From: Planctomycetota bacterium | GTDB taxonomy: Bacteria > Planctomycetota > Phycisphaerae > Phycisphaerales > UBA1924 | Direction: 5' to 3' | Length of the DNA: 48,752 nucleotides | Assembly: GCA_024276195.1 (NCBI GenBank) | Contig: JAJRXR010000045.1 | Span: forward strand, 1 to 48,752 | Shown here: positions 1 to 48,752 of the stretch, piece by piece | Numbering within the stretch: position 1 is the stretch's first letter | Layout: each line of letters starts with the position of its first letter | Program-made: the position numbers and the translations under genes | The notes under the pieces: model-generated | Told to the model about the DNA's origin: nothing | Seen by the model: the letters and a program-made list of their open reading frames with translations, nothing else | Databases searched by the model: none

Positions 1-2
1 CC

Positions 3-662
3 ATGCCCGCACGAACCACGACCCACCGCGGTCGCAAGACCACCGCCAAACGGACCGCCAAGCGAACGACCACCTCCGGACGACGCCCCGCCGCCAAGAA
101 GAGCCCCGCGAAGAAGAGCACGTCCCGCAAGCCCGCCGCCAAACGCTCGACCGCCCGCAAGACCACGGCCAAGCGCTCAACCACGCGCAAGCCCGCCGCC
201 AAGCGGACGACGGCTCGCAAGACCACCGCCAAGAAGCCCGTCGCGCGCAAGACCACCGCCAAGCGCAAGACTGCCGCGCGGAAGACGACAGCTCGCAAGC
301 CCGCCGCCAAACGGACCGCCGTGAAGCGCAAGACCGCAACCAATCGCACCACCACCGCTGGACGCAAGCCTGCCGCCAAACGCAAGACCACCGCGCGGAA
401 GACCACAGCCAAGCGCGTCTCCGGTCGCACCACAGCCGCGCGCAAGACCACAGCCAAACGCAAGACCACAGCCAAACGCAAGACCACGGCTCGCAAGCCT
501 GCTACGAAGCGGACCACCGCGCGCAAGACCACCGCTCGCAAGCCCGCCACCAAGCGGACCACCGCTCGCAAAACCACCGCGCGCAAGCCCGCATCCCGCA
601 AGAACGTCGTCCGCCGCATCGGCGGGACGTCCACCAAGCGGACATTCCGTCGCGCCGCCTGA
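3..662 (+). CDS. Histone H1-like, Lys/Arg/Ala/Thr-rich DNA-binding protein
   Basis: The 219-residue product is built almost entirely from degenerate short repeats such as TTAKR, PAAKR and ARKTTAKR. Acidic and aromatic residues are almost absent, apart from an FRR near the C-terminus. This composition matches the C-terminal tail of eukaryotic H1 and bacterial H1-like proteins (Chlamydia HctB, PhaF-type tails), which bind DNA non-specifically and compact the nucleoid. There is no globular domain. The ATG lies at base 3, so the ribosome binding site is outside the window and a start further upstream cannot be excluded. A strong hairpin with a T-rich tail follows the TGA stop. Composition alone supports the role, so DNA binding is inferred. 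The repetitive codons make it prone to length variation. Confidence 0.85.
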   Translation: MPARTTTHRGRKTTAKRTAKRTTTSGRRPAAKKSPAKKSTSRKPAAKRSTARKTTAKRSTTRKPAAKRTTARKTTAKKPVARKTTAKRKTAARKTTARKPAAKRTAVKRKTATNRTTTAGRKPAAKRKTTARKTTAKRVSGRTTAARKTTAKRKTTAKRKTTARKPATKRTTARKTTARKPATKRTTARKTTARKPASRKNVVRRIGGTSTKRTFRRAA

Positions 663-688
663 GCCAACGCTCAAACCGCACTTCAAAG

Positions 689-719
689 CCGCAGGATGGA
701 AATCCTGCGGTTTCTTTCT
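689..719 (+). terminator. Rho-independent terminator after the histone-like gene
   Basis: A perfect 9-bp stem (689-697 with 702-710, GGAA loop) is followed by TTTCTTTCT. It sits 27 bases after the stop of the histone-like gene and 13 bases before the end of the convergent glycosyltransferase gene, so it may serve both. Its GGAT..ATCC core resembles the dispersed palindromes elsewhere in the window. Confidence 0.7.
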
Positions 720-731
720 GCGCTCAACGAA

Positions 732-1925
732 TCATTTCCCCGCCCGCGCAGACTCCGCGCCACCCTCAACCGCCTCGTGCACCTCCCAGAAGTGATCGAA
801 CGAGGCCTCGATGCCGTGGCTCTCCATCAACTCCCGGGCCGCTGCGCCCATGCCCCGCCGCCTGTCCGCGTCGCACGCCAGGGCTGCGATCGCCTCGATC
901 CACCGCTCGTGGTCGTTCGCCGGCAGCACATACCCCGTCACGCCGTCCGTCATCACCTCCCTCGGCCCCCCCCGGTCCGTCACCAGCACCGGAAGCGAGC
1001 ACCCCTGCGCCTCCATCACCACCTGCCCGAGCGTGTCCGTCGTGGACGGGAACACAAACAGATCGCTCGATGCATAGATCGTGCTCAGCTCCCGCCCATA
1101 CCTGAACCCGAGAAAGTGCGCCCGACGCCCCTTGAGCGCTCGCGCCATCTCCTCGCGGTACGGCCCATCACCCACGATCACCAGCTCCGCAATGACGCCC
1201 CGCTCGGCGCAGCGCGCCTCGACCCGCTCCCAGATGTCCGTCACCAGCTTTAGTCCCTTTTCTTCGCTGATGCGCCCGCAAAAAATCACCTTGACCGAGG
1301 CGCGCACAACACCCAGCCCATCCCAGACGCTCTCGTCCCGGAAGCGCGGGTGGAACGCCCGGTTGTCGAACCCGGGGCGCAGACGGACGAGCTTGGCCGG
1401 GTCCATGCCGAACGCTTCGAGCGTGCGCGCATACTCGGCGCTGCGCGTAAAGACCACGCTGAATCGCCTGTAAAACGCCCGCATGTACCAACCCGCCATC
1501 TCCGTCAGCGCCCGATCGTCGAGCAACGTATCCACATACACGGGAAAGTCCGTGTGGTACACGCCGACCACGGGGATCTTGAGCCTCCACCCCGCGACCC
1601 ACCCCGCGATCCCCACCGGCCCGGGCGTCGAGATGTGGATCACGTCCGGGCGCGCTTCGCGCACCGCCCGCACCATTGAAAACGCCGGAGGCAGCGCCAG
1701 CTCCAGGTTCGCATACCCCGGCATCGCCCGCGCCAACACCGGCGCAAAGTTGCGGACCGCCCCCGCCCCCGCCTCCGGGCACTCCAGGCGCGTTGAGGTG
1801 ACGACCTCCAGGTCACGCCCCGTCTCGTGCGCACGGACCGCGACATCCTGGATGAAGCGCGACACGCCGTTGACATCCGCGAGCGTGTCCGTGAACAGCA
1901 TTACCTTGGTTGCGCGCCCCGCCAT
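732..1925 (-). CDS. GT4-family glycosyltransferase
   Basis: The 397-residue product has two Rossmann-like halves typical of GT-B retaining glycosyltransferases (family GT4). The N-terminal half begins VMLFTDTLADVNGVSRF, the usual acceptor-binding start, and includes HISTPGPVG. The C-terminal half contains the nucleotide-sugar-binding VIFCGRISEEKG and the E-x7-E type region FPSTTDTLGQVVMEAQG. Its closest described relatives are mannosyl/glucosyltransferases of the MgtA/PimB type acting on lipids or cell-surface glycans; the acceptor cannot be read from sequence. I prefer the ATG at 1925, directly before the conserved N-terminus. An upstream in-frame ATG at 1997 would place a strong hairpin inside the coding region. 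No convincing Shine-Dalgarno sequence precedes either start. The gene is monocistronic and convergent with the histone-like gene. Confidence 0.88.
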   Translation of the reverse strand: MAGRATKVMLFTDTLADVNGVSRFIQDVAVRAHETGRDLEVVTSTRLECPEAGAGAVRNFAPVLARAMPGYANLELALPPAFSMVRAVREARPDVIHISTPGPVGIAGWVAGWRLKIPVVGVYHTDFPVYVDTLLDDRALTEMAGWYMRAFYRRFSVVFTRSAEYARTLEAFGMDPAKLVRLRPGFDNRAFHPRFRDESVWDGLGVVRASVKVIFCGRISEEKGLKLVTDIWERVEARCAERGVIAELVIVGDGPYREEMARALKGRRAHFLGFRYGRELSTIYASSDLFVFPSTTDTLGQVVMEAQGCSLPVLVTDRGGPREVMTDGVTGYVLPANDHERWIEAIAALACDADRRRGMGAAARELMESHGIEASFDHFWEVHEAVEGGAESARAGK

Positions 1926-1971
1926 CGCCCGGACGGTAGGGGGAGAGCGCCGCCCAGTGCGCACAGAAAAG

Positions 1972-2001
1972 CCCCGTGTCGGGGGGTCAACCGACACGGG
2001 G
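1972..2001 (-). terminator. Strong hairpin in the glycosyltransferase leader (possible attenuator)
   Basis: A perfect 11-bp stem (1972-1982 with 1991-2001) has an 8-base loop. On the minus strand it is followed by CTTTTCT, the shape of an intrinsic terminator. It lies 46 bases upstream of the chosen start of the minus-strand glycosyltransferase gene, and no minus-strand gene lies just upstream for it to terminate. It could be an attenuator in the leader or a block against antisense transcription. The function is inference. Confidence 0.45.
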
Positions 2002-2257
2002 CACGCAGGGGATGCTCAGGCTTGCGCGCCGTCGCTCGCGCTCGCCCCTCTCACTCCTCAGTGTTCATCCACCCGCTCGTGGGACATCGCCTTCACTGTG
2101 CCATCGCCCGCCCCGTTCGCCCACCCAGAACGCATCTCCCGTGCCGATTCACCCCCGCCCGGTTCGGGATGTATCGTCTGTGACGCCTGCGCCCCCGCCC
2201 GGGTCGCCGTGCACCCCTTTCCCAGAGCGCCCAGCCGCGCCCATCAGAGACCGATCC

Positions 2258-2992
2258 ATGAGCACACCCGCCCCAGACCTCCGGGTCATCTCCCTCGGCG
2301 CCCTCGCCGCCCACCCCCTGCGCGGCGAACGCGCCCCCGTACGCACCGGGCACAGCACCACCAGCCTCATCACCTCGGGCGACGCGAACATCCTCGTGGA
2401 CCCGGGCCTGCCCGCCCCCGCGATCGTCGCCCGCCTCGAGGAACGCACGGGCCTCAAGCCAGACGACATCACCCACGTCTTCATGACCCGCTTCCACCCG
2501 GAGTGCCGGCGCGCGATCGAGGCCTTCGGCAACGCCCAGTGGCTCCTGAGCGAGACCGAACGCGAGAGCGTCGGCGTCCCCATCGTCGAATCGCTCAAAC
2601 GCCTGGGCGAGACGGTCCAGGCTGCGCAGGCCGCGGGCGAGGAGTTCCCCGACGATCAGCGCACGATGATGGACGTCCTCCAGCGCGACGTGGCGATCCT
2701 CCAGCGGACCGCCGCCGCGCCGGATTCGCTGGCGCCGGGCGTGGATCTGTTCCCGCTGCCGGGCCTGACCCCCGGGCTCACGGGCCTGCTCGTGCTGCGC
2801 CCCGCCGGCGACATCCTCGTCTGCGCCGACGCGATCCCGACCATCGAGCACCTCGAGCAGGGCAAAATCCTGCCCTCGGCCAGCGACCTCGACCAGGCCC
2901 GCGAGAGCTTCCAGGACGCGATCGAAATCGCCGACCTGCTCGTGCTCGGGCGCGACAACATCGTCGTCAACCCGACGAAAAGGCCGTTCTAA
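2258..2992 (+). CDS. Metallo-beta-lactamase-fold protein with degenerate metal site
   Basis: The 244-residue product follows the metallo-beta-lactamase-fold hydrolase pattern: a strand-rich start, TSLITSGDANILVDPGLP, then the region DDITHVFMTRFHPECRRAI where family members carry HxHxDH after 'THVxxTH'. Here most metal ligands are replaced (only the H of FHPEC remains). Later parts of the fold can be seen (LPGLTPGLTGLLV, GDILVCADAIPTIEHLEQG). It may therefore be a non-catalytic or altered-metal relative. The ATG at 2258 is chosen because the upstream reading frame is proline-rich noise. The next gene starts 61 bases downstream on the same strand after a palindromic repeat. Confidence 0.72.
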   Translation: MSTPAPDLRVISLGALAAHPLRGERAPVRTGHSTTSLITSGDANILVDPGLPAPAIVARLEERTGLKPDDITHVFMTRFHPECRRAIEAFGNAQWLLSETERESVGVPIVESLKRLGETVQAAQAAGEEFPDDQRTMMDVLQRDVAILQRTAAAPDSLAPGVDLFPLPGLTPGLTGLLVLRPAGDILVCADAIPTIEHLEQGKILPSASDLDQARESFQDAIEIADLLVLGRDNIVVNPTKRPF

Positions 2993-3002
2993 TGTCCTGG
3001 TG

Positions 3003-3023
3003 GCGCCGGGTTCCAACCGGCGC
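3003..3023. repeat. REP-like palindrome (GCGCCGG arms, TTCCAA core)
   Basis: Seven-bp arms (3003-3009 with 3017-3023) flank GTTCCAA. With the preceding TCCTGGTG it matches the elements at 9881-9913 and 21053-21081. It lies between two plus-strand genes. Confidence 0.6.
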
Positions 3024-3053
3024 GCAGGCCCTCGCGCCCGCATACCGTCCGCC

Positions 3054-4550
3054 ATGCCCCCGAGCCCCGTCGAACGCGCACTCGCCCAGGCCTCGCGCCA
3101 GCTGGCCTCGGGCCAGGCGGGGCAGGCGCTGCGCACGCTGGGCGCCCTCGGGCCTGTCGGCGCCCGCGACGCCCGCGTCCACGAGCTGGCCGCCGGCGCC
3201 GAGCACGCGCTGGGCAGGCACGCCGAGGCTGCGGCGGCCATGTCCAAGGCCGCCGCCCTCAACCCCGCCAGCGCCGCGATGCGTGTCAAGCTCGCCTACA
3301 CCCTCCAGCGCGCCGGGCAGTACGAGAACGCCCTGACCGAACTCGACCGCGCCCGGGGCCTGAACCCCAAAGACTTCGAGGCCCAGCGTCTGAGCGCGTC
3401 CGTCCTCAACGACCTGGGGCGGAACGAACAGGCCCGCGCCCGCATCGACGAGATCGACGCCAAGTTCAAGCCCGAGTCGCTCACCCCCGAGCAGCGCCTG
3501 GCCCTGAGCCTGACCTTCGCCAGCACCTCGCCCGGCGCCGTGGAACCGGGCGAGGCGATCGCCCGCGTGCGATCGGCCCTTGAAAGCACGGACGATCTTC
3601 CGCCCGAGCCGCGCTCGGGCGCGTGGTGGCACATCGCTCGCCTGAGCGAGAAACTCGGGCATTTCGCCGACGCCTTCGACGCCTACGCGCGTATGAACGC
3701 CCTGCGCAAGACCGACTGGGACCCCGACACGCACAGCGCCCAGATCGACCGGCTCATCGACACCTGGACCAACACCCCCCCCGGCGCCCGCGCCGAGGGG
3801 GACGGCTCGGGCGTCATCTTCATCGTCGGCATGATGCGCTCGGGCACCTCCCTCACCGAACAGATGATCTCCCAGCTCGGCGCCGTCACGCCCGGCGGCG
3901 AGACCAACATCATCTCGCGCGCGATCTCGAGCGTCGAGCCCAGCAGCGGCGACCGCTTCCGCCCGCTGCCCATCGACCGCGCCCGATACACACAGCCATC
4001 GATCAACAGACTCTCCCAGCTTGTGCGCACGGGATATACGCGTCTGGAACCCCGCCTCGGCGCCGGCGCCCGCGTCACCGACAAGCAGCCGTATAACTTT
4101 TATTCACTCCCGCTGATCGCCCGCCTCCTGCCCGGCGCCAAGGTCATCCACTGCGTCCGCGACCCGATGGACACCTGCCTGTCCTGCTTCACCCAGAACT
4201 TCGCCGGCGCCCACCCGTACACCACCGACCTGACCTGGCTCGGGCGCTACTTCCGCGACTACCGACGCCTGATGAACGCCTGGACCGCGCTGTCCGAGCC
4301 CGACATCCTCGACCTGCGATATGAAGATGTCGTCCGAGAGCCCGAGACGAGCCTGCGCCGGGCGATCGGGTTCCTGGGCCTGGAGTGGGACGAGCGGGTG
4401 CTCGAGTTCCACACCTCAGATCGCGCCGTCGCCACGGCCAGCCGTCAGCAGGTCCGCCAGCCGCTCTACACCAGCTCGGTGAAGCGCTCCGAAAAATTTG
4501 GCGAGGCGTTGGCGCCCCTGCGCGAGGCACTGGGGGACGCGATCGGGTGA
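3054..4550 (+). CDS. TPR-repeat sulfotransferase
   Basis: The 498-residue product has an N-terminal half of helical TPR-like repeats (about residues 1-240, e.g. AAALNPASAAMRVKLAYTL and ENALTELDRARGLNPKDF). A C-terminal sulfotransferase domain begins near residue 255. The 5'-phosphosulfate-binding loop is seen in VGMMRSGTSLTEQMI, with the 3'-phosphate region in VIHCVRDPMDTCLSC. Such proteins move sulfate from PAPS to sugar or peptide hydroxyls; TPR-fused forms are common in planctomycetes and proteobacteria. The substrate is unknown. The ATG at 3054 directly precedes the first TPR helix; an earlier in-frame start would translate across the palindrome at 3003-3023. A second, unrelated sulfotransferase lies at 41605-42504. 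Confidence 0.88.
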   Translation: MPPSPVERALAQASRQLASGQAGQALRTLGALGPVGARDARVHELAAGAEHALGRHAEAAAAMSKAAALNPASAAMRVKLAYTLQRAGQYENALTELDRARGLNPKDFEAQRLSASVLNDLGRNEQARARIDEIDAKFKPESLTPEQRLALSLTFASTSPGAVEPGEAIARVRSALESTDDLPPEPRSGAWWHIARLSEKLGHFADAFDAYARMNALRKTDWDPDTHSAQIDRLIDTWTNTPPGARAEGDGSGVIFIVGMMRSGTSLTEQMISQLGAVTPGGETNIISRAISSVEPSSGDRFRPLPIDRARYTQPSINRLSQLVRTGYTRLEPRLGAGARVTDKQPYNFYSLPLIARLLPGAKVIHCVRDPMDTCLSCFTQNFAGAHPYTTDLTWLGRYFRDYRRLMNAWTALSEPDILDLRYEDVVREPETSLRRAIGFLGLEWDERVLEFHTSDRAVATASRQQVRQPLYTSSVKRSEKFGEALAPLREALGDAIG

Positions 4551-4610
4551 ACCGGGCGAGCCCGCCCGCGTATCGGGAGAGAACCCCGGAGAGCTTCCCT
4601 GGAAGATGTT

Positions 4611-5096
4611 GTGTCAATCTTCATTGTCCTGATCGCCGTCGTTCCACTGAGACTGCTCACGATCCGCCGAAGGATGAAGCAGGGTTCGGAGCTGCTCTGC
4701 CGGGACTGCCGGTACAACCTGGCGGGGCTCGATGCGAGCGCACGCTGTCCCGAATGCGCCGGGCGATTGCGTGGTATCCGTTCCACAACTATCAAACTCT
4801 CGTACCGGGCCGATGTGTTCTTCGGGCTTGTGTGCGTGATGATCGTCGCGACTCTGGCGCCGTACGTTGCAGACCCGCTCTGGATGTGGTTCTACCGCAC
4901 GCTCCAGCCATTCCCGTTCACACCCCGACCCGCGTACATCAACACGGGCGGAAGCCGCGATTTCTCGGAGTTCACTTTCCTCTTGGGCGTGACGCTCTCC
5001 CTCGGCGTCTACCTCGCAAGCCTGCTGCCATCATCCAGAGCATGGCTCCCGATCGCGCTCTTCGTGCTCGCGTCGCCCGGGATCATCCTGCTCTAG
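4611..5096 (+). CDS. Zinc-ribbon membrane protein, cut short by an in-frame TAG
   Basis: The 161-residue product has an N-terminal hydrophobic segment and then a short zinc ribbon of the planctomycete CRDCRYNLAGL...CPEC type (about residues 30-53). Further hydrophobic segments follow (VFFGLVCVMIVATLAPYV, FLLGVTLSLGVYLASLL, and AWLPIALFVLASPGIILL just before the stop). The GTG start at 4611 is preceded by GGAAG with 5-base spacing. The TAG at 5094-5096 falls in what looks like the middle of a membrane protein. The same frame stays coding-like to a TGA at 5262-5264, overlapping the start of surE. The function is unknown; it is probably an integral membrane protein with a cytoplasmic zinc ribbon. 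Confidence 0.7.
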   Translation: MSIFIVLIAVVPLRLLTIRRRMKQGSELLCRDCRYNLAGLDASARCPECAGRLRGIRSTTIKLSYRADVFFGLVCVMIVATLAPYVADPLWMWFYRTLQPFPFTPRPAYINTGGSRDFSEFTFLLGVTLSLGVYLASLLPSSRAWLPIALFVLASPGIILL

Positions 5097-5264
5097 ATCG
5101 GGATCCAGTGGGAGATCGGATCGGTCCGCTGGAACGACTTTGTCCCCCAGATCGCGGGGCGAGTTCTCGTCATTGAGCTGGTTCTGACCTCGGGCGCCGC
5201 CGTTGCAAGGCCCATGCTTGGGCACTTTCGAGGCTACGCTCAACGACAATGCGCATCCTCCTGA
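5097..5264 (+). other. In-frame continuation of the zinc-ribbon gene after TAG
   Basis: After the TAG the frame runs 55 codons to TGA with mostly G/C third positions. It encodes a polar linker (IGIQWEIGSVRWNDFVPQ), a hydrophobic segment (AGRVLVIELVLTSGAAVARP) and a basic tail. That is a normal end for a polytopic membrane protein, so the TAG looks like a nonsense change or a read-through site, not the original end. The frame would overlap surE by 16 bases. There is no other gene in this stretch. Confidence 0.55.
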
Positions 5265-6046
5265 CCAACGACGACGGCATCGGCGCCCCGGGCATCATCG
5301 CCCTGCACGACGCGATCAGCGATCTGGGCGAGGTGGTGGTTGTCGCGCCCAAGACGGTCCAGTCCGCCACCAGCCACGGCATCACCTACAACCAGCCGCT
5401 GATGGTCTCGCAGGTCCGCGTCACGCCCACCATGGGCGGGACCGCTGTGGACGGCAGGCCCGCCGACTGCGTCAAGCTCGCCCTGACCGCCCTCTGGCCC
5501 GACCGCTTCGGGCAGGAGCAGCGCCCGGATCTGGTTATCTCGGGCATGAACGCCGGCGCCAACTGCGGGATCAACGTGATCTACTCGGGCACCGTCGCCG
5601 CCGCGATCGAGGCGGCCTTCCTGGGCGTGCCCTCGATCGCCGTCTCCCTGCTGCTCGCCGGGGGCGACACGGACTACGAGGCTGGCGCCATGCACGCCCG
5701 GCGGGCCATCGACGCCGTCCTGGCAGGGGGGGCGCTCAACGCCCACGAGTGCCTCTCGATCAACATCCCCAAAACCGAGCGGGGCGACCCCCAGGCCCAG
5801 GACCAACGCAAAATCCGGGTCTGCCCCATGAATGTCCACGCCCTTGTGGACAAATACGAGCACAGGCACACCCCCAACGGCGAGCCCTACTACTGGGCCT
5901 CGGGGCACGGGCTCGACTTCCGCGAGACGGACGAGGGGACGGACGTGCACGAGTTGATGAACGGGCGCATCACCTTGACACCGCTGCACTTCGATCTGAC
6001 GTGCCGAAGCGGGCTCGAGCGTTGGAACGCCCGGATTCGCGGCTAG
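5249..6046 (+). CDS. surE: 5'/3'-nucleotidase SurE
   Basis: The 265-residue product starts MRILLTNDDGIGAPGI, the SurE signature with the metal-binding Asp pair. It continues with VVVAPKTVQSATSHGIT and VISGMNAGANCGINVIYSGTVAAA, the conserved active-site region. SurE is a divalent-metal-dependent phosphatase that dephosphorylates nucleoside monophosphates and acts in stress survival. Its length is normal for the family. The gene ends with TAG at 6044-6046. Beyond it, the same frame runs into the next gene out of frame, so this TAG is a genuine stop. The start overlaps the read-through frame of the zinc-ribbon gene, which suggests an ancestral two-gene operon. Confidence 0.96.
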   Translation: MRILLTNDDGIGAPGIIALHDAISDLGEVVVVAPKTVQSATSHGITYNQPLMVSQVRVTPTMGGTAVDGRPADCVKLALTALWPDRFGQEQRPDLVISGMNAGANCGINVIYSGTVAAAIEAAFLGVPSIAVSLLLAGGDTDYEAGAMHARRAIDAVLAGGALNAHECLSINIPKTERGDPQAQDQRKIRVCPMNVHALVDKYEHRHTPNGEPYYWASGHGLDFRETDEGTDVHELMNGRITLTPLHFDLTCRSGLERWNARIRG

Positions 6047-6215
6047 AAGCCCCGAAACGGGCCTGATGGGCGCCCTTTAGGGTTTTCACCTGTATTCTTG
6101 AGAAAGCCCCAAGACCACACGCGCAATTTCTGCGCGTCTGGCTACCATCGCCCCATCGGTCGCCGCGGGCGGCTGGCCTCCGCGGGCGGCACGCCTGCGT
6201 CGCAGGAGACCCCCC

Positions 6216-7526
6216 ATGTTCACGGATTCCCCCCGTCTTTGCATGATCGGTGCGCGCTCACTCTCTGTTGTTGTACTCGCCTGTGCGGGCGTCCAGGCCC
6301 AGACCTGCCCCCCGCTGCCCGACGCCTCGGGCGTGTTTGTCTTCGAGGATCTGGGCAACCCGGGCAGGAGCTACTCGATCGACCCGGGGCAGGCGTTCAC
6401 GCCCGATCGGCGGCCGGTGGCTGTTGTCTCCCCCTTCAACGGGAGCTACTCCGACACCAACCCGATGGGCTGGGTCGGGTGGTTCCGCAACCCCGAGACG
6501 AGCGGGCCTGAGCTGGTCCAGCGCCTCGACGACGCCTGGGACGCGGGCTTCCGGCGCATCGTCATCAACCGCCCCGGCGGCATCCTGCGCAACAACGACA
6601 TGGTACAGATGTCAATGTTCTACTACCTCGAGCCGGCGCGCAGGCAGGCGTACTCCGTCCACATGCGCAGCTGGATCATCGAGAAGCGCGCCATCGACCC
6701 GAGCCTCGAGGTCGGGGTCTTCATCGGCTCGCGCCACAACTCGCCCTGCACGCCCTGCCTCGAGCCCGGCGCCGACCTGACGAGCACCTCTGATTGCACC
6801 GACGACCCCAACTACCTGCCCGGGTGGCAGGGGCGCCTCGACGCCGCGACGCGGCGCAGCGCCGAGTGGACCTTCCAGAACACCCACCCGTACCTCTACT
6901 CGGGCGTCGATGCGCTCTGGTTCGATTCCGCAAGCCTGCGCGGCAACACCACCGGCGCCATCTCCATGCGCGACTCCATCCTCGCCCTCCAGCACAACCC
7001 GGACTACGCGGGCGTACACATCGGGGGTGAGGCCGTGCCCGAGGGGGTCGTCGTCGATGGGCAGTGGCGCCCCAACCCGGCTGTGCTGCAAGCGCCCTGG
7101 GTCGCCCTGCACCGCTTCTTCCTGCAGAACAGCCGGGCGGGCGAGGTGTATGACCCGCAGACCACCGAGGTCGGCGTCGCCTTCATGAAGCCCGACGTCA
7201 ACCCCGTCTACGACATCCGCGACATGGCCGACTTCCGCGACCGGGGCTACGTCCTCTGGTCCTGGCGGGCGTTCTCGTTCGACTTCATGCAGCGTCTGTA
7301 TGACGGCGATAACAATGAGTTCTACGACAGCGTCGTCCGCGAAGGAACCCTCGCCGATTTCAACGGCGACGACCGCGTTGACACCCGCGATCTTCACGAC
7401 TTTCTCGAGCGTATCACCGCGCCGCAACCGCCCCTGCGCCCGTCGATCTGGGACGGCGACGTCAACAACGACGACCACCGCGATTTCGCCGACGTGCTCT
7501 ATTATCTGGGTGTGTACGGCGGCTGA
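6216..7526 (+). CDS. Secreted protein with dockerin-like C-terminal repeats
   Basis: The 436-residue product has a signal peptide (hydrophobic SLSVVVLACAGVQA ending near residue 28). A large domain of about 330 residues follows, with motifs suggestive of a TIM-barrel-like fold (FRRIVINRPGGI, LEVGVFIGSRHN, GVDALWFDSASL) but no family I recognise. The C-terminus has two EF-hand/dockerin-type repeats, DFNGDDRVDTRDLHDFLE and DGDVNNDDHRDFADVLYYL, which bind calcium in the dockerin family. Four cysteines cluster around residues 173-190. In planctomycetes such tails are frequent on exported proteins and need not indicate a cellulosome. The second dockerin-like protein at 29911-31038 has a comparable plan. 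A strong terminator follows. The catalytic role is unknown. Confidence 0.8.
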   Translation: MFTDSPRLCMIGARSLSVVVLACAGVQAQTCPPLPDASGVFVFEDLGNPGRSYSIDPGQAFTPDRRPVAVVSPFNGSYSDTNPMGWVGWFRNPETSGPELVQRLDDAWDAGFRRIVINRPGGILRNNDMVQMSMFYYLEPARRQAYSVHMRSWIIEKRAIDPSLEVGVFIGSRHNSPCTPCLEPGADLTSTSDCTDDPNYLPGWQGRLDAATRRSAEWTFQNTHPYLYSGVDALWFDSASLRGNTTGAISMRDSILALQHNPDYAGVHIGGEAVPEGVVVDGQWRPNPAVLQAPWVALHRFFLQNSRAGEVYDPQTTEVGVAFMKPDVNPVYDIRDMADFRDRGYVLWSWRAFSFDFMQRLYDGDNNEFYDSVVREGTLADFNGDDRVDTRDLHDFLERITAPQPPLRPSIWDGDVNNDDHRDFADVLYYLGVYGG

Positions 7527-7541
7527 GGCGGCGCACGGAAA

Positions 7542-7563
7542 CGGCCGTACGTCAGTACGGCCG
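7542..7563. repeat. Perfect hairpin CGGCCGTAC-GTCA-GTACGGCCG
   Basis: A 9-bp perfect stem with a 4-base loop lies 16 bases after the stop of the dockerin-like gene. It lacks its own T-run and sits just upstream of a second hairpin that has one. It may protect the 3' end of the mRNA or be part of a composite terminator. Confidence 0.5.
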
Positions 7564-7592
7564 CCCGGAGAAAAAGAGAGAGTTCCTCACGA

Positions 7593-7628
7593 ACGCCCCG
7601 CGCTCCCGCGCGGGGCGTCGTATTTTTT
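7593..7628 (+). terminator. Rho-independent terminator after the dockerin-like gene
   Basis: A 10-bp GC-rich stem (7593-7602 with 7609-7618) and a 6-base loop are followed by CGTATTTTTT. It lies between the convergent secreted-protein gene and the HDOD gene, whose TAA stop is at 7630. Confidence 0.85.
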
Positions 7629-7629
7629 C

Positions 7630-8511
7630 TTAGATCATCCCGTCGAGCTCTTCGACCTCTTCGGCGAGCTTGATCTTGAGCATCTCGATCTGCTCGGCGC
7701 CGAGCTTGAGCACGTCGCGGACATCCGCAGGGATCTCGGCGGTGTCCATGTCGAGGCGGAATCGTCCGACGACCTCCGCCGCGAGGCTGTCGGCGGCCGC
7801 GACGACGCACACGAGCGTGCGCTTCTCCTCGGGCGCCTCCATCGGTCGGTGGTGGAAGCCGGTGACGGTGGCGAAGGGCGCCGGGAACTTCCACTTGGTG
7901 CACAGGGCGGAGCCGAAGTCCTGGTGGTTGGCGCCGAAGACGCTGTCCTCGACCTCGAGCATGTTCAGTGTGGGCGTCCCGTCCGGCCCCGGGCAGACCT
8001 TCTCGACCACCTCGATGAGCTTGTTCCGGTCGAACTGCATCTCGACCATGATCCCGATGTCGTGGATCAGGCCCGCGAGGTACGCCTCATCGCCCAGCCC
8101 AAGCTTGAGCGAGTCGGAGATGAGCTTGCTGCCCGCAGCGACTGCGTTGGAGTGGACCCACAGGTCCTTGGCGCAGAAGCTGGGCGTCAGCTCGCCGCCG
8201 CGGAAGAGCTTGGCGAGGCTGGCCGCGATGGCGATGTTCTTGACCGCGTTGAGCCCGAGCATGACGATCGCCCGGTTGATCGAGGCGATCTGCCCGGGCA
8301 AGCCGTAGAACGAGCTGTTGACGACCTTGAGGATACGGCTGCACAGCGCCGGGTCGCCCGAGATGACCTCGTGCAGATCCTGCGCGGTGGAACTCGGGTC
8401 CTCAACGAGGTCGATGATCTTGAGCGTGATCTCAGGGAGCGTGGCGATGTGGCTGATCTCGCCGATCGCGCCGGTGACAACTTGCTCTCTCTGCTCGGTC
8501 GAAACAGCCAT
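7630..8511 (-). CDS. HDOD-domain signalling protein
   Basis: The 293-residue product is a single HDOD domain, the catalytically inactive relative of HD-GYP phosphodiesterases. Seen motifs include LPEITLKIIDLVEDP, ISGDPALCSRILKVVNSSFYG, INRAIVMLGLNAVKNIA and LAGLIHDIGIMVEMQ. HDOD proteins act in bacterial signalling, often linked to c-di-GMP, motility and chemotaxis. The ATG is preceded by GAAAGGAAG, a good ribosome binding site. It follows the neuC gene on the same strand after 154 bases, so it may be part of, or independent from, the nonulosonate operon. The motility link fits the flgM and Maf-like genes nearby, but this is inference. Confidence 0.9.
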   Translation of the reverse strand: MAVSTEQREQVVTGAIGEISHIATLPEITLKIIDLVEDPSSTAQDLHEVISGDPALCSRILKVVNSSFYGLPGQIASINRAIVMLGLNAVKNIAIAASLAKLFRGGELTPSFCAKDLWVHSNAVAAGSKLISDSLKLGLGDEAYLAGLIHDIGIMVEMQFDRNKLIEVVEKVCPGPDGTPTLNMLEVEDSVFGANHQDFGSALCTKWKFPAPFATVTGFHHRPMEAPEEKRTLVCVVAAADSLAAEVVGRFRLDMDTAEIPADVRDVLKLGAEQIEMLKIKLAEEVEELDGMI

Positions 8512-8665
8512 GGGTCTTCCTTTCGGATCTGGACCCCAGGCTCATCGGACCAGCATCCCCTCTACTTGGGCTCGACACCCGCAATCCGCCGAGAATGCTC
8601 GCCGCACCGCCCAGCCCGCTCGCCCGCATCACGCCCCCGCCCCCGCCCGGGTCCGAGAACTCGCG

Positions 8666-9850
8666 TCAGTACGCGCAGTGTTTGCGGAGCAGGGCTGTGT
8701 CTCGCGGGTCGATCTCGGACAGCGCCGCCGCGGCGCGCACGCCGGCGACCCCATCGCCGAACGGATGCCCGAACGGCGGCGTAAGCGACCTCGCCGCATC
8801 GAGCCCCTCGCGGATCGCATCGGCGTCCGACGCACAATGAACCACGTTGCTCCCGTGCTCGCGCCCGCGCTGGCGGGCGCCGATGTTCAGCGCCGGGAGC
8901 CCCAGAGCCGCCGCCTCGATCAGCCCGCACGAGCTGTTGCCCACGATCGCCCCGCCCGAGGTGCCCAGGCGGCGCAGCAGCGCCAAAAACTGACTGCGCT
9001 CAAGGTGCTTGACGACCTTGACGTTGGAACCGGCGCCCAGCAGCGCCCGCAGGATACCCTCGCGCCCCGGATCATGGTTCGGGTGCAGCGCGAGCGTGCG
9101 CAAACTGCCCAATGCCTCGAGCGCCTGGCTCGCCGCGTGCTCTTCCGCCTCGTCCGGTCGCCCGATCGGGTGCTTGAGAAAAACAATCTCGGGCGAGCCG
9201 AGCTCCGCGAACGCGTCGTCGCCCATCGCCTCGACTCGATCGAGCCCGTCGATCGCTGGCGAGCCGATGATGCGGACGTGCTCGGGGCGCTCGCCCAGGC
9301 GCCGAATCCGATCGGCGCTCTGCTCGCTCGCAGCCAGGTGCAGGTGGCTGAGCTTGGTGATCGCGTGTCGCATCGCCTCGTCGGCAACCCCCTCGGCCCG
9401 GTCCCCGCCGTGGATATGGCAGACCGCGATCCCGCCGACGCTTGCCGCGCTCGCCGCAGCGAACGCCTCGATCCGGTCGCCCAGCACAACCACCCACTCG
9501 GGCGCCAACCGCTCAAAGCTCCGCCCGAACCGCGCCACACCCTTGCCCAGCGCCTCGACATCCGCCCAGCGCCCGGTCCGCCCGACGGTCTGCATGGGCA
9601 CAGAATCCGCGACCTCGAAGTGTTTTTTTACTTCGCGGAACGTTTCCGCCGGCTGGATCAGGTGCGAGCCGGCGGCGATCACGAGCAGCCCGAGCTCGGG
9701 TCGATCGCGGACCGCCTCCATGACTGGTTTCAACAGCCCGAACTCGGCCCGCGTGCCCGTGACGACCGCGACGCGCCGGGGCGAATCCGGGCTCGGGCGT
9801 CGATCGCGGGCGAGCTCGTCCTTGGGATCTGTCCAGTCGTCGCCGATCAT
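8666..9850 (-). CDS. neuC: UDP-N-acetylglucosamine 2-epimerase (hydrolysing), NeuC/LegG type
   Basis: The 394-residue product belongs to the UDP-GlcNAc 2-epimerase superfamily: VAVVTGTRAEFGLLKPVMEA at the N-terminus, WVVVLGDRIEAFAAA, CHIHGGDRAEGVADEAMRHA and GNSSCGLIEAAALGLPALNIGARQRGRE. The HGGD...E..RH arrangement and TRAEFG are typical of hydrolysing NeuC/LegG enzymes, which release ManNAc or a related 2-epimer for nonulosonic acid synthesis. The first 25 residues are charged and poorly conserved, so a start nearer VAVVTG is possible. It is the last sugar gene of the minus-strand operon, separated from neuB by 147 bases full of palindromic repeats. Which sugar is made (sialic, legionaminic or another) cannot be decided. 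Confidence 0.9.
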   Translation of the reverse strand: MIGDDWTDPKDELARDRRPSPDSPRRVAVVTGTRAEFGLLKPVMEAVRDRPELGLLVIAAGSHLIQPAETFREVKKHFEVADSVPMQTVGRTGRWADVEALGKGVARFGRSFERLAPEWVVVLGDRIEAFAAASAASVGGIAVCHIHGGDRAEGVADEAMRHAITKLSHLHLAASEQSADRIRRLGERPEHVRIIGSPAIDGLDRVEAMGDDAFAELGSPEIVFLKHPIGRPDEAEEHAASQALEALGSLRTLALHPNHDPGREGILRALLGAGSNVKVVKHLERSQFLALLRRLGTSGGAIVGNSSCGLIEAAALGLPALNIGARQRGREHGSNVVHCASDADAIREGLDAARSLTPPFGHPFGDGVAGVRAAAALSEIDPRDTALLRKHCAY

Positions 9851-9880
9851 GCGCTGCTTTCCTGGTGGAGTCTGCCCCGG

Positions 9881-9913
9881 TCCTGGTGGAGCCGGTTTCC
9901 AACCGGCTCGGGC
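9881..9913. repeat. REP-like palindrome (GAGCCGGTT...AACCGGCTC)
   Basis: The arms GAGCCGGTT and AACCGGCTC surround TCC. The element is preceded by TCCTGGTG, as in the copy at 2994-3023. A partial duplicate of CCTGGTGGAG lies 20 bases earlier (9861-9870). It lies between neuB and neuC. Confidence 0.65.
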
Positions 9914-9951
9914 CTTTCGGTCCCGATCACACGGGCTTCGAGATGAACGCC

Positions 9952-9969
9952 GCGGGATTGCAATCCCGC
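9952..9969. repeat. Perfect 18-bp palindrome GCGGGATTGCAATCCCGC
   Basis: This is a fully self-complementary 18-mer with a TTGCAA centre in the neuB-neuC spacer. It belongs to the same architectural class as the other dispersed palindromes in this window. Confidence 0.6.
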
Positions 9970-9972
9970 AGA

Positions 9973-9994
9973 CCGGGGGGCTCCAGTCCCCCGG
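9973..9994. repeat. Palindrome CCGGGGG...CCCCCGG with CTCCAG loop
   Basis: Seven-bp arms plus a G-T pair close a CTCCAG loop. It lies 3 bases beyond the 9952-9969 palindrome and 4 bases after the neuB stop, so it may act as a 3' stabiliser or weak terminator within the operon. Confidence 0.6.
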
Positions 9995-9997
9995 CTT

Positions 9998-10843
9998 TCA
10001 CGCCAGATCCTCCTCGCGCAATGGCATGTCCGCCTCGACGCCGCGCGCGAGCCTGCGCCCGATGATCTCGTCGAGGCGGAATGGTTCGATGCCTGTGCCC
10101 GGGCGTTTGATGGTGAGATCCTCGTGCGTCAAGGTCTCTCTGATATAGATCCGCCGAGTCGTTGCCAGGCTTTGACGAGACACTTCTCGAACATCCCGCT
10201 CGCAATCAAGAACTACTTTCTCGATCGGTACATTTCGCTCTTCGAAGTAGGCGCGAGTTGATGGACGTACAGTGCGTAAGGGAAACTTTAACGGATTGTG
10301 CCATGGTCGTGCGTCGGGATGGCCGTACTTGACCTCACCCACATAGTCCTCGAATATCTCCGGAGGGAGCGAGGCTTCGTGGTCAGGTCCAGCCGCATTC
10401 CGATCGTGCGTGACATGCTTCTCTACGATTGCCGAGCCGATGTCAGCCATCATGTAAGGGACCTGTAGCCCAGGCGTATGATCGCTGTATCCGGTAGGGA
10501 TGCCATCATCGATCACCTCTTGTATAGCGCGGACCCCGCCGATCCCATCCTCCCATGCCGGATAGCAACTCACACACTGCAGCACCGCCAGCCGATCCCG
10601 GATCCCATCCAACCACCCGACCGCGCGCACCACCTCGTCGAGCGTGCTCGCCCCAGTACTCACGATCAGGGGGTTTCCCGTCGCCGCGAGCGCCTCGAGC
10701 AACGGCCTGTTAATCACATCCGGCGATGCGCTCTTGTACGCGTCCCATTTGAGTTCCTGCGCCCGCTCGACCAGCTCAACACTGAACACCGTCACAATCG
10801 CGTGAATACCCAGCTCGTGCGCACGATCGACAACCAACGCCAT
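9998..10843 (-). CDS. neuB: N-acylneuraminate synthase NeuB, C-terminal part after in-frame TAG
   Basis: This 281-residue reading frame is the larger part of a sialic-acid synthase. It carries most of the catalytic barrel (KSASPDVINRPLLEALA, LIVSTGAST, LQCVSCYPAWEDGIGG, GYSDHTPG and IVEKHVTHDRNAAGPDH). An antifreeze-like SAF domain at the C-terminus begins RRIYIRETLTHEDL. NeuB condenses phosphoenolpyruvate with ManNAc or a modified hexosamine. It is directly continuous, in the same frame, with the N-terminal part at 10844-11107; only the TAG at 10844-10846 separates them. The ATG starting this part abuts the stop (TAGATG), so reinitiation is possible. The DNA of about 10130-10540 looks less GC-rich than its neighbours, a possible recombination mark. 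Confidence 0.85.
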   Translation of the reverse strand: MALVVDRAHELGIHAIVTVFSVELVERAQELKWDAYKSASPDVINRPLLEALAATGNPLIVSTGASTLDEVVRAVGWLDGIRDRLAVLQCVSCYPAWEDGIGGVRAIQEVIDDGIPTGYSDHTPGLQVPYMMADIGSAIVEKHVTHDRNAAGPDHEASLPPEIFEDYVGEVKYGHPDARPWHNPLKFPLRTVRPSTRAYFEERNVPIEKVVLDCERDVREVSRQSLATTRRIYIRETLTHEDLTIKRPGTGIEPFRLDEIIGRRLARGVEADMPLREEDLA

Positions 10844-11107
10844 CTAATCGAGTGACAACTCCAACCTGCGCAGCATCGCGACCGGGTCCGTCTCGCCCGC
10901 AGCTTTCTGGTACGCCGCGAGCTTCGAGGCCTTGCTCAGCAGCCTGTCGGTCTCGAAGTACTGCAGCTTGACCGCGTCGGCGCCCGCCTTGGCCGCGGCC
11001 TCGGTCAGCTCGAGCGCGCGCGACACCTCGCCATCATGGTTCACGCCGATCTCGGCGATCACATACGGCGGCTGCCCAGGACCGATCTCGCGTGTGCCGA
11101 TCTTCAC
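10844..11107 (-). CDS. neuB: N-acylneuraminate synthase NeuB, N-terminal part ending at TAG
   Basis: The 87-residue frame starts MKIGTREIGPGQPPYVIAEI and continues with GVNHDGEVSRALELTEAAA and AGADAVKLQYFETDRLLSK, the classical NeuB N-terminus with the first barrel strands. It stops at TAG after RRLELSLD, exactly where homologues continue with an acidic or amide residue and the next helix. The full-length protein would be 369 residues, normal for NeuB. The GTG start at 11105-11107 overlaps a TGA in the neuA frame as GTGA. A truncated barrel should be inactive unless the stop is read through or the two pieces assemble. Confidence 0.8.
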   Translation of the reverse strand: MKIGTREIGPGQPPYVIAEIGVNHDGEVSRALELTEAAAKAGADAVKLQYFETDRLLSKASKLAAYQKAAGETDPVAMLRRLELSLD

Positions 11108-11115
11108 CGTTGAGC

Positions 11116-11868
11116 CTAGCCCGTCCGCCGCCAGGCGCGCGTCGGGTGATGCTCGGCGCCGCCCAGACGCTCTCGCAGAATCGCGTCCGCGACGAGCTGG
11201 TCCACGCGCGAGTCGATATCCACCACCTCGCCCTCGCCCGTGAGCACACCCCCGCAGCGCGCTCCCAGGAACGCGTGCGGCCCCGGGCGCACGCCCTCGA
11301 TCCGACCGAACAGCGCATCAAGCGTGACGACGAGCACACCACCATCGGGGATGTGGGCCGGGGGCAGATCCTGACGCCGATACACACCGGTATTGAGCAC
11401 CTGGCCCTCCCACGGCTGGACACCGCCCGCGTCATCAACGCGCGCCGTCCACCACGGGTGATGCTTGCCCACGGGCGCGTAGCTCTGCACGCTGTCAAAG
11501 GCGCTGTCCAGGCGTTCGAGCGCCCGGTCAATCAGCCCCTCGGGCCTGACCGGAACATTCGCGTACAGGACGACAACCGGGCCTTGCACCCAGCCGATCT
11601 TCTCGATCGCGTGGCGCGCGGCGCTGTCAATGGTCGCGTCGTCCGAGGCGAGCTTCTCCGGGCGTTCGACGCCCTCGCCGCCCATCGCCGACCCGATCTC
11701 AAGCACGCGCGGATCGTCACTGGAAACAACCACGCGCGAGACGCGCCCGCTCGACAGGGCGGCGTCGATGGTCCAGGCGATGCACGGTCGCCCGCCGACG
11801 CACGCGGTATTCTTCCCGGGCAGGCCCTTGGAGCCGGCCCGAGCCAGGATGACCGCGCACGCGCTCAC
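11116..11868 (-). CDS. neuA: CMP-N-acylneuraminate cytidylyltransferase
   Basis: The 250-residue product has the NeuA/KdsB-like start CAVILARAGSKGLPGKNT, the CTP-binding loop, followed by RVVVSSDDPRVLEIG, VVVLYANVPVRPEG and VDIDSRVDQLVADAI. It activates a nonulosonic acid with CTP for transfer to an acceptor. The GTG start overlaps the stop of the upstream fusion gene as GTGA, indicating translational coupling. The frame ends at TAG (11116-11118), 8 bases before the neuB start. Three codons later it meets a TGA that overlaps the neuB GTG, mirroring the upstream junction. Usual family motifs are present, although LYANVPVRP replaces the more common LQPTSPLR. Confidence 0.92.
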   Translation of the reverse strand: MSACAVILARAGSKGLPGKNTACVGGRPCIAWTIDAALSSGRVSRVVVSSDDPRVLEIGSAMGGEGVERPEKLASDDATIDSAARHAIEKIGWVQGPVVVLYANVPVRPEGLIDRALERLDSAFDSVQSYAPVGKHHPWWTARVDDAGGVQPWEGQVLNTGVYRRQDLPPAHIPDGGVLVVTLDALFGRIEGVRPGPHAFLGARCGGVLTGEGEVVDIDSRVDQLVADAILRERLGGAEHHPTRAWRRTG

Positions 11869-14800
11869 GCCGCCCTCCCCGAGGGTGTCGCCCGGACGGG
11901 CTTGGGCTCGATCAATGCCTCGCCCCGCTCACGCGCAACGCGCCTGGCGCTGCTCCACAGCTCGCCCAGCGCGACGGCGCCGCCGATGCGCGCGCCGTCG
12001 CCCCCTGCGACGGAGCCGTCCGAGAGGATGGTGATTGACTCGCGTTCGATCTGCGCCGCGCGCCAACGTGGCAGGGGGAGCGCCCGGATGCGTTCGCCGG
12101 GCATGGCGTGCGATGGTGGGTCGATAACGCTGGCGCCGCCCGCCATGATCCATGTGTCGTGGAACCGCTCGATCTCGGGCAGCGCGGTTGCGCAGCGCGT
12201 GATCCGGGGCACGATCCACGGGCGTTCGATGCCCGCGTACGTCCCGAGCTCGCTCCGGCGTTCGATCATCCGCTTGACGCCGCTCTCGACTGCGCCGAAC
12301 CGGTCCGTCCCCGTCAGCGCCCGGTATGTTTCGCCCGTGCTCGCGAGCAGGTCCACGCTGACGACGTGCACGCCCGAGTTCAGCAGCGCGTCGATGGCGT
12401 CCTCGTCGTCGCCCAGGCGGGTCAGGTCGGTGCGCAGGTGGATGCCGGCGAAGCCGATCTCGCGGGCCATGCGCACGATCTCGAGCGATCTGGGGTGCAT
12501 GAGCGGGTCGCCAGCGCCGTGGAGCGTCAGCGTCGCGTCCCGCGCCCCGGACGCGATCTCGGTGAGCATCGTGTGGATCGACGCGATCGGGAGCATCTCG
12601 CGCTCGATCGGCTCGGCGCTGCCGCGCAGCTGCGCCCCCCACTGACCGCCGAGCAATCGCCCGGAGCAGAGCTCGAGCGTCACATGCCTGGGCAGCTCGC
12701 GCGTCACCCGGGCCATCGGCGCGAGCGCCGCGGTGAGCTCATCGAGCCCGACACCGATCGCGTCGCGCCCGAGCCCCGTCAGCGCCGCCGCGATCTGGCG
12801 CCGGCGCTCGTCGGTGTCCGGGATCGCGCGCACGCACAGCGAGCGGAGGGCAGCGGGGATCTGGACGCACACGGGCTTGGCGATCGGGTCGCTCTGCGGC
12901 GCGATGGGGAGGTAGCCGACCAGAGCGCCGATCGTCGCCAGCGACCCGGCCTGCTCGCGCGCCTCGCTCAGCGAGGCGACCCCCGAGCGGTCGAGCAGCA
13001 CGCCGCACAACCCGGGGGGCGCCTGCGTGAACACGATCCGCAACGAGTCCGGCGCCGAGCGGTAGCGCTGCGCTACTTCTCCGGTTAGCCCGGGGTCCAC
13101 CAGCGCCCAGTCGTCGCCGACAAAGATCGCCGCGTCAATGTTTCGTCGTTGCATGACGTCGAGCGCCATCCTGGGCTCGAACGCCTCATCCGCCGCGACA
13201 AGCCCGCCGATCCCGCCGCGCCAGCTTGCGCCGCTCCAGACCCGCCCGCTCCCGACGCCGCGCCGGCGCGCTTCAACTTCGCCCGCGTCCACCCGCTCGA
13301 TCGCCACGCGCGGATCGGCGCCCGCATCGCCAACGAGCGCGCGCACGCGATCGGCGCTGCCCGCGAGCAACACGATCTCATCGAGCCCCTGCGCCCGCAA
13401 GAGGCGCTCGACACACATCCGCAGCGGGTTCATGCCCGCGACCAGCTCGCGCGAAAGATCACGCGGCGCGCCGAGCCCGCCGATGGTCTCGCAGACCGGC
13501 ACGAACGCCGCGACGCGCTTTCTCGCGTTTTTCCCACCATTTACGGGCGTTTCCGGGGTCGACGCGGGGTCGCTCGTGAGCTTGGGCGCCCGCCCGCTGT
13601 GCGCCTCGATCGAGGCGTCGAGCAGGCGCACCAGCGCCTCACTCGCCTGACGGATCCACGAGACGTTCGTGATGTCTCGCTCGATCTGGCGGCGCTGGCG
13701 GTCGAGCGGGCTCTCGCTTTGCGACACCTCGATCGCGCGATCCGCCCGCATCCGGTTGAGCGCGCCGGTCTGGTTGATGAACTGCGCCAGGCGGAACGCC
13801 GGCTGGAGCGCTGTCACCTTGTCGCGCAGCGTGTTGACCCGCGCAATCAACTGGTTGACCCGACCCTGGTCGTGCTGGGCCTTGAGCATCTGCCCGAGCG
13901 TCGCCTCTGTCTCCTGGCTCATCGCGCCGATGCACCGCGCGTCCGTCCGGATCTGCTCGAGTCGTTCTCTGACCTCTTTCGTCCGCCCGCCGGCGCTCGC
14001 GCCGGGCGCCGAAGCGGTCTCGCCGATCAGGGGCGATCCGATCAAGGGCGATCCGGGCGGGGCGAACTGTTCGAGCGCCTCGCTGAGCGTCATCGGCTCG
14101 GCCGAGCGTTTGATTGCGCCGCCCTCGCTCGTGTCGATCGTGCGCAGGCCCCTGGCCTGGTCCTGGGCGAACATGGCCTCGAACTGCGCCAGGTAGGTCG
14201 CCATCTGCTCGTCGGTGTAGACCTCGCCCCCGCCAGAAGCCGGCACGCGGCGCAGCAGGGAGCGCATGCGCACGATCCGCTCCCATTCAAGCGTTTCGAG
14301 CGTGCGGAACTCGCCCAGCTCGGGCGCCCAGACCTCGTGGATCGCGGCGCCGGCGCTGTAGTACTGCCCGTCCGTGAACGCCAGATCCTGCCCGACCAGG
14401 ATCACCGGGTCGCACCCGAGCGAGCGTGCAAAGGAGTGCGCCAGGTGCGCCACCGTCGCCCCGGGCTCGATGCGACCCATGTCCCGCGCCAACCCATGCC
14501 CGAGCGTTTCGTCGAGCAGGTCATCCCCCGGCGTGCGCACAACGCCCGGGAAAGCATCCAGAATTGCCGGGTTCGCCTTGGGCTCGGCGATCAGCGTCAC
14601 ACCCTCAACATCCTCGCTCGTGAGCCCCTCGTAAAACCGGCGGCTGATCTCGTGGTGGTCCAGCGCCGTGACATAGTGCGGCTTGATCCCCCGGGCGAGC
14701 AGCGCCTTGAGCACTGTCTGCACCGCGATGATCACGCATCGCTCGCGCACGCCGGGCTGGGCGAGCAGGTCCATGGCGCGCTCGAGGCTCGGCCCGGCGC

Positions 14801-15560
14801 TGACGACGATCGCCGGGCGCCCGCGCTGTGAATCGCGCAGGTCCGCGATGCCATCGCTTGCCGCGTAGTGGTCCACGTTCATCAGCAGGTTGCGCAGGGT
14901 GGTCTCGCCCTGGACGAGGGTCGTCACCACGCTGGTGCGCACCGCCGAGAGCACGCGCGTCAGGTTCTGGCAGAACGTGTCGCTGGCGTCACCCAGGCGA
15001 GCCCGGCTCGGGGGGTGGGGCGCGATGCTGAACCCGAGCGCGACCACGCCCTCGAGCCCACTCATCGCTGCGGACATCGCCGGGCGGTCCTCGGCGTTGC
15101 TGAGAATTACCAGGTTCGTGCGCTCGATCCATGCGCTGTGGTCGATGCGTTCGAGCACGGAACGCAGCAGCGCGATATCCGGCTCGAAGCAGAGAATCAC
15201 ACCCGTCTTGCCCAGGCGCTGCGCTATCTCGCGGACATGGAGCCCGAGCCCGAAGCCCAGCACCGCCACGCCCGCCGACGACTCGACATCGACAGACTCT
15301 CCCAGACGCTTCGCCTCGGTCAGCGGCCTGCGTGCGCTCGCGAGCAGGCGCCCGCCCCCGTCGGCCGCGAGAATCCGGGCGCTGAGCGCATCCTCGTCGG
15401 TCTCGATGAACTCGACATCCGTCCGCGCCGGCGTCGCGCGGATCTGCTGGCACAGGGCCTCGCTGGTCCGCGAGAGGGCGAGCAGGTTCCGCTCCAGAAC
15501 GCCCCGGGTGTCGTCGCCCCCTTGATATGCGCTCTCGAGCCCGAAGCTGAGGATGTCCAT
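11865..15560 (-). CDS. Maf-like / nucleotidyltransferase-like / radical-SAM-like fusion protein
   Basis: The 1231-residue product has three regions. Residues about 90-510 resemble Maf (motility accessory factor; DUF115, MptE-like), with VAVLGFGLGLHVREIAQRL and GRPAIVVSAGPSLERAMDLL. Maf proteins glycosylate flagellin with nonulosonic acids. Residues about 520-665 are helical. Residues about 683-900 resemble a sugar nucleotidyltransferase (FVPVCETIGGLG, NPLRMCVERLLRAQGLDEIV) but lack the canonical GGxGxR loop. Residues about 955-1200 have a radical-SAM/SPASM outline (HVTLELCSGRL, LTLHGAGDPLMHP, ITILSDGSVAGGD, LGELWSSA), yet the CxxxCxxC cluster and SPASM cysteines are absent. It resembles spirochaete spiro-SPASM proteins in the last two regions. 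The ATG at 15560 has GGAGG eight bases upstream. It is the first gene of the neuABC operon, so it probably transfers the sugar. Confidence 0.8.
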   Translation of the reverse strand: MDILSFGLESAYQGGDDTRGVLERNLLALSRTSEALCQQIRATPARTDVEFIETDEDALSARILAADGGGRLLASARRPLTEAKRLGESVDVESSAGVAVLGFGLGLHVREIAQRLGKTGVILCFEPDIALLRSVLERIDHSAWIERTNLVILSNAEDRPAMSAAMSGLEGVVALGFSIAPHPPSRARLGDASDTFCQNLTRVLSAVRTSVVTTLVQGETTLRNLLMNVDHYAASDGIADLRDSQRGRPAIVVSAGPSLERAMDLLAQPGVRERCVIIAVQTVLKALLARGIKPHYVTALDHHEISRRFYEGLTSEDVEGVTLIAEPKANPAILDAFPGVVRTPGDDLLDETLGHGLARDMGRIEPGATVAHLAHSFARSLGCDPVILVGQDLAFTDGQYYSAGAAIHEVWAPELGEFRTLETLEWERIVRMRSLLRRVPASGGGEVYTDEQMATYLAQFEAMFAQDQARGLRTIDTSEGGAIKRSAEPMTLSEALEQFAPPGSPLIGSPLIGETASAPGASAGGRTKEVRERLEQIRTDARCIGAMSQETEATLGQMLKAQHDQGRVNQLIARVNTLRDKVTALQPAFRLAQFINQTGALNRMRADRAIEVSQSESPLDRQRRQIERDITNVSWIRQASEALVRLLDASIEAHSGRAPKLTSDPASTPETPVNGGKNARKRVAAFVPVCETIGGLGAPRDLSRELVAGMNPLRMCVERLLRAQGLDEIVLLAGSADRVRALVGDAGADPRVAIERVDAGEVEARRRGVGSGRVWSGASWRGGIGGLVAADEAFEPRMALDVMQRRNIDAAIFVGDDWALVDPGLTGEVAQRYRSAPDSLRIVFTQAPPGLCGVLLDRSGVASLSEAREQAGSLATIGALVGYLPIAPQSDPIAKPVCVQIPAALRSLCVRAIPDTDERRRQIAAALTGLGRDAIGVGLDELTAALAPMARVTRELPRHVTLELCSGRLLGGQWGAQLRGSAEPIEREMLPIASIHTMLTEIASGARDATLTLHGAGDPLMHPRSLEIVRMAREIGFAGIHLRTDLTRLGDDEDAIDALLNSGVHVVSVDLLASTGETYRALTGTDRFGAVESGVKRMIERRSELGTYAGIERPWIVPRITRCATALPEIERFHDTWIMAGGASVIDPPSHAMPGERIRALPLPRWRAAQIERESITILSDGSVAGGDGARIGGAVALGELWSSARRVARERGEALIEPKPVRATPSGRAA

Positions 15561-15696
15561 CCCGCGTTCCTCCGAGGGGTATCCGCGTGTGCGCACAGCA
15601 CACCCGCCCCGAATCCGCGGGGCGCTGCTGGTCAGGATCGGCCCAGAGGCGAGCCCGCCTGCAACAATGCCCGGTCGCGGGCGTAAGGAGAGATGG

Positions 15697-16320
15697 ATGC
15701 AGCTCAGTGACCTCACGCCGCAGATCGCCCCGCTGCCCGAGCCCGGGCTGGTCGAGCGCCTCACGCTCGAGTCGCCCGGCGGCGTCGTCGTCTCGCTGGT
15801 CGTCATCGGGCTGGCTGGGGCGGTCATCCTCAACGCGCGCGGGCGTCTGAAGCTCGGGCTGATCGTCCTCGCGGTGGCGTGGGCGCTCGCGGGCGCCAGC
15901 TTCTTTATCGCGAGCACCGTCCAGACCCCGCGCGAGGCGCTCATGGCCCGGACGCGCGAGCTGGTCCGCGCTCTGGCGGAGGTCGATTCCGGGGCGATGG
16001 GCGAGATTCTCAGCCCCGACGCGGTCGTCGAGGTCCGCAGGGTCAAGACCTTCCGCGGGCGCGAGTCGATAATCCGTGCCGCCGAGATGTACGTCGGCGG
16101 CTCGACCCGGATCGAATCGCACCGGGCGCCCGAGATCCAGGCGGTGATCGACGGCGCCAACGCGGCCCGCACGCAGGCCCGCGTGCGTCACTCCGGACCG
16201 GGGATCCCGCCGGCGAGCTGGTGGCGGATCGAGTGGTACCGCCCGAGCGAGGGCGAGCCCTGGGTCGCGGTCGAGGTGAAGCCGCTCTGGATCGCGGGCT
16301 TTGCGAGCTTTGAGGGCTGA
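15697..16320 (+). CDS. Membrane protein with NTF2-like soluble domain
   Basis: The 207-residue product has two adjacent hydrophobic segments (GVVVSLVVIGLAGAVIL and LGLIVLAVAWALAGASFFIA, about residues 26-68). A soluble domain of about 135 residues starts at TPREALMARTRELVRALAEV. Its pattern (helix, DAVVEVRR..FRGRESI, a long curved sheet with WWRIEWYRPSEGEPWVAVEV) suggests an NTF2/SnoaL-like fold. No catalytic residues can be assigned. The ATG at 15697 has an AAGGAG box 5-9 bases upstream. It is divergent from the Maf-like fusion gene with about 136 bases between the two starts. The role is unknown. Confidence 0.7.
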   Translation: MQLSDLTPQIAPLPEPGLVERLTLESPGGVVVSLVVIGLAGAVILNARGRLKLGLIVLAVAWALAGASFFIASTVQTPREALMARTRELVRALAEVDSGAMGEILSPDAVVEVRRVKTFRGRESIIRAAEMYVGGSTRIESHRAPEIQAVIDGANAARTQARVRHSGPGIPPASWWRIEWYRPSEGEPWVAVEVKPLWIAGFASFEG

Positions 16321-16328
16321 ACCTGGCC

Positions 16329-17315
16329 TCAGTTCTTCGGGATCTGGACGAGCTGCGAGCGTTGGAGGCGTCTGATGGAGCGTCCGGAGTCGGTCTGGAC
16401 GGTCTCGCGGAAGCCGGCGCCGTTGACAAGGTTGTTCGGATGACGCTCGCGCAGGGATTTGAGCCTGCGGGACTCCATCGCGGGGGCGACGGTCGAGTCG
16501 TGCTCGGTCTCATCGAAGACGCCGATGGTGATGGTGCTGCTCGTCGGTCCGTGGTAGTAGAACGCCTGCTCGCCCTCGCCCCGGAGGGTGGTGACGGCTT
16601 CCTCGGCGGCCTTACGGAACTGGGCGACCTCGTCGGCGCTGGGCACCCCACCCGAGAGGCGGGCGTACACCCCCACCTGGAGCGTGTACTCGGCCCGCGA
16701 GCCGAGGCGCGAGCGGACACGGCGCAGATCCCACTCCGGGTTGGCGCCCGTCACGCCCTCGCCGGTGGGCGGGGCAAAGAAGGCGAAGGCGTACGGGCGG
16801 GCGCCGTTGACCTCGGTTGCGCGCACACGCTTGAGCGCGTCCTGGGCCTGGGCGCTGGTGGGCGTGGAGAAGGACCCGAGGGTGATGACGAGCCCGCCGG
16901 CGCGGCGCTGGAGGGTGGCGCCCGGGAGCCCGCCGGCGGTGCGGATCCGGTCGAGAAGCACGGGCGCGCTGGCCGGGGAGGATTCGGGCACGCGCGAGAC
17001 CAGGATGCTCCAGCCCTCGCTCGGGCTCAGGACCGGGGCGGAGGGCTCACGCTCGTCGAGCGAATCAGCAAAGCTCGGCGGGGCGGAGCTGGGCTCGTCC
17101 AGGAGAATCCGGGGCGCCACCAGCGGCGTCTCGAGCGGTCGTCCGAACAGGCCCTGGCCCTCCGTCCGAAGCTCCGCTGTCACCTCCGGGTCTGGCTGGC
17201 GCGTGCGATCTTTGCACCCCCCCCAAACAAGGGGGGCTATAAGAATCCCCATCAGAACAGAGAATCGCGGGAATGGGCAGAGGGGGGTCGATGTTTTTTC
17301 AAGCGTCCATGTCAT
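16329..17315 (-). CDS. Lipoprotein-like protein with SPOR-like repeats
   Basis: The 328-residue product has a hydrophobic N-terminus ending in VWGGC (about residue 34), a weak lipobox. A Pro/Ser-rich linker and two similar alpha/beta modules follow (WSILVSRVPESS...GLVITLGSFSTPTSAQAQDAL and YTLQVGVYARLSG...SSTITIGVFDETE). Their 'Y-x-L-Q-V-G-V-Y' and 'V-x-L-G-x-F' patterns resemble SPOR peptidoglycan-binding repeats. If so, it would be an envelope protein that binds denuded glycan strands. The ATG at 17315 lies one base from a TATAAC-like box, so the true start could be downstream (Met22, before the hydrophobic core). It is divergent from flgM. Confidence 0.6.
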   Translation of the reverse strand: MTWTLEKTSTPLCPFPRFSVLMGILIAPLVWGGCKDRTRQPDPEVTAELRTEGQGLFGRPLETPLVAPRILLDEPSSAPPSFADSLDEREPSAPVLSPSEGWSILVSRVPESSPASAPVLLDRIRTAGGLPGATLQRRAGGLVITLGSFSTPTSAQAQDALKRVRATEVNGARPYAFAFFAPPTGEGVTGANPEWDLRRVRSRLGSRAEYTLQVGVYARLSGGVPSADEVAQFRKAAEEAVTTLRGEGEQAFYYHGPTSSTITIGVFDETEHDSTVAPAMESRRLKSLRERHPNNLVNGAGFRETVQTDSGRSIRRLQRSQLVQIPKN

Positions 17316-17326
17316 TGTTATACAAT
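17314..17326. promoter_or_regulatory. AT-rich palindrome in the lipoprotein-flgM divergent region
   Basis: ATTGTTATACAAT is a 13-base inverted repeat (ATTGT-TAT-ACAAT) in otherwise GC-rich DNA. It holds TATAAC on the minus strand and TATACA on the plus strand, so it could be a -10 region for either divergent gene or an operator. No clear -35 partner is seen, and it touches the annotated lipoprotein start. Confidence 0.3.
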
Positions 17327-17497
17327 CTAAGCGGTTTGGGCGTAAGCGGTTGCCAACATCTTGCGGGTCAGGCGCGAATTTGCAGAATCGGGCGCCGCCC
17401 CGACGATAGACCCACCAGGGATGGACAGAACGTACGAACGGACGACTGAATCTTGAGGTGGGCGGCGGGGCGAACTCCCCGGACGAGGAGGCATCGG

Positions 17498-17785
17498 ATG
17501 ACTGGAATCTCACCAATCGATACACACGCAACCGGACGTGTCGGCAGGGTCTCGGACGAACCCCGACGCGGGACGGTCGAGACCGGACCCGAACGCGCCC
17601 GGCGCAGCGGCGAAGACCGCGTCGAGGTCTCTGATATGGCCCGGTACCTCTCGAAACTGCGCGAAACCCCGGGCGTCCGCCAGGAGCTGGTCGATCGCGT
17701 CCGGGCGGAGATCGAGAACGGCGCGTACGAGAGCCCCGAGAAAATCGAGAAGGTCATCGACGAGCTCGTCGAGGATCTGGCGTAA
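17498..17785 (+). CDS. flgM: Anti-sigma-28 factor FlgM
   Basis: The 95-residue product has a disordered, charged N-terminal half and a C-terminal helical half, VSDMARYLSKLRETPGVRQE then VDRVRAEIENGAYESPEKI and a final helix with DELVEDLA. This is the classic FlgM sigma-28-binding region: RxxxVxxxKxxIxxGxY followed by a terminal helix. FlgM holds sigma-28 inactive until the flagellar hook is complete and is then exported. The ATG at 17498 has GAGGAG 7 bases upstream. A strong terminator follows, so the gene is monocistronic. It is the only flagellar gene in the window and supports a motility role for the neighbouring Maf-neuABC operon. Confidence 0.88.
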   Translation: MTGISPIDTHATGRVGRVSDEPRRGTVETGPERARRSGEDRVEVSDMARYLSKLRETPGVRQELVDRVRAEIENGAYESPEKIEKVIDELVEDLA

Positions 17786-17816
17786 AGGCAGAGGAGTTCG
17801 GACGGAGAGCGAGACT

Positions 17817-17848
17817 CGGCCCGGCGTGAGAACGCCCGGCCGTTTTTT
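17817..17848 (+). terminator. Rho-independent terminator after flgM
   Basis: An 11-bp stem with one mismatch (17817-17827 with 17832-17842, GAGA loop) is followed by TTTTTT. The T-run overlaps the TAA stop of the convergent ROK gene. Confidence 0.88.
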
Positions 17849-18857
17849 ATGCGCCCCCGGTGGCGCTGCTGAGTGAGCCGCTCTCCTGCGCATCTTCAGC
17901 GAGCAGCGCCGCGCCGAGAATGCCCGCGTCGTCGCCCAGCTCGGACTCGACCACACGAACGGCGCGGCACGCCTCCGGGAAGGCGGAGCCGAGCACGGCG
18001 CTGCGGACCGGCCCAACGAACAGCTCGCCCATCGCCTCGGTCAGCCCGCCGCCGAGCACGACGCACTCGAGCGAGAGCATCGTCACAAACCCGCCGATGG
18101 TCACGCCCAGACGGCGGGCGACGTCGTCGATCACATCGACCACAAGGCTGTCGCCCGAGGTGTACGCCTCGAGCAGGTGGCGCGACTTGACCTTGTTCAG
18201 GCGCCCGTCGCTGATGTCCAGAAGTGACGACGTGTGGTTGGCGCGGATCATGCGCCGCACACGATCGACGATCGCGGTGCGCGAGCAGGCGTTCTCGAGC
18301 GAGCGCGAGCCGGGCGGCGCCCAGGGGTCGGTCAGCACGTGCCCGATCTCGCCGGCGGTGTGGTAGGCGCCGGTGTGCAGCGACCCGTTGAGCACCAGCG
18401 CGCCGCCGATGCCCGTCCCGACCCAGACGCCGAGGACATTGTTTGTTCCGCGCGCGGCGCCGAGGCGGTGCTCGGCCACCAGCCCCGCGTTGGCGTCGTT
18501 GCTCAGCCCCACAGGCACGCCCAGGCGCTCGCTGAGAATCGGCGCCAGAGCAACGCTTTCCCAGCGGAGATTGACCGCTTCGAGCACAATTCCCCGCCCC
18601 GCGTCCACCGGACCCGGCGCCCCCACGCCCACAACCGCGAGCTGGCCCGCGTCGATTCCCGCTTGGGCGCAGGCGCTGGTAATCGAGGCGAGAAGGCGCT
18701 CGATCACGCCCTCGGCGCCCGCGTCCGCGTCCGTCTTGCGCTTATCCCGCCCGATGATCGCCCCGTGCGCGTCGATCACACCAGACTGGATGTTGGTCCC
18801 GCCCAGATCGACGCCGACGTGGCAGCGGGGCTCAGCTTGTGCGCCTTGCTCGGGCAT
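17847..18857 (-). CDS. ROK-family sugar kinase (glucokinase-like) without zinc cysteines
   Basis: The 336-residue product has the ROK/ASKHA phosphate motif VGVDLGGTNIQSGVID, the catalytic region GLSNDANAGLVAEHRLGAA, GVWVGTGIGGALVLNG and AGEIGHVLTDPWAPPG. In typical ROK kinases GEIGH is followed by a CxCGxxGC zinc motif. Here that stretch reads APPGSRSLENACS, with only one cysteine. The protein is likely to be an ATP-dependent glucokinase or N-acyl-hexosamine kinase; a ManNAc kinase role beside the neuABC genes is possible but unproven. It has no DNA-binding N-terminus, so it is not a ROK repressor. The gene is convergent with flgM. Confidence 0.85.
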   Translation of the reverse strand: MPEQGAQAEPRCHVGVDLGGTNIQSGVIDAHGAIIGRDKRKTDADAGAEGVIERLLASITSACAQAGIDAGQLAVVGVGAPGPVDAGRGIVLEAVNLRWESVALAPILSERLGVPVGLSNDANAGLVAEHRLGAARGTNNVLGVWVGTGIGGALVLNGSLHTGAYHTAGEIGHVLTDPWAPPGSRSLENACSRTAIVDRVRRMIRANHTSSLLDISDGRLNKVKSRHLLEAYTSGDSLVVDVIDDVARRLGVTIGGFVTMLSLECVVLGGGLTEAMGELFVGPVRSAVLGSAFPEACRAVRVVESELGDDAGILGAALLAEDAQESGSLSSATGGA

Positions 18858-18887
18858 GGCGCAAGTGTACGCGTACCGGATGGATCG

Positions 18888-19751
18888 TCATACGAACCGC
18901 GTGGGGATAACCCGGCACGAGGGCGCCGCGAGTCGGGCGCGCTCGCTGGCCCCCTCTGGCCCGATCACCAGCAGCGTCGAGCCCGAGCCCGAGACGAGCA
19001 CGGGCAGGCCCAGCACGCCCTCAAGATAGGTGCGCAGCTCAGCAAGCCTCGCCTCAACCCGCTCGCTGGGGAGCGCCAGATCGTTGAACAGGCGCCAGGG
19101 CTCGATCGGCCCGCGGGCCAGCGCCCGCACGTCCTGCTCGCGGAGCGCCACCGGCGACCCGTCGTAGGCCCGGTAGACGTCGCGCGTCGAGCACCCGAAT
19201 GGTGGGCATACGAGCGTGACGGCGCCTTCGAGCGCGCCGATGCGCTCGATCCGCTCGCCCAGACCCGAGACGATCGCGGGTCGGGGGGGCGCGGACGCGT
19301 CAAGGAAGAACGCGATGTCTGAGCCGAGCTCAGGCGAGAGCGCCCGCAGACGATCGGGGCCAAACCCGAGGCCGAACAGCTCGTCGAGCGCGAGCATGGT
19401 CGAGGCAGCGTCGGACGAGCCGCCCCCGAGCCCGCCGCCGTCGGGGATGGTCTTGCGGAGCGAGATGCGCACCGCCAGCGTCCGCCCGGCCTCTCGCTCG
19501 AGCAGGGCGTGGGCGCGGACCACCAGATCCGTCTGCGTCGCCCAGGCGACTGGCGACCCGTCCTCCCAGCGGAGGTCGAACTCGCTCGGGGCGGGCTCGG
19601 GCAGGCGCTCGACCCGGACACGATCGCGCAGATCCACGCAGCAGATCCACGAGCAGATCGGGTGCATGCCCGCGTCATCCGCTGGCCCGACGCTCAGCGC
19701 CAGGTTGACCTTGGCCCAGGCGTCTCTCTCGATGGCATCCGGGGCGTTCAC
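18888..19751 (-). CDS. ispE: 4-diphosphocytidyl-2-C-methyl-D-erythritol kinase
   Basis: The 287-residue product is a GHMP kinase with AWAKVNLALSVG at the N-terminus and the ATP-binding loop IPDGGGLGGGSSDAASTML near residue 107. GSDIAFFLDASAPP follows, and VSGSGSTLLVIGP lies at the C-terminus. This order and length are diagnostic of IspE, the fourth step of the MEP isoprenoid pathway. It lies 30 bases upstream of the ROK kinase on the same strand, so the two may be cotranscribed. The start codon at 19751 fits the conserved N-terminus. No other MEP-pathway gene is in the window. Confidence 0.94.
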   Translation of the reverse strand: MNAPDAIERDAWAKVNLALSVGPADDAGMHPICSWICCVDLRDRVRVERLPEPAPSEFDLRWEDGSPVAWATQTDLVVRAHALLEREAGRTLAVRISLRKTIPDGGGLGGGSSDAASTMLALDELFGLGFGPDRLRALSPELGSDIAFFLDASAPPRPAIVSGLGERIERIGALEGAVTLVCPPFGCSTRDVYRAYDGSPVALREQDVRALARGPIEPWRLFNDLALPSERVEARLAELRTYLEGVLGLPVLVSGSGSTLLVIGPEGASERARLAAPSCRVIPTRFV

Positions 19752-19832
19752 GCACCGATGCTACGGCGTCGCCCGCACTCCGGGATCTCTAGAATCAGCC
19801 TCGCCCGGCGCCCGGGCGCGAGAGGAGGCCCG

Positions 19833-20984
19833 ATGCTTGTTGGTGACCTGGTCCGGGAGATGGAGTGGATCGCGCCGCCGTCGTATGCCGAGGCGTGGGA
19901 CAAGGTCGGGCTGCAGGTCGGCGTGCCCGAGCGCCCGATCACAGGCCCGGTCCTGCTGACGATCGACCTGACCGAGCGAGTGCTGGCCGAGGCGTGCGGG
20001 CTGGGCGCTGGCGCCATCGTCGCCTACCACCCGCCGATCTGGACTCCGCTGGGCAGCCTGGGAGATTCGACGGCGCAGGAGCGGATCGTCCGCGGCGCCA
20101 TAGAAGCGGGGATCGCCGTCTACACGCCGCACACCGCGCTCGACGCGAGCGAGGGCGGCATCACGGACTGGCTGTGCGAGGGGCTCAGCGCTGAGGCTGG
20201 CAAGGCGCGCGAGGGCGTGATCGCCGGTGACTGCCGCGCCCTGACGCCCAGCATCGAGTCCGACAGCGAGCAGCAGGTCAAGATTGTCACGTTCGCGCCG
20301 GCGGACAGCATCGAGCAGATCCGCGGCGCCCTCGGGACCGCCGGCAGCGGCATCATCGGGAACTACCACCTCTGCTCGTTCGAGACCGGGGGCACGGGCA
20401 CGTTCCTGCCCGGCCCGGGAACCAAACCTGTCATCGGCACGCCCGGGCGCCTGGAGCGCGTTGGTGAGGTCCGCCTGGAGATGGTCTGCTCGAAGTGGGC
20501 GCTGGCGCTGGCGATCGAGACGCTGCGCGAGTTCCACCCGTACGAGGAGGTTCCGTTTGATGTGTACGAGCTGCAGGGCAAGCCGAAGCGCCGGATCGGC
20601 GCCGGGCGTCGCCTGACGCTCGACCAGCCCGCGACCATCGAGCAGCTGTGCGAACGCTTCAAAGCCCACCTCGGGCGCGCCCGTGTGCGCTTCGCCCTGG
20701 CGGGCGAGACGCGCACGTTCACGACCATGGGTGTTGTCCCCGGCGCGGGCGAGTCGATGCTCGGCGCCGCGGCGGAGGACGGGTGCGAGCTGTTTGTCAC
20801 GGGCGAGATGCGTCACCACGACATCGTCTCGGCCCTGCATCGGGGTGTGAGCGTGCTGCTGGCGGGGCACACCAACACGGAACGCGGCTACCTCCCACGC
20901 TTGGCCCGGCGCCTGAGCGAATCACTCCCGGGCGCCGACGTGCGCATCGCCAAGTCGGACGCGGATATTCTGACAACCATGTGA
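19833..20984 (+). CDS. Nif3-like dinuclear metal centre protein
   Basis: The 383-residue product belongs to the Nif3/YbgI family (GTP cyclohydrolase 1 type 2-like). It starts LVGDLVREMEWIAPPSYAEA and has WDKVGLQVG, IVAYHPPIWTPLG (usually HHP), AVYTPHTALDASEGG and the C-terminal metal motif GHTNTERGYLPRLARRL. The extra central domain of about 100 residues (KIVTFAPADSIEQIRGALGT to HPYEEVPFDVYEL) is the PII/CutA-like insert found in long-form members. Family members bind two metal ions; their physiological role is poorly defined. The ATG at 19833 has a GAGGAGG box. It is divergent from ispE, with 81 bases between starts. A repeat cluster follows. Confidence 0.88.
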   Translation: MLVGDLVREMEWIAPPSYAEAWDKVGLQVGVPERPITGPVLLTIDLTERVLAEACGLGAGAIVAYHPPIWTPLGSLGDSTAQERIVRGAIEAGIAVYTPHTALDASEGGITDWLCEGLSAEAGKAREGVIAGDCRALTPSIESDSEQQVKIVTFAPADSIEQIRGALGTAGSGIIGNYHLCSFETGGTGTFLPGPGTKPVIGTPGRLERVGEVRLEMVCSKWALALAIETLREFHPYEEVPFDVYELQGKPKRRIGAGRRLTLDQPATIEQLCERFKAHLGRARVRFALAGETRTFTTMGVVPGAGESMLGAAAEDGCELFVTGEMRHHDIVSALHRGVSVLLAGHTNTERGYLPRLARRLSESLPGADVRIAKSDADILTTM

Positions 20985-20987
20985 TGG

Positions 20988-21148
20988 GGGTGAGGTGGTG
21001 AGTGGCGAGTGGTGAGATGGTTTTTGGAGGCGAGGGCTTCCAGCCCTCCGCGCCCTGGTAGAGCCGGTTTTCAACCGGCTCAGGCTCCATCAATGGGCAA
21101 TGGGCAAATGGGATTGAATCCCCATCTGACCACTCACAATCTCCCCAC
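20988..21148. repeat. Composite repeat, left arm (TGAGTGG words, palindromes, CAATGGG heptads)
   Basis: In order, it holds GTGAGTGG/GAGTGGTGAGATGG words, a palindrome at 21032-21048 (GAGGGCT-TCC-AGCCCTC), a second palindrome at 21061-21081 (GAGCCGGTT-TTC-AACCGGCTC) and CAATGGGCAATGGG heptads. It ends ATCTGACCACTCACAATC. It lies between the Nif3-like gene and the LEA lipoprotein gene and is matched in inverted orientation by 21661-21845. No gene is present. Confidence 0.75.
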
Positions 21149-21637
21149 CTACCGCCTTGCGCCGGTGAAGTCGATTGTGCCGGCGACGTTCATCGGCGCT
21201 TCCGGCTGGCGGACGCCCGTCTCAAAGAGCGTCTCGCTGAGCTTGCCGGGTGTGACATAGCTGACCATCCCCGTCAATCGGTACGGCACCGGATCGCGAC
21301 GCGACGCGAACGACATCGGCACCAACGCGGGCAGCTCGAACGAGTGCGTCGAATACTCGCTCAGCGTCGTCTCGGGCGACCGGACGCCCGAGTAGACCAC
21401 CTCCCCATCGAGCGAGAGGGTGTAGCTCGCCCGCTTGAGCGGCAGCGGGTCCGGGTTGTCATTGGTCGCGTCGATCGTGAGGATCAGCTCGAGCTCGCCG
21501 TCGCGCTCGGTCATCGCCGTCACGCCCACGGGCTCGAAGCTCGGCGCCTTCGGGCTGGAGCACCCGGTCAACAAAGCCAGGGCGCCGCCAAGCGCGATCA
21601 GCCGAAGCGTCGGTCGTGATTGTGCTCGCTCACCCAC
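21149..21637 (-). CDS. LEA-type (water-stress/LEA14-like) lipoprotein
   Basis: The 162-residue product has a lipoprotein signal peptide (LRLIALGGALALLTGC, lipobox LTGC at about residue 26). A single beta-sandwich domain follows, with the LEA-2 pattern: ELELILTIDATNDNPDPLPL, KRASYTLSLDGEVVYSG, then a second strand set ending in FTGARR. Bacterial LEA-2 lipoproteins are periplasmic or outer-membrane proteins linked to desiccation and stress; the role here is inferred. The frame ends with TAG; a TGA follows five codons later. The gene is isolated between the two arms of the inverted composite repeat. Confidence 0.8.
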   Translation of the reverse strand: MGERAQSRPTLRLIALGGALALLTGCSSPKAPSFEPVGVTAMTERDGELELILTIDATNDNPDPLPLKRASYTLSLDGEVVYSGVRSPETTLSEYSTHSFELPALVPMSFASRRDPVPYRLTGMVSYVTPGKLSETLFETGVRQPEAPMNVAGTIDFTGARR

Positions 21638-21660
21638 AGACGCCAGCGTAGCACAGGCGG

Positions 21661-21845
21661 GGGATGGGCGAGATGGTGAGTGGCGAATGGCGAATGGTGA
21701 GTGGGGAGATGGGGAGATGGGGAGTGGTCAGATGGTGGTTCAATACCATTGCCCATTGCCCATTGCCCATTGCCCCAAGGCGCGGAGGGCTGGAAGCCCT
21801 CGCCTCCGAAAACCATCTCGCCATCCGCCATCTCACCATCCGGCG
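21661..21845. repeat. Composite repeat, right (inverted) arm
   Basis: This is an inverted relative of 20988-21148. It has a tract of degenerate seven-base words around GTGAGTGGCGAATGG (21675-21726), CAGATGGTGG, four CCCATTG heptads and the palindrome at 21785-21801 (GAGGGCT-GGA-AGCCCTC). It ends AAAACCATCTCGCCATC. It lacks the GAGCCGG palindrome present in the left arm. It lies between the LEA lipoprotein gene and the DUF5658-like gene. Confidence 0.75.
21747..21775. repeat. Tandem heptamer CCCATTG x4
   Basis: Four consecutive near-perfect copies of a 7-base unit lie within the right arm of the composite repeat. The left arm has about two copies in inverse orientation (21092-21106). This resembles the short tandem heptamers (STRR) described in filamentous cyanobacteria. 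Confidence 0.7.
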
Positions 21846-21846
21846 C

Positions 21847-22353
21847 TCACGGCGTTGGCACGCTCGCCCGGGCTCGCTCGCCCAGCTCGATCGGGTACAG
21901 CGTCATCCAGCGCTCGTCGCCGGCGAACAGGCTGGCCGTCTCGATCGGGGGCCTCGGCGGGGCGAGCTTGACGTACGCGCTCCAGTGAACCATCAACGCC
22001 CCAAGAATGAACGCCCCGATCCACGCCCCGACCTCCGCTGACCAGGCCCGGCTCTTCCACAGCAGGATGCTCGTACACGCGACCACCGTGGCCATCTTCC
22101 AGACCACCAGCAGCGCCGGCGACCGAAAGTCCAGCACCAGACGCGCCAGCGGGTTCGACTCGGCCATCCCCAGATATCGCAAGTACGTCAGCGTCAGCAG
22201 CAGATCGCCCACGCTCATCATGATGATCGCTGCGATCAGCAGCACCACCCGGCGTGTGCGCGGATGGACCGACCGGATCGCCCGGAGCACTCCCCCCGAA
22301 GGCGAGATCGCCCCTGGGGGCGTGTGGGCGGGTTCAAGGGCGAAGCCGAGCAT
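21847..22353 (-). CDS. DUF5658-like small membrane protein
   Basis: The 168-residue product has three hydrophobic segments: VVLLIAAIIMMSVGDLLLTL, ALLVVWKMATVVACTSILL and VGAWIGAFILGALMVHW. The characteristic stretch between the first two, YLRYLGMAESNPLARLVLD, is typical of DUF5658-like proteins. It has no obvious catalytic residue, and its function is unknown. The first 30 residues are poorly hydrophobic, so a later start at or before VLRAIRSVH is possible. It is divergent from the giant PQQ gene, with 176 bases between starts. Confidence 0.65.
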   Translation of the reverse strand: MLGFALEPAHTPPGAISPSGGVLRAIRSVHPRTRRVVLLIAAIIMMSVGDLLLTLTYLRYLGMAESNPLARLVLDFRSPALLVVWKMATVVACTSILLWKSRAWSAEVGAWIGAFILGALMVHWSAYVKLAPPRPPIETASLFAGDERWMTLYPIELGERARASVPTP

Positions 22354-22448
22354 GACACACCCGGATCGGGCCTGGCGCTCCCTGGCTTGACCACCGCCCC
22401 GGGGTGCGGGAGAAGCTGCGACATCCGGACCGACGGCGCCGATGATTC

Positions 22449-22483
22449 GGGGGAGCCGCGGGTCCGGGAACCGCGGCGCCCCC
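22449..22483. promoter_or_regulatory. Long hairpin in the leader of the PQQ/TPR gene
   Basis: A 7-bp stem GCCGCGG/CCGCGGC (22455-22461 with 22471-22477) is extended by GGGGG/CCCCC (22449-22453 with 22479-22483) across one mismatch. It lies 47 bases before the start of the 1399-residue gene. It may be a structured 5' leader. I do not recognise a riboswitch family: the 3' closing strand and conserved loops of c-di-AMP and c-di-GMP classes are missing. Confidence 0.35.
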
Positions 22484-22529
22484 CGGGCAGTACGCCTCTG
22501 GGGAGACCCTGCGGAAAGGACAGCGCGTC

Positions 22530-25500
22530 ATGAGACGATGGATCGGCGGCGCAGCGATGGCGGTCCTGTGGCTGGGCGTGTGCCCGGGGCTGGCCCAGAT
22601 AGACAACCCGGTCTACGCCGACGACTCGCCCCTGGCCGCCGACACGCTCGGGCGCCTGGACGACCTGCTCTCGATCGAGAGCTACGCCGAGGCGGCCCGC
22701 GTGCTCCAGCGCCTGCTCGATGACGAGGGCCAGCGTGTGCTCCGCTCACCCGAGGACGAGTCGCTGTACCTGCCGGTGCGCCGATTGGTTCACGAGCGTC
22801 TGCTTGCAAGCGCCCCGCTGCTCGAGCGATATCGAGAGGGCGAGGGCGCGCGCGCACAAGCGCTCGTCGAGAGCGGCGACTGGGACGAGGCGGAGCGCAC
22901 GCGCCTGCTGACACCCTGGGGGTTCGAGGCGGCCCTGCGCACCGCGCAGGTCCACCTCGAGGGCGCCCGCTTCCACAGCGCCCTGCGCACGCTCGCCCAG
23001 CTCGACGCCCACCCGGACCGCGCGGGCGATGGCGGGCGCGAGGCGGCCCGCCTGCTGGGCGAAGCGAGCCGGTACGTCGATGACCCGCGCTCGATGGAGC
23101 TCGCCCGGGCCTGGGCGGTCCAGAGCGGGCTCGATGAGCCTGAACTCGCGCGGGTCAACGCGCCGCCCGGCGCGCACCAGGACGTGCGCTCGGCGCTGGA
23201 GACGGGCGCGAGCGACGGTGCGCTGGATATCGCGTCGCTCTCGAAGACGCCCCTGCGCTCTGAGGCGCTCAGCCCGGTGGACCGGCGCGTGATCGACGGG
23301 CCGCCGACGCTCCGCGACCAGCCCGCCCGACAACGGACGCGCCAGCGGACGTTCGCGTGGTCGATGCCGAGCACGCTCGGCGATGTGCTCTATGTCTCGG
23401 ATGGCGTAACGGTCAGCGCCTGGGATCGGTTCACGCTCGGGGTGATCTGGCAGCGCCGGATCGGCCCGCCCGCGGGCCAGGGCGCGCGCGATCGGTACGT
23501 CGAGGCGACCCGTCAACGCCTGGGCCAGGGCCTTGAGGACAGCGCCAGCGTGACAATCGCCGGTGACATCGTGCTCGCGACCAGCGGGCTGGCCCGCTCG
23601 GGCTCACGCCAGGACGGGGGCAGCGTCTTCGCCCTCGACCGGGCGAGCGGGCGTGTGCTCTGGTCGGTGGATGTCGCCAAGCTCGATGAAGCGCTCGCGA
23701 GCACGAGCGTGCGCGGGCCGGTGCTCGTTGACGGGCGGACGGCGGTCGTGACGGCGCGCAAGGCGGTGCGGACAAGGCGCCTGATCAGCCAGTACTTCGT
23801 GGGCCTGGACCTGCGCACGGGAGAGCTGCGATGGAAACGCCTGATCGCCAGCGCCGGGTCGCTGCCCTTCCAGACGTTCGGGCGCCTGGGCGAGGGCGGG
23901 GTGCTCGTTGATGGTGTGGCTTTCCGGGCCGACGAAATCGGCGTCGTCGCCGCGGTGGATGCGGACTCGGGGCGCCCGGTGTGGGTACGCCACTTCAAGC
24001 CCAGCGCGCTGTATTCCAACGCGGTGCGGGCGCCGTGGAACACACCGACGCCGATCCCGGACCATGGCACGCTGATTCTGCTTGCTCCTGACCGGAGCGA
24101 GGTGGTGCGCCTGGATATGCGCACGGGCGATGTGCTCGCTCGCCGTGACGCGGAATCGCTCGGTCGCCCGCACTATCTGATGCGCGTCGGCGGGTCACTC
24201 GTGATGGTCGGCGAGGACCGCGTCGCGTTCGTCGATATCCGGCGCTTCGACGTGGACCCGGTGCGCATGAGCAAGCGCCTGGACCCGATCTCGCTCTCGG
24301 GTCGGTGCGCGGTCTCGGGCGGGCTGGTGCTCGCGCCCACGCACGAGGGCGTGCTGGTGATCGACCCGATGCGCCCGCGCGAGGCGACGCGGATCGACCT
24401 CGAGCTGACCGGGAACCTGCTGGCGCTGCCCGGGCAGCTTGTCGCGGTCGGCGAGTTCGAGGTCCACTCGTACCTCGTCTGGGACACCGCCAGCGCCCTG
24501 CTCAAGGAGCGGATGCGCCAGAACCCGAGCGACCCGGCTCCCCCGGCGACCTTCGCCGAGCTGGCGTACCGATCCGGGAGGCACGACCAGATCGCCCCGG
24601 CCCTGGACCAGGCCATCTTGGCCCTGCGCCGCGGAGCGCCCAGCGAGGACAACCGACGCCTGCGCGCCCGCCTGTTCGCGGGCGTGCTCGGGATGGTCCG
24701 CTCGGACGGCGATGAAGCCCAGGGCGACGAGGGCGTGACCAGCCTGGACGTGCGCCGGGCGTTGACCGAGCGCCTCGGGCGATTGGCGCGCACCCCGGAG
24801 CAGCGCGTGTCCCACCTGATGGCGCTCGGGCGCCTGCACGAGAGCGTGGGCGAGGCGGACGAGGCGGCCCGGGCGTACCAGCGGGTGCTCAGCGACGCGT
24901 CGCTGGCCGGCGCGACCTGGCGCGGATCGACGCTGGCCGTGCGCGCCGAGCTGGAGGCGTCGCGCCGATTGCGGCGTGTGGTGCTCGCCCACGGCGCAGG
25001 GGCGTACCGCGCGTTCGACCGCGAGGCGAAGATCGAGCGCGACCTGCTCTCGCCCGAGAGCACCCCCGAAGAGATCGCCCGCATCGCCCGGAGGTACCCG
25101 GCCTCGTCGGTCGCGCCCGAGCTGTGGGTGCGCGCCAGCCTCGCGTACGACATGAAGAACCGCCCGCACGCGTCCGAGCGGGCGCTGCGCTCGGCGCTGG
25201 GCAGCGCCGAGCTGCTCGATGGGGCCGGCGCTCCGATCAGCACAGACGAGCTGGGCGAGATCGCCGGTCGTCTGGCGCTGGCGTTGGTCGATCGCGCGCG
25301 CACGGGCGAGGCGAAGGAGTTGGTCGATCGAGCCCGGGCGCTCGACCCGGCGATGGTCCCCACGCGAGACTCGGTCCCGATCGACTTGGGGCGTCTGGCC
25401 TCGGGCGCGGACGGGGCGGGCGGGGAGCGGGCGCTGGCGGTGATCGGGCTGGAGCTCGCGCCGGAGGATCGCCCGAGGCTGCTGACGGGTGTGCCCCTGG

Positions 25501-26729
25501 TGAGCGCCGAGGCGCCCGTGTGGGCGGCGGACAGCGTGCTGATGGTCTCGCGCGAGCGGTCGGAGCTGTCGCTGTACCGGTCGATCGATGGAGATCTCTC
25601 GCGCGTGTGGGTGCGCAGCGCGCCGGGCGAGGCGACGCTCTTGCACAGCGCCCCGGGCAGCGCGCTGATCCACTGGGCGCAGGATTCGGGGGGGACGATC
25701 GAGCGGATTTCGCTGGTCGATGGGCGGCGGGAGTGGGGCATCGGGGCGCTGGGCGCCACTCTGGCGGCGATGAGCGACCGGGCGCCGGGGACGCCGGCGC
25801 GCGCGCAGGACCGGGGCGATTTCCTGGCGCCGGTGGACGGGGCGGTCTCGCCTAGGTCGATCATTCATGCGATCGGCGAGCAGACGCTGGTCATCTGCGA
25901 CCGGGCGGGACGGGCGGCGGCGTTTGACCTGTCCAGCGGGCGCCAGCTCTGGACGCGGCGCACGCGCCTGGCCCGGGTTCACGACCTGGACGTGGGCGCG
26001 GGGGTCGTCGCGATCGGGGGCGAGGTGTACGTTGAAGACGCGGGCAGCACGCCGACGATCGTCGCGCTCGATGCGCGCACGGGCGAGGTCATCAGCCCGA
26101 TCGAGGGTGTGTCCTCGCAGGTGCGCTGGGTTCGGGCGGCGGGGTCGGGCGATCTGATCGCGGGGCTGAACGGGGCGGTGGTCTCGCTGAACGTGGTCGA
26201 GGGGCGGATCAACTGGGTGATGACGGGCCTGGCGACGGAAGACTCGCGCGGCGCGTTCCTGTTCGGGTCCACGATCGTTCTGGTCGATGCCGATCGGGCG
26301 CTGTGGATCGGAGACACGGCCGACGGGCGCCTGAACGCGCTCGAGCTCGATCTGCAAGATCGCATCCGCGCAACGGGGCCGATCGGCGTCAGCGAGCTTG
26401 GCGACCGGATCGTTGTCAGCGGCGAGGGCGGGGCCGCAATCTTCAATCGCGGCGGCGCCCTCGTCGGGATGGACGCGCTGAATACCTCGGGTGTGATGCT
26501 TCTGGGCGCTGTGACGCGCGACGCGCTGGCGTTGGTTGAGAGCCGCATGGTTCGTGGGCGGATGGTCGCACAGCTGCACCTGCTCGACACCGAGTCCGCG
26601 AAGCTCATCGAGACGCTCAGCCTGCCCGTGTACGACGCGCCGAGCGGTGTGGTCTGCGTCGATGGGTTTGTGCTTGTGAGCGTGGGCGGAGCGACGATGG
26701 TGATCCCGGCGCCGGTGGACGGGGAATAG
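22530..26729 (+). CDS. Giant secreted PQQ-propeller / TPR protein
   Basis: The 1399-residue product has a signal peptide (AAMAVLWLGVCPGLAQ). A helical N-terminal domain (about 30-260) and a first beta-propeller (about 265-640) follow. The propeller has PQQ/BamB-type blades such as GDVLYVSDGVTVSAWDRFTL and VFALDRASGRVLWSVDVAKL. A TPR-like helical region follows (about 645-975, AELAYRSGRHDQIAPALDQA), then a second propeller (about 980-1395, FDLSSGRQLWTRRTRL, VALDARTGEVISPI). Such double-propeller proteins are typical of planctomycetes; similarity to BamB gives no proof of a role in outer-membrane assembly. The ATG has GGAAAGGA upstream. It ends with TAG, which appears genuine because the frame beyond runs antisense into lptB. 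Confidence 0.85.
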   Translation: MRRWIGGAAMAVLWLGVCPGLAQIDNPVYADDSPLAADTLGRLDDLLSIESYAEAARVLQRLLDDEGQRVLRSPEDESLYLPVRRLVHERLLASAPLLERYREGEGARAQALVESGDWDEAERTRLLTPWGFEAALRTAQVHLEGARFHSALRTLAQLDAHPDRAGDGGREAARLLGEASRYVDDPRSMELARAWAVQSGLDEPELARVNAPPGAHQDVRSALETGASDGALDIASLSKTPLRSEALSPVDRRVIDGPPTLRDQPARQRTRQRTFAWSMPSTLGDVLYVSDGVTVSAWDRFTLGVIWQRRIGPPAGQGARDRYVEATRQRLGQGLEDSASVTIAGDIVLATSGLARSGSRQDGGSVFALDRASGRVLWSVDVAKLDEALASTSVRGPVLVDGRTAVVTARKAVRTRRLISQYFVGLDLRTGELRWKRLIASAGSLPFQTFGRLGEGGVLVDGVAFRADEIGVVAAVDADSGRPVWVRHFKPSALYSNAVRAPWNTPTPIPDHGTLILLAPDRSEVVRLDMRTGDVLARRDAESLGRPHYLMRVGGSLVMVGEDRVAFVDIRRFDVDPVRMSKRLDPISLSGRCAVSGGLVLAPTHEGVLVIDPMRPREATRIDLELTGNLLALPGQLVAVGEFEVHSYLVWDTASALLKERMRQNPSDPAPPATFAELAYRSGRHDQIAPALDQAILALRRGAPSEDNRRLRARLFAGVLGMVRSDGDEAQGDEGVTSLDVRRALTERLGRLARTPEQRVSHLMALGRLHESVGEADEAARAYQRVLSDASLAGATWRGSTLAVRAELEASRRLRRVVLAHGAGAYRAFDREAKIERDLLSPESTPEEIARIARRYPASSVAPELWVRASLAYDMKNRPHASERALRSALGSAELLDGAGAPISTDELGEIAGRLALALVDRARTGEAKELVDRARALDPAMVPTRDSVPIDLGRLASGADGAGGERALAVIGLELAPEDRPRLLTGVPLVSAEAPVWAADSVLMVSRERSELSLYRSIDGDLSRVWVRSAPGEATLLHSAPGSALIHWAQDSGGTIERISLVDGRREWGIGALGATLAAMSDRAPGTPARAQDRGDFLAPVDGAVSPRSIIHAIGEQTLVICDRAGRAAAFDLSSGRQLWTRRTRLARVHDLDVGAGVVAIGGEVYVEDAGSTPTIVALDARTGEVISPIEGVSSQVRWVRAAGSGDLIAGLNGAVVSLNVVEGRINWVMTGLATEDSRGAFLFGSTIVLVDADRALWIGDTADGRLNALELDLQDRIRATGPIGVSELGDRIVVSGEGGAAIFNRGGALVGMDALNTSGVMLLGAVTRDALALVESRMVRGRMVAQLHLLDTESAKLIETLSLPVYDAPSGVVCVDGFVLVSVGGATMVIPAPVDGE

Positions 26730-26738
26730 GTTGCGTAC

Positions 26739-26751
26739 GGGCGAGACGCCC
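26739..26751. repeat. Short palindrome GGGCG-AGA-CGCCC
   Basis: A 5-bp stem within TACGGGCGAGACGCCCATAC lies 9 bases after the stop of the PQQ gene and close to the convergent lptB end. It belongs to the class of small dispersed palindromes of this window and could serve as a weak 3' hairpin. Confidence 0.45.
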
Positions 26752-26765
26752 ATACCACGGGAAAC

Positions 26766-27557
26766 TTAGACGCGGTGCTTGAGCGTGATCCGGGGCTTGG
26801 TGGTTGCGTTCGCGTCGTAGGGCTTGTCGAACTCGTCTCCTCGGAAGAGCGATCCGAGGTAGACGCGCCGGACCATCTCGTCGTTGATGAGCTGCTTGGG
26901 CGTGCCCTCGGCGAGCTTGCGCCCGGAGTCGATGATGCACGCGCGGTCGCAGACACGGAGGGTCTGCTGGACGTTGTGGTCGGTGATGAGAAAGGCGATG
27001 CCGGTGTCGGCCAGGGCGCGGATCTCGACCTGGAGCTGTTCGACGGCGATCGGGTCCACGCCTGAGAAGGGCTCGTCGAGGAGGATGAGCTTGGGCTCGG
27101 TGATGAGGGCGCGGGCGATCTCGAGCTTGCGGCGCTCGCCGCCCGAGCAGGTGCGGGCGGGGTCTTTGGCTTTGTGGGTCAGGTCGAAGCGTTCGAGGAG
27201 TTCGGCGGCTTTTTTCTTTCGATCGGCGCGGGAGAGGCCGCGGGTTTCGAGGATGGCCAGGAGGTTCTGCTCGCAGGAGAGGCGTTGGAAGACGCTGGGT
27301 TCCTGGGAGAGGTAGCCGATGCCGCGCCGGGCGTGCTGGTACATGGGCAGGCCAGTCACTTCTTCGCCATCGAAGAAGACGCGCCCGTCGTCGGCCTCGA
27401 TCATGCCGATGGTCATGCGGAAGCAGGTGGTCTTGCCGGCGCCGTTGCGACCGAGCAGGCCGACGATCTCGGCGCGTTCGACATCGAGCGAGACGCCGTT
27501 GACGACGACGCGCTCGTTGTAGCTCTTTCGGAGGTTGATGGCCTCAAGCAGGGGCAT
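26766..27557 (-). CDS. lptB: LPS export ABC transporter ATP-binding protein LptB
   Basis: The 263-residue product is an ABC ATPase of the LptB subgroup. It has Walker A GLLGRNGAGKTTCF, the LptB-like GIGYLSQEPSVFQRLSCEQN, signature CSGGERRKLEIARAL (usually LSGGE), Walker B LILLDEPFSGVDPIAV and switch His in FLITDHNVQQTL. The N-terminal LEAINLRKSYNERVVV and C-terminal RVYLGSLF also match LptB. LptB powers LPS transport from the inner membrane with LptFG, and its presence suggests a Gram-negative envelope. No other lpt gene is adjacent. The last 18 residues extend beyond the usual end. Downstream the DUF4870 gene lies 39 bases upstream of this start, on the same strand. Confidence 0.93.
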   Translation of the reverse strand: MPLLEAINLRKSYNERVVVNGVSLDVERAEIVGLLGRNGAGKTTCFRMTIGMIEADDGRVFFDGEEVTGLPMYQHARRGIGYLSQEPSVFQRLSCEQNLLAILETRGLSRADRKKKAAELLERFDLTHKAKDPARTCSGGERRKLEIARALITEPKLILLDEPFSGVDPIAVEQLQVEIRALADTGIAFLITDHNVQQTLRVCDRACIIDSGRKLAEGTPKQLINDEMVRRVYLGSLFRGDEFDKPYDANATTKPRITLKHRV

Positions 27558-27596
27558 GGGAGCAAGTGTATGCGGCGGTCGCCCGGCGTGAAAGCG

Positions 27597-28019
27597 TCAG
27601 GAGAGGAAGCGGAAGCTCATGGGGTAGCGGAAATACTCGCCCCGGTTGGCGGCCATGCTGGCCATGACCATGCCGACAAGGCCCAGGATGTACGGGCCGA
27701 ACATGGCGGGGATGAGCAGCACGAGCCCCACGCCGCAGGTGAGCACCCCGATGAGCGCGGCGAGGATGGGCAGCACGATCGAGTACAGCAGGAGCGTGAT
27801 CTGGAAGTTGATCGCCTCCTTGGCGTGGTCGTCGATGAAGGGCGACTGGCCCTTCTTGATCAGGTACATGACCACCGGGATCGCGATCGCGAAGTAGGGC
27901 AGGACCATGTGCCCGAGCAGGGACAGGTGGATCAGCAGCGAGTAGCTGCGTTCATCGCTCGTCGCGTCCGGATCGATCAGACGCCCGCTCGGGCTGACGA
28001 CCTGACTTGTTTCGCTCAT
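27597..28019 (-). CDS. DUF4870-family small membrane protein
   Basis: The 140-residue product matches the DUF4870 (Tic20-like) pattern. DERSYSLLIHLSLLGHMVLP begins the first membrane helix, KKGQSPFIDDHAKEAINFQI is the family's conserved 'H-x-KEALNFQ' segment, and two long hydrophobic stretches follow. The function is unknown. The ATG at 28019 is preceded by GGGGGAGG; the longer upstream frame has no features. It lies directly upstream of lptB in the same direction (39-base gap) and is divergent from the next gene with 89 bases between starts. Confidence 0.85.
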   Translation of the reverse strand: MSETSQVVSPSGRLIDPDATSDERSYSLLIHLSLLGHMVLPYFAIAIPVVMYLIKKGQSPFIDDHAKEAINFQITLLLYSIVLPILAALIGVLTCGVGLVLLIPAMFGPYILGLVGMVMASMAANRGEYFRYPMSFRFLS

Positions 28020-28108
28020 CGTGTAGACCGCCTCCCCCGCTCTGTTTGGGAACCGGCGCCCCCGGGTTTCACGCCTCGGACTCCCCCGAGCGTACCCTCC
28101 AGGCTCGG

Positions 28109-29884
28109 ATGGACGCCAGAGAGACAATAGAGGAGAACGAGGCGGCGCCCGCGGGCGTTCGGTGGGTGATCGCGCTCGTCCTGGCGATCGCGGCGATGGG
28201 CGCCTGCGGGTACCGCTTCGGGCTCAGCGACCAGCTCCAGTACCTGAGCCACTACGTCTCGATCCGCTGGCCCGGCTCGCTCGAGGGCGACGCCTACCTC
28301 CGGGCGTTCGCTGCCCTGGGGAGCTTTCTCTGGACGCTGATGGCGATGATCCCGCCCGCGGCCCTGCCCGCAGCGAGCGCGGGGGTGACGGTGCTGATCT
28401 GTTTCGTTTCGGCGCTGGCGCTGATCTCGCTGGGGCGGAGCATGTCCCGCCCGGGACTGGGGGCGTGGGGATCGGCGCTGGCGTGGGCGGCGCCGGCGAT
28501 GGCGCTTGTGGTTCCCAAAGAGCAGAACTACTTCGGGCTTGTCAGCCTTGCTGATGTCGAGCTGACGGCGACGCTCGCGGTGCTCCCGCTGGTGTTCGGG
28601 TCGATGACGATGTTTGTGCGCGGGCGCGTGGGGGTCTCGCTGGCGCTCGGGGTGCTCGCGGCGCCGATCCACGGGCAGACCGCGGCGTACATCCTCGCGG
28701 CGTGGTGCGCGGGGGTCATCCTGTGCGACCGGGACAACCCGCGACGCCTCTTTGCCGCGGTCGGCGTCGGGGTGATCGGACTTGTCGGCGTCGCCTTCGC
28801 CCTGCGCCTTGGTCCGGTCGAGCCCGGGTCGCTGGATGATTACCAGCGCCTCGGGCGAGAGCTGTACGCCCCGCTGATCGACCTGCGCAGCGTCCCCGTG
28901 CGATCGTGGCTGGCGCTGGTGCTGGTGCTCGCCTTCGGCGCGTGCGCACTTCCCGCCTTTGCGCGCGAGGGCTCAATGCTCGATCCCGCCCGACGGTCGG
29001 CCCGCCGACGATTGGTGCTCTACGGGCTCGGGGCGCTCGCGTTCCCGGTCCTGGGCGGGGCGCTGCTCTCGCTGGGCGTCCGGGAGCCGCTGCTGTGGAG
29101 GCTCATGGTCCCGCGCTCGCTCATGCTCGTACAGATTGTCAGCATCACCGTGTGTGCGCTGTGGGCGTGCGACCGGGCGCGTCTGGGCGGGCGCGACGGG
29201 CTGGCGGGGATCGTTGTGCTCATCGGGATGATCGTGTGGCCCGTGCCGGGCGCGGGGCGCCTGGTTGCGGGCGTGCTCGGGGCGCTGATCGTGCTGCTCA
29301 TCCTCGGCGCCTCGCTCGCACGCCCTCACGCGACGCTACCCCGCACGCGGAGGTCATCGGGCGTACTGCTCGCGGGGGCACTGGGCGTGAGTGTGCTCGC
29401 CGGGGTTGTCGGGTGGATGAACTCTGGGTACGCGTGGCTCAGGACCTCGGCGCCCGAGCCCTGGCGCGAGGCGCAGGTGTGGGCGCAGGCGAACACGCCC
29501 GAGGGGAGCGTGTTCATCACGCCGCCCTACCTGGCGGGGTGGCGCATCGACTCGCACAGGCCCACGTTCGGCGAGCTGCGCGACGGGGGGCTGCTGTTCT
29601 ACAGCGGGCAGCCTGCGCTCGAGTGGGAAGATCGGATGCGATTGCTCGGGATGGACAGCATGCGGGCGTGGTGGTGGGATGTGGAGCCGGGGACGGACGA
29701 TCCATACCACTCAGCCCTGCGCGAGCGGTACGGCGCGGCAATAAACGAACGCTTTAACGAGATCGCAGCCCGCGCTGACGCAAGCTATATCGTTGTCGAG
29801 CAGACTCCAGACCCGGCGTGGGGCGAGCCGGTGTGGTCGAGCGATGCGTTTGTCATCGTCCGCGTCAGCACCCAACTCGAGTAA
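28109..29884 (+). CDS. Large polytopic membrane protein (DUF6798-like)
   Basis: The 591-residue product has about 10-11 hydrophobic segments from residue 17 to 440. A C-terminal soluble domain of about 130 residues follows, containing ANTPEGSVFITPPYLAGWR and FGELRDGGLLFYS. This arrangement, and the 'TPxxSxFxTPPxxxGWRxxS' sequence, resembles DUF6798-type and GT-C-like membrane proteins that handle polyprenyl-linked sugars, although the acidic catalytic loop motif of GT-C enzymes cannot be pinpointed. The ATG at 28109 starts directly before a charged head (MDARETIEENEA) and the first helix. It is convergent with the dockerin-like secreted protein, 26 bases away. Function is unassigned. Confidence 0.75.
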   Translation: MDARETIEENEAAPAGVRWVIALVLAIAAMGACGYRFGLSDQLQYLSHYVSIRWPGSLEGDAYLRAFAALGSFLWTLMAMIPPAALPAASAGVTVLICFVSALALISLGRSMSRPGLGAWGSALAWAAPAMALVVPKEQNYFGLVSLADVELTATLAVLPLVFGSMTMFVRGRVGVSLALGVLAAPIHGQTAAYILAAWCAGVILCDRDNPRRLFAAVGVGVIGLVGVAFALRLGPVEPGSLDDYQRLGRELYAPLIDLRSVPVRSWLALVLVLAFGACALPAFAREGSMLDPARRSARRRLVLYGLGALAFPVLGGALLSLGVREPLLWRLMVPRSLMLVQIVSITVCALWACDRARLGGRDGLAGIVVLIGMIVWPVPGAGRLVAGVLGALIVLLILGASLARPHATLPRTRRSSGVLLAGALGVSVLAGVVGWMNSGYAWLRTSAPEPWREAQVWAQANTPEGSVFITPPYLAGWRIDSHRPTFGELRDGGLLFYSGQPALEWEDRMRLLGMDSMRAWWWDVEPGTDDPYHSALRERYGAAINERFNEIAARADASYIVVEQTPDPAWGEPVWSSDAFVIVRVSTQLE

Positions 29885-29910
29885 AGCCCGACCGGGTTCA
29901 GGTCGTTCGA

Positions 29911-31038
29911 TTAGAACTCGCAGTTGGTTCCAACCTGCGCGAGGAAGGCGAGCAGATCGGAGAAGTCGGGGATTCCGGCGGGCGGAACGATGTCGGCGGC
30001 GGAGTCTTCCTGCGCAAAGTGCCCGATGAACTGGATCAGATCCGTGGCGTCCACTTCGCAATCGGCGGTGTAGTCGCCGAGGTTGTAGAGCGCCTCGAAG
30101 TACGCCTCGGGCGTCGCCGGCGGGAAGATGCCCGGCTCCCAGAAGCACACGGCCTCCACACCCGCGAGGCGAAAGACGGTCATCTGGACACCCAGCGTGT
30201 CGTTGAGGGCTGGCTCGGCGCCATCGGCCCCATCGACAAACAGGACCTCCTCGCCAATGCAACCCAGGTCGGGATTGTCCGGACAACCGCCCTGGCCCAA
30301 GAGCTTGCCCTGGAGGATGGGCATCACCTTGAACTGATTTCCCTGTGAGTCGCGGATGGAGCGTGCGGTCAGAACGACCGCGAGGGCGCGCTCGGCGTAA
30401 CGCTGGGCAATGCTGACCTCGGTGCCGTTGCAGTATGCGGCGCCGGGGCACCCGATGGGGTAGTGCTGCGGGACGGCGTAGTCGATTCCGTCGTACGCGC
30501 CCAGCGCCGCCAAACGCTGGAGGTACTCGATGTTCCCCGCGAAGGGGACGGCGTTGCCGGTCACAAAGCCGAGCTGCCAGTACCCGATCTCCGCGTTGGG
30601 GAACAGGGATTTGGCGACCCGGACGCGCATCTGGATCGCCTCTGCGAGCTGGCGAAACGCGGCGGGCTGGAGGTCCGGGTCCGGGCCGTAGTTGTGAATG
30701 AGGTGCCCGTTGACCTCGCCCTCGATGTCAAGAATGACAACACCCTCGAAGTTGTGGGCGGTCGCGACGGACCACTCAAGTCGGTTGAGCACGCCGAAGA
30801 GGTACTCTTGGACCATCTCTTCAGGAAAGGTGATGAAGTCCTCGTAGGTGTATCCGAAGCCAGCGCCAAAGCGCCAGCCGTTGATGAGCAGGGCGTCGCG
30901 TCGGACGCCGTACTGCTCGACCTGTGCCGTGTTGAAGCTTTCCATATTGGCGAGGTAGCGGAGAGGTTCGTTGCTTGCGCTGGCAACGTGCGAGTACAAG
31001 GCAAGCGCGACCGTGGCGCCCAGGGCATACATCCTCAT
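29911..31038 (-). CDS. Secreted dockerin-like protein with barrel-like domain
   Basis: The 375-residue product has a signal peptide (ALGATVALALYSHVASA). A domain of about 280 residues with alternating strands and helices follows (RRDALLINGWRFGAGFGY, FEGVVILDIEGEVNGHL, EIGYWQLGFVTGN, GIDYAVPQHYP), reminiscent of a TIM-barrel glycoside hydrolase. No family could be named. The C-terminus carries dockerin-like repeats (ADCEVDATDLIQFIGHF and IPDFSDLLAFLAQV). Its plan parallels the plus-strand protein at 6216-7526, although the catalytic domains are not obviously similar. The ATG at 31038 has GGAG 8 bases upstream; a second in-frame ATG lies at 31032. The upstream 440 bases are non-coding. Confidence 0.75.
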   Translation of the reverse strand: MRMYALGATVALALYSHVASASNEPLRYLANMESFNTAQVEQYGVRRDALLINGWRFGAGFGYTYEDFITFPEEMVQEYLFGVLNRLEWSVATAHNFEGVVILDIEGEVNGHLIHNYGPDPDLQPAAFRQLAEAIQMRVRVAKSLFPNAEIGYWQLGFVTGNAVPFAGNIEYLQRLAALGAYDGIDYAVPQHYPIGCPGAAYCNGTEVSIAQRYAERALAVVLTARSIRDSQGNQFKVMPILQGKLLGQGGCPDNPDLGCIGEEVLFVDGADGAEPALNDTLGVQMTVFRLAGVEAVCFWEPGIFPPATPEAYFEALYNLGDYTADCEVDATDLIQFIGHFAQEDSAADIVPPAGIPDFSDLLAFLAQVGTNCEF

Positions 31039-31482
31039 GCGGGGAACTCCATACGGGCGGGCGGCCTCTCGCGTCGGCGAGGTGAGCTGCCAGGCCCCGG
31101 GGTGTGCTCTGGTCCATTGACCCGATCGAGCCGATCCACGATCCGTATAGACGCACATCGTACGTCGGTTGCAATCGGCTGATTCGCCCGTATCAGGCTC
31201 TTTTTTTGCCTTTACGCGTCCGGCTGGAAGGTCTCGTCAAACCTTGCCGGATACCCGCACACACACCGATTCAACCACGCTTCCGATGCGTCAATGACGA
31301 CCATCGAGCGCCGCCTGGGGTGAACGCCTCAACCAAAACTCGCTCTGAACAACCACATTCGTGCAGCGAATTCGGCGGCCAGAGAAGAGATATGACAAGC
31401 AGATACGGGCGTGCGACTCAGCGAGAGCGGAGCCACTCCGGCGCTCTGATAGGTCCGTATTTACAATCGCGTGCGCGAACGC
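31039..31482. other. Non-coding region between two minus-strand genes
   Basis: About 440 bases have lower GC than the surroundings and no convincing gene. On the minus strand, TTGCAA (around 31172) with TCTATA 17 bases later could be a promoter for the downstream secreted protein. A plus-strand hairpin CTGAT/ATCAG followed by a T7 run (31181-31208) resembles a weak terminator. A short inverted repeat with AGAGC/GCTCT ends lies at 31425-31448, after the stop of the adenylate-kinase-like gene. All are tentative. Confidence 0.4.
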
Positions 31483-32619
31483 TCAGTGCCCGAACAGGTT
31501 CGTCTCGCCGAACATGCCGGCCTTCTCGAAGTGGGCGAGTGCCTCGTCGGTGGAGGCGAAGACCTTGGTGGCGGTCTCGGTGATGAACGGGGACGGGTTT
31601 TTGGAGGGCTTCCAGACGACGTAGACCTCTTTGGCGTGCTCCCAGGCGTGCTGGAGTTCGCGCTCCACGCCCGAGCTGAGCCCGGGGATGATCTTGCCGC
31701 CCTCGCCCTCGAGCTCGGGGACGTAGCTGACGATCATGTCGGCCTGGTCGATGAGCTTGAAGTCGCGCATGTAGATCTGCCCGTCGATGTCGCCGGCGAT
31801 GTCGAGGACCTCGCGTGTGCGCATGCGGATGGGCTCGGCGTCTTTCTCGACGCCGCCGAGCTGCAGGGGCTTGTGGTCGAAGAAGTCCTTGCCCTCTTTG
31901 ACGGCCTCGAGGGCGCGGTCGAGCAGGAGCTTTTCGTCCACATCGCCCGGGTCGAACGTGATGAAGTGCTCGGCCAGCGCCTCGCGGAACTGGTCGATCT
32001 CCGCCATCACCTCGGGCATGTCCACCACGTGGCTCATCGGGAAGCTCGGGTAGAGCTTGCGCATCTGCGGGCGGCAGAGAAGGCGGAACATGGTTCGCGT
32101 GGTGTCGGAGAACCTGCCGCGGCTGACGATGCAGAAGTCGCTGCCCGGGATCGCCTGGGACATGAGCTCGGTCGCGAGGATTTCTTCCTCGCGCCAGACC
32201 ATGCAGTCTTTGAGCGTCGCGTCGATGTCGTGGTCGGCGTGGAGGCGGTCGTGGACGACCTCGATGTTGTCAACAAGGCAGACGAACAGGTCGATGTTGA
32301 GTCGTGCGATCTGGTCGAAGTCGAAGGCGCTGAACAGGCCGTGGCGCCAGCGGAAGGTGCCGTGGGTGTTGACGATGATGTTCTCTTGGTCGCGTGAGTC
32401 GGCGATGATGTCCTTGAACGCGGCCCGGCGCAGCGCGTTGAGGCGGCTGAGCGGCAGATCGAGGATTCGCCCCTCGCGCACGTCGCGCGCCTCGGCGTAC
32501 ATCATGTCGCCGACGTTGTAGAGCGCCAGGTTCTCGCCCTGGGCTCCAGCGAACTGGGCGACGCCCTCGAGGTACGCCTTCTTGTTCATCCCGACCTGGC
32601 CTGTGACGATTGCTCGCAT
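31483..32619 (-). CDS. Archaeal-type adenylate-kinase-like / deoxyribosyltransferase-like fusion
   Basis: The 378-residue product starts [20 protein letters not shown], the position of the P-loop in archaeal adenylate kinase (AdkA), but the usual GKT/GKS is replaced by NKK. The match continues with [34 protein letters not shown] (AdkA: IDTHxTIKTPxG) and [20 protein letters not shown]. From about residue 165, [46 protein letters not shown] and [20 protein letters not shown] follow the nucleoside 2-deoxyribosyltransferase-like pattern. It could be a nucleotide kinase or hydrolase, or a nucleotide sensor. The start ATG precedes the strand directly. It is divergent from sucD, with 138 bases between starts. 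Confidence 0.6.
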
Positions 32620-32757
32620 GGCGGCGACCTCCTAAGCGGATATTCTAGGGCTCGCGGGTCGTCCACCAAGGCCCTGTGCACTGTGCAGGGTGTCTGGCCG
32701 GGCTACCCTATCAAGCCGCGACCATCGCGCCGATGGTCTCGAACCCGGAGCCCGCCC

Positions 32758-33777
32758 ATGTCGATCCTGATCAACGCCGACACCAAGGTCATCTGCCAGG
32801 GCATCACCGGCTCGTTCGGCGCCCAGCACACCAGGGGGTGCCTCCATTACGGAACGAAAATGGCCGGGGGTGTGACGCCGGGCAAGGGCGGGCAGAAGGA
32901 CGACAACGACCTGCCCATTTTCGACACCGTGCGCCAGGCGGTCGAGGCGACCGGGGCCGAGGCGACGATGATCTTCGTGCCCCCGGCGTTCGCGGGCGAC
33001 GCGATCCTCGAGGCCATGGACGCGGGCGTCGGCGTGATCTGCTGCATCACCGAGGGCGTGCCGGTGGGCGACATGGTCCGCGTCCGCGCGGTGCTCGACG
33101 AGCGCAACGCTGCGGCCAGATGCGACGGAAGCAAAGAGTTCACACTCATCGGCCCCAACTGCCCGGGCATCATCACGCCCGGACCCAAGACCGGCTCGGG
33201 CGATTCGGCACGCGACGCGTACACCAACAGCGGGTGCAAAATCGGCATCATGCCCGGGTACATCCACACGCACATCTCCGAGTCTGAAACCGGCAAGAGC
33301 GTGGGGATTGTCTCTCGCTCGGGCACTTTGACGTACGAGGCGGTGTGGCAGACGAGCCAGCTCGGGATGGCGCAGTCAACGTGCGTGGGCATCGGGGGCG
33401 ACCCGGTACGCGGCATCGGGCACATCGACTGCATCCGCATGTTCGAGCAAGACCCGCAGACCGACGCGATCCTCATGATCGGCGAGATCGGCGGGTCCGA
33501 CGAGGAAGAGGCCGCGGCGTACATCAAGGCGAACGTCAAGAAACCCGTCGCCGCGTTCATCGCGGGACGCACCGCGCCCCCCGGCAAGCGCATGGGGCAC
33601 GCCGGGGCGATCATCTCGGGCGGGGACGGGGGCAAGCCAACGGGCACCGCCGACGCGAAGATTGAGGCGCTCCAGGGCGCCGGCGCCGAGGTCGCTATGA
33701 GCCCGGCGGACATGGGCAAGGCCATGGCCAAGACGCTCGGGCTGCCCGTAAACGCCCCCGGCCAGCCGGTCGGATGA
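32758..33777 (+). CDS. sucD: Succinyl-CoA ligase alpha subunit (with insertions)
   Basis: The 339-residue product has the CoA-binding start [21 protein letters not shown], then [43 protein letters not shown] and the phosphohistidine region [14 protein letters not shown] (His about 281). It catalyses succinyl-CoA + NDP + Pi to succinate + NTP + CoA in the TCA cycle, with a beta subunit (sucC) not present in this window. It is about 50 residues longer than E. coli SucD. One insertion of about 17 residues splits the usual 'ITPG-xCKIGIMPG' segment ([16 protein letters not shown]), with smaller inserts near CDGSKEF and SESETGK. The ATG at 32758 is chosen by the conserved N-terminus. Confidence 0.92.
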
Positions 33778-33782
33778 GCTGC

Positions 33783-33811
33783 GGGCGGTAAAAACACCCC
33801 AGAAACCGCCC
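33783..33811 (+). terminator. Hairpin between sucD and the hybrid kinase
   Basis: A 7-bp stem GGGCGGT/ACCGCCC (33783-33789 with 33805-33811) has a 15-base A-rich loop. It lies 5 bases after the sucD stop and lacks a T-run, so it may be only a 3' stabilising hairpin. Confidence 0.35.
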
Positions 33812-33853
33812 TAGAACGGGGCGAGATCGTGATCTGCCCGCCCCGAGAGGCCG

Positions 33854-36172
33854 ATGTGCGGATTGATGCGGACGCGTCCCAACAGTTCGAGTCAGGAGTC
33901 GGACGGCGGCGCCAATCTGCGGGGTCCGCGCCGGGGGCTGTGGGTGGTCGTCACGCTTGGGTTCTCGCTGACGCTGACCGGGGTCGCCTGGACCCAGGCG
34001 CGCGAGGACGAATGCCTGACCCTCGCGCGGGAGAACCGCCATATCTCGGGCGACGCGACGCGGGAGGTCGAGCAGCGGTTCGAGCAGCTCTCGCGTGCGC
34101 TGCGTCTGGCCCGGGGCTATATCGGGGCGAGCGAGCAGGTTGATCGATCGGAGTGGCGACGGTTCGTCGAGGCGATCGGGCTCGAAGAGGCGTATCCCGG
34201 CGTGTACGGGCTCGCGTATGTGCAGCGCGTCGAGCCCGCAGGCCTGCCCGCGTTTCTTGAGGAGATGCGCCGGACCGGATCGCCGGGCTACCGCGTGCAT
34301 CTTCCGGCGGGGGCGACGCCCCCGGACCCGGACGAGCCGCTGTACCTGATCAAGTATCACGAGCCCGAGTTGTTCAATGGGCCGGCGTTGGGCCTGAATA
34401 TTGCGGCGTTGGCGCCGAGCAAGCTGGCGTACGACGAGTCGCGCGACTTTGGCCGCGTCCGCGCCACCGGCCCTCTCACACTCGTGCGAGAAGGCTCTCA
34501 ACACCCCGGGGTCGTGCTCTCGATCCCGGTCTATACGCAGAGCGTCACCCCCGACACGATCGAAATGCGACGAGAGACACTGATCGGGTGGGTCGCGGCG
34601 CCGGTCGGGTTGGATGATTTTTTCAGCACGGGGTTCGAGAGGGCGCGAGAGCGGTTTGGGATCACGCTCACGCCCGGGGCGCCCGGGTCCCGGGGAACCC
34701 CGGTGATGGAGACGAACAGCCCGGTCTGGCCCGGGGCAGCTGGGGCGAGCCCGATCAGCGCGCCCATCGAGATCGGGGGGCGGGGTTGGGTGCTGGAGTA
34801 TTCGCCGAGAACACGCGCATCGGTCGCCCCCGAGACGGGTCGATCGAGCTCGATCGCGCTGTTCGGGATCGTGACCAGCGTGCTGCTCAGCGCAATCGTG
34901 TGGGCGGTATCTCGCACGCGGGGCAAGGCGGAGCGCCTAGCCCAGACGATGACCGCGAGCCTGCGCCGCAGCGCCGGGCGCCAGAGGGCGCTCGCGGCCA
35001 GCGCCGAGGCGGCCAGCAGCGCGAAATCCGAGTTCCTGGCGAACATGAGCCACGAGATCCGGACGCCGATGACCGCGATTCTGGGCTACGCCGAGCTGCT
35101 CGACGAGCAGGCGTACGAAACGAACGCCGAGCAGGAGCAGCGCGAATGGCTCGGCTCGATCCGGCGATCTGGTGAGCATCTGTTGGCGCTCATCAACGAT
35201 ATTCTTGACCTCTCCAAGATCGAATCCGGGCGGCTGCACACACGCAAACGCGAGTGCCTGATCGAGCAGGTCGTCAACGATGTGCTCGATCCGATGCGCT
35301 CGCGAGCGCGCCAGAAAGGGCTCGAGCTACGGGCGGAACTCGCGACCGAGATCCCCGCACGGATCGTGACGGACCCGGCGCGTCTGCGTCAGATTCTGAT
35401 CAATCTCATTGGAAACGCCGTGAAGTTCACCGAGGAGGGCGGGGTTGTTATGAGCCTGTCGTGCGACAGTGAAACGCTGGCCATCGAGGTCCGCGACACG
35501 GGCATCGGGATCGACGGCGCCTCGCTGCCCAAGCTCTTCGAGGCGTTCGAGCAGGCGGACTCGTCGATGGCCCGCTCGCACGAGGGGACGGGCCTCGGGC
35601 TGGCGATCTCGCGCCGCCTGGCTCGCATGATGGGCGGGGACATCAGCGCCTCGTCCGTGCTGGGCGAGGGCAGTGTGTTCCGGGTCACGCTGCCCAACGA
35701 GACGCCCGAGGGCGTCGAGATGATCGCCTCGCTCGAGCGCAACCCGGCGAGCACAGGCGAACGCAACCACACCACTGCGCAAGCGGTGAGCGGGCGTGTG
35801 CTGCTCGTTGAGGACGGGCCGGACAACCAGCGGCTGTTCACGCACATTCTTCGGCGGGCGGGGCTTGAGGTCGAGCAGGCGCGTCACGGGCTCGAGGCGA
35901 TCGAGGCGATCCGGGGCGGGGCCAGCCCGGACGTGATCGTGATGGACATGCAGATGCCCGTGATGGACGGGTACACGGCGGCCCGCCGCCTCCGCGAGAT
36001 GGGGTGCGAGACGCCGATCATCGCGCTGACCGCGCACGCGATGGACGGCGACCGCGAGAAATGCATCAGCGCTGGCTGCGATGAGTACGCGACCAAGCCG
36101 GTCGATCGGAACGCGCTCATCGGGATCATCGCCCGACTGATCGAGGTCGGCGCCGACCGGCGCGCCGCCTGA
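33854..36172 (+). CDS. CHASE-domain hybrid histidine kinase
   Basis: The 772-residue product has TM1 at about 28-46. A periplasmic CHASE-type sensor domain follows (about 60-310, e.g. [15 protein letters not shown] and [15 protein letters not shown]), then TM2 at about 333-353. A coiled linker leads to HisKA ([20 protein letters not shown], His about 400), HATPase ([38 protein letters not shown]), and a C-terminal receiver ([15 protein letters not shown]; phospho-acceptor Asp698 in [11 protein letters not shown]; Lys in ATKPVD). It is likely to sense a small extracellular ligand; CHASE domains bind cytokinin- or amino-acid-like molecules in known cases. A partner phosphotransfer protein or response regulator is not nearby. 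The start has GAGAGG upstream. It is convergent with the amidohydrolase, one base apart. Confidence 0.93.
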
Positions 36173-36173
36173 G

Positions 36174-37499
36174 CTATTCCGCGTCGCGCTTCTGCACGAC
36201 ACCCCGAGCCATCACGAAGCGAACATCCTGGAGCGCCGCGACATCGTCGAGCGGGCTTGAGGCGAGCGCGATGATGTCGGCTCGCATGCCCGTGCGGATG
36301 GCGCCGATCTCGTCGGAGAGCCCGCACAGGTCCGCCGCGTTGGTCGTGGCGCTGACGATGCAGTCCATGGGCGAGACGCCGGCCTCGCGCATGTAGACAA
36401 ACTCGAGGGCGTTGGTCCCGTGCTTGCCGACGCCAACATCGGTGCCGAACGCGAGCTTCACCCCGGCTTTGTAGGCCCGGGCGACGGAGGCCTGGATCTG
36501 AGGGCCGACCGCCTCGGCCTTCTCGCGGATCGCGGGGTTGAAGAAACCGGGCTCGCCGGCCTTCTCGGCGACAAACTTGCCCGCGTGGATCGTGGGCACG
36601 AGGTAGCACCCGTGCTCGATGAACAGGGCGATGGCCTCGTCGTCGAGGTAGGTTCCGTGCTCGATCGAGCTGACGCCGGCGCGGATCGCGGCCTTGATGC
36701 CGTCTGTCCCGTGGGCGTGGGCCGCGACCTTGCGCCCCATCATGCGTGCCGTCTCGACGACCGCCCGGATCTCATCCTCGAACATCTGCTGATCGACGCC
36801 CGCGGCGGTGTTGGACAGCACCCCGCCGGTCGCGGTGATCTTGATCAGGTCCGACCCGCGTTTAACGCGCTCTCGCACGGCCTTGCGCATCTCGAACGGC
36901 CCGTCGGCGATGCCCTCCATGGGCGTCATCTCGGGGCGCAGGATCGGCGAGATGCCGTTGGTCCGGTCCGCGTGCCCACCCGTCACCGCGATCGACCGAC
37001 CCGCAGCGAGAATCCGAGGCCCCGGGATCACGCCCTGGTTGATCCGGTCGCGCAGCGCGTAGATATCAGCCCCCAGCGAGCCGACGTTGCGCACGGTGGT
37101 GAACCCGGCCATCAGCGTGCGCTCGGCGTAGACCACGCCGTCGATCGCCGAGTGGGTCGGCTGCTCGGTCAGCGTGCTGCGCAGGCGCTGGCCCATGGGC
37201 TTGAGCTCGCCCGTGAGGTGCGTGTGAGAATCGACCAGCCCGGGGAGCACGAACCGATCGGTCAGGTCGATGATCTCGACGGTCTCGCCCGCGCGCGTGG
37301 TGATGTCCAGCAAGTACCCGTCGAGCACGCTATCGATCACACCATCGCGGACGACGATGGTCGAGTTGGCGCGGGGCTCGTGCCCGGGCTCGTCGAGCAG
37401 GGCGGCGCAGTGGATGACGTAGACCGTGCGCTGCCCGTCCTGCGATATGGCCGCGGGGCAGAGCAGGGCGAGCGCGAGAATGAATGCGGTGCGCAGCAT
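36174..37499 (-). CDS. Secreted amidohydrolase (imidazolonepropionase/prolidase-like)
   Basis: The 441-residue product has a signal peptide (FILALALLCPAAISQ). A composite-barrel amidohydrolase follows, with HxH in LVDSHTHL (H92, H94), probable carbamylated Lys220 in DLIKITATGGVLS, histidines H261/H263 in AAHAHGTDG and H281 in SIEHGTYL, and catalytic Asp in FGTDVGVGKHG. This full set of metal ligands matches binuclear Zn members related to Xaa-Arg/Xaa-Pro dipeptidases and imidazolonepropionase-like exported enzymes. Its natural substrate is unknown but probably a dipeptide or cyclic amide in the periplasm. It ends with TAG one base from the end of the convergent kinase gene. Confidence 0.9.
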   Translation of the reverse strand: MLRTAFILALALLCPAAISQDGQRTVYVIHCAALLDEPGHEPRANSTIVVRDGVIDSVLDGYLLDITTRAGETVEIIDLTDRFVLPGLVDSHTHLTGELKPMGQRLRSTLTEQPTHSAIDGVVYAERTLMAGFTTVRNVGSLGADIYALRDRINQGVIPGPRILAAGRSIAVTGGHADRTNGISPILRPEMTPMEGIADGPFEMRKAVRERVKRGSDLIKITATGGVLSNTAAGVDQQMFEDEIRAVVETARMMGRKVAAHAHGTDGIKAAIRAGVSSIEHGTYLDDEAIALFIEHGCYLVPTIHAGKFVAEKAGEPGFFNPAIREKAEAVGPQIQASVARAYKAGVKLAFGTDVGVGKHGTNALEFVYMREAGVSPMDCIVSATTNAADLCGLSDEIGAIRTGMRADIIALASSPLDDVAALQDVRFVMARGVVQKRDAE

Positions 37500-37568
37500 G
37501 GAGAGCCTCCGGGGGTGAACCCAGAGGCTACCACGGGGCGCCAGTTTCTCGCAGCACCGCCGCCCGAA

Positions 37569-37796
37569 TCAGGCGGCCTTGCGCTTTCCCTTGGATTTTT
37601 TCGTCGAGAATGCGTCGATCGCGCCCTGTGACTCGATCTTCTCGATGCAGGCCTCGGAGCAGGCGGTCAGACCGCTCTGTGGTCCGTTGGTCTCGTCGGC
37701 GCGGGTGAACCACCCGTTGGGGTGTTGCCAGCGGCCGAAGGCGTAGATGGGCTCGACGGTCTGGCCGCACCCGTTGCATGTGAACTGACAGCTCAT
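37569..37796 (-). CDS. Small Cys-rich (zinc-binding) protein
   Basis: The 75-residue product starts MSCQFTCNGCGQTVEPIYAF and later has ACSEACIEKIE, giving two CxxC/CxxxC pairs that could bind one zinc. The C-terminus is basic (STKKSKGKRKAA). The function is unknown. The start ATG at 37796 has GGGAG upstream; the longer frame upstream is unsupported. It lies downstream of dinB on the same strand after about 150 bases. Confidence 0.7.
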   Translation of the reverse strand: MSCQFTCNGCGQTVEPIYAFGRWQHPNGWFTRADETNGPQSGLTACSEACIEKIESQGAIDAFSTKKSKGKRKAA

Positions 37797-37843
37797 GACG
37801 ATCTCCCTGTGGGGCTTGTGGCAATCAGCGGCACAAACACACG

Positions 37844-37882
37844 CTCGCTTGAAAGCGAGACCGCCCGCCCTCCCTGCGGGCG
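37844..37882. repeat. Two adjacent perfect hairpins in the dinB-Cys-protein spacer
   Basis: CTCGCTT-GA-AAGCGAG (37844-37859) and CGCCCGC/GCGGGCG (37862-37868 with 37876-37882) are consecutive 7-bp stems. They lie downstream of the dinB stop on the minus strand and may form its terminator, although no T-run is present. Confidence 0.4.
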
Positions 37883-37950
37883 CGTTCCCGCCCGGCACAC
37901 GCGCCCCAGCCCGCACGCGGGGACTGGTTCAAGGTCCGATTGGTGTCGGG

Positions 37951-39171
37951 TCAGGCGTCGGTGGAGCGCGGTGTGGTCGAGCCCGACCCGTGAGCGCCGT
38001 GCCTGGGCGGGGTGTTGAGGGCGCCGCCGAGCCTGATCGCCCCGGCTCCGAAACGGCGTGCGATCTCGTCGGCCGCCCGGTCCACCGCCCGGTCGCGGGT
38101 TTGTTCTTTTTGCTCGAACAACGAGCCCTGGCCCTGGGTCTCGGTGAGCTGGCTCACGCCCACGCCGATCAGGCGGACGGACCGGAACGATCTGGCCCAG
38201 GCGTCAAAGAGCGCCCGGGCCTCGGAGGCGATCACGCCCGTGCGGTCGGTCGGGCTTTCGAGCGTGCTCGAGCGCGTCACGGTCTCGAAGTCGCCGAACC
38301 GGATCTTGACGTTGACGGTGCGCGCAAAGCGCCCGTGCCGGCGCAGGCGGCGCGCCACCTGCTCGCCCTGGTCGAGGATGATCGCCCGGACCGCATCAGG
38401 ATCGGTCAGGTTCTGGTCGAAGGTGCGCTCGTGCGAGATGCTCTTGGCCTCACGGTCGGTGTGGACGGGGCGATCGTCGAGCCCGCGCGAGAGCCTCCAG
38501 AGGCGCTGCCCGTAGGACCCGAACCGGGCGTCGAGTGTCTCGCGGGGCAGAGCGCGCAGGTCGGCGATGGTGCGCACACCCAAGGCAGCGAGCTTGCGCT
38601 CGCCCGCCTGCCCCACGCCCCAGATGCGCCCGACCGGGAGCGGGTCGAGCGTCCGCTGGATCGCGTCGGGCTCGATCATCACGAGCCCGTCGGGCTTGTC
38701 GAGATCGCTGGCGAGCTTGGCGAGAAACTTGTTCGGCGCCACCCCGACCGAGGCGGTCAGGCCTGTCTCGCTCAGCACGCGCGCCCGGATGGTGCGCGCA
38801 ATTTCGACGGGCTCGCCCATCAGGCGGACGCTGCCGGTGACATCCATGAACGCCTCATCAATCGAGACGGGCTGGACACGCGGCGTGACAGACCCGAGGA
38901 TCTCGAACACCTGCGATGAGAGCTCTTTGTACCGGGCGAAGCTGCCCCGCACGATGACCGCGTGCGGGCAGAGGCGCCTGGCGATTGCCGTGGGCATGGC
39001 GCTGTGGCACCCAAAGACACGGGCCTCGTAGCTGGCGGCGGCGACCACCCCGCGGGGGCCGTCGCCGCCCACGAGCACGGGCCTTCCCCGGAGCGATGGG
39101 TCGTCGAGCTGCTCGACAGACGCAAAGAAAGCGTCCATATCCACATGCAGGATGGTCCGGGGCGAGGACAT
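37951..39171 (-). CDS. dinB: DNA polymerase IV (Y family)
   Basis: The 406-residue product has the Y-family active site: ILHVDMDAFFASVE (catalytic D11), YEARVFGCHSAMPTAIARRL and PVSIDEAFMD (D105, E106). GVAPNKFLAKLASDLDKPDG, a helix-hairpin-helix region and the little-finger domain follow. Near residue 350 QGSLFEQ is a likely beta-clamp-binding motif. The enzyme performs translesion and error-prone synthesis. The last ~30 residues are low-complexity. The ATG at 39171 has no strong ribosome binding site. No LexA-like box was found by eye in the 174-base upstream region. Confidence 0.95.
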   Translation of the reverse strand: MSSPRTILHVDMDAFFASVEQLDDPSLRGRPVLVGGDGPRGVVAAASYEARVFGCHSAMPTAIARRLCPHAVIVRGSFARYKELSSQVFEILGSVTPRVQPVSIDEAFMDVTGSVRLMGEPVEIARTIRARVLSETGLTASVGVAPNKFLAKLASDLDKPDGLVMIEPDAIQRTLDPLPVGRIWGVGQAGERKLAALGVRTIADLRALPRETLDARFGSYGQRLWRLSRGLDDRPVHTDREAKSISHERTFDQNLTDPDAVRAIILDQGEQVARRLRRHGRFARTVNVKIRFGDFETVTRSSTLESPTDRTGVIASEARALFDAWARSFRSVRLIGVGVSQLTETQGQGSLFEQKEQTRDRAVDRAADEIARRFGAGAIRLGGALNTPPRHGAHGSGSTTPRSTDA

Positions 39172-39345
39172 CAGCAGAGTCTACCGCATGATCGTTGTTT
39201 GTCCGGGTCTGTTTCGGCAAGAATACACATTCCCGGTGCGAGGGATATCGCAGCGGGAGGGCATACAACCCTGGGAGGCAGGCGTGCGGCTTGCCCCCTC
39301 AAGAACCGTTCATATCCGACCCTCACGAGCTCAGGAGAGACCCGA

Positions 39346-40383
39346 ATGAAAAGTCTGATCATCAGCGCAGCCGTCGCGATTCTTGCTGGCGGCGCCATCG
39401 CCCAGGGCGAAGCCCCCTCGCACTGTTCCAAGGAGAAAGCCGGCGCCACGATCACTCAGGTCGCCGACGAGGCGAAGAGCTGTAGCACCGAGAAGAAGGC
39501 CGAGTGCTCCACCAAGGCTGGCGCCGCGATCACGCAGGTCAGCGCGAAGGTGGATGGGTGCAGCCCTGAGAAGATGGCCGAGTGCAAGGCCAAGGGCAAG
39601 GAGTGCGCCGAGAAGGCTGGCGCCGCGATCACACAGGTCAGCGCGAAGGCGGATGGGTGCAGCCCTGAGAAGATGGCCGAGTGCAAGGCCAAGGGCAAGG
39701 AGTGCGCCGAGAAAGCGGGCGCCGCGATCACACAGGTCAGCGCGAAGGCGGAGGGGTGCAGCCCCGAGAAGAAGGCTTCGTGTGACAAGGGCGATCGGAT
39801 CTCGTTCGAGTCTTGGCAGAGCAAGGCCATGCCGGTGATGGGCTACAGCGTGGGCGAGAAGACCACGACCTGCTCCAAGACCGCCAAGGCGATGGCCTCC
39901 GAGAGCGGCTCGACGATGGGCTACGTTGTCAATGGTCGGTCGTACGAGAGCAAGATGGACGCGCTCGCGGCGCACACCGCGCAGCTCAACTCGACCCTGG
40001 AGTCGATGACCCGAGTGAGCTTTGTTGTGGGCGACAAGGACATCGAGTGCCCGATGAGCGCCAGCGCGGCGTGCGAGAAGACGGACCAGGCGATGCGCTA
40101 CCGCGTTGGCCCGGCCGTGTTCGATTCGGCTGAAGAGGCCGTCCGCGCCGCAGCGATGGCCTACGGCATGTCCAAGTCTGTCGCGATGACCTACGAGGTT
40201 GATGGGCAGACCACCACCTGCTCCAAGTCCGCCTCCGCGATGAGCGAGTCGTGCGGCAAGGGCATGAAGTTCGTCGTGGGCGGGGCCACGACCAAGTGCG
40301 ACGTCCAGGCCGACAACCTGCTCGCCAGCGAGCGCGTCAGCAAGGCCCTCGCGGCGCTCGAGATGGCGACCAGCCAGTCGTGA
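39346..40383 (+). CDS. Secreted Cys-repeat protein
   Basis: The 345-residue product has a signal peptide (SLIISAAVAILAGGAIAQ). Two exact-length and two partial copies of a 33-residue repeat follow (AGAAITQVSAKxDGCSPEKM and AECKAKGKECAEK; 99-bp DNA repeats from 39517 and 39616). A second part contains three related modules of about 65 residues (YSVGEKTTTCSKTAKAM, FVVGDKDIECPMSASAA, YEVDGQTTTCSKSASAM), each with conserved cysteine and a 'YxV.G' strand. It is probably a periplasmic metal- or redox-active protein; I do not recognise the family. The start ATG has AGGAGAGA upstream. Its TGA overlaps the GTG of the sigma-factor gene, so the three genes are coupled. Confidence 0.75.
   Translation: MKSLIISAAVAILAGGAIAQGEAPSHCSKEKAGATITQVADEAKSCSTEKKAECSTKAGAAITQVSAKVDGCSPEKMAECKAKGKECAEKAGAAITQVSAKADGCSPEKMAECKAKGKECAEKAGAAITQVSAKAEGCSPEKKASCDKGDRISFESWQSKAMPVMGYSVGEKTTTCSKTAKAMASESGSTMGYVVNGRSYESKMDALAAHTAQLNSTLESMTRVSFVVGDKDIECPMSASAACEKTDQAMRYRVGPAVFDSAEEAVRAAAMAYGMSKSVAMTYEVDGQTTTCSKSASAMSESCGKGMKFVVGGATTKCDVQADNLLASERVSKALAALEMATSQS
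39517..39780 (+). repeat. 99-bp tandem coding repeat
   Basis: Near-identical 99-bp units start at 39517 and 39616. A third partial unit at 39715 ends near 39780, and an earlier 78-bp unit starts at 39439. Each full unit adds 33 residues with three cysteines. Low divergence implies recent expansion. Confidence 0.85.
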
Positions 40384-41021
40384 GCCCGTCGGGCGAGCAT
40401 GATTCTGATTCTCACGGAGCGCGGGCGGGCGAGCGCCCGCCCGCGCCTCTTGATTCCGACGCCGAAGGCCCGGAGGGCGGCGCGTGTGCGCCGTCTTCGC
40501 TCCGGCGTGTGCTGATCGACGAGATGGACGCGCTGTACCGCTACATCCTGCCACGCGTCGCGTGGGACGCGAACTCGTGCGAGGACGTGCTCAAGCAAAC
40601 CGTCGTCGCGGCGCTGCGGTCCGAGCGGGCGCCCGAGGACGAGGCGGAGCAGCGGGCGTGGGTCCGGGGGATCGCGGCGAACCTGTCCAGGCGCCACTGG
40701 CGCGACCGGGCGCGCGGGCGGCGAGCGGTGCAGCGGTGCGCCCAGCGGCGCGGGGCGGAGACGCTCGAGCGCCTCGAGTCGGACTGCCCGCACACGGTGC
40801 TGCAGGAGGACGAGCTGCGAGAGTCGCTGCTCGAAGCGATCGGATCGCTCGGCGCCGACGAGCAGCGGGTTTTGTACGCGTTCTACCGGCACGGGCGCAC
40901 GGGCGCCGAGCTTGCCCGTGAGTTTGGGACCAGTGTCAAGGGGATCGAGATGCGTCTGTACCGCGCCCGCGCAAGGCTGCGCGACCGCCTGCGCGGGCGG
41001 ACGCCGGAGATCGAACCATGA
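40380..41021 (+). CDS. ECF-like RNA polymerase sigma factor
   Basis: The 213-residue product has a region-2-like helix set (EMDALYRYILPRVAWDANSC, EDVLKQTVVAALRS, AWVRGIAANLSRRHWRD). A region-4 helix-turn-helix follows (LRESLLEAIGSLGADEQRVL, GRTGAELAREFGTSVKGIEM, RLYRARARLRDRL). This is the standard ECF/sigma-70 region 2 and 4 arrangement, with an unusually Cys-containing linker (QRCAQRRGAE, SDCPH). I take the GTG at 40380, which overlaps the previous stop as GTGA; no better start exists. It in turn overlaps the next gene as ATGA. The downstream membrane protein is the likely regulator, and the upstream Cys-rich exported protein a probable signal partner or target. Confidence 0.82.
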   Translation: MSPSGEHDSDSHGARAGERPPAPLDSDAEGPEGGACAPSSLRRVLIDEMDALYRYILPRVAWDANSCEDVLKQTVVAALRSERAPEDEAEQRAWVRGIAANLSRRHWRDRARGRRAVQRCAQRRGAETLERLESDCPHTVLQEDELRESLLEAIGSLGADEQRVLYAFYRHGRTGAELAREFGTSVKGIEMRLYRARARLRDRLRGRTPEIEP

Positions 41022-41653
41022 GCACAAGCAACGCTCACAATCAGCACCACGATCAGCGTCTGGACCGGGGCCTGCGCGCGATCGGCGAGCATCTGCCCGA
41101 GCCGTCGCCAAGCCCGGACGTGTGCGCGCGCCTGACTCGCATGGTCGAGGGCGGGCAGGAGCCGGCGCCGATCAGTAAAGAGGCGCCCGCCTCCTGGGGC
41201 GGGCGTTTGCACCGTGTTGTCGGGGCGTTGGCGGCGGTGGTGGTGCTCGCGGGGCTGGTGTGGATGGTGCTGACGCCGCAGGCGCCGGAGCCGCGCGAGA
41301 TCGACGGCGCCGGAACCGGCGCGAGTATGAAGCTGGTGAGCTTTCATCACGACAAGTGCCCCGTTGCGCGCGAGATGGACCCGCGGTTCAAGGAGCTTGC
41401 CGGGCGGTGTCGCTCGCGCGAGCTGACGGTCCAGCGCGTGGACATGACCGCCTGGGCGCCGGGCGAGGCGCGTGAGCGGCTCGAATCGCTCGGGCTCGGG
41501 AGCGTGCTGACCGAATGCCAGATGCCGATGCTCACGGGCGTGGTGATGGTGGTGGACGAGGCGGGGTGCGTGATCGCGCAGGCCCGGGGCGGCGAGCCGC
41601 TGGATCAGGTCGAGCGGGCGCTGGGCGATGATGTCCCCGAGTCGAGCCCGTAG
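41018..41653 (+). CDS. Membrane protein with thioredoxin-like domain, probable anti-sigma partner
   Basis: The 211-residue product has a cytoplasmic N-terminus of about 63 residues (C36) and one transmembrane helix (VVGALAAVVVLAGLVWMVL, about 67-85). A periplasmic domain contains SFHHDKCPVAREMDPRFKEL (C114). This is a thioredoxin-like position with one active-site cysteine only: CPVA in place of CxxC. Other cysteines are C131, C167 and C184. It overlaps the sigma gene by ATGA. The topology is that of an anti-sigma factor, although no zinc-binding ZAS motif is seen. It ends with TAG. The last 49 bases overlap the end of the convergent sulfotransferase gene. Confidence 0.7.
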   Translation: MSTSNAHNQHHDQRLDRGLRAIGEHLPEPSPSPDVCARLTRMVEGGQEPAPISKEAPASWGGRLHRVVGALAAVVVLAGLVWMVLTPQAPEPREIDGAGTGASMKLVSFHHDKCPVAREMDPRFKELAGRCRSRELTVQRVDMTAWAPGEARERLESLGLGSVLTECQMPMLTGVVMVVDEAGCVIAQARGGEPLDQVERALGDDVPESSP

Positions 41654-42504
41654 CGTTCGATATCGCTGGCAAAAACCGCGAGAGCCAGGGCGCGCTGCTC
41701 GGATGTAAGAAAGTCCGAGTACGACCCGTCAGTCGCGGCGTGAACGAATCCGGGGCCAAACTGGGCGCCGATCTGCTCGGGCGAGGCCAACGCGAGCGCG
41801 TCGTCAATCTGTTGGCCCGTGACATCCAGGCCCAGACCCTCGAAAACTCGCGAGAGTTGGGGTCGCGCGTCACGCTTGAGGTCCTTATAGAGCAGCCTCA
41901 ACCCGCTTGCCCCGCCAAGCGCCGCCGACCACGCCTCGGCGTGCGATGACCACGTCCCGAAGCCCATCGCCTCGAACGGCACATGCCCACGCGCTGCGAT
42001 GAAGGACTCGATGAAAGGCTCAACAAGCCCGAGGCGGCGCGCGAGTTCAAGATCGCCGACCGGCTTTCCATCGCTGGTGAGCTGACCAGACCAGAGCAGG
42101 AACCGGAAGACGCTCGCCATCACGTCCAGCGGCCCACGGAGCACGCCAACGACAAGATCCGCCCGCTCGAGCACGCCCGGCGCGTCGCGCTCGATTGCGC
42201 CCGGCGTGCGGTGCGTCTTGAGCACAAGCGACGAGGCGACCGACCACCGGGTGAGTTCATCAAGACGCCCGGTCGCGATGAAGCGGTCCAGGTCGTGGTA
42301 GATCCCGCGCCGCCCGCGCGAGAGCGGGTTGATCCATCCGACGCGCCCGAGCAGCACATGCTCGAGCGTGCGCCCGATCCAGTTGCTCCCGGAGCGCGGG
42401 TACGACGCGATGAGCACGAGGCGGCGGTCGCCCGGCGAGAACTCGGGCGGGCCTTGAAGATGGGTCCAGTCCTGCTCTGTCGAGTGGCGTTCGGTCACGG
42501 GCAA
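41605..42504 (-). CDS. Sulfotransferase-domain protein
   Basis: The 299-residue product has the PAPS-binding 5'-PSB loop SYPRSGSNWIGRTL near residue 36, SSLVLKTHRTPG, and the 3'-PB-like stretch ADLVVGVLRGPLDVMASVFR. It then has LRLLYKDLKRDARPQLSRVF and a C-terminal helix. It transfers sulfate from PAPS to an unknown alcohol or amine acceptor. It differs from the TPR-sulfotransferase at 3054. The start could be TTG 42504 (GAGG 9 bases upstream) or GTG 42498. It is in the same frame as the upstream histidine kinase, separated only by that gene's TAG and four codons. It overlaps the thioredoxin-like gene tail-to-tail by 49 bases. Confidence 0.85.
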   Translation of the reverse strand: MPVTERHSTEQDWTHLQGPPEFSPGDRRLVLIASYPRSGSNWIGRTLEHVLLGRVGWINPLSRGRRGIYHDLDRFIATGRLDELTRWSVASSLVLKTHRTPGAIERDAPGVLERADLVVGVLRGPLDVMASVFRFLLWSGQLTSDGKPVGDLELARRLGLVEPFIESFIAARGHVPFEAMGFGTWSSHAEAWSAALGGASGLRLLYKDLKRDARPQLSRVFEGLGLDVTGQQIDDALALASPEQIGAQFGPGFVHAATDGSYSDFLTSEQRALALAVFASDIERYGLDSGTSSPSARST

Positions 42505-42519
42505 GGATAGAAGCCTCGG

Positions 42520-43890
42520 CTAGAGGCGCGAGATGAACCCGTCGGCGGGCTTGTCCTCGGCGGTCGCGCTCGGGTCGTGACGCGAGTCCAGATCCGCCGG
42601 CAGGAAGACACGGAAGGCCGAGCACTGACCGACCTTGGTCTCGACGCGGATGCGCCCCTGGTGCTCATCAATAATCCGCTTGGTCACGGCCAGGCCCAGG
42701 CCCGTCCCCTTGAGTCCCTTGGTGGTGTGGAAGGGCTCGAAAATCCACTTGAGGCGGTCCTTGGGGATGCCCGGGCCGTTGTCGAGCACGCTCAGCTCCG
42801 CCGTCGGTGTGCCGACCTGCCCGGGCAGGACCTCGTGGAACAGAACCTTCACCGTGACGGCGCCCGTCTTGGGCTCGACCGCCTCGACCGCGTTGCCCAG
42901 CAGGTTCATCACCGCCTGATGGATCATGTTCGGATCGATCGCGATGGGGGGCATCTCCGGGTCGGAATCGACGATCAGCGCGATCTCTCGCTCGGCGCAG
43001 CGCGCTTCGAGCAGCTCGGCGCACTCTTCGACGAGCGGGCCGAGCTTGGTCAGCTCGAGCTCGACGGTCCGCTGGCGGCTGAAGGCGAGCATGTTCATGG
43101 TGAGCGAGACGATGCGGTCGAGGTTGCGCTTGAGGATGTCCCAGCCGCCGGAGGCGATTTTCAGGTCGTCCTTGCCCAGGCCCATCTCGACGACGTCCGC
43201 CCCGCCCCGCAGGCCCTGGAGGATGTTCTTGATCGAGTGCGACAGGCTGGCGACCGTCTCGCCGATGGTCGCGAGGCGTTCCGAGTGCATGCGCTCGGCG
43301 ATCGCCTCGGCGTTGGCCAGCGCCAGGCCCGTGTGCCTGCCGATGGCGTTCATGAGCGCGAGCTGTTCGGGGGTGAAGGTGTAGTTGGCGATGGACGAGT
43401 CGATGTAGATGGCGCCGAAGGTTTTGTCGCGGAAGTTGATGGGCGAGCAGATGGCGCTGCGGATCTGGTAGCGCTGGACCGAATCGCCCGACTTGAAGCG
43501 CGGGTCGGTCATGGCGTTGGAGCTGAGCACGCCCTCGCTGTCGCGCAGGGCCGAACGAAGGATCGTGCGCGAGACGTGGATCTTGGCGTCCTGCTCGTCC
43601 TTGGGCGGAGTTCGATACTTGACAGCGGCGGGCTCGAGCTCAGCATCGGGCGTCGAGCCCGTGAGCATGATGACGCCGCGCTCGGGCTTGAACTCCTCAA
43701 AGATCAGGTCCAGCACCCGACCGACCAGCTCAGCGCTGCTGGCACTCTGGCTGGTGATGGTCGTGAGCTGGTAGATCACGCGCAGGTGATCGACCGCGGC
43801 CCGCTGCGGCTCGGGCTCGGCCAGGACCATCGAGTCTTCATTGAGCGAGAGGCGGTGCTCGATCTCCGTGTCCATCTCCCCCGGCTTCAT
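42520..43890 (-). CDS. GAF-domain histidine kinase (C-terminal part of an FHA-GAF-HK)
   Basis: The 456-residue frame has a GAF domain (about 50-205, e.g. FKPERGVIMLTGSTPDAEL and SAICSPINFRDKTFGAIYID). A dimerisation helix with an atypical H-box SLSHSIKNILQGLRGG follows, then a HATPase domain (IHQAVMNLLGNAVEAVEPKT, VLDNGPGIP, KGTGLGLAVTKRI). It is a cytoplasmic sensor kinase without membrane segments. The first available ATG after the upstream TAG is at 43890. The same frame continues upstream through an FHA domain to an ATG at 44211, broken only by TAG at 44119-44121. The stop at 42520 is also TAG. The cognate response regulator is not nearby. Confidence 0.88.
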   Translation of the reverse strand: MKPGEMDTEIEHRLSLNEDSMVLAEPEPQRAAVDHLRVIYQLTTITSQSASSAELVGRVLDLIFEEFKPERGVIMLTGSTPDAELEPAAVKYRTPPKDEQDAKIHVSRTILRSALRDSEGVLSSNAMTDPRFKSGDSVQRYQIRSAICSPINFRDKTFGAIYIDSSIANYTFTPEQLALMNAIGRHTGLALANAEAIAERMHSERLATIGETVASLSHSIKNILQGLRGGADVVEMGLGKDDLKIASGGWDILKRNLDRIVSLTMNMLAFSRQRTVELELTKLGPLVEECAELLEARCAEREIALIVDSDPEMPPIAIDPNMIHQAVMNLLGNAVEAVEPKTGAVTVKVLFHEVLPGQVGTPTAELSVLDNGPGIPKDRLKWIFEPFHTTKGLKGTGLGLAVTKRIIDEHQGRIRVETKVGQCSAFRVFLPADLDSRHDPSATAEDKPADGFISRL

Positions 43891-44211
43891 CAGGCGGACG
43901 ATGTCCGGGGCGCTCCCGGACTCAACCTGCCCGAAGACAAGGACCGTGGCGCCGGCGCGGATCTGGTCGCCCAGCCTGAGTCGGGTGCGCTCGACGATGC
44001 GGACCCCGTTGATGTACGTCCCGTTCTGGCTGTCGAGATCGCGGATCCACCAGGCTCCATCGTCGGGGGTCAGCTCGGCGTGACGCCTGGAGACGGCGTT
44101 GTCCGTGAAGGGCAGGGCCTAGGTCGATCGCCCGATGAGCTGCGGCTCGTTGCCCGGCAGCTCGAAGCGCTTGCCGCTGTCTGGCCCCTGGATGATCTTG
44201 AGTGTGAGCAT
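43891..44211 (-). pseudogene. FHA domain region, interrupted by in-frame TAG
   Basis: From the ATG at 44211 the frame encodes MLTLKIIQGPDSGKRFEL, PQLIGRST, then TAG at 44119-44121. It continues ALPFTDNAVSRRHAEL, WWIRDLDSQNGTYINGVRI and a final strand before the GAF-kinase. GRSxxx...SRRHxxL...NGTYxNG is the textbook FHA phosphothreonine-binding signature, so the TAG lies between two conserved parts of one domain. The intact gene (42520-44211) would encode 563 residues. Either it is a nonsense mutation, an assembly error, or read-through makes the full protein. As it stands, the FHA domain is not made intact. Confidence 0.75.
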
Positions 44212-44240
44212 GTGTGCTGAGGATAGGTTCGGACGTGGTG

Positions 44241-44259
44241 GGCGCCCGGTTCGGGCGCC
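44241..44259. promoter_or_regulatory. Perfect palindrome GGCGCCCG-GTT-CGGGCGCC between divergent genes
   Basis: An 8-bp perfect inverted repeat lies in the 67-base gap between the divergent FHA-kinase and holA starts. It could be an operator shared by both promoters or another small dispersed palindrome. There is no further evidence for a regulator. Confidence 0.35.
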
Positions 44260-44278
44260 GCCCCGCTACGCTCTGGAT

Positions 44279-45292
44279 ATGGGCACGCGATCGAAAAAAG
44301 CTGTGATCCCCCCGGACGCCTCCCACCGCGTGGTCATCCTCTGCGGCAAGGAGATCTTTCTCCGCTCCGAATACACCAACGCCCTCCGCGACAAGCTCGA
44401 AGAGGCGTTCGGGCAGATCGACGTGCTCCGGTTTGATGGTGAGTCCGCGTCCGCAGCGGAGGTGCTCGACGAGTGCCGGAGCTTCGGGCTGATGGCGGCG
44501 CACAAGCTGGTGGTGATCGAGAACGCCGAGCGGATGCTCAACGAATCAACGCGCCCGCTCTTCGAGCGCTACGCCGGGGCGCCGAGCGATGGGGCGACGC
44601 TGGTGCTGCGGGCCTCGAACTGGCGGGCTGGGCGCCTGGACAAGGCGGTCGAGAAGGTGGGCGTGGTGACGCCCTGCGACCAGGCGAGCGAGGCGATGGC
44701 CCAGCGTTGGTGCGTACGCCGGTGCGAGAAGAAGCACGGCGCGACCATCACTCCGCAGGTCGCCGCGATGCTCATCGAACGCACCGGGCCAGACCTCGGG
44801 CGCATCGACATGGACCTGGGCAAGCTGGCGCTGGCTGCGGGGATGGGCGGCGAGATCACGGGCGAGCTTGTCAGCGAACTCGTCGGGCGGACGCGCGAGG
44901 AGGAGGTCTGGTCGATCCAGTCCGAGCTGCTGTGCGGCGACCCGGAACGCACGGTCGGGCGCCTGCGCGCGATCCTCGACAACGCCCCGCGCGACGCCCA
45001 TGTGCCCATCATGTGGGCGTGTACCGATTTAGCGCGGAAGCTCCACGGCGCCAGCCGGGCGCTGGCCTCGGGGGCCAACCCGTTCCAGGTGGGCAAAGAG
45101 CTCAAGCTCTGGGGCCAGTCGAAGGACGCGATTCTGGGCATGGGCGGGCGGATCAGCCCGGACGCCGCCCGTGATCTGCTCTGGGCGTGCGTGGCTGCGG
45201 ACCGGGCGGGCAAGTCCGGGCTCGGGCGTCCGGAGCGGACGCTCGAGCGTCTGGCGCTGCGCTTTGCCGCCGTCGCCTCCGGGCGGGCCTGA
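44279..45292 (+). CDS. holA: DNA polymerase III delta subunit
   Basis: The 337-residue product follows the HolA layout. HRVVILCGKEIFLRSEYTNA and VLRFDGESASAAEVLDECRS lead, then FGLMAAHKLVVIENAERML and ATLVLRASNWRAGRLDK, the AAA+-like domain. A helical collar domain follows, with MLIERTGPDLGRIDMDLGKL and EEEVWSIQSELLCGDPERTV. The delta subunit opens the beta clamp in the clamp loader. Its sequence is divergent, as usual for HolA. The ATG at 44279 gives the standard N-terminus. Delta lies next to no other replication gene; the closest is the divergent FHA-kinase. Confidence 0.88.
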   Translation: MGTRSKKAVIPPDASHRVVILCGKEIFLRSEYTNALRDKLEEAFGQIDVLRFDGESASAAEVLDECRSFGLMAAHKLVVIENAERMLNESTRPLFERYAGAPSDGATLVLRASNWRAGRLDKAVEKVGVVTPCDQASEAMAQRWCVRRCEKKHGATITPQVAAMLIERTGPDLGRIDMDLGKLALAAGMGGEITGELVSELVGRTREEEVWSIQSELLCGDPERTVGRLRAILDNAPRDAHVPIMWACTDLARKLHGASRALASGANPFQVGKELKLWGQSKDAILGMGGRISPDAARDLLWACVAADRAGKSGLGRPERTLERLALRFAAVASGRA

Positions 45293-45331
45293 TTTCGAAG
45301 ATTTCCGCCCCAGAATCCCGATAGAAGCCCG

Positions 45332-46705
45332 ATGCGTACCGATCGAGCGAGAGACCGCCGCGTCCTGTCCGCCTTCACACTGGCGCCCGCCCTGGCGCCC
45401 GCCCTAGCCCCGGCCCTGATCCTGATGCTGGCCAGCGGATGCGCCTCGGACGGGACTTCGTCCAAGGCGCCGGACGGGGAAGCGGTCAACACCGGGCTCG
45501 CACGCCTAGGCGACGACCAGGCCAAGCCCTCGACCGTTGACAGCGAGGCCTTCAACAACCTCGACGACGACGAGATGGCCCGGATGATCCAGCAATCCGC
45601 CAGCCTGCTCGGCGAGATCTACGGCGAGACGCCCGAGGACCAGGGCGAAACCCCGAACACCCCGGACGACGAGACCGATATCGCGGACATCACCGAGATC
45701 ACCGGGGTGGTCCCTGCGGTCAGCGCGCGCAACCCGGCGTCGCTGGGGAACCTGTCGCCGGGCGCCTCCTCTGTGGGCGGAACGCCGGACGAGGTGGACC
45801 AGAGCTTTATCGAGCTGGTGGGCCAGGCGCCGGAGGCGGCGCCGGTTGATGATGAGTTTTTGACGCTGCTCGGCGCCGAGCCCGTGACGGAGATCGAGCC
45901 CGTCGCGGTCGAGGACGGGGCGGGCGATGCGTCGGGCCTGACGCACGAGCAGCTCGCCGGCGAGCTGAGCCGATCGCTGCGGGCGATGGTGCGCGACGCC
46001 GACGATCCGAGCGAGGCGTTCCGGGCGGCGACAGCCCTGGCCGGGCTCGAGGCGATCCACCCGGGCTCGATCGACCGCCTCGAAGGCGAGGGCGTGCTCT
46101 CGCCCGAGGAGCTGGACATTGTCAAGGCGGCGGCGCAGCTGACACGCGCGATCGGGGCGGAGGGGCAGGCCATCGACCCCGGGCGGGCCTCGGACCTGCT
46201 CAATGAGCTGGGCGAGCTCCTCTCGTCGTCACGCGGCGTGCGCATCACTTCGGCCTCGCTGTGCACGCGCGTGCTCGGGTACGGACGCTACGAGGAGTTC
46301 CCGACGCAAACGTTCCTGGCCGGGCGTCGCCAGCCCGTGATTATCTATGTCGAGCTGGATCGGTTCACGCACAAGCCCATCGCGGCGGACGACGGCGGCG
46401 AGCGGTTCGAGATCAAGCTCTCGCAGCGATTGGAGCTGTACCACCTGGCCGACGGGCTCAACACCTGGAACCGGGCGGCGGACGTGGACCGGAGCGTCAG
46501 CCGCAAGCGCGTCAAGGATTACTACCTGATCAACCAGATCGTCCTGCCCGATACGCTCAGCGTGGGCAAGTACTCGCTCAAGGTCGTGATGCGCGACCTC
46601 AACGATGAGCGGGGCGGCATGGACGAGATCACCATCCCCATCGAGATCGTCTCCGACCCGGCCCTCGCCTACCCGAACACCTCGCGGGCCTCGGCCCGCC
46701 CCTGA
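45332..46705 (+). CDS. Envelope lipoprotein of unknown function
   Basis: The 457-residue product has an N-terminus with a repeated APAL motif (LAPALAPALAPALILMLAS) and lipobox LASGC at about residue 37, indicating a lipoprotein. A long acidic low-complexity segment follows (about 40-200, with many E/D/T/P). An alpha-helical segment (about 200-300) and a C-terminal beta-rich domain (SASLCTRVLGYGRYEEF, QPVIIYVELDRFTHKPI, ELYHLADGLNTWNRAADV, YSLKVVMRDLNDERGG) complete it. Such proteins occur in planctomycetes, but I do not know the family. A 12-bp microrepeat in the signal peptide (45380-45415) is a likely slippage site. The ATG is 39 bases after holA, possibly the same operon. Confidence 0.7.
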   Translation: MRTDRARDRRVLSAFTLAPALAPALAPALILMLASGCASDGTSSKAPDGEAVNTGLARLGDDQAKPSTVDSEAFNNLDDDEMARMIQQSASLLGEIYGETPEDQGETPNTPDDETDIADITEITGVVPAVSARNPASLGNLSPGASSVGGTPDEVDQSFIELVGQAPEAAPVDDEFLTLLGAEPVTEIEPVAVEDGAGDASGLTHEQLAGELSRSLRAMVRDADDPSEAFRAATALAGLEAIHPGSIDRLEGEGVLSPEELDIVKAAAQLTRAIGAEGQAIDPGRASDLLNELGELLSSSRGVRITSASLCTRVLGYGRYEEFPTQTFLAGRRQPVIIYVELDRFTHKPIAADDGGERFEIKLSQRLELYHLADGLNTWNRAADVDRSVSRKRVKDYYLINQIVLPDTLSVGKYSLKVVMRDLNDERGGMDEITIPIEIVSDPALAYPNTSRASARP

Positions 46706-47080
46706 GCAGGCCCCGGTCATCGGAAATCCGGGCGACTTCTGCCGATCTGGCAGGAAAGAGCGTTCCGGACGCCCGAGCGGTCGGTCTGTGACGCCCGCGC
46801 GGAGGGTCGGGGCGGAACACCCCCGCCCTGAGCGGTGTTGAAGAGGCATGTCCGGGTTTGAGCAACTGGCACGGGTGGTGCAGCCGATACTCAACAGGAA
46901 GTCTTCCCAATACTCCAGTTGGGGGCGATATTTGATAGGGTTTTGATTGTATGGTCGTCGGGCCAGCGGTCAGGATCGAACCCCGACGGGCGGACTCTGC
47001 GTAGAACACAGGGGTATCCGGCGGGCGAAGAGCGGGCGATGGCGCCCAGGTGGGGTCCGAAGGGGCCTAGGAGAAAGCAG
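46706..47080 (+). other. Non-coding leader region upstream of clpC
   Basis: About 375 bases separate the lipoprotein stop and the clpC start. No gene is seen. It holds a small CTGCC/GGCAG hairpin at 46739-46753 and a sigma-54-like site at 46867-46882. An AT-richer stretch around 46928-46955 (TTTGATAGGGTTTTGATTGT) is the best candidate for a sigma-70 promoter. No CIRCE or CtsR operator was recognised. Confidence 0.45.
46867..46882 (+). promoter_or_regulatory. Sigma-54-like promoter sequence upstream of clpC
   Basis: TGGCACGGGTGGTGCA matches the sigma-54 consensus TGGCACG-N4-TTGC with GG at -24 and GC at -12 in the right spacing; only the first T of TTGC is changed. It lies 198 bases before the clpC ATG. 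It is suggestive only, since no enhancer-binding protein or rpoN gene is visible. Confidence 0.35.
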
Positions 47081-48752
47081 ATGTTCGAGCGATTCACAGA
47101 CCGTGCCCGCAAGGTGATGGCCCTGGCCAACCAGGAAGCGCAGCGCTTCAACCACGAGTACATCGGGACGGAGCACATCCTCCTGGGTCTGGTAAAGGAG
47201 GGCTCGGGCGTCGGGGCGAACGTGCTCAAGAACCTCGACGTAGACCTGCGGAAGGTGCGTCTTGAGGTGGAGAAGCTGGTCAAGGCCGGGCCTGAGATGG
47301 TGACGATGGGCAAGCTGCCCCAGACGCCGCGGGCCAAGAAGGTCATCGAGTACGCGATCGAAGAGGCCCGCAATCTGAACCACAACTACGTCGGGACCGA
47401 GCACCTGCTGCTCGGGCTTTTGCGTGAGCACGACGGGGTCGCGGCCCAGGTGCTGATGAACCTCGGGCTCAAGCTCGACGAGGTGCGCGAGGAGGTTTTG
47501 AACCTGCTCGGGGCCGGGACGGAGACCGAGGGTGAGAGCGCCACCGCAGGCGGCGGCGCCTCGGGCGAGTCGCGCTCGGCCAAGGGCAAGAGCAAGACAC
47601 CGGCGCTCGACAGCTTCGGGCGCGACCTGACCGAGCTTGCCAAGGAGAGCGCGCTCGACCCGGTCATCGGGCGGGCCAACGAGATCGAGCGCGTGACGCA
47701 GGTGCTGTGCCGACGGACCAAGAACAACCCGGTGCTGCTGGGCGAGGCGGGCGTGGGCAAGACCGCGATCGTCGAGGGCTTGGCGCAGCGGATCATCGCG
47801 GGCGACGTGCCCGAGATCCTGCACGAGAAGCGTCTGGTGGTGCTCGATCTGGCGATGATGGTCGCGGGCACGAAGTACCGGGGCCAGTTCGAGGAGCGGA
47901 TCAAGGCGGTGATGAACGAGGTTCGGCGCGCCAAGAACGTGATCCTGTTCATCGACGAACTGCACACGCTGGTGGGCGCGGGCGGGGCGGAGGGCGCGAT
48001 CGACGCGTCCAACGTGCTCAAGCCGGCGCTGGCCCGCGGCGAGATCCAGTGCATCGGCGCGACGACGTTCGACGAGTACCGCAAGTACATCGAGAAGGAC
48101 GCGGCCCTGGCGCGCCGGTTCCAGTCGATCACGGTCGAGCCGCCCAACAACGAGCAGGCGATCGAGATCCTCAAGGGCCTGCGCGAGAGGTATGAGGAGC
48201 ACCACCGCGTCCGGATCACGGACGAGGCGGTGCATGCTGCGGTCGAGCTGAGCGGGCGGTACATCACCGGGCGGGTGCAGCCGGACAAGGCGATCGACGT
48301 GATCGACGAGGCCGGGGCGCGTGTGCGGATCAAGAGCATGAGCAAGCCGCCGAACCTGGCCGAGCTTGAGAGCGACATCGAGCGCCTGTCGGTCGAGAAG
48401 GACGAGGCGGTGAAGGCGGCCGATTATGAGCGGGCGGCGGAGCTGCGCGACAAGGCCGAGAAGCTGCGCAAGCAGAAGGAAGAGATCCAGAAGGAGTGGC
48501 GCGCCAAGGCCCAGGAGGTGGACGGCGTGGTGGACGAGGAGATCGTCGCGGAGGTCGTCTCCAAGATGACGGGCGTCCCGCTGCAGAAGCTCGAGAAGGA
48601 GGAGGCCCAGCGTCTGCTCAAGCTCGAGGACGAGCTGCACAAGACCGTCATCAGCCAGGACGACGCGATCAAGGCGGTGTCCAAGGCGATCCGCCGGGCC
48701 CGGGCCGGGCTCAAGGATCCGAAGCGTCCGATGGGCAGCTTCATCTTCGTCG
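47081..48752 (+). CDS. clpC: ATP-dependent Clp protease ATP-binding subunit ClpC (partial, runs off the end)
   Basis: The first 557 residues are present. Two Clp N-domain repeats come first ([20 protein letters not shown] and [40 protein letters not shown]), followed by a linker. The first AAA+ module has Walker [16 protein letters not shown], Walker [16 protein letters not shown] and sensor [18 protein letters not shown]-like middle domain follows ([19 protein letters not shown]), then the start of AAA+ module 2 ([15 protein letters not shown] to [16 protein letters not shown]). ClpC unfolds substrates for ClpP in protein quality control. The ATG has AGGAG upstream. This is a very well-conserved start and the coding frame is open to the end of the window. 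Confidence 0.97.

Follow-up and report, generated by a model that had tools for sequence, protein, structure and literature searches.

Several genes in the draft genome of an uncultured Phycisphaerales bacterium are interrupted by in-frame TAG codons. The lineage lacks mutY, and these codons probably arose in it by recent point mutation of the G:C>T:A type. The window, i.e. the whole stretch of 48,752 nucleotides that was analysed, is contig C29 of this genome, which comprises 3,036,756 bases in 88 contigs and is estimated to be 91 % complete. MutY removes adenine mispaired with 8-oxoguanine, and without MutY oxidised guanines become fixed as G>T changes (C>A on the other strand). Loss of mutY by deletion would have led to such fixation in this lineage, and in a GC-rich genome the codons most exposed would be GAG and TCG. 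As both turn into TAG, new nonsense mutations would show as TAG though TAG still terminates translation. We infer that the deletion causes the spectrum of the stops, that the mutations exist in the cells and that the loss is recent. The probable cause, the mutY deletion, lies outside the window.

Interrupted genes in the window and in the genome

The three in-frame TAG codons of the original prediction were all found, at 10844-10846, 44119-44121 and 5094-5096. The interruption is established for two of them. The first is codon 88 of neuB (nonulosonate synthase family; 9998..11107, minus strand) and the second lies in a protein of the sensor kinase type with FHA, GAF and HATPase_c domains, all over the Pfam cut-offs (42520..44211, minus strand). 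When the neuB frame was read with X at the stop, Pfam NeuB covered residues 35-259 and SAF residues 312-368, with the stop at residue 88 inside NeuB, and in the kinase the FHA domain (residues 35-96) spanned the stop at residue 40. A neuB match was obtained in 39 of 41 genomes, the present one included, and only the present copy had a stop listed. Three genomes of the same genus (G001-G003) were used for comparison, and in these both genes were intact: their kinase matches had no stop listed, and the copy of G002 was 91 % identical. Among distant kinase matches, those of G013 (TGA), G033 (TGA) and G037 (TAG) had one stop each listed somewhere along the match. The kinase site was Glu in 32 of 32 aligned relative loci (some genomes repeated), while the neuB site was Glu in the six best aligned loci, with GAG in the closest relatives, and held mixed residues across all 32.

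The third TAG lies in a zinc-ribbon membrane protein frame (4611..5264, plus strand), for which coding sequence on both sides of the stop had also been claimed. That claim stood for neuB and the kinase, supported by Pfam and the relatives, whereas the zinc-ribbon frame was only coding-like in composition on both sides in the codon-usage scan. It had no Pfam family, and no match across the stop in the six relatives searched. The genes flanking it are direct neighbours in the relatives, so there is no orthologue there and the TAG at 5094-5096 may be the real end of the gene. The frame may have been gained in this genome or lost in the relatives. On the minus strand at 8669-16187, neuB is located between genes for a UDP-GlcNAc 2-epimerase, a cytidylyltransferase and an MptE-like protein, an arrangement resembling a nonulosonate surface-sugar cluster.

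To survey the genome, 61 stretches totalling 1,182,642 bases (39 % of its length) were scanned by codon usage for stops flanked on either side by in-frame coding sequence. There were 62 candidates (29 TAG, 24 TGA and 9 TAA), most of them apparently places where one gene ends and another begins; 40 of the 62 were judged so by eye only. Twenty candidates were compared with six relatives in one joined query, and neuB and the kinase were searched separately; OFTM92 and OFTM80 are two Phycisphaerales assemblies related to this genome. In the 39 % sampled, stop-free relatives spanned 12 TAG, 2 TAA and no TGA interruptions. The genes cut by TAG encode TruB, a type II/IV secretion ATPase, a metallo-beta-lactamase-fold protein, a MacB-like permease, a TauE-like protein, a TPR protein, Dxs, an Na/H antiporter, a PLD-like protein and a class V aminotransferase, in addition to neuB and the kinase. 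The absence of genes cut by TAA held for the window only; elsewhere in the same genome TAA interrupts the genes of an alanine symporter and a KDO transferase. The TAA of the latter (L044:8801) adjoins a short repeated stretch absent from the relatives and may therefore differ in origin from the TAGs.

Of 17 proteins tested against Pfam, 14 had a domain extending across the stop; the zinc-ribbon protein, the TPR protein and L042 did not. Three candidates had no relative to compare with, namely the window TAG at 5094, L042 and L041. L042:65-904 is a membrane-like frame with one in-frame TAG and no match in the six relatives. L041:12155-13393 is a DNA methyltransferase frame with one in-frame TAG inside the Pfam domain, and it matched neither the six relatives nor a same-genus genome.

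The same scan over 379,528 bases of G001-G003 gave 9 TAG and 11 TGA candidates, all 20 being gene ends by eye. At the rate of the present genome, the probability of zero interruptions in 379,528 bases is 0.011, and the interruptions here exceed what chance would give. A scan of the present genome with a lower threshold showed no further interruptions by eye. Three TGA candidates and the TAG candidate L180 were dropped as the relatives have stops there too, and likewise the candidate at window position 21258, where the relatives also have TAGs. A codon model trained on the relatives alone chose antisense frames and was replaced by a model of the present genome. Stop lists from comparisons between this genome and the relatives (26 and 23 stops in this genome; 19, 0, 6 and 5 in the reverse and control comparisons) contained many antisense frames and were excluded from the counts.

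Mutation spectrum of the stops and the loss of mutY

A usable sense codon was available in the relatives at 12 of the 14 sites: five Ser, five Glu (TAG), one Glu (TAA) and one Trp. Eleven of the changes were G:C>T:A and one was G:C>A:T, compared to an expected G:C>T:A share of 49 % among the one-step nonsense changes of this genome (p=0.0026). Two Ser sites read TCC in the closest relative, which is two steps away from TAG, and TCG occurs there only in another relative; one Glu site is mixed with Ala. Without these three less clear sites the count was 8 of 9 (p=0.017), and when both sites lacking a usable codon were counted against G:C>T:A it was 11 of 14 (p=0.024). The TAG of the methyltransferase aligns with Tyr in solved relatives, which misfits G:C>T:A; adding it as an exception gave 11 of 13 (p=0.009).

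The codon usage predicts that TAG makes up 65 % of all one-step nonsense changes, 62 % of those by G:C>T:A and 78 % of those in 5-prime-pyrimidine context. The observed 12 of 14 does not exceed these expectations (p=0.085, 0.051 and 0.37, respectively), and the TAG surplus was rejected as a sign of TAG tolerance. The apparent preference for TAG results from codon usage together with the G:C>T:A spectrum.

Searches with a mutY model found the gene at full length in G001 and G002 and in part, at a contig end, in G003. The present genome gave only a 50-bit match, similar to the second, weaker match of G001-G003, which we take to be endonuclease III. MutM was present in all four genomes. In G002 and G001 the gene order is glycosyltransferase, mutY, cdaA and ybbR. 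The distance from the glycosyltransferase to the start of cdaA is 1462 bp in G002 and 478 bp in contig C72 of the present genome, where the interval holds a small frame also seen in G002, presumably NifU-like, and a frame of 28 codons (C72:31741-31827). The end of this stub resembles the MutY C-terminus (67 % identity over 21 residues, E=0.18 taken alone). At this conserved place mutY has thus suffered an internal deletion of about 1 kb, inside contig C72. With no MutY-grade match and a deletion at the locus, mutY is lost or disrupted in this genome. A match of at least 200 bits was found in 57 of 61 genomes of the family. The other genomes without such a match, G045, G058 and G064, are 81, 69 and 66 % complete, respectively. 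Among the 49 family genomes with little contamination and a completeness of 90 % or more, only the present one is without it.

The wider substitutions bear on the age of the loss. Changes specific to the present genome were polarised with G001 as outgroup in 158 genes against G002 and 39 genes against G003, a non-random gene set since the relative stretches were chosen around broken genes. Against G002, the G:C>T:A changes were 245 against 197 at silent positions (odds ratio 1.12, p=0.27) and 90 against 54 at non-synonymous positions (odds ratio 1.37, p=0.087). Against G003 they were 40 to 27 (p=0.069) and 20 to 9 (p=0.042), respectively, and only this small set leans towards an excess. Radical G:C>T:A changes specific to this genome were 9 against 8, and the pairwise radical changes were compatible both with an unselected excess and with none. 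The pairwise silent asymmetry showed no excess of G:C>T:A, and a silent-site excess hinted at by the first 118 genes (154 against 106) was not significant with 158 genes. G:C>T:A dominates the stops (11 of 12) but has no clear excess among all substitutions specific to this genome. As a clear older excess is lacking, a long-standing mutator is unlikely and any mutator state would be recent, with which these comparisons are compatible.

Reading of TAG and alternative explanations

The genetic code looks unchanged, with TAG still a stop. The frame of release factor 1 (RF1) is open and intact, with what we take to be the PAT and GGQ motifs, and that of RF2 is open as well. None of the 44 tRNA genes matched in this genome has a CUA anticodon, PylS had no match over the cut-off, and the 14 matches to selenocysteine tRNA were all below it. 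Since the genome is 91 % complete, a suppressor tRNA or PylS could be located in the missing piece. Of the 674 called genes whose stop could be read, 170 end in TAG, including a few of the interruptions themselves, and surE in the window (5249..6046, plus strand; Pfam SurE) ends in an ordinary terminal TAG, its frame matching the relatives up to its last residue. The original views that TAG is a normal terminal stop here and that a full code change is unlikely were both supported: of the CUA tRNA, PylS, RF1 loss and depletion of terminal TAG that mark TAG reassignment or amber suppression, none was found in the genome, and we dropped code change, suppressor tRNA and pyrrolysine as explanations. 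Phages using code 15, in which TAG is recoded, also have in-frame TAG in several genes (PMC9523058, as far as this source describes them). Unlike in these phages, no suppressor tRNA was found in the present genome, TAG is kept as terminal stop, the density of in-frame TAG is low and other residues are replaced.

Recurrent nonsense mutation, leaky TAG and artefact had all been considered to fit the interruptions, and of these recurrent nonsense mutation fits best. Read-through by a leaky or unknown suppressor, which would make TAG mutations tolerable, agrees with the 12 TAG, 2 TAA and 0 TGA interruptions and with a single-copy dxs which is otherwise intact, but the open RF1, the lack of a CUA tRNA and of PylS over the cut-off, the terminal use of TAG, the two TAA interruptions and a TAG share not above expectation make it very unlikely. 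Slighter still is the chance that a mutY-less lineage with many TAGs, at least one of them in a gene it should need to survive (dxs), lives by read-through via a near-cognate or unassembled tRNA, as an early step towards a changed code. Nor do we attach more than a very small probability to ordinary gene decay, in which unrelated mutations share no cause. Judged by their families, many of the genes affected do look dispensable, but the mutation spectrum shows a skew (p=0.0026), a single stop breaks the otherwise aligned frame of each confirmed gene, and G001-G003 had no such stops by eye.

The main rival to G:C>T:A mutation after loss of mutY is that the stops are consensus errors, with T called, where coverage is thin, for guanines oxidised in the sample or library, and the mutY deletion being coincidental. 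Oxidation also yields G>T (PMC12390751, in the part of this source consulted). The rival keeps this position partly because of dxs, which is cut by TAG, gave no second copy in the search (only a 77-residue piece) and would be hard to explain as broken in a living cell; HMG-CoA reductase was not found in the genome either. A fixed mutation accounts for the broken dxs less well than an artefact, a segregating allele or read-through would. Further in favour of errors, there is no enrichment of the stops beyond the small and unclear excess at missense sites, and a Leu(CAA)-like tRNA (L048:10498-10580; C68:25497-25579), unnamed by ARAGORN, has an anticodon loop one base short. Against this, the longest contigs reach 194 kb, which would rarely be obtained at low coverage, and the assembly is not poor overall, since frameshift-like breaks were not raised (7 and 3 in this genome, compared to 10, 0, 4 and 4 in the reverse and control comparisons). 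Moreover, the mutY deletion lies within a contig, and no other family genome at least 90 % complete lacks mutY. We regard consensus errors as unlikely, although they remain a real alternative to mutation in a mutY-less lineage.

Relation to known mutY mutators

The closest parallel is the Wisconsin outbreak strain of Elizabethkingia anophelis, in which mutY is also disrupted and nonsense mutations are nearly all G:C>T:A. In the sections of PMC5458099 that we draw on, 253 of 290 substitutions are G/C>T/A, as are 45 of 49 nonsense mutations, GAG>TAG included, and the branch before the outbreak has an ordinary spectrum, like that supposed for the present genome before its loss of mutY. The Elizabethkingia case was based on many isolates and reads and its mutY carries an inserted element, whereas here there is one draft genome of an uncultured organism and an internal deletion (PMC5458099, same sections). 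A narrow literature search gave no mutY mutator among Planctomycetes and, for metagenome-assembled genomes, only work on a hydrothermal metagenome.

If mutation after mutY loss is the true explanation, a natural 8-oxoguanine mutator can be recognised from a single uncultured draft genome by the type of its stops together with a missing repair gene. Recoding should then not be read from many in-frame TAGs in a GC-rich genome, where mutation or damage of the G:C>T:A type is expected to produce such a surplus.

Hypermutators of Pseudomonas aeruginosa lacking functional mutY show C>A changes mostly at CpCpN and TpCpN (PMC10625568, in the portion consulted). The GAG>TAG and TCG>TAG changes seen here are necessarily in TpC context, as in that signature, but unlike in P. 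aeruginosa, as that portion describes it, the wider substitutions specific to the present genome had no enrichment by sequence context. Compared with G002, they include relatively more C>T, and MutY does not explain this drift towards lower GC.
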